Below the pieces are notes generated by a model, which made no database searches, was not told where the DNA came from, and saw only the letters and a list, made by a program, of their open reading frames with translations. Positions 1-23,131 of a stretch of 23,131 nt of DNA are shown in pieces; position 1 is the first letter of the stretch; each line of letters begins with the position of its first letter. Made by a program: the position numbers and the translations under genes. Origin of the DNA: Amoeboradix gromovi (taxonomy: Eukaryota; Sanchytriomycota; Sanchytriomycetes; Sanchytriales; Sanchytriaceae). The DNA is taken from assembly GCA_018985225.1 (NCBI GenBank), contig JADGIF010000076.1, positions 1 through 23,131 on the forward strand, written 5' to 3'.

Positions 1-113
1 ATGAAAGAAAATTGGTATAATAGAAGAAGATCTTTTATTAATGATAGCATTTCCTCCGTATGGTGCACCTCCTTTAAAAACGAGTTAGTCTAGTTTTTAT
101 ATTTGGTGTCCCA
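1..113 (-). repeat. Dispersed repeat, left-end type, running off the window start
   Basis: This is an inverted copy of 18893-19001: by eye about 5 substitutions plus one 3-nt indel in 113 bp. The repeat terminus is at about 110-113 (GTCCCA on this strand) and the body runs leftward out of the window. The terminal block, on the other strand, reads GACACCAAATATAAAAACTA and is shared with the other repeat ends near 18895, 19380 and 22990. A frame from position 1 to the TAG at 91-93 is open in both copies, and the 3-nt indel keeps that frame, which hints at the C-terminus of an element-encoded protein. The element class is not recognised. Confidence 0.8.
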
Positions 114-558
114 TGTTAAAATGGTACCTACAAAGGTTCCTTACAATAAATTAATGTGCTATATCTTACAAATTGGAAAATTACACATTCAACTTAAGCG
201 CAAACCTGAGACAGCTGTATCCTAAAAGCGTGAGCATTTTGAAAGAAAATTCCAGTTCAAATTGCGTTCCAATAAATGGGGCATACTCTACAAATTATTA
301 AAAAATATTAGACTTAAGCTGGCAGTTCTTTATATTTATAAGAGAGTAAGAGGTATAAGGTAGTACTTTAATAGCCTAAAAACTAAAATAGCGGCATGTC
401 ATTGGAGAAAAAACGATGATTAAACGGTATCTCTTCAAGTTATCTACAGTTAAACAAATGTGAACTCTGATTATTTCAGATCTTCTCTTTTAACTCGGGC
501 GCTTTTACAATCTTTTATAAATTGTTGAGTGTCCCATCTCCTTATTACAATCTTTTCA
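114..558. other. Non-coding leader/spacer
   Basis: I see no convincing gene, RNA or motif in this 445-bp stretch between the repeat end and the ankyrin gene. It presumably holds that gene's promoter. The reading frame of the ankyrin gene stays open upstream to 529, but without an ATG. Confidence 0.5.
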
Positions 559-2628
559 ATGTCACACGAACATGAAGTTCATGAAATCGAAGAAAATTTC
601 ATCCTTGATCAGTTGAGTAAAAAGACAATGCTATCAGCGAACCCTCAAATGGTTCACAAACTGGCTCAATTATATGGTAAAAAAATGATTAATAATATGG
701 CAAAAAAGAAGTCAAATGACGTAGAACACGATATGGATTTAATGACTTTCTTTTCTACGCTGATGGAACTCACAATCAAAAAAGATGACCCACCTGAAGA
801 AGATGAATGTAGTGATTGTGAGAGTGTTAGTGAAGTTAGTGACACCGGATATGATAGAACTCGATATTTTAGTGTATCTGACCATACCTCCATTGCTCAC
901 TTACTAGTCAGTGAAGAGCTAAGGTTAAAACAAAATTTAATGCGCGAAAGAGAAGAATCGAAGATGCAACGCCAGGTTCAAAAGGATAAACAAAAGCAAA
1001 AGAGAGAAATAGAAGAAAATGAAAAGCTTAGATTAAAAGAGCTGGAGCAGCTGGAACATCAGCGAAAAGAATTGGAGTTTGCACGGAAAAAAATCGAACA
1101 GGAGGAATTTGAGCGTCGTAAGTTACAGGCTCGTTCTAAAATGGAAAGGAACTGCCGCAAATGGCTGTATCATTATGCTGATTCTGCTAAACCTAGGTTC
1201 ATTGATCTTATTAGACTGTCGGAAGAGTTTGATGAGATCCCAGTTTGTAAGTTGTACGAACTGGAATATAAATTTGACCCGAAGCGGGAATTTCAGGTGG
1301 AACACTTTGAGCTAGTTGACTCCGTTGCTGCTCATGCCTTTGACTTAAATAAATATGAAAGTGATGATGGTATTCAGTCTACCCCACTTCATTCTGCCAT
1401 TCGCGGTGCGTTGCGAAACAATGATTGGACAATTGTCAAGTTTCTATTCGAAAAAGACATTGATTATAGCATTCCTGACTCTGATGGCATGATTCCATTA
1501 CACTTGGGTATTCATCTAGATTCTCCTGAATTCATACTTTCTAAATTAATAGAGCACTCTGGTCCTTTGATTGATGAGAAAGACCCGAAATCTGGTTCAA
1601 CAGCTCTTCATATTGCATCTGCGAAAGGGAATGCTCGTTGTGTTAGAATGCTACTGCAAAACAAGGCCAGATTCAACCTACTAAATAACAGTGGAAAAAC
1701 GGCAGAGGAGTGTGCTAAAGCGTGCTATACACCAAATAACGACAAGACGGACTGGAATAAAATTACCAGTTTGCCAGGTAAGTGCGGATCAGTAAGTTCT
1801 TATTCAGCATGTTGTCATATGCTGCAGAGTAGTAGGGAGCAGGCAGAGTTAGAAAGGTTGGAGCAAATTAAACAGCGGGATGCTCTTAGATTGGAAGAAC
1901 TAGAGAAGTTGAAAATTCAGGAGCAAAAAGACGAAGAGGCTCGTAAGAAGGCTGCAAATAAGGTTAAGATGGGAGATGGATTTAGCCTAACACCTCACTA
2001 TTTAGAATCACCACCGTCTAAAAAGAAAAAGAATAAAAAAAAGAATAAGAAAAAGGACTCCACCACTACAGCTGTTAACAATGATGTTCAATCAGTTCAG
2101 TCTAGTGACAGATCTAGGTCTACTTCAAATGACAGCTTATTTCATACACCCAGCAAAACTGCCGTGAAGATGCAATTGAAGAACGAAATTGCGCCCCCTC
2201 CAGGATTTAGTGGAATCAGTGCAAGCGATTTAGAAAAGGAGCTATTAATGCAATCTAAGCCGGCACCGGCGATTGACCCAATTGAACATTTCTTAACTCG
2301 ACAAACTACACCACGAAGTAATAACCAATTTGTAAAAAACAATCTGAAGAGCATCAGAGGAACTCCTAAGCCAGTTAGAGATGGAGCACAAGCACCACCT
2401 GCACCACCTGGTTTTGAGGTTCAAGTTAGCGATGTGCAAGTTCTAAAACCTGTAGGATCTATTTTAAAAACCTTGCAAGTAGATAAAAATGAAAGAGAAG
2501 TATTCAAGCAAACGCGTAAAAAAGACTCTGGCTTTAGCTTGTTTAGCGATACAAAACCTCTGTTTACATCTAGCGCATTGTGGGGACCTACCAGAACAGA
2601 TCAGTCAGATTGGTTTTCAAATAAATAA
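559..2628 (+). CDS. Ankyrin-repeat, coiled-coil protein with PPGF motifs
   Basis: This encodes 689 aa from the first in-frame ATG at 559; the frame is open 30 nt further up but only through a GTG. In order: an acidic N-terminal region; a highly charged K/E/R/Q coiled coil at about 130-200; ankyrin-type repeats at about 275-385 (TPLHSAI, IPLHLGI and STALHIASAKGNARCVRMLL); a second coiled coil at about 425-465; a lysine-rich stretch at about 488-499; and a low-complexity tail with two proline motifs, PPPGF at 546-550 and APPAPPGF near 612-619. PPG followed by a hydrophobic residue is the known ligand of SMY2-type GYF domains, so an adaptor role in an mRNA or translation complex is an inference. 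I do not recognise a specific orthologue. The stop codon overlaps an AATAAA (AAT AAA TAA). No introns are needed. Confidence 0.85.
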   Translation: MSHEHEVHEIEENFILDQLSKKTMLSANPQMVHKLAQLYGKKMINNMAKKKSNDVEHDMDLMTFFSTLMELTIKKDDPPEEDECSDCESVSEVSDTGYDRTRYFSVSDHTSIAHLLVSEELRLKQNLMREREESKMQRQVQKDKQKQKREIEENEKLRLKELEQLEHQRKELEFARKKIEQEEFERRKLQARSKMERNCRKWLYHYADSAKPRFIDLIRLSEEFDEIPVCKLYELEYKFDPKREFQVEHFELVDSVAAHAFDLNKYESDDGIQSTPLHSAIRGALRNNDWTIVKFLFEKDIDYSIPDSDGMIPLHLGIHLDSPEFILSKLIEHSGPLIDEKDPKSGSTALHIASAKGNARCVRMLLQNKARFNLLNNSGKTAEECAKACYTPNNDKTDWNKITSLPGKCGSVSSYSACCHMLQSSREQAELERLEQIKQRDALRLEELEKLKIQEQKDEEARKKAANKVKMGDGFSLTPHYLESPPSKKKKNKKKNKKKDSTTTAVNNDVQSVQSSDRSRSTSNDSLFHTPSKTAVKMQLKNEIAPPPGFSGISASDLEKELLMQSKPAPAIDPIEHFLTRQTTPRSNNQFVKNNLKSIRGTPKPVRDGAQAPPAPPGFEVQVSDVQVLKPVGSILKTLQVDKNEREVFKQTRKKDSGFSLFSDTKPLFTSSALWGPTRTDQSDWFSNK

Positions 2629-2805
2629 TTAAATTAAAAACTACTTCGTATCAAATGCGAGATAAGAGGTGCAAATCCTAGACCCAGTATTTGAATCAAT
2701 TAGCCACATAAGCTTATGAATAGTAAATTTGATATATATTGCTTACTATTGAAGTAGAATGCTCCTGTGATACGTAATTAAGAAATACCTCTTGTCCATA
2801 AGATA

Positions 2806-3340
2806 ATGAAATTTGTTAGATCCGCTATGTTATTGCAAACTTGTACAAAAGTTCAATACAACTTTAGCTGTCATGTTACGTTTTATGAAAAAAGTAGCCA
2901 TCATGCCATAGCACTAAACATGAGGCTTCCAAGAAAAATAGACTAAGAGCGCGCATACACAAATCTTACAAGACCATTTCGACAACGCTAAAGTAGTAAC
3001 CACCCTGATCAAACTCCAAAAAGGTTTAAACAGAATTGATTATAGTACTCCTGCTTTATCATCGGCTATTATAGCGACCAAACTATCCTTTAACTCTAAG
3101 TCTTACTTAAAAGGAACTTTTATACTACTTATTTCAAAACAATGGCAAGTATAGCAGCAGCACTCAAAGATTTTGAATGGGTTCAGGGTTATGCCACTTT
3201 ACCCGCTGCGGTGCAATTAAGCATCGAGATCTGATTGTTTTTTACTACAATCTGTAATACATTAAATGAGAGCTAAAAACGGTGAACTGATAATTTGGCA
3301 GGAAAGAAATGACAGGACACCTACTTTGCATAATTGCAGT
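2806..3340 (+). pseudogene. Possible decayed gene (weak likeness to COP9 subunit 3)
   Basis: The 805-bp gap before GET3 contains several protein-like open stretches in different frames: 2806-2946 (ATG to stop, 46 codons); 2942-3154 (open, no ATG, including the segments TTLIKLQKGLN and FNSKSYLKGTFILL); 3142-3231 (ATG, AALKDFEWVQGY... to TGA); and a short piece with KNGELIIWQERN near 3270. Compared from memory, these pieces fall in the same order as segments of CSN3 (a KLQ helix, an AKCYKAG-like turn, LKNFERALYFYEQ, and a GEL helix), but the likeness is weak and I cannot test it. Frame changes and missing starts suggest a fossil. An unrecognised multi-exon gene is the alternative, but I found no convincing 19-nt intron here. 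Confidence 0.3.
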
Positions 3341-3433
3341 TGGTAAAACATGGGCAACTCTGTAAAAGTCAGAACTAAATGACTTTACAGAATTTCTTTT
3401 AAAATGCAAATTAATTTTTTTGACTTACCCCAT

Positions 3434-4479
3434 ATGGATCCAACATTGAGAACTTTAATTGAATCTGATTATAAATGGATATTCTGTGGAGGAAAAGGGT
3501 AGTTTATGTTAATGTAGTGGGGTTGGAAAAACAACTACTTCTTGCTCATTGAGTGTAACTTTGGCGTTATCAGGAAAGAAGGTCTTACTGATTTCCACAG
3601 ATCCGGCACACAACTTGAGCGATGCATTCAATCAAAAGTTTGGACAAAACCCTTTGCCTGTAACTGGATTTGACAAGTTGGAGCCCATCGAAGGGCTAAA
3701 TAAGGACGGGAAAGTAGGCGGACTTAGCTGTATGGAGATAGATCCACAGTCTACTATGAACGACATGATAAAGGAGGAAGGTGCTAGCATGCTGAATGAC
3801 TTTGGCATGAACATTCCCGGGGTAGATGAGGCCATGGCATTTGCTGAAATTATGAAATTGGTTAAAGGAATGTCTTATGACTGCGTAGTATTCGGTATTA
3901 ATTGCTAATTTAGATACGGCTCCTACTGGACACACTCTTAGATTTTTGTCCTTTCCTAGCGTCATGGACAAGGCTTTAGACAAGATTCGCGAATTGGGTG
4001 GTAAGTTTGGCGCAATTATGCAGCAGATGTCATCAATGATGGGATCCACTACCTCTCAAGAACAGATGTTTTCTAAAATGGCAGAAACACAAACTACGAT
4101 CAAGCAAGTACAAGCTGAATTCACTAATCCTGAGAAATGTACTTTTGTTTGTATTTGCATTGCCGAATTTCTGTCTCTGTACGAGACTGAAAGAATGATT
4201 CAAGAATTAATGGGATACGATATCGATACTCACAACATTATAGTTAACCAGCTAATTTTTGATTCTCCAGACGTTAAAAATGTTAAACTTTTAAAAGTTC
4301 GTAGACAGATGCAGCAAAAGTATTTGTCTCAAATTCATGAATTGTATGAGGATTTCCATGTTGTTGAAATGCCGTTACTAACTAAAGAGGTGCGTGGACT
4401 AGAGCGTATTAAGTTGTTCGGATCGTGGCTGTTGCGCGGGTACCAAATCGAGGAAGATATGGATTCTGATTTCGAATAA
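3434..4479 (+). CDS. GET3: Get3/TRC40 ATPase for tail-anchored protein insertion
   Basis: The exons are 3434-3498, 3518-3894 and 3914-4479, giving 335 aa (yeast and human proteins are about 350). Get3 is the cytosolic ATPase that carries tail-anchored proteins to the ER receptor. Seen after splicing: P-loop GGKGGVGKT at 19-27, DPAHN at 50-54, switch [10 protein letters not shown] at 148-155, a Met-rich client-binding region at about 183-206 (MQQMSSMM), [22 protein letters not shown] at 225-246 and the VNQL nucleotide-base segment at 258-261. Both 19-nt introns cut invariant motifs (P-loop and switch II), so splicing is essential. Odd: the zinc-binding CxxC of eukaryotic Get3 is replaced by VKLL at 271-274. 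The start ATG gives a short N-terminus like that of yeast. The stop overlaps AATAAA, and the convergent SEL1L gene ends 27 nt away. Confidence 0.95.
3499..3517 (+). other. 19-nt spliceosomal intron (GET3 intron 1)
   Basis: The sequence is GTAGTTTATGTTAATGTAG. It contains an in-frame stop, and its removal joins GGA AAA GG to T GGG GTT, restoring GGKGGVGKT. The insertion point is phase 2. TTAAT followed by GTAG gives a branch-like A only a few nucleotides from the 3' splice site. Confidence 0.9.
3895..3913 (+). other. 19-nt spliceosomal intron (GET3 intron 2)
   Basis: The sequence is GTATTAATTGCTAATTTAG. Its removal joins TTC G to AT ACG GCT CCT, restoring the switch II motif FDTAPTGHT. The insertion point is phase 1. 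It has a clear CTAAT branch-like site followed by TTAG. Confidence 0.92.
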
Positions 4480-4506
4480 ACTTTAAAAGTATTTAATTTA
4501 TTAGCT
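4480..4506. terminator. Convergent 3'-end region, GET3/SEL1L
   Basis: Only 27 nt separate the two stop codons. AATAAA lies on the plus strand overlapping the GET3 stop (GAATAAAC), and AATAAA lies on the minus strand just after the SEL1L stop. The two transcripts must overlap if cleavage occurs at a normal distance from these signals. Confidence 0.55.
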
Positions 4507-6777
4507 TCATTCTGAGTCCCTGTCCCTTAGAGTAGAGTCTTCATCTTCCTTCCTGTGTTCAACAGTTGGTTCCTGTTTCAGTGGCACATTTTCCTGTGCC
4601 GTGGGCTCATCTATGGGCTGAGTCACTTGTTGATTTATTCTATCACGTTGCTGTTGTCTCATTTGCTCTAATAATGCGTTCAATCTAGGATTTGGTTGAT
4701 TTGTTACAGCTGGTATTTGAACAGGCCTCTGTCTTTCATTTCTTCGTCTTAAATAGAACAAATATCCGCTAACTATGATCAATGCAAAGAAAACCAAGTT
4801 ATCCATTCCAGATGAGGCAGATGACTCGAAGAATAAGTGCTCAAGCATTGAAAAGTAATCATTTCCGTTTCTCTTCCAAGTCGGAGTTCTCATATCGTCT
4901 ATTTCCCAGTCAATATCCGTAGCCATTGGAGTAGCTTGCTCAGCAATAATTGGCTCACTTTTAGAACCCCTTGATTCTGAGTCACTTGATGAATAGAAAT
5001 AATCCTTGAATTCACTCCAACTCCATCTTAATCTTAGTTTAAGGTTGCTTAAGCTAACAACTAACCATGTATCCTTGTTGTATTCATACGCTAGATCATA
5101 AAACCGCATGGCCATGTTATAATCAACCTGAACAACTCCAATGCCATTCTCATACATGTATCCCAGGTTCCACGCAGCATATGAGCTTCTGTCGTCTGAT
5201 GCCGCCTTGTAGTACTCGAATGCCTGCTTTTTGTCCTCTTCAACTCCAAATCCAATATAATGGTAATCACCAGCCTTAATCCTGGCATCTATGTTACCTT
5301 GATTAGATGCCCTATGAAACTGAGTAAGCGCCAGTTTCCTTAGCTCAATTGGTAATGAAATGCTAGAGTTAGAAGTAACTATTTTGTTGTCAATTAGATA
5401 AGCTAAATTAACTTGAGCTAGTTCTATGCCCATTTCCGACGCAAACAGGTAATTAATCAACGAATTTTCAACATCGTTGTTGGCTAGTGACTCATAAGCA
5501 TGCACTGTATATGGATAAAACCACTCATAACCAGTTTCTGCTACCTTTTTGAATAAACTTACAGCTTGCTTGCAGTCCGAAGTAACACCCAGTCCATTTT
5601 CAAGCATATCTCCGAGTAAATACGACGCTTGAACGTTGCCTAGATGGGACGCTATATTTAAGTAGTTGCTACTTGCAATATAGTCCTTGTTATCTTTGTA
5701 ATACTTACCCAGTCTAGTTAAACCGTATGCATCCTGTCTCTCTGCAGCCTTTGTGTACATTGTTATTGCCTTCTTCATGTTTACAGCAGTATGTAACCCA
5801 AACTCATACATGTAGCCCAAACCTGAGTATGCCATTCCGTCACCAATATCAGCACTTTTTTTGAACCATTCATATGCCTGGGCATTGTTCTTTGTGACAT
5901 ATTCGCCTCTCAAATACATTCTGCCCACCATTGATGCAGACTTACCACCAAATAGCTTGTCTTTTGTACGAGAGGATATGTCATCATCCTCATCTTGCGG
6001 CTTGTCGACTGCATCGGCTGCCTTTTTAAAGTACATAAATGCTATTTGATAGCTCTGCTTAAAGTTTTGCAATCCCTGATAAAAAACTTGACCCAAAAGA
6101 TATTGACTACTTATGTCGCCGGATTCTGCCAGCATCTTTGAATAATCTATAATATCCTCTTCCGATATACCGCTACTTTCATCCCCAAAAATACGATCAC
6201 TTGGGGTTGAATGACTAATATGACCATATAAACCACCGTCTGCTGCTTCTAAATGGACAGGAAGAGGAGGTAATAAAGTGCCCAAAGGAGGACCATTAGT
6301 GCGATGCTTAACAACAATTTTAGCAGCCGCCTTGTAGTACTGCAATGACTTAGAACACGATTCTTTAAAACCTATCCCTTTCTTGTATCGATAGCCCATA
6401 GCCATTAGTGACGGTAGATGTCTGTCTCTAGAAGCTAGCGCCAGATGAATTAGGGATTGCTGAACTGAGTTTTCTGGTTGCGATATATTTGCTGATAAAA
6501 ACACACCTTTTACGAAATGGCCATAAGGATGACCGTCTTGAGCTAACAGCTCTGCGTACTCGAGAGATTTTTTATAATCGTGTACCTTGAATAGGTAATG
6601 ATCAAGTATGGTTTCTAAACTTTTGACGTGTTTGAAGCTGCCGTAGATATGTTGTAAATCCGAAATAGCTTTGTCAGGATCTTTAGATAATAGGTCTTTA
6701 GACTTTTCATATTCCAGTTCGGCCTGATTTTCAAGAGCTATCAAGCCGGTTGCAAATATAAGACAAACGAGCAACAT
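4507..6777 (-). CDS. SEL1L/Hrd3-like ERAD adaptor with Sel1 repeats
   Basis: This encodes 756 aa from an ATG that begins a hydrophobic signal peptide (MLLVCLIFATGLIAL). Most of the protein is Sel1-like repeats (helical pairs with A.Y.LG..Y..G.G....A..Y...A), for example QASYLLGDMLENGLGVTSDC, AYSGLGYMYEFGLH and AAWNLGYMYENGIGV. Near the C-terminus is one membrane segment (LVFFALIIVSGYLFYL, about 660-676), followed by RRR and a Q/E-rich tail of about 80 residues. This is the SEL1L/Hrd3 layout: a lumenal repeat domain, one TM, and partnership with the Hrd1 ubiquitin ligase in ER-associated degradation. The family assignment is strong; the Hrd3 role is inferred from architecture. Its ATG is 39 nt after the PMM stop, in a tight co-directional pair. 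Confidence 0.85.
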   Translation of the reverse strand: MLLVCLIFATGLIALENQAELEYEKSKDLLSKDPDKAISDLQHIYGSFKHVKSLETILDHYLFKVHDYKKSLEYAELLAQDGHPYGHFVKGVFLSANISQPENSVQQSLIHLALASRDRHLPSLMAMGYRYKKGIGFKESCSKSLQYYKAAAKIVVKHRTNGPPLGTLLPPLPVHLEAADGGLYGHISHSTPSDRIFGDESSGISEEDIIDYSKMLAESGDISSQYLLGQVFYQGLQNFKQSYQIAFMYFKKAADAVDKPQDEDDDISSRTKDKLFGGKSASMVGRMYLRGEYVTKNNAQAYEWFKKSADIGDGMAYSGLGYMYEFGLHTAVNMKKAITMYTKAAERQDAYGLTRLGKYYKDNKDYIASSNYLNIASHLGNVQASYLLGDMLENGLGVTSDCKQAVSLFKKVAETGYEWFYPYTVHAYESLANNDVENSLINYLFASEMGIELAQVNLAYLIDNKIVTSNSSISLPIELRKLALTQFHRASNQGNIDARIKAGDYHYIGFGVEEDKKQAFEYYKAASDDRSSYAAWNLGYMYENGIGVVQVDYNMAMRFYDLAYEYNKDTWLVVSLSNLKLRLRWSWSEFKDYFYSSSDSESRGSKSEPIIAEQATPMATDIDWEIDDMRTPTWKRNGNDYFSMLEHLFFESSASSGMDNLVFFALIIVSGYLFYLRRRNERQRPVQIPAVTNQPNPRLNALLEQMRQQQRDRINQQVTQPIDEPTAQENVPLKQEPTVEHRKEDEDSTLRDRDSE

Positions 6778-6816
6778 TTTTATGTTTCAAAATTATTAAA
6801 CGCACTTTATTAAAAA

Positions 6817-7579
6817 CTATAATTCAAACAATTCTTTCAAATATTTCATTGTTACATCAGGTGAAGTCACAGAATAGCCTTTGACTCTACTATCTGTAAA
6901 GATTTCATAGTCATTACCACCTATCTGGGTTTTATCTCCAAAAAAGTAAATACGCTTGAATCCTTCATTTTCAACATGGCGTAAGCAATAAGTCTTGTCC
7001 CATCTGAGTTAGAATTAAAAGATACCCAATCGGAAATACATCAAATGAAATTTGGCCACCAATACTATAAGTCAATCCATAATCTGAGAATTTCTCTTTC
7101 AACTTGTTCACAAACGTTTGACGAATCTTGTGAACATCGTCATACTTTTGAAATTCAAGTCTTTCCGGATAGGAGCAATTTCTGCCAATTGGACTAACAT
7201 TAATCATCCCGTTTCTAAATTCGATAAAAGTCCCTCTCTTCTGCGGAATGTCCAAGTTAGCTATATAGTTTAAAATGAAATTGGCGAGCTTTTGGTATCT
7301 TTCTTCACCGATGTAATTTATAAATGATTGAGAAGCCAACTGCTTTCCGTTTTTGTACGCTGTTAATCCGTTTTCGGCAAAGCAATAATCAAATCTGTCC
7401 AATACATCTTCGCCTATCTGTTCAATCTGTTTTGGTAAATCTGAACCACCTACAAATCCAACTGTGGCTTTGGTTCGTAATCTTTCTAAAAGTTCAAGGA
7501 TTTCTGGAGATGCAGATTTTCTAGCTGGAGTCAATGTACCATCAACATCAAATAATACCAAATCGTCATGTCTAGCCAT
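6817..7579 (-). CDS. Phosphomannomutase
   Basis: The exons are 7579-7026 and 7003-6817 on the minus strand, giving 246 aa, the usual length for eukaryotic PMM. It converts mannose-6-phosphate to mannose-1-phosphate for GDP-mannose, dolichol-linked glycans and GPI anchors, in the cytosol. Seen: the HAD nucleophile motif DVDGT at 11-15, FVGGSD, FAENGL, the substrate-binding stretch [26 protein letters not shown] and, after the intron, [26 protein letters not shown] and GYSV. The start at 7579 ([15 protein letters not shown]) matches family N-termini. The frame is open further upstream without support. Without splicing the frame ends early at 6971. The residue before GWDK is Ile where Asp or Glu is usual. 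Confidence 0.95.
7004..7025 (-). other. 22-nt spliceosomal intron (PMM)
   Basis: On the minus strand it begins GTATCTTTTAATT and ends CTAACTCAG. Removing it joins ATT GG to A TGG GAC, giving FPIGWDK as in the family, and recovers the C-terminal 61 residues. It is the only intron here longer than 19 nt and has CTAAC and CAG in place of CTAAT and TAG. Confidence 0.9.
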
Positions 7580-8275
7580 TTTAAAATCAGGTGTTTTGTA
7601 AATTATTTTAACGCTAAAAAATTTAATCAAGTAGAAAATTTGATATAACACTGGACTCTTGCTGCGAAAATTAATTATTCTAGTTTTTACACAGCCAAAC
7701 AGTTAGATGAAATATTGTTCACTTCATTGAAAGATGGATTTTCTAGAAAATTGAGAATTTCCAAAAAGAAATTAATTCCCCACTACTGTGATAGCTCACG
7801 CTTTCACTTACCTGAGGCGGATTGAATAGGGATACAGCTATTCCCGATAAATGATTTATTCAACAAAACTCATCATCTGTCATTTCTTATCTGCAAGTCA
7901 GGTCTTTTATAAATTGCTAGAAAACATTCAGTCTCTTGAAGCTCTGATTCATTATTTTTAAAGTCTTGGAGCTCGGTTTATAGTGACTGTTCAGGCGTCA
8001 TAATAGTACGTTAAGAAGATGTTAATACCTTGATGCAATATTAAATAGATGAGAATTTAACTGTTTACTGAAAATATTGCCAAATTTTGCACAAACTCAG
8101 CTTAGCTATCACTTTCATTATCTTTATCAAGGATGAATTGATAACATAAAGCTGTAGGATCTAACTAATTGTTGCAAGTACCAGGTCTAGTTTTATATTT
8201 GATGTCTAATTGGCCAAGCATTAGATATCTATAAAAATGTTTTGCATATCCCGTTGTTTCTAGTTGTGTTGAAAT
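7580..8275. other. Divergent spacer with coding-like relics
   Basis: This 696-bp gap between PMM and AsnRS must hold both promoters. On the plus strand it has an ATG-less open frame at about 7645-7827 (containing [19 protein letters not shown]) and a short ATG frame at about 7850-7960 (ending KLLENIQSLEALIHYF). The composition is protein-like, but the pieces are in different frames and lack flanking exons. I cannot name a family; they may be fossils or chance. Confidence 0.3.
8144..8208 (+). repeat. Decayed copy of the repeat right end
   Basis: TCTAGTTTTATATTTGATGTC at 8186-8206 resembles the repeat terminus at 19361-19387 with one deleted T. Upstream, ATAAAGCTG and a TTGTT.C stretch align with the same body segment at about 19320-19355. 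This suggests an old, diverged right end 70 bp before AsnRS. Confidence 0.4.
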
Positions 8276-9499
8276 ATGCTTGTCAACAAATCAACTGTCT
8301 TTAACGGTTGGATTAGAGCCATAAGAAAAGGTAAAACCAAAATGTTTATTGAGGTTAGCAATGGGGTTAAAGAATACCAGGTAATTTCTAAACCTCTAAC
8401 TGGATTATCCATTGGATCCAGCGTACAATGTAGGGGCACAATTAAGACATTTAAAGATGTAACTGAAATTCATGCCGATAGTGTTACTACGATCGGCAAA
8501 TGCGATCCTGATAAATATCCTCTTCAGGGCAAACGGCATAAATTTGAATTTCTTAGAAAGTATCCACATTTAGCATCTAGACGAAAGTTTCAAAATTCCA
8601 TATTTCTCTTTCGTGATTTTCTTCAATTCGAGATTCACAAATACTTCCGAGACTTGTACTTCGTAAATGTAAACACTCCGTTACTAACAACAAATGACTG
8701 TGAAGGAGGTGGGTCGACGTTAGCCATCAAATCCCAAATATTTAACCAACCATGTCATCTTACTGTAAGTGCCCAACTGCATTTAGAAGCGTTAAATTCC
8801 GGAATTGAAAACGTTTATACTTTAAGCCCTTGTTTCCGTGCCGAGAAAACATTATCCAGTAAGCATTTGGCAGAATTTTACATGTTAGAAGCGGAATTAG
8901 GATTTTTGTCTGACCTAAATAAACTAATTGATTTTGTCGAGCGTCTTTTCTTACATTTAGTTGATATATCAGTATCATTTCTGCTTCCAAAATTGTCAAA
9001 CTTGCAAAAGGAGATAGATATTGATCTAAATGAGCTAGAAAAGTTGCACAAAAGTCTAGCAATACAACGAATCACTTTCGATGACGCCTTTAAACTACTG
9101 TCAAACTCGAGTGCAACATTTGAAATTCCGCTAAAATATGGTAATTTAGCAAGTGAGCATGAACATTATCTTGTTAATCATTTCCGATCCCCAATATTTG
9201 TTACTCATTATCCTAGCAGTAGCAAACCTTTTTATATGTCAAGCAAAGACGGAAAAGCAGACTGTTTTGATTTTCTTGTTCCAAAAGTAGGTGAATTAAT
9301 TGGCGGATCACTTCGCTCTAATGAACTGCTTAATGTGCCTGATAACCTAGAATGGTACAACGATATTAGAAGATATGGGAGCATACCACATGGTGGATTT
9401 GGACTGGGATTTGAACGATTTATTATGTACATGCTACAATTGGATTCTATAAGAGATACAATACCATTTCCGAGATACTACAAGAATATTAAATGTTAA
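8276..9499 (+). CDS. Asparaginyl-tRNA synthetase, organellar type
   Basis: This encodes 407 aa, a class II enzyme charging tRNA-Asn. Seen: an anticodon-binding OB fold from residue 11 (GWIRAIRKGK), a motif 1 region at about 115-136, SAQLHLEAL at 165-173 typical of AsnRS and not AspRS, motif 2 FRAEKTLSSKHLAEF at 187-201, and motif 3 GGFGLGFERF at 373-382. The length and lack of the N-terminal extension of cytosolic eukaryotic AsnRS match the mitochondrial (NARS2/Slm5) or bacterial kind. However, the OB fold starts almost at the first Met, leaving little room for a cleavable presequence, so location is uncertain. The final stop is followed by AATAAA, and the reductase gene ends 17 nt away on the other strand. 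Confidence 0.92.
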   Translation: MLVNKSTVFNGWIRAIRKGKTKMFIEVSNGVKEYQVISKPLTGLSIGSSVQCRGTIKTFKDVTEIHADSVTTIGKCDPDKYPLQGKRHKFEFLRKYPHLASRRKFQNSIFLFRDFLQFEIHKYFRDLYFVNVNTPLLTTNDCEGGGSTLAIKSQIFNQPCHLTVSAQLHLEALNSGIENVYTLSPCFRAEKTLSSKHLAEFYMLEAELGFLSDLNKLIDFVERLFLHLVDISVSFLLPKLSNLQKEIDIDLNELEKLHKSLAIQRITFDDAFKLLSNSSATFEIPLKYGNLASEHEHYLVNHFRSPIFVTHYPSSSKPFYMSSKDGKADCFDFLVPKVGELIGGSLRSNELLNVPDNLEWYNDIRRYGSIPHGGFGLGFERFIMYMLQLDSIRDTIPFPRYYKNIKC

Positions 9500-9516
9500 A
9501 TAAACATCATTCTTTA
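9500..9516. terminator. Convergent 3'-end region, AsnRS/P450 reductase
   Basis: Seventeen nt separate the stop codons. AATAAA occurs on the plus strand straight after the AsnRS stop. On the minus strand AATAAA lies a few bases past the reductase stop and therefore close to the AsnRS 3' end. Confidence 0.55.
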
Positions 9517-11596
9517 TTATCTCCACACATCAAGTAGTATTCTGGATTCATTTTTCATTCTTGCAAGTCTCTTGAGACTCGTGATCTCTTCCATAACAGA
9601 TTCAACCTGTCTAGCCATTACAGTGTCTCCACATATAAAAACTAATCCTCTATCAACTACTTGATCTACAAAGTCATGATATTCTGCAAGCCTATGTTGC
9701 ACATAACACTTTTTATCCGTTACTCTTGAATAGGCTGTATCATAAACATTTATAAGTCCTTCTTGTACACCGGCACTGAATTCCTCGACGTAAATAGCTT
9801 CTTTTGGAGTTCTGCATCCAAAGAGAAATAAAATTCCATTATCAACTAAAGCTTGTTGTGGTATTGCGTTCTCTTGGTCTATACAATTATATACTACTGA
9901 ATAACAAGATTCAGACAAAGTTGCTGTTTTGCATGATTTAGTAGTGCCATATCTCTCAGAACGATGTTTTAGCTCTCTTAAAAATCCTCTAAATGGCGCA
10001 ACCCCGGTTCCTACATTAGCAATAAACACCTGGGCCAACAAAAAGCAATGGTAATGGATGTTTGGGCACCTTGAAGTTAGATTTTCGGGTAAATACAGGC
10101 ACTAAAAGTGGAGTAGTGGCGTTTCCATAGCTTTTGCCGGATTTTTCTAAAAATTCCCAGCAACGCGTGAAATAGCCTGTACACAATCCAGTGTTATGTT
10201 TGGTTTTGTATTCTGTTACTCTGGTTCCCTCAATATCTTTTGGCTGCGTTATATCGTAGTCTAAAGTAACGGCACATATTGATATTCCGTCTCCTAATCT
10301 TTCGCTGCTACAAATACTATACCACCTCGCGCTTATCCTTGCCATGTATAGCAATATACATTCTAGCACAGCGGTATTACCTGGTATTTTAAAAAGTTTT
10401 AAAAAGTCTATAAGGGCAATTTTATTGTGAAATATTTGATCTTTATAAAAAACTTCATCTATTACACTGCAATAACCTAGTGCTTTTAATTTCTCAACTA
10501 GCAATAATGGTACACATACGTTCAGATCAACATAGAATGTCAGAAAAGTTCTAAGAGTTCTGTATTCTTCTTTCTCCCATTGTATAACCTTATCCAGCTT
10601 AATTTCAGATGAAAAGGCATTACCCTCTACTAAGAGATCGCAATCTAAGATTGTAGGTCCAGAAATAACAGTCATTTGACGATTTTCATCTTTTTCAAAT
10701 AGATTAAAATAGCGGGCAACTTCTTCCACTTTGCTAGTTGCATTTTGAGGATATATGGCAACATGGTCGCCATACTCCCAATTTATGGCTGGATCTTGCT
10801 TGTTGACTTCAAATTCCATATGCCAGCAAATACGATCAGTTTTAAATATTTTATTGATTGACTTTACTTTCATTAATTTCGGATAATTGCGATCAACTAT
10901 AACACTATGAACTGGGAAGCCAAAGGATATATTGCTAAAAGTTGAATCATATATTATGTTGATTTTTTTAACAGATTTTAGCATAGGGTAGCCAATTTGT
11001 TTACCGAAATGGACCAAAAAAATTTCAAATTGTGATGAAAAGTTGTAAAATTCCATTTCAAGCGATTTTGTCTCATCCAATTCCTTATAGAGATTCGGAG
11101 ATCCAACCAGTTTCCTTAATAGCTTAGCAGCTTGATTAAATTGTGTATAAGTGGAAGAACCTAGGCCTAAAATGACCTTGTCAACGTCTGAAAATATATT
11201 TTTACCATTTAATTTCAACGATTTGAAAAATAGAATACCGTCATCAGAAGGATCGCCATCTCCAAAAGTGCTGACAACGAATACTACCAGCTTACAAGGC
11301 AAGTTAACCTGCAAATCAACTTTGCCAACGTTAATAATTTGGCATGTCATGTTATAAGAAACTATCAAATCATGAATCTTATTGGAGTAGTATAGAGCAT
11401 TTCCTGTCTGAGTGGAATACAAAATCGTTATGTCACACTTTGCAACTTTTACAACCTCTTCAACCTCTAATGATTCCTGAAATTTCAATTGCTTTACCAT
11501 CAATTCCTTCATAAACTCATCATCCTGATCTTTTTTGATGAACCTGTAGTATATGACTGCAATAATTCCACATGTTAAAACAATTTCCAAAATCAT
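9517..11596 (-). CDS. NADPH-cytochrome P450 reductase
   Basis: The exons are 11596-10030 and 10010-9517 on the minus strand, giving 686 aa, as usual for the family. It passes electrons from NADPH through FAD and FMN to microsomal P450s, and also serves sterol synthesis. Seen: an N-terminal membrane anchor (ILEIVLTCGIIAVIYYRFI), FMN-domain motifs STQTGNA at 61-67, STFGDGDPSDD at 109-119 and GLGSSTYTQFN at 144-154, FAD motif ARWYSICSS at 423-431, NADPH motif GPGTGVAPFRGF from 521, FGCRTPKEAIY, CGD..MARQVE and the C-terminal aromatic in LLDVWR. The anchor and the DVW end favour P450 reductase over Tah18 or methionine synthase reductase. The GPGTGVAP motif exists only after removing the 19-nt intron. 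The FMN loop reads QTGNA where QTGTA is common. Confidence 0.93.
10011..10029 (-). other. 19-nt spliceosomal intron (P450 reductase)
   Basis: On the minus strand it reads GTGTTTATTGCTAATGTAG. Removal joins CCA G to GA ACC GGG, restoring GPGTGVAPF. It has CTAAT before GTAG. The 5' end is GTG where the other five introns have GTA. Confidence 0.92.
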
Positions 11597-11641
11597 TGTT
11601 TTCTCCTAAATTCGACTATTAGCGTATCCAGAAATATGTAA

Positions 11642-12413
11642 ATGATGGCTTTGTTCTTGAAAAGACCTCGGAATTCTATTTTACTTGCCGTAGTCCCTAT
11701 ATCGGTTGTAGCAATCTGAGTTTGTTCTGTACTTAAGAATATGCAAGCAATGTCTTTCTAATTGTTACATACACTATTTTGTTGGTAACGCTCCTGCAAC
11801 GGCTGTGTTGGCAGTGCTTGTAACTACCATCTTAGAGTAAATCACTTTGTGATCAGCTTATTTCACTTTCTCGTCTTTCTCTATCATTTTATTTCATGAT
11901 CCCAGCCAATGGGTTATTTATCTTGTGTGGGCATTCATACAGGTACTTCGCATTGCTCTTCTGAAGCAATTCAAAGAATTTTTGATTAGGAATTCTTTTC
12001 GTGGATAGTTTGGAAGCCAGTTATGGACTTACAAAGCCGTAGATATTGGTAAAGAGATAGACCTACTTGTTATTTCCGGGATGCTCTAATCTTGCTTAGA
12101 TGTCCAATAAAGTCAAGCAGAATGAAACCGAGTAATTTTCTATATGATGAGTAGGAAGGTCCAAGAGCTGGTCATTGGTGTTTGCGTGGCATTTAAGACA
12201 GAATTTATGGTTGAAAACGGCGCTGGAACTATTTCATTGACTAATCCGATCATCTATTTCGAGTTTGCTGGTGTCATTGCTATGGTCTGATAGGATTCGC
12301 AAGACAACATATGTTGGACATCTATTTCGTGAGGTTTGGAAATCTTGTCAATACCTCTTTTTCTTTTATGATCCCCTTCTACTCCAAGTCTACTTTTCTA
12401 GTGCACATCCCTG
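11642..12413 (+). pseudogene. Decayed or unrecognised membrane-protein sequence
   Basis: The 817-bp divergent gap between the reductase and BET3 is full of hydrophobic, protein-like plus-strand stretches in changing frames: 11642-11719 (ATG ATG, ending SILLAVVPISVVAI, stop); a stretch near 11780-11840 with VGNAPATAVLAVLVTTILE; about 11838-12008, with QWVIYLVWAFIQVLRIALL; 12144-12290 (ATG, 48 aa, with TISLTNPIIYFEFAGVIAMV); and 12293-12421, with DIYFVRFGNLVNTSFSFMIP. The repeated TM-like character on one strand suggests a single multi-pass protein broken by stops and frameshifts, ending at the BET3 start. I could not identify the family, nor reassemble it with convincing 19-22-nt introns. A live gene with unusual introns is possible. 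Confidence 0.4.
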
Positions 12414-13019
12414 ATGTTTAAAGTAGCTGAAGATTCTGCTAGAAAGATGGAAAAGATCAATTCAGATCTGTTTGTTTTAACTTACGGTGCATTCGTTGTT
12501 CAACTGCTTCAGGATCATCAGTCCTTTAAGAAGGTCAATGTTGAATTAAAAAGTATTGGAAGACAAATTGGTAATAGGCTAGTGGAAGATTTCTTCGCCC
12601 GTACCAATATACCTAAGTGCTCTACGTTTGAAGAATGTATGGCTGTTGTCTGTGAAGTAGCTTTTAAAATGTTTCTGAACCTGAGTCCAAAGTACAAGAT
12701 GATCGGGGAGCAAGAAAGCATTATCACCTTGACAGATAATCCTTTGGCCGAATATGCAGTATTGCCCAAGAGTGCTAATGAATATTTGAGGTCCTCCAAA
12801 ATCCATAACTATGAAGATATTTGGTTTACGTCAAATGATGATGAGCCGCTGTACTACTCAAACGTTATTTGCGGTGTAATAGAAGGAGCCTTAGATATGG
12901 TCCAAGTACAGGTCACTGCCGAGTTTATTAGTGATACACTATTGGGCCATCCTCAGACAGAAATGCGCATTTTACTAAAGAAGATACTGGATGACGAAAT
13001 GCCGTTGGATGATGAGTAA
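12414..13019 (+). CDS. BET3: TRAPP complex core subunit Bet3/TRAPPC3
   Basis: This encodes 201 aa (family 180-195). Bet3 is the central subunit of TRAPP, the guanine-nucleotide exchange and tethering complex for Ypt1/Rab1 at the Golgi. Seen: KMEKINSDLFVLTYGAFVVQLLQD, the hallmark Bet3 N-terminal helix; IGNRLVEDFFAR; KCSTFEE at the position of the buried, acylated Cys; VAFKMFLNLSP; NPLAEYAVLP; YYSNVICGVIEGALDMVQ; and DTLLGHPQTEMRILLKKILDDEMP. About 20 extra residues (NEYLRSSKIHNYEDIWFTSN) sit between the VLP and YSN motifs, a lineage-specific loop. The ATG at 12414 gives a short leader before the conserved region. The RBM25-like gene ends 15 nt downstream on the opposite strand. Confidence 0.93.
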   Translation: MFKVAEDSARKMEKINSDLFVLTYGAFVVQLLQDHQSFKKVNVELKSIGRQIGNRLVEDFFARTNIPKCSTFEECMAVVCEVAFKMFLNLSPKYKMIGEQESIITLTDNPLAEYAVLPKSANEYLRSSKIHNYEDIWFTSNDDEPLYYSNVICGVIEGALDMVQVQVTAEFISDTLLGHPQTEMRILLKKILDDEMPLDDE

Positions 13020-13034
13020 ATAAGAAGTTTCTAT
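13020..13034. terminator. Convergent 3'-end region, BET3/RBM25-like
   Basis: Fifteen nt separate the stop codons. The minus-strand gene's stop overlaps AATAAA (AAT AAA TAA). BET3 has only the near-match AAATAAG. Confidence 0.5.
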
Positions 13035-14192
13035 TTATTTATTGCTTTTTAACGACATAATTCTAAATATATCCTGCACAAACTTGATTCGATCATTCTC
13101 TTTGAAATATGTGAGCATTTCATATATATAGATAGGAGATTCTCCGTCCGCCAGCGCTTTAATTAGCTTATTAGTTAGTTTGTCCTCGTCATGTATGCCT
13201 GCTTTTCTAGAATTCATTTGAATCAGAGGCCTGAGCAGTGCAAGTGTTCGTTCTACTGGCTTGAAGCTCAACGACGGAATCTCCATAATTTCCTTTGGAA
13301 TTTTGCTGGCGGATAAGTCTGGTTTGATCTTTTTGTGAGGAACCGGATCTTTATCAACGAAAGGCCGCTTTCTATTATTTATGATCTCATTCTCTGCTTG
13401 TATATAGTTCCAGCCATCCTGCTTTTCTTCTTGAACTCTAAAGGGTCTTCTTTCTTTCAAATACTTAGTCCTGTGAGTATAGTACATGTGACTTGACTCT
13501 TCCTTCCAGTTTTCTAGCTCCTTTAATAGCTGGTTCTTACCCACTCTTTTATAATCCACAATCTTGGTGTAGCGGTTGTTCTCTTTTGCCATATCTTTTT
13601 CCCTCTGTTCCCATTGCTTCAATTCGAGTCTAAATTTAGAAATTAAATCTTCTTTTTCGGTAAAATGGGTACCTTTGTTTCGTGCCATTCCCGCCTTTCT
13701 ACGTTGTTCATGGATTTGTCGAACTGATTGCTCAGTTTTCTCCTTCTCTACATTCATTAATTGATATGACATAGGTTTCTCATCAAGTAACTCCTCAACA
13801 ATAGCTGATACTTTGGCTATAAAAGGTGCATCAAATTGCGCATTGCCGTCTTTAGGGTTGTCTTGCAACCATCTGTCCAGCTGCTTATTAGTCTTTTCGT
13901 CTATTCTCACCGCCAACTTTCCTTTTATACCTAGTGGTGAAATTATTTCGTAGTTGTCCAGTATTCTTTTACATCTTAACACGGATATAGGATCTAAGAA
14001 ATGGACAAATCCAAAAGATCTCATGGATCCCATGTTATCTCTTATCCGCTTCCATTGTCTTAAGTTACCAGCAGCATGCAGTAACTTAATCATATGGTCA
14101 TCTGCTAGTCCATTAGGGATGTTCCCTATAAATACTATTATTGCGGTAGTGTCACTCTTGCGTACAAGCACATCCTCATCATCTATTTGCAT
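13035..14192 (-). CDS. RBM25-like splicing factor (RRM, charged helix region)
   Basis: This encodes 385 aa. An RRM lies at about 17-98, with RNP2 IIVFIGNIP and RNP1-like SFGFVHF, followed by the KLAVRIDEKTNKQLDRWL segment seen after the RRM of RBM25. A long charged helical region follows (about 140-260, EKEKTEQSVRQIHEQRRK, LELKQWEQREKDM), then a basic KRPF/KKIKP stretch. The C-terminal 60 residues (DKLTNKLIKALADGESPIYIYEML) could be a degenerate PWI domain, but the P-W-I signature is not visible. RBM25/Snu71 proteins work with U1 snRNP in 5' splice-site choice, relevant in a genome with 19-nt introns. The protein is much shorter than human RBM25. Assignment rests on the RRM and its downstream segment. 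Confidence 0.75.
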   Translation of the reverse strand: MQIDDEDVLVRKSDTTAIIVFIGNIPNGLADDHMIKLLHAAGNLRQWKRIRDNMGSMRSFGFVHFLDPISVLRCKRILDNYEIISPLGIKGKLAVRIDEKTNKQLDRWLQDNPKDGNAQFDAPFIAKVSAIVEELLDEKPMSYQLMNVEKEKTEQSVRQIHEQRRKAGMARNKGTHFTEKEDLISKFRLELKQWEQREKDMAKENNRYTKIVDYKRVGKNQLLKELENWKEESSHMYYTHRTKYLKERRPFRVQEEKQDGWNYIQAENEIINNRKRPFVDKDPVPHKKIKPDLSASKIPKEIMEIPSLSFKPVERTLALLRPLIQMNSRKAGIHDEDKLTNKLIKALADGESPIYIYEMLTYFKENDRIKFVQDIFRIMSLKSNK

Positions 14193-14257
14193 TTTATACT
14201 GTCACAAGGGTCAAGTAAACTATTAATATATTTATTCTCAGAGTACTTAACACTAGA

Positions 14258-15928
14258 TCAGTCTAAATCCATAGCATCCTCCTTAATTCGTTTGAAATCA
14301 AAAAGCTCTTTTTTATAATATGCTTGGAATAGGCTTGCAGCTGCCATTGTTGCAGACTCAACTGCACCAACAATTGTTCCATCGAACAAGCAATCACTGG
14401 CTAGCATTAGCGGAAACTTTAATAGTCCTGTTTTAATCTCTTCGGCTACATCTGGATCAGTGACAAACTTGCCACCCCTGATATATTTACAATTGCCAAA
14501 ATTAGAACAAATCATATCCTGTGCCCTTAAATTGAAGCAAGATAGTCTTTCAGTTAATTTAGCATGTCTCTTAAGCCCGTCCATCTCCAAAATAGATTCC
14601 GCACCTTTTCCTACACTAAAACTAGTCAAAACGCTGGCAGCTTCTTTAATATGAGTGAAAAAGAAGAATAATCCCCGCTCAGGATTTAGTAGCGCTTCGC
14701 TGGGTGGTGCAAGCACATAGAAGTATTCGTTCGAATTATCGAACTCCTTAAATACGATACTAGCAGTTTCCAAGCATGTATTATAAGCCCTGCCGAATGA
14801 ATTCCTAATTTTGCTTTTGATTTGATTTGCAAACAAGTATTTCCACTGGTAAGGTGGAGTACAGACAATCCCAGCATTCGCCAGTACATTTATAAATTTA
14901 TGCTTGTTTGTAAATTCAACATTAGCTTTGTCAGTTGAGCCGGAGAATCCACCAACGGATACTTGTTCAATTTCAAGATCGTTTAGACAGTATATGCCAG
15001 AATCATAATCCTTTAAGAGTAGATCCGACAATGACTCTGATTCAGCATTTTTCAACTCCATTATATTAACAGAGTCATAAGTATTCGCCAGCAAATCATC
15101 AAATTTGAGAATTAACGAACTCATTTGCTGTGGAATAGCATACTTCTTGAAGCTATTGTGGGTAATATCTGGTAAATGGCATGGATATATAACATCAAAC
15201 GATCCATATCTATACTCTAGATCTGCAACAATAAGATTAATCAATTGCAACTGTGACTCGTTTTCTTTTTCAAGAATCGCCGAAAGCAATGATGCCACGG
15301 TGGATTTGTTAGATTTGGACCTGTCGATAAGCCTTAGTACATTAATAACAGTATTTACGGCAGCCATTACAGCGTTGGACGGGACTATAGAACCATCCAT
15401 GTTATATACAGCGCACTCCCAAACACAAGGAATCGGTTTAGGACACCATCCTAGCTGGTGAATCAGATGCTTTATTTTAGGGTTTTCAATGTCGTACAAA
15501 AATTGACAGCCATAATCTGGCTTGTAAGCTAAAGCGTCCTCGCCACGAAATGGAAGCTTCCCTCCCTTTAATCTACCACCTAAAGAGCTATCTGCCTCAC
15601 AAATTACAACGTAGGGATCTGGCAAAGAATAAGAATGATGAAGGTTACGAAGCTGTAAAGCTGAAATCATACCGCTAATGCCCCCTCCCAATATTGCAAA
15701 TATTGGGCTCTTAGAGTCATGAGTTTTTTGCTGACTTACAAATCCGAAATTGATTTCTCCACTCGCCACTAATTTTTGAAATGCTAGTTTACAATGAAAT
15801 TGATCTTTAGAACCTTTACAGGCATCTTCAAATGTAACGAACCTGTTAGATGAAGATAACTTGCGAATGCGGTTTACTTCCTCGCCAAAAATCTCTGCAT
15901 TTTCTATGTAGTGAAGCAGATTGTCCAT
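14258..15928 (-). CDS. FAD amine oxidase with SWIRM-like N-terminus (LSD1-like)
   Basis: This encodes 556 aa from the first ATG at 15928; the frame is open 15 nt further through a TTG. The N-terminal 62 residues resemble the end of a SWIRM domain (FVTFEDACKG, then AFQKLVASGEINFGF, matching the usual GYINFG ending). The FAD-binding Rossmann motif is ILGGGISGMISAL at 79-91 with the ribose-binding Glu at 111 (ICEADSSLGGRL). GLFFFFTHIKEAASVLTSFSVGKGAE is typical of LSD1/polyamine oxidases. The C-terminal FAD segment is ASDCLFDGTIVGAVESATMAA. SWIRM plus amine oxidase points to an LSD1-type histone lysine demethylase, but the sequence is divergent, the tower insertion is not evident, and polyamine oxidase activity cannot be excluded. 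It lies 65 nt upstream of the RBM25-like gene. AATAAA follows its stop. Confidence 0.72.
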   Translation of the reverse strand: MDNLLHYIENAEIFGEEVNRIRKLSSSNRFVTFEDACKGSKDQFHCKLAFQKLVASGEINFGFVSQQKTHDSKSPIFAILGGGISGMISALQLRNLHHSYSLPDPYVVICEADSSLGGRLKGGKLPFRGEDALAYKPDYGCQFLYDIENPKIKHLIHQLGWCPKPIPCVWECAVYNMDGSIVPSNAVMAAVNTVINVLRLIDRSKSNKSTVASLLSAILEKENESQLQLINLIVADLEYRYGSFDVIYPCHLPDITHNSFKKYAIPQQMSSLILKFDDLLANTYDSVNIMELKNAESESLSDLLLKDYDSGIYCLNDLEIEQVSVGGFSGSTDKANVEFTNKHKFINVLANAGIVCTPPYQWKYLFANQIKSKIRNSFGRAYNTCLETASIVFKEFDNSNEYFYVLAPPSEALLNPERGLFFFFTHIKEAASVLTSFSVGKGAESILEMDGLKRHAKLTERLSCFNLRAQDMICSNFGNCKYIRGGKFVTDPDVAEEIKTGLLKFPLMLASDCLFDGTIVGAVESATMAAASLFQAYYKKELFDFKRIKEDAMDLD

Positions 15929-16631
15929 ATGATAAAGATACAAGGAGTCGGTTACTTCAGTTCAAAGTAACAATAATTTTTGGAATGCATTTCACGGAAA
16001 ACGAACAAAATAGGCTGTTCTTCTATGTTGGAGATGGTTTATACCTTACTGGAAGTCCTTATTTGGGACAAATCCAGAATTTCCACGTAGAGACCGAAAG
16101 CTAGTAACTCTGTTACCGTGCTTGCTCGCGCTTCTCCTACCCTGAGATGAGGTTGAATATGGATGCATGTTTATCAAGCGTATGTATCTCGCTAACACGT
16201 TGTCTTTATCTACTAGTAAGTTACCATGGCCAATATTCACACTAAGTGAGACTTACGGTTCCGATTGTATTTTTGTAATGATTTGGAGAGATCTCTCACT
16301 GATAAAAATGAATACCGAGCGTTTACTGAGTTACAAACCACTCGCAAGAATAATTGTTGAAAGCATAAAACAATGCAATCAAGATAAAGTTTTATTCTCT
16401 TATACTAAGTACTGTAAACTTATGAAAACGGTGAGATATAGCGGCATTGGACAAGTTACTTAACATCACTCTGGATGCAATCCATTTTTATTTCATTTGA
16501 AGTAATAGAAAAAAAGGTGGATTCATTCAGTTCGCTTGATCGTCATAAATGGTCTGTTCAATTAAATTGATGACTTGCTCTTCCATAAACAAATTTACTA
16601 TTTTTGAAACGACATAAAATCCCTATCAAAA
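15929..16631 (+). other. Divergent spacer with coding-like plus-strand ORFs
   Basis: This 703-bp gap between the amine oxidase and NIPA must hold both promoters. It also has 15985-16104 (ATG, 39 aa, MHFTENEQNRLFFYVGDGLY...; the frame is open upstream) and 16167-16463 (ATG, 98 aa, with LLSYKPLARIIVESIKQCNQ and KYCKLMKTVRYSG). The two are in different frames and separated by stops. Their composition looks like real protein, more so than chance AT-rich ORFs, but I recognise no family. Either a relic of one gene or a small unknown gene at 16167-16463. Confidence 0.35.
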
Positions 16632-17552
16632 ATGTCTGGTAAAGTTATTGGACTATCCTTGGCAGTGTCTTCTAGTATACTTATAGGCTCTTCATTTATA
16701 ATAACCAAAAGAGGGCTTGAGCACCCGAATTATTTGCAAAGCAAAACTTATTGGCTGGGAATGTCCTGTATGGCACTAGGAGAAGTACTAAATTTTTTAG
16801 CGTATTCATTTACCAGCGCAATAACTGTTACGCCTTTAGGTGCTTTAAGCGTTGTTTTTGGTAACATTCTAGCGTTTATATTTCTAAAGGAAAATATGTC
16901 AAAAGTGGGATGGCTTGGCGTAATTTTATGTTTACTGGGTGCAGTACTGGTCATACTTAATTCTCCTGAAGAAGAACCTATTAATTCCGTTACCGAAATG
17001 CTAAATTTTGCGGTTCAGCCTGGATTTCTTGCTTATTTAGCAGTTGTACTCTCTGCAACCTATTTCTTAATGTACAAAGTGGAGCATATTGGGAAAAAAC
17101 GTTTGTTTATATATCTGACTATTTGCTCCGCAGTAGGCAGCATTACTGTCATTGCTTGTAAAGCATTTGGAATCGCAATTAAGTTGACCATTGAAGGTAA
17201 CAATCAATTAGCACAGCCGAGTACGTGGGCTTTTCTTGTAATAATGATACTATGCATTACTACCCAAATGACCTATTTCAACAAGGCTCTAGACGGATTT
17301 GCTAGTAACGTGGTGACCCCAATTTATTATTGTGGTTTTACTTCTCTTACTATTGTAGCCAACGTTATACTTTTTAAAGATAGAAATTCTGCGAGTCCAA
17401 AGGACGTATTAGGCGTGTTGATAGGATTTATTATCTCATTTATAGGAGTTTATGTAATAAATGATCAATCAAAGAAGCCGGCGAAAGGTTATGATGAGTT
17501 GACAGAAGACCAAGAAGAATCAAATCGGGGTGTAGAAATGCAAAAGCTTTAA
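16632..17552 (+). CDS. NIPA-family magnesium transporter
   Basis: This encodes 306 aa, complete and single-exon. NIPA proteins (DMT superfamily) move Mg2+ across plasma or endosomal membranes. Seen: about nine hydrophobic segments, the first being IGLSLAVSSSILIGSSFIITKRGL, then family signatures YWLGMSCMALGEVLNFLAYS, VTPLGALSVVFGNILA, FLKE and LGVILCLLGAVLVILNSPEE, and later TQMTYFNKALDGFASNVVTPIYY and GFIISFIGVYVIN. A short acidic hydrophilic tail follows (YDELTEDQEE). Ion specificity is from the family. The ATG at 16632 has an A-rich context (AAAAATGTC). The PDE gene ends 18 nt away on the other strand. Confidence 0.93.
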   Translation: MSGKVIGLSLAVSSSILIGSSFIITKRGLEHPNYLQSKTYWLGMSCMALGEVLNFLAYSFTSAITVTPLGALSVVFGNILAFIFLKENMSKVGWLGVILCLLGAVLVILNSPEEEPINSVTEMLNFAVQPGFLAYLAVVLSATYFLMYKVEHIGKKRLFIYLTICSAVGSITVIACKAFGIAIKLTIEGNNQLAQPSTWAFLVIMILCITTQMTYFNKALDGFASNVVTPIYYCGFTSLTIVANVILFKDRNSASPKDVLGVLIGFIISFIGVYVINDQSKKPAKGYDELTEDQEESNRGVEMQKL

Positions 17553-17570
17553 TAGTAAATCTGTTTATTC
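17553..17570. terminator. Convergent 3'-end region, NIPA/PDE
   Basis: Eighteen nt separate the stop codons. AATAAA on the minus strand lies just past the PDE stop (AAGAATAAAC). I see no exact AATAAA for NIPA. Confidence 0.45.
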
Positions 17571-18537
17571 TTAGTACCGACTTGTTGCCAATGCGTATTT
17601 TGTTTTTAAGAATGATTGTAGTTCGGGTAGCGCTCTGACGCAGTAATCTACCTTTGCATTTACAAATGTATTTAAAAAAAAGAGTTGTGACTTGGCAGTC
17701 TCTGTAAAACTAGATTGAGGCTGAAGTTTAAGGGATCGTAGATTCGTTACCTCCTCAAACGACAACGGCCATTTAGCGGCTAGTTTGGATTCCATAACTT
17801 GCTCTTCATATATAGCATCGGCCCACTTCTTTGCAATATCATCATTCCTGAATTCATTACTCAAGTCTGCCATACTAAGCAACACTTTAGAGATCTAAAT
17901 TAATGGTAAATACAGTAATGTTAGATAGTGGTACATGTCGAATCTCTTCAGCTAGCTTGTGTGCATTAGCCAAATCAGTAACAAGAATAATTTCGGTAAT
18001 CTTTTGATATATTTCTATTTTCTTGTCATTTGGAATAGTTAAAAAGTCGTACTCAGGGTCAGATAATATCAACAGGGTGAGAGAGATATGCATACGCTCT
18101 AACGTAGACTGAAACCCATATAAAAGACCTAGCTTATTCATTGTGGCGTTCAAGAATTTATTGCTGACACCAGGATGACCAAGATCGTGGCAAAAGGCAC
18201 ACATCAATAAGGTTATTACTTCTAAATTGGAAAATTGAGTGGAATTGACTTTGGTAATTAATATATAGGCAAACTGCTGAACAGACACCGCATGTGCAAG
18301 ATTATGGAACTGGTTATCCAAGTAGTTGACAGCAACCACCTGTACAAACTTTTTCAGAATTTCAGAGTTTACTTGCTCACACTGAAATTCCATGAACATA
18401 GAAAAAGAAAAATCAATGAGCTGGGAGCTGTTGAACGACATAAGATCAATATCTATGTTTTGAATATCTACAACATTAAACTCTTTAATAGTTTGGAACT
18501 CAGACGGTTTCTTAAAAGTTAAAGGCAATAAATCCAT
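17571..18537 (-). CDS. Class I cyclic-nucleotide phosphodiesterase
   Basis: The exons are 18537-17914 and 17894-17571 on the minus strand, giving 315 aa, essentially only the catalytic domain. It hydrolyses cAMP and/or cGMP. Metal-site motifs are visible in order: HNLAHA (HxxxH), FCHDLGHPGVSNKF (HD motif and the class I HPG.SN block), LERMH, ILVTDLANAH, and after the intron the last metal Asp in MADLSNEF followed by KKWADAIYEE. The usual ENHH is RMH here. The first ATG in frame is at 18537; the frame continues upstream to about 18660 with only GTG available, so a further 5' exon cannot be excluded. No regulatory domain or membrane segment is seen. It may work on the same Ras/cAMP axis as the RasGEF gene to its right. 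Confidence 0.9.
17895..17913 (-). other. 19-nt spliceosomal intron (PDE)
   Basis: On the minus strand it reads GTATTTACCATTAATTTAG. Removal joins AAC ATT ACT to ATC TCT AAA in frame (phase 0) and links the HD domain to the MADLSNEF metal ligand. It ends TTAATTTAG. Confidence 0.9.
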
Positions 18538-18677
18538 CGCTAAAATCTTTTTGGCCAGTTTCAAAAACAATTTCAATTGGAGGAAATATATAATTTGATT
18601 TCTGAATTGCACAGTAAATCTAATGGCAAGCCATCTTGGCGAATAATGGACACGAGACTAATGAATTATACGAGTTA

Positions 18678-18908
18678 ATGAATACTTTTTCTGAGTACCT
18701 TGCTGCTTTAAAAGAATTCGTAGTACTAATGAATGCCCGTCTTATGGAAACTGAACTGATACATTCATTTCGACCTAATTTAGGCATTAATAGAGATAAA
18801 ATGCTCTCACGTACTGCCAAAAATCATGTTCAATGGTTTTGTAAACTGATAAATGAAATCGAGTATTTGCTGCTGATGCGTAAATATCATCTGCGACACC
18901 AAATATAA
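18678..18908 (+). pseudogene. Unknown helical ORF cut off by a repeat element
   Basis: A 76-codon frame from ATG 18678, open upstream to about 18630 without ATG, looks strongly coding (FSEYLAALKEFVVLMNARLM, HVQWFCKLINEIEYLLLMRK). Its last four residues and stop (R-H-Q-I-stop) are read from the terminal repeat sequence beginning at about 18893, so the natural 3' end is missing. I do not recognise the family. It is either a gene truncated by insertion or a fossil. It is the sequence just upstream of PDE, in the opposite direction. Confidence 0.45.
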
Positions 18909-19383
18909 AAACTAGACTACCTCGTTTTTAAAGAAGGTGCACCGTACGGAGGAAATGCTATCATTAATAAAAGATCTTCTATTATGCCAATTTTCTTTCA
19001 TTAATTGTATTCCCCTCTTCAAAATAAAACTAGATATGAGGTCTATGAGCATCTAAGCAAAAGGTGCATTTTCATAGACGGTACTCTTTTCTAGAATCAT
19101 TTTGTAATACTATACTAACATCATTACTCTTATCTATTTCTTTGAAGTGTAATAGTGATATTTTATTTGAAATAAGGATTGGATGAAAGAGTAAGAGAAT
19201 AGCTGTACAAAATATTTATTTTTGATATTTCGATACAAAAAGTTATTTATTTTCCTTTTATACTCGTCAACTCCGCAACTTGCTGAATGTCCACTCGCCT
19301 CTTAAATCAATAAGATTAATAAAGCTGAAATAATGTTCCAAGTTGTTACAGAAAGTTAGTCCAGTTTTTATATTTGATGTCCC
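18893..19383 (+). mobile_element. About 490-bp element with inverted termini
   Basis: The left end at 18893 (GCGACACCAAATATAAAAAC) and the right end at about 19361-19383 (reverse complement GGGACATCAAATATAAAAAC) form terminal inverted repeats of about 28 bp with 4-5 mismatches. Inside, the two halves differ: the left body matches the window start and the right body matches the window end. On the minus strand a frame with one stop (YENAPFA stop, then IQLMKENWHNRRSFINDSIS) reaches the left end and may be the tail of an element protein. I see no matching target-site duplication (flanks TATCATCT and AAATGTTT), so it could be a decayed or rearranged copy. Non-autonomous DNA-transposon-like; the superfamily is not assigned. 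Confidence 0.6.
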
Positions 19384-19405
19384 AAATGTTTATTTTTGAA
19401 AATAC
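19241..19405 (+). repeat. Right-end repeat, inverted copy of 22968-23131
   Basis: About 165 bp are about 96% identical by eye to the reverse complement of 22968-23131. The identity continues some 20 bp beyond the shared GGGACATC terminus (TGTTTATTTTTGAAAATA), so the homology unit is larger than the terminal repeat shared with the window start. The two copies flank the RasGEF gene in inverted orientation. Confidence 0.9.
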
Positions 19406-19555
19406 AACGAAAAGAGGTGACACCATTAAACTTTTGAAATCGAAAACAGTGACTCATGTAATCAACTAGTCATGGGTACCCATACGATGATGTACCTACG
19501 GCTTAGCTTAAATTTGGAAACTAGAGAAGCAATTCTAACAAACATTTAGTTGTCA

Positions 19556-19798
19556 TCAGTTTGCTATTACACGAAAGAAGCAAGCGAACATGCTGTTGGG
19601 CCACAAATGATGAACCTGACGATAGTCATACACAAATATTGCCAGTGTGTCTGAGACTCTTAAGCAATCACAACACCACCCTGCTCCAAGAGGGTTGTGA
19701 ATGCATTTAGCCTGAGCTTCAAGGCATTGGATGTCAGTTAACAAATGATAAGACTCTGCTTGGCAGAGATTAAATGATAGTAAATCTATTTCGCCCAA
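19556..19798 (-). CDS. Small hypothetical ORF, Cys-rich
   Basis: This 80-aa frame starts at an ATG (MGEIDLLSFNLCQAESY...) and contains six Cys within about 35 residues (LCQ, IQCLEAQAKC, GWCCDC), plus HHLWPNSMFACFF. No family is recognised. It lies between the repeat and the RasGEF gene, whose 3' end is 109 nt away on the same strand. Coding status is unproven; it may be another fossil. The rest of 19406-19906 shows nothing I can name. Confidence 0.25.
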   Translation of the reverse strand: MGEIDLLSFNLCQAESYHLLTDIQCLEAQAKCIHNPLGAGWCCDCLRVSDTLAIFVYDYRQVHHLWPNSMFACFFRVIAN

Positions 19799-19906
19799 TT
19801 TCTAGATGACGAGATAAATTTTACATAAGTAATGTCAGTCAGTCTAGCTTTTGCAATAGCTGCACCAATTGAAATATATATATTTATTCTCAACATGTGT
19901 TAGCCC

Positions 19907-22682
19907 TTAAAACAAGTTAGAGTTGAAAGACTTTCTTGATAAATTGTAAATTTGATCAGAATTCAATATTTTGGTGGTGCTGATATAGTGCTTAAACAGC
20001 ACCATCTCGTTATCAATTGCATAAGTTACTTTTCTTGCTTGAAACTTTTCTAGTTCTTCCAACTTCAACCTAAACATTGTGAGTTTAGAAAAGTTTATTA
20101 GTTCATGCATTTTTTTAGGATTACCATCATTCAAAAAAACCAAATCTTTTAAAAACAGCCCTAGAAATGGTAAAAAAAGTTCGTCATTCTTTAATTTAGT
20201 TTGGTATATCTCCCTATATGCTTTGTAGTTTCCATCCATATTCATAATCTGCTCAATTTCTTCTAGCTTTTGTTTTTTTGCTGGCTTGATTTGTTCCCAA
20301 CTGGACTTACATCTGGATACAGCAGCTGAATTCAAAGAAAGGATTAAAGCCATTAATTGGTTATAGTTTCCCAGCTGCTTCAATTCAGCAGCCACATCAA
20401 TAAACAACTCCAGCTTTTTTGTTCGGTATGTATCAGATGTTTCCAACAATATTTCGGAAGACACCCAGTTTGTGGTCTATATAAGTATAAACTACGTTAT
20501 TGAAACTATTAATAGAAGCCAACAAGTTTTCACAAATCTCACTGTTGTCCTCTTCAGGACTCCAAAGCTGCAAAAGCATTTCTAATGGCCGCAATTTTTG
20601 AAGTCTCTCAAATTCAAGTTCAGTTAACGATTTGGATATTGTTTGAGAGTTGTATGCTAGTAAGAATTTATCTATCAGAACTTTCGGCGCCTTCTTATGT
20701 CTTTCTCTTTTGAGCTGATGAGTTGTTTCTTCTATTTTTGCTTGTATTAAACAACCGAATGAATCTAAAAGAGTTTTGAATTTCATGTTATTATTCAGAG
20801 AGACGTTGTCTTCCACAATAGCCAAAAACCCTTGCAAAGTAAGCTGCATTTCTGGAGATTGAAAGTCGATCCAGTAGTGTTCCAGCCAAAATGATACAGC
20901 CTTAATCATTCTGGTATGAAGATGAAGCCTAGTAAATTTTTCATCTTTGTCATCTACTTCTGAGTTCATCCTTTGAATTATCTTTTTTAACAGCGATTGA
21001 GAGTCTATAACATACCTATAACACATAAATATAGTTTTTAAAAAACTTTCGTCAGCTGGTCCAAACCGATCCGCTAATCTTTCAATCAGCTTGTCAATTG
21101 AAGCTGCAGCAATATCAAACTTCGATGTCTGACTATCGGTACCTTTCGAGTAATAGACTTGAGGATTCCCAAGGTCATCCCAGCTGTCTTGCCTCAGCAT
21201 TCCTAAATTAGATTCATCGTTCTTTACAGGGGCCCGTAAATCTGGAATTCTTGATATCTCATCTGCAATTTTCAGCATTGAAATTTCAGTGTTGGACTCA
21301 CTAGGCGATATGCTTCTCTCGTTTGAAAATATACCAGAGGTGTTTCGAGAAATAAAACTACTCATGTCTTTAGCCTGTTTTTTGATCTCAGCCTTTTTAG
21401 GCTCAGGCAAGACATCAGCCATTTCAATCACTCTGTAAAGCTCCTCTAAAAATTCTTCTCCTTCTCCATTAAATGAGGTTATTGAGAAATTTGACTCATT
21501 TATTTCACGATGCTGTTCTGAGACGATAATCTTATCTTTTGAAGGACTAAGTTCCTTGTCGCTCTTTAGCAAATCTTGTAATCTATTTATCAGATCTTCA
21601 TCAATCTCCAAAAATTCGGTGCTTTTTGTCTGAGAATTTACAGTCCTTAAAGATTTTTTTGCAGTCACTTTTCTGCTTATACTTCTTTTTGCAGTTAAAA
21701 CTGTAAAAAAATTGACTGCTAACTGTGTGTCAGCTCTTGGAGCAGCTGCTACAGTATTTCCTATTGCAACCTTTTTAAATGATGAATACTTGCTCAGATT
21801 TTTAATAATCTGATCAAGCTCATCCTCTATGTTGGTGTTGACTTTTTGTGAATAAAATTTAAAAGATTTATCCAGTGTAAGTTTTAGCACCCTGAGATCA
21901 AACGTAGGCATTATTTCCAATAACAACAGGTTCATGCAGGAAGAATTAATAGAGCTAACCCACGCCATCATTTGAGCCTTAGATATACATTTAAACGTTA
22001 CAATATCGTTTCCTGCAAAAAGGTCAAAATTATAATCCATGGCAGATTTTTCACTTACTAGCGCCATAGCATTCTTATTTAATGTGTAAACAATTTTGTC
22101 TAATTCAGAATTTCCAGTAGTAACAATGATGTTAAAGGCTACCAGCTCTACTATACGACGTAAAAACGGAGATTCCTTGGATATCTGTACCTCCAGATAG
22201 CCCTTAAATGGGGGGACTTTAAGTCTTTTGATGATTTCTTCCGCATCTATAGGTGATGGAGGATCTTCAATTTCTACTTGTTCGCTAAATAGGGATGAAA
22301 ATTCTAGTATAGATTTTCTTCTTTCGGAGGGGACAGGAACAGGCTCGACCTGAATTCCGCTGTTGCTTCTAGATGCAGTACCAAAGTTCTTTTTCTTGGG
22401 CTTTGACACGGTTTTAATTTCAATCGTCTTAGATTTCCTTCTTGCACTATCATTCTTAGCATATACTATATATTCAGCCCCTGGCTCTAATACGCCAACA
22501 CCTTGTTTGTCTAATTCTAAAACTGCATTAGATTTTGTATCAATTAGTGTGACATCTTTTTCCTTAAACTTATAACTTACTGCAAAGACAGATCCACCTT
22601 GGTAGTACGTGCCTAATACTCTAGCTGGTGGAAGTAATGCTGCCATCCTATGGTCATAATTTTGCGTGCTGAGTCCTGACAT
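19907..22682 (-). CDS. Ras guanine-nucleotide exchange factor (PH-like, REM, CDC25)
   Basis: The exons are 22682-20496 and 20476-19907 on the minus strand, giving 918 aa. It loads GTP on Ras-family GTPases. In order: an N-terminal segment (1-75) of beta-rich character; a basic Ser-rich linker; a PH-like domain at about 158-250 ending with the conserved Trp (MMAWVSSINSS); a low-complexity region; a REM/RasGEF-N domain at about 526-630 (LIERLADRFGPADESFLKTIFMCYRY); and a CDC25 catalytic domain from about 680 (LTELEFERLQKLRPLEML, NTTNWVSSEIL, KKLELFIDVAAELKQLGNYN, NSAAVSRCKSSWE, PFLGLFLKDLVFLNDGNP). The last motifs match the Ras-GEF core closely. Without intron removal the NWVSSEIL helix is destroyed. 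AATAAA lies about 30 nt past the stop. The gene is bracketed by inverted repeat copies. Confidence 0.93.
20477..20495 (-). other. 19-nt spliceosomal intron (RasGEF)
   Basis: On the minus strand it reads GTAGTTTATACTTATATAG. Removal (phase 0) joins TTC AAT AAC to ACC ACA AAC TGG, giving FNNTTNWVSSEIL as expected for a CDC25 domain. The branch-like motif is weaker here (CTTAT), but the 5' half GTAGTTTAT is identical to GET3 intron 1. Confidence 0.92.
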
Positions 22683-22967
22683 GTAGAGAAAATCAGTTCA
22701 AGAAATAGGTCAAAAACAAATGAGACATCTGTAAAATCCCGACTAGAAATTTATAGGACATATAATGAAAACTTTTTCTTGTTGTTTCATTTGGTCTTTA
22801 ATTAAAGATATAGAACAGTTATTGATTTTCAATACTAACTTCAAAACCTTACACTACTAGAGGCATATGCCAAGAATAATTTCAGCGCACCTTACCGTCT
22901 CCCTGGTATCCATTTGGAGTTGGTAGATGTTGTAACAACATTCGAAGCCAATCTACCATCTAAAGGA

Positions 22968-23131
22968 CTATTTTCAAAAATAAACACTTGGGACATCAAA
23001 TATAAAAACTGGACTAACTTTCTGTAACAACTTGGAACATTATTTCAGCTTTATTACTTTATGGATTTAAGAGGCGAGTGGACATTCAGCTAGTTGCGGA
23101 GTTGACGAGTATGAAAGGAAAATAAACAACT
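22968..23131 (-). repeat. Right-end repeat running off the window end
   Basis: This is the inverted partner of 19241-19405. The terminus GGGACATCAAATATAAAAAC starts at about 22991 and the body runs rightward out of the window. About 20 bp outside the terminus (to 22968) are also shared with the other copy. The sequence between the RasGEF start and this repeat (22683-22967) shows nothing I can name and presumably holds the RasGEF promoter. Confidence 0.9.

Follow-up and report, generated by a model that had tools for sequence, protein, structure and literature searches.

Probable spliceosomal introns of 19 to 22 nucleotides in the genes of a sanchytrid, Amoeboradix gromovi

Five genes in the window (the whole stretch of Amoeboradix gromovi DNA that we analyzed, 23,131 nt) are interrupted by very short segments that all begin with GT and end with AG (Table 1). 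The earlier note had placed six introns here, and all six are present at coordinates that we checked; five are exactly 19 nt long, as it held, and the sixth has 22 nt. Retention of any one of them leads to a frameshift or a stop codon, while their removal restores conserved motifs and raises domain scores. A further gene in the window, at 13035-14201, encodes an RRM protein; RBM25 was considered as its identity and rejected, as the PWI domain was not found.

Table 1. Short introns in the window and the genes that carry them
Feature	Coordinates	Strand	Length and sequence	Remarks
GET3/ASNA1 gene	3432..4479	+		3 exons; 5' limit approximate
Intron 1, GET3/ASNA1	3499..3517	+	19 nt, GTAGTTTATGTTAATGTAG	splits P-loop GGKG^GVGKTTT
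Intron 2, GET3/ASNA1	3895..3913	+	19 nt, GTATTAATTGCTAATTTAG	splits VVF^DTAPTGHT
Phosphomannomutase gene	6821..7579	-		2 exons
Phosphomannomutase intron	7004..7025	-	22 nt, GTATCTTTTAATTCTAACTCAG	splits FPIG^WDKTYCL
Diflavin (P450-reductase-like) reductase gene	9517..11600	-		2 exons; 5' limit approximate
NADPH-P450-reductase-like diflavin reductase intron	10011..10029	-	19 nt, GTGTTTATTGCTAATGTAG	splits VGPG^TGVAPFRG
3',5'-Cyclic nucleotide phosphodiesterase gene	17552..18540	-		2 exons; limits approximate
Cyclic-nucleotide phosphodiesterase intron	17895..17913	-	19 nt, GTATTTACCATTAATTTAG	immediately ahead of ADLSN motif
RasGEF gene	19907..22682	-		2 exons; 5' limit approximate
RasGEF intron	20477..20495	-	19 nt, GTAGTTTATACTTATATAG	splits SFNN^TTNWVSSEIL

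After splicing, GET3 regains its GGKGGVGKTTT motif and aligns with Schizosaccharomyces pombe Get3 over 321 residues (2.1e-106), free of gaps at both junctions. The conserved motifs of the diflavin reductase, the phosphodiesterase and the RasGEF protein are likewise restored, reading VGPGTGVAPFRG, ITISKVLLSMADLSN and SFNNTTNWVSSEIL, respectively. Removal of the introns raises the Pfam score of the phosphomannomutase domain from 256 to 359 bits, that of PDEase_I from 105 to 141 bits and that of the RasGEF domain from 134 to 164 bits; the NAD_binding_1 domain gains less (37 to 42 bits). On the strength of this restoration of frames and domains, we infer that the segments are removed by the spliceosome via a lariat.

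The introns follow the consensus GTANYT-N(3-6)-YTAAY-N-TAG. The earlier note had put a branch-like A about 5 to 6 nt from the 3' splice site; it is indeed that close, and exactly 5 nt follow it in each of the six window introns. Variation in length is confined to the spacer between the 5' splice site and the branch site, the branch A lying at nt 14 in 19-nt introns and at nt 15 to 17 in those of 20 to 22 nt. The YTAAY branch sequence is complementary to the GUAGUA box of U2, stands at a fixed distance and is recovered by a gene model that knows only the donor. A G at position +5 is usual, though not universal, in eukaryotic 5' splice sites. Most introns here, also among those recovered when no donor model was used, have T or C instead, although the U6 of this genome keeps ACAGAGA; our guess is that a shifted register between U6 and the 5' splice site (AGA with UYU) would explain the pyrimidine.

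Similar introns occur throughout the genome. We worked on 6.78 Mb of contigs, apparently all those of at least about 10 kb and about 65% of the presumed genome, and applied a gene model with coding statistics, length-free splice-site profiles and a flat intron-length prior of 10 to 200 nt to a sample of 257 kb that included 20 pieces of 10 kb taken mostly regardless of content. This model predicted 33 introns, 28 of them 19 to 22 nt long (16 of 19 nt, 6 of 20, 3 of 21 and 3 of 22) and 22 of these beyond the window; all 28 have GT-AG termini, which the model imposes. The other five predictions (58 to 170 nt) look like bridges from gene to gene or hold a short-intron alternative; the 58-nt one could also be read as a frame-equivalent intron of 25 nt. 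A possible 25-nt intron at locus L015 would have a 9-nt tail. Introns are few, at about 0.16 per kb of coding sequence in the sample. When the model was given the donor profile only, the short introns that it accepted ended in the same YTAAYNTAG, and with the acceptor profile only they mostly started with the same GTANYT, so that each half of the motif predicts the other. In ten proteins with introns outside the window, a known domain spans or abuts the junction in most cases; these domains include EF2, PEP carboxylase, PhoD-like phosphatase, DUF202, DCP2/NUDIX, the zinc-transporter dimer domain, TBC, adenylate kinase and DHHC.

Searches by motif led to the same result. Pairs of the two motif halves at a spacing of 19 to 22 nt number 28 in the 257 kb and 0 to 2 in five Markov-shuffled copies. 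A scan of the 6.78 Mb with GTATYTN{4,30}TAAYNTAG, which is blind to reading frame and thus meets the objection that frame-based detection overlooks multiples of three, yielded 193 matches; the reversed pattern yielded 105. Among the 100 matches listed, 45 are 19 nt long, against an expectation of about 2 for each length, followed by 15 of 20 nt, 5 of 21 and 3 of 22, with 18-nt matches at background level. Together with the scarcity of motif pairs in the shuffled copies, this excess at 19 nt excludes chance. The narrow peak near 19 nt that had been noticed in the window is therefore found genome-wide, yet it is not a single fixed length: it is a floor at 19 nt with a tail to 22. We also picked 20 matches of 19 to 20 nt and 11 control matches of 26 to 44 nt by motif alone; 19 of the former, and none of the controls, joined two open coding frames.

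We conclude, with a probability of about 93%, that these segments are genuine spliceosomal introns of the U2 type, that they belong to a nuclear genome and that their length has been reduced to a functional floor at 19 nt. It is unlikely that they are real introns whose length peak reflects the recent copying of one intron, in the manner of introners, rather than a functional floor. Such copying might leave traces like the identical 20-nt intron (GTATTTTGTAATTAACTTAG) that, with the 4 nt following it, occurs in two unrelated genes (L047 and L051), but the internal positions 7 to 10 are diverse among the 19-nt introns, and an empty class at 18 nt with decay from 20 to 22 nt is what a floor predicts. 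The intron shared by L047 and L051 may be due to chance or to recent intron copying. Two identical 19-nt introns also lie 1.2 kb apart (G000:C188:26755-26773 and G000:C188:27986-28004), probably through tandem gene duplication.

Even less credit is due to two further explanations. Introns could be imitated by indels from sequencing or assembly, or by the frameshifts of pseudogenes, in an assembly made in single-cell mode from error-prone amplified DNA (PMC8371127), but such accidents would hardly share the GTANYT...YTAAYNTAG consensus and the 19-nt length, exceed shuffled sequence in motif pairs, restore the frame at nearly every motif-picked site and leave protein conservation on either side of the breaks. 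Lengths well under the usual spliceosomal minimum might instead suggest that the ribosome bypasses the segments in an mRNA that retains them, or that they are cut out by a HAC1/XBP1-type or tRNA-type endonuclease; this is just as improbable, given the GT-AG ends, a branch consensus that pairs with the genome's own U2, a spread of 19 to 22 nt in which only the 5' spacer varies, and the presence of U2, U6, Prp8 and U1-70K.

The introns are unevenly placed within genes. Of the 28 short introns predicted by the gene model, 23 fall within the 3' half of the coding sequence (P = 0.0009), a bias that may be somewhat smaller, as reading from stop to stop slightly overstates upstream exons. Three additional matches to the motif that have coding surroundings are likewise at 3' ends, and among the motif-picked loci the downstream exon is closed and the upstream frame open over 800 nt in 12 cases, against 1 of the reverse kind (P = 0.003). 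Other intron-poor genomes show the reverse, a 5' bias; the introns of Stentor, and those of many other eukaryotes, are biased to the 5' end of genes (PMC9505925).

The earlier note had held that the gene content does not look like that of a ciliate or a nucleomorph, and the wider genome bears this out, with 6.78 Mb of contigs, an EF1A gene with the opisthokont insertion and genes for mitochondrial proteins. The insertion was recognized by eye, and the best structural matches of EF1A are yeast and animal proteins; GET3 is closest to that of fission yeast, and genes for a mitochondrial EF-Tu and a SURF1-like protein lie outside the window. As sources of this DNA, mikrocytids were rejected on these features of EF1A, Paramicrosporidium on its GC content of 47% and Rozella allomycis on its far higher intron density. 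The GC content is 36.19% (200 kb), and the published A. gromovi assembly has 36.27% GC, a size of 10.5 Mb and an N50 of 13,376 (PMC8371127). The minus strand of locus L018 carries a gene for phosphoenolpyruvate carboxylase (PEPcase, E 1.5e-122) with a 19-nt intron inside FHGRGGS, at 5061 of the reverse strand. Fungi would, to our knowledge, not be expected to have this enzyme; its intron points to a gene of the nuclear genome rather than to contamination from bacteria, and it is possible that the gene came by horizontal transfer. The window also contains dispersed repeats of about 113 and 164 nt (1-113, 18892-19001, 19241-19404 and 22969-23131) that are 91 to 96% alike and share inverted ends of about 30 nt (TAGTYYAGTTTTTATATTTGRTGTCCCA). 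Two of them flank a unit of about 500 nt that resembles a short DNA transposon with inverted repeats. The repeat recurs many times on other contigs, frequently at their ends, and therefore probably breaks the assembly.

An inventory of the spliceosome in the searched contigs found a canonical U2 snRNA (102 bits, with the GUAGUA branch-recognition box), a canonical U6 snRNA (65 bits, with ACAGAGA) and genes for Prp8 and U1-70K. The 6.78 Mb searched, about 65% of the presumed genome, gave no Rfam match to U1 snRNA and no U1C, Slu7 or Prp18. Two candidates for U1, chosen by the pattern of its 5' end and loop I, were rejected, since both lie within ordinary coding sequence and have no Rfam support. 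Because the search was limited to contigs of at least about 10 kb, these absences are weak, the probability that two genes both fall in the remaining 35% of the genome being about 0.12. The detection of U1-70K at 41.6 bits indicates that short spliceosomal domains can be found in this way.

From the window alone, a spliceosome with altered geometry had been proposed, in which the 5' splice site, the branch site and the 3' splice site must be recognized together. The latter part stands, since the three signals lie so close that they are probably recognized as one unit. An altered machine is not borne out, as U2 and U6 are canonical and genes for Prp8 and U1-70K were found; nor need a new one be invoked, since comparable length peaks have arisen in other lineages at least three times. 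Altered geometry is thus possible, and the sole hint of altered machinery comes from the undetected Slu7 and Prp18.

How might such introns arise? We consider it most likely that in a reduced parasitic genome a deletion bias would have shortened introns, and that trimming would have stopped once the pairing of U6 with the 5' splice site and of U2 with the branch site left only about 3 unpaired nt between them. With U6 on nt 4 to 6 and U2 on about nt 10 to 15, about 3 nt would be free in a 19-nt intron; the loss of one more seems not to be tolerated, so that introns of 18 nt would not be spliced and longer ones would be trimmed. An acceptor within reach of the branch point would need neither scanning for the 3' splice site nor Slu7 and Prp18, which serve distant acceptors. 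In yeast, these two proteins matter when the acceptor is at least 12 nt from the branch point (PMC11651659), and with a tail of 5 nt they should be dispensable. The lariat geometry, the origin by deletion bias and the dispensability of Slu7 and Prp18 are points that we infer.

Introns of this kind are already known from nucleomorphs, Stentor and mikrocytids. What this genome adds is a probable fungal host, a 3' bias and the union of few introns, a strong consensus and extreme shortness, which mikrocytids share. We found no report of such introns in a fungus in the open-access literature and no description of introns in the sanchytrid genome paper (PMC8371127), which makes this apparently the first fungal case among the few lineages whose introns are of minimum size. 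In a survey of 50 species, intron-poor lineages had a strong consensus and the lineages with the shortest introns a weak one, and the combination seen here occurred only in milder form (PMC2483917). At 19 to 22 nt, these introns are nearly as short as any known, and splicing would have reached its lower size limit independently in the fungal lineage. Tentatively, and with the odds somewhat against the whole of it, we suggest that a fungal nucleus independently evolved minimal splicing, with a 19-nt floor, a 14-nt lariat loop, an invariant tail of 5 nt and a pyrimidine instead of G at +5, that it lost Slu7 and Prp18 in convergence with Stentor, and that it preferentially retained introns toward the 3' ends of genes, contrary to other intron-poor genomes. 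The convergence in Slu7 and Prp18 is the most interesting testable point; together with Stentor, it suggests a rule by which a branch point 5 nt from the acceptor makes both proteins dispensable and leads to their loss. There is also a practical side. Sanchytrid genes were predicted with the ORF finder TransDecoder (PMC8371127), and because ORF-based calls truncate or split intron-bearing genes, the published gene content and losses may need revision.

The introns have the marks of the ultra-short class, namely, a narrow peak within 15 to 23 nt, few or no long introns and a 5-nt tail. The nucleomorphs of the chlorarachniophytes Bigelowiella natans and Lotharella oceanica have GT-AG introns with a mode of 19 nt (49 to 69%) and a range of about 18 to 23 nt (PMC4035089), and they resemble the present genome in modal length and termini. 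However, they are green-algal and intron-rich, and the 5' splice sites of B. natans are largely GT(A) with no branch-point signature (PMC2483917), whereas introns are sparse here and have a strong donor and branch consensus. The heterotrich Stentor coeruleus (15 to 16 nt) is alike in its branch A 5 nt from the end, the +5 U of its commonest intron (GUAAUUUUUAUAUAG), canonical U2 and U6 boxes and the failure of homology searches to detect Slu7 and Prp18 (PMC9505925); its introns differ in being 4 nt shorter, with a weak branch consensus and a bias to the 5' rather than the 3' end. The mikrocytids Mikrocytos mackini and Paramikrocytos canceri (16 to 17 nt) also have few, strongly conserved introns of very narrow length (PMC10245619), but they are Rhizaria, their introns have 16 nt against 19 here, and the metabolic-enzyme genes of M. 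mackini lack introns, which several such genes have here. The microsporidian Encephalitozoon cuniculi, a relative on the fungal side, combines few introns with a strong donor and branch consensus, but its introns average 35.8 nt (PMC2483917). Rozella allomycis has 2.53 introns per kb (PMC8476143), about 15-fold more than A. gromovi.
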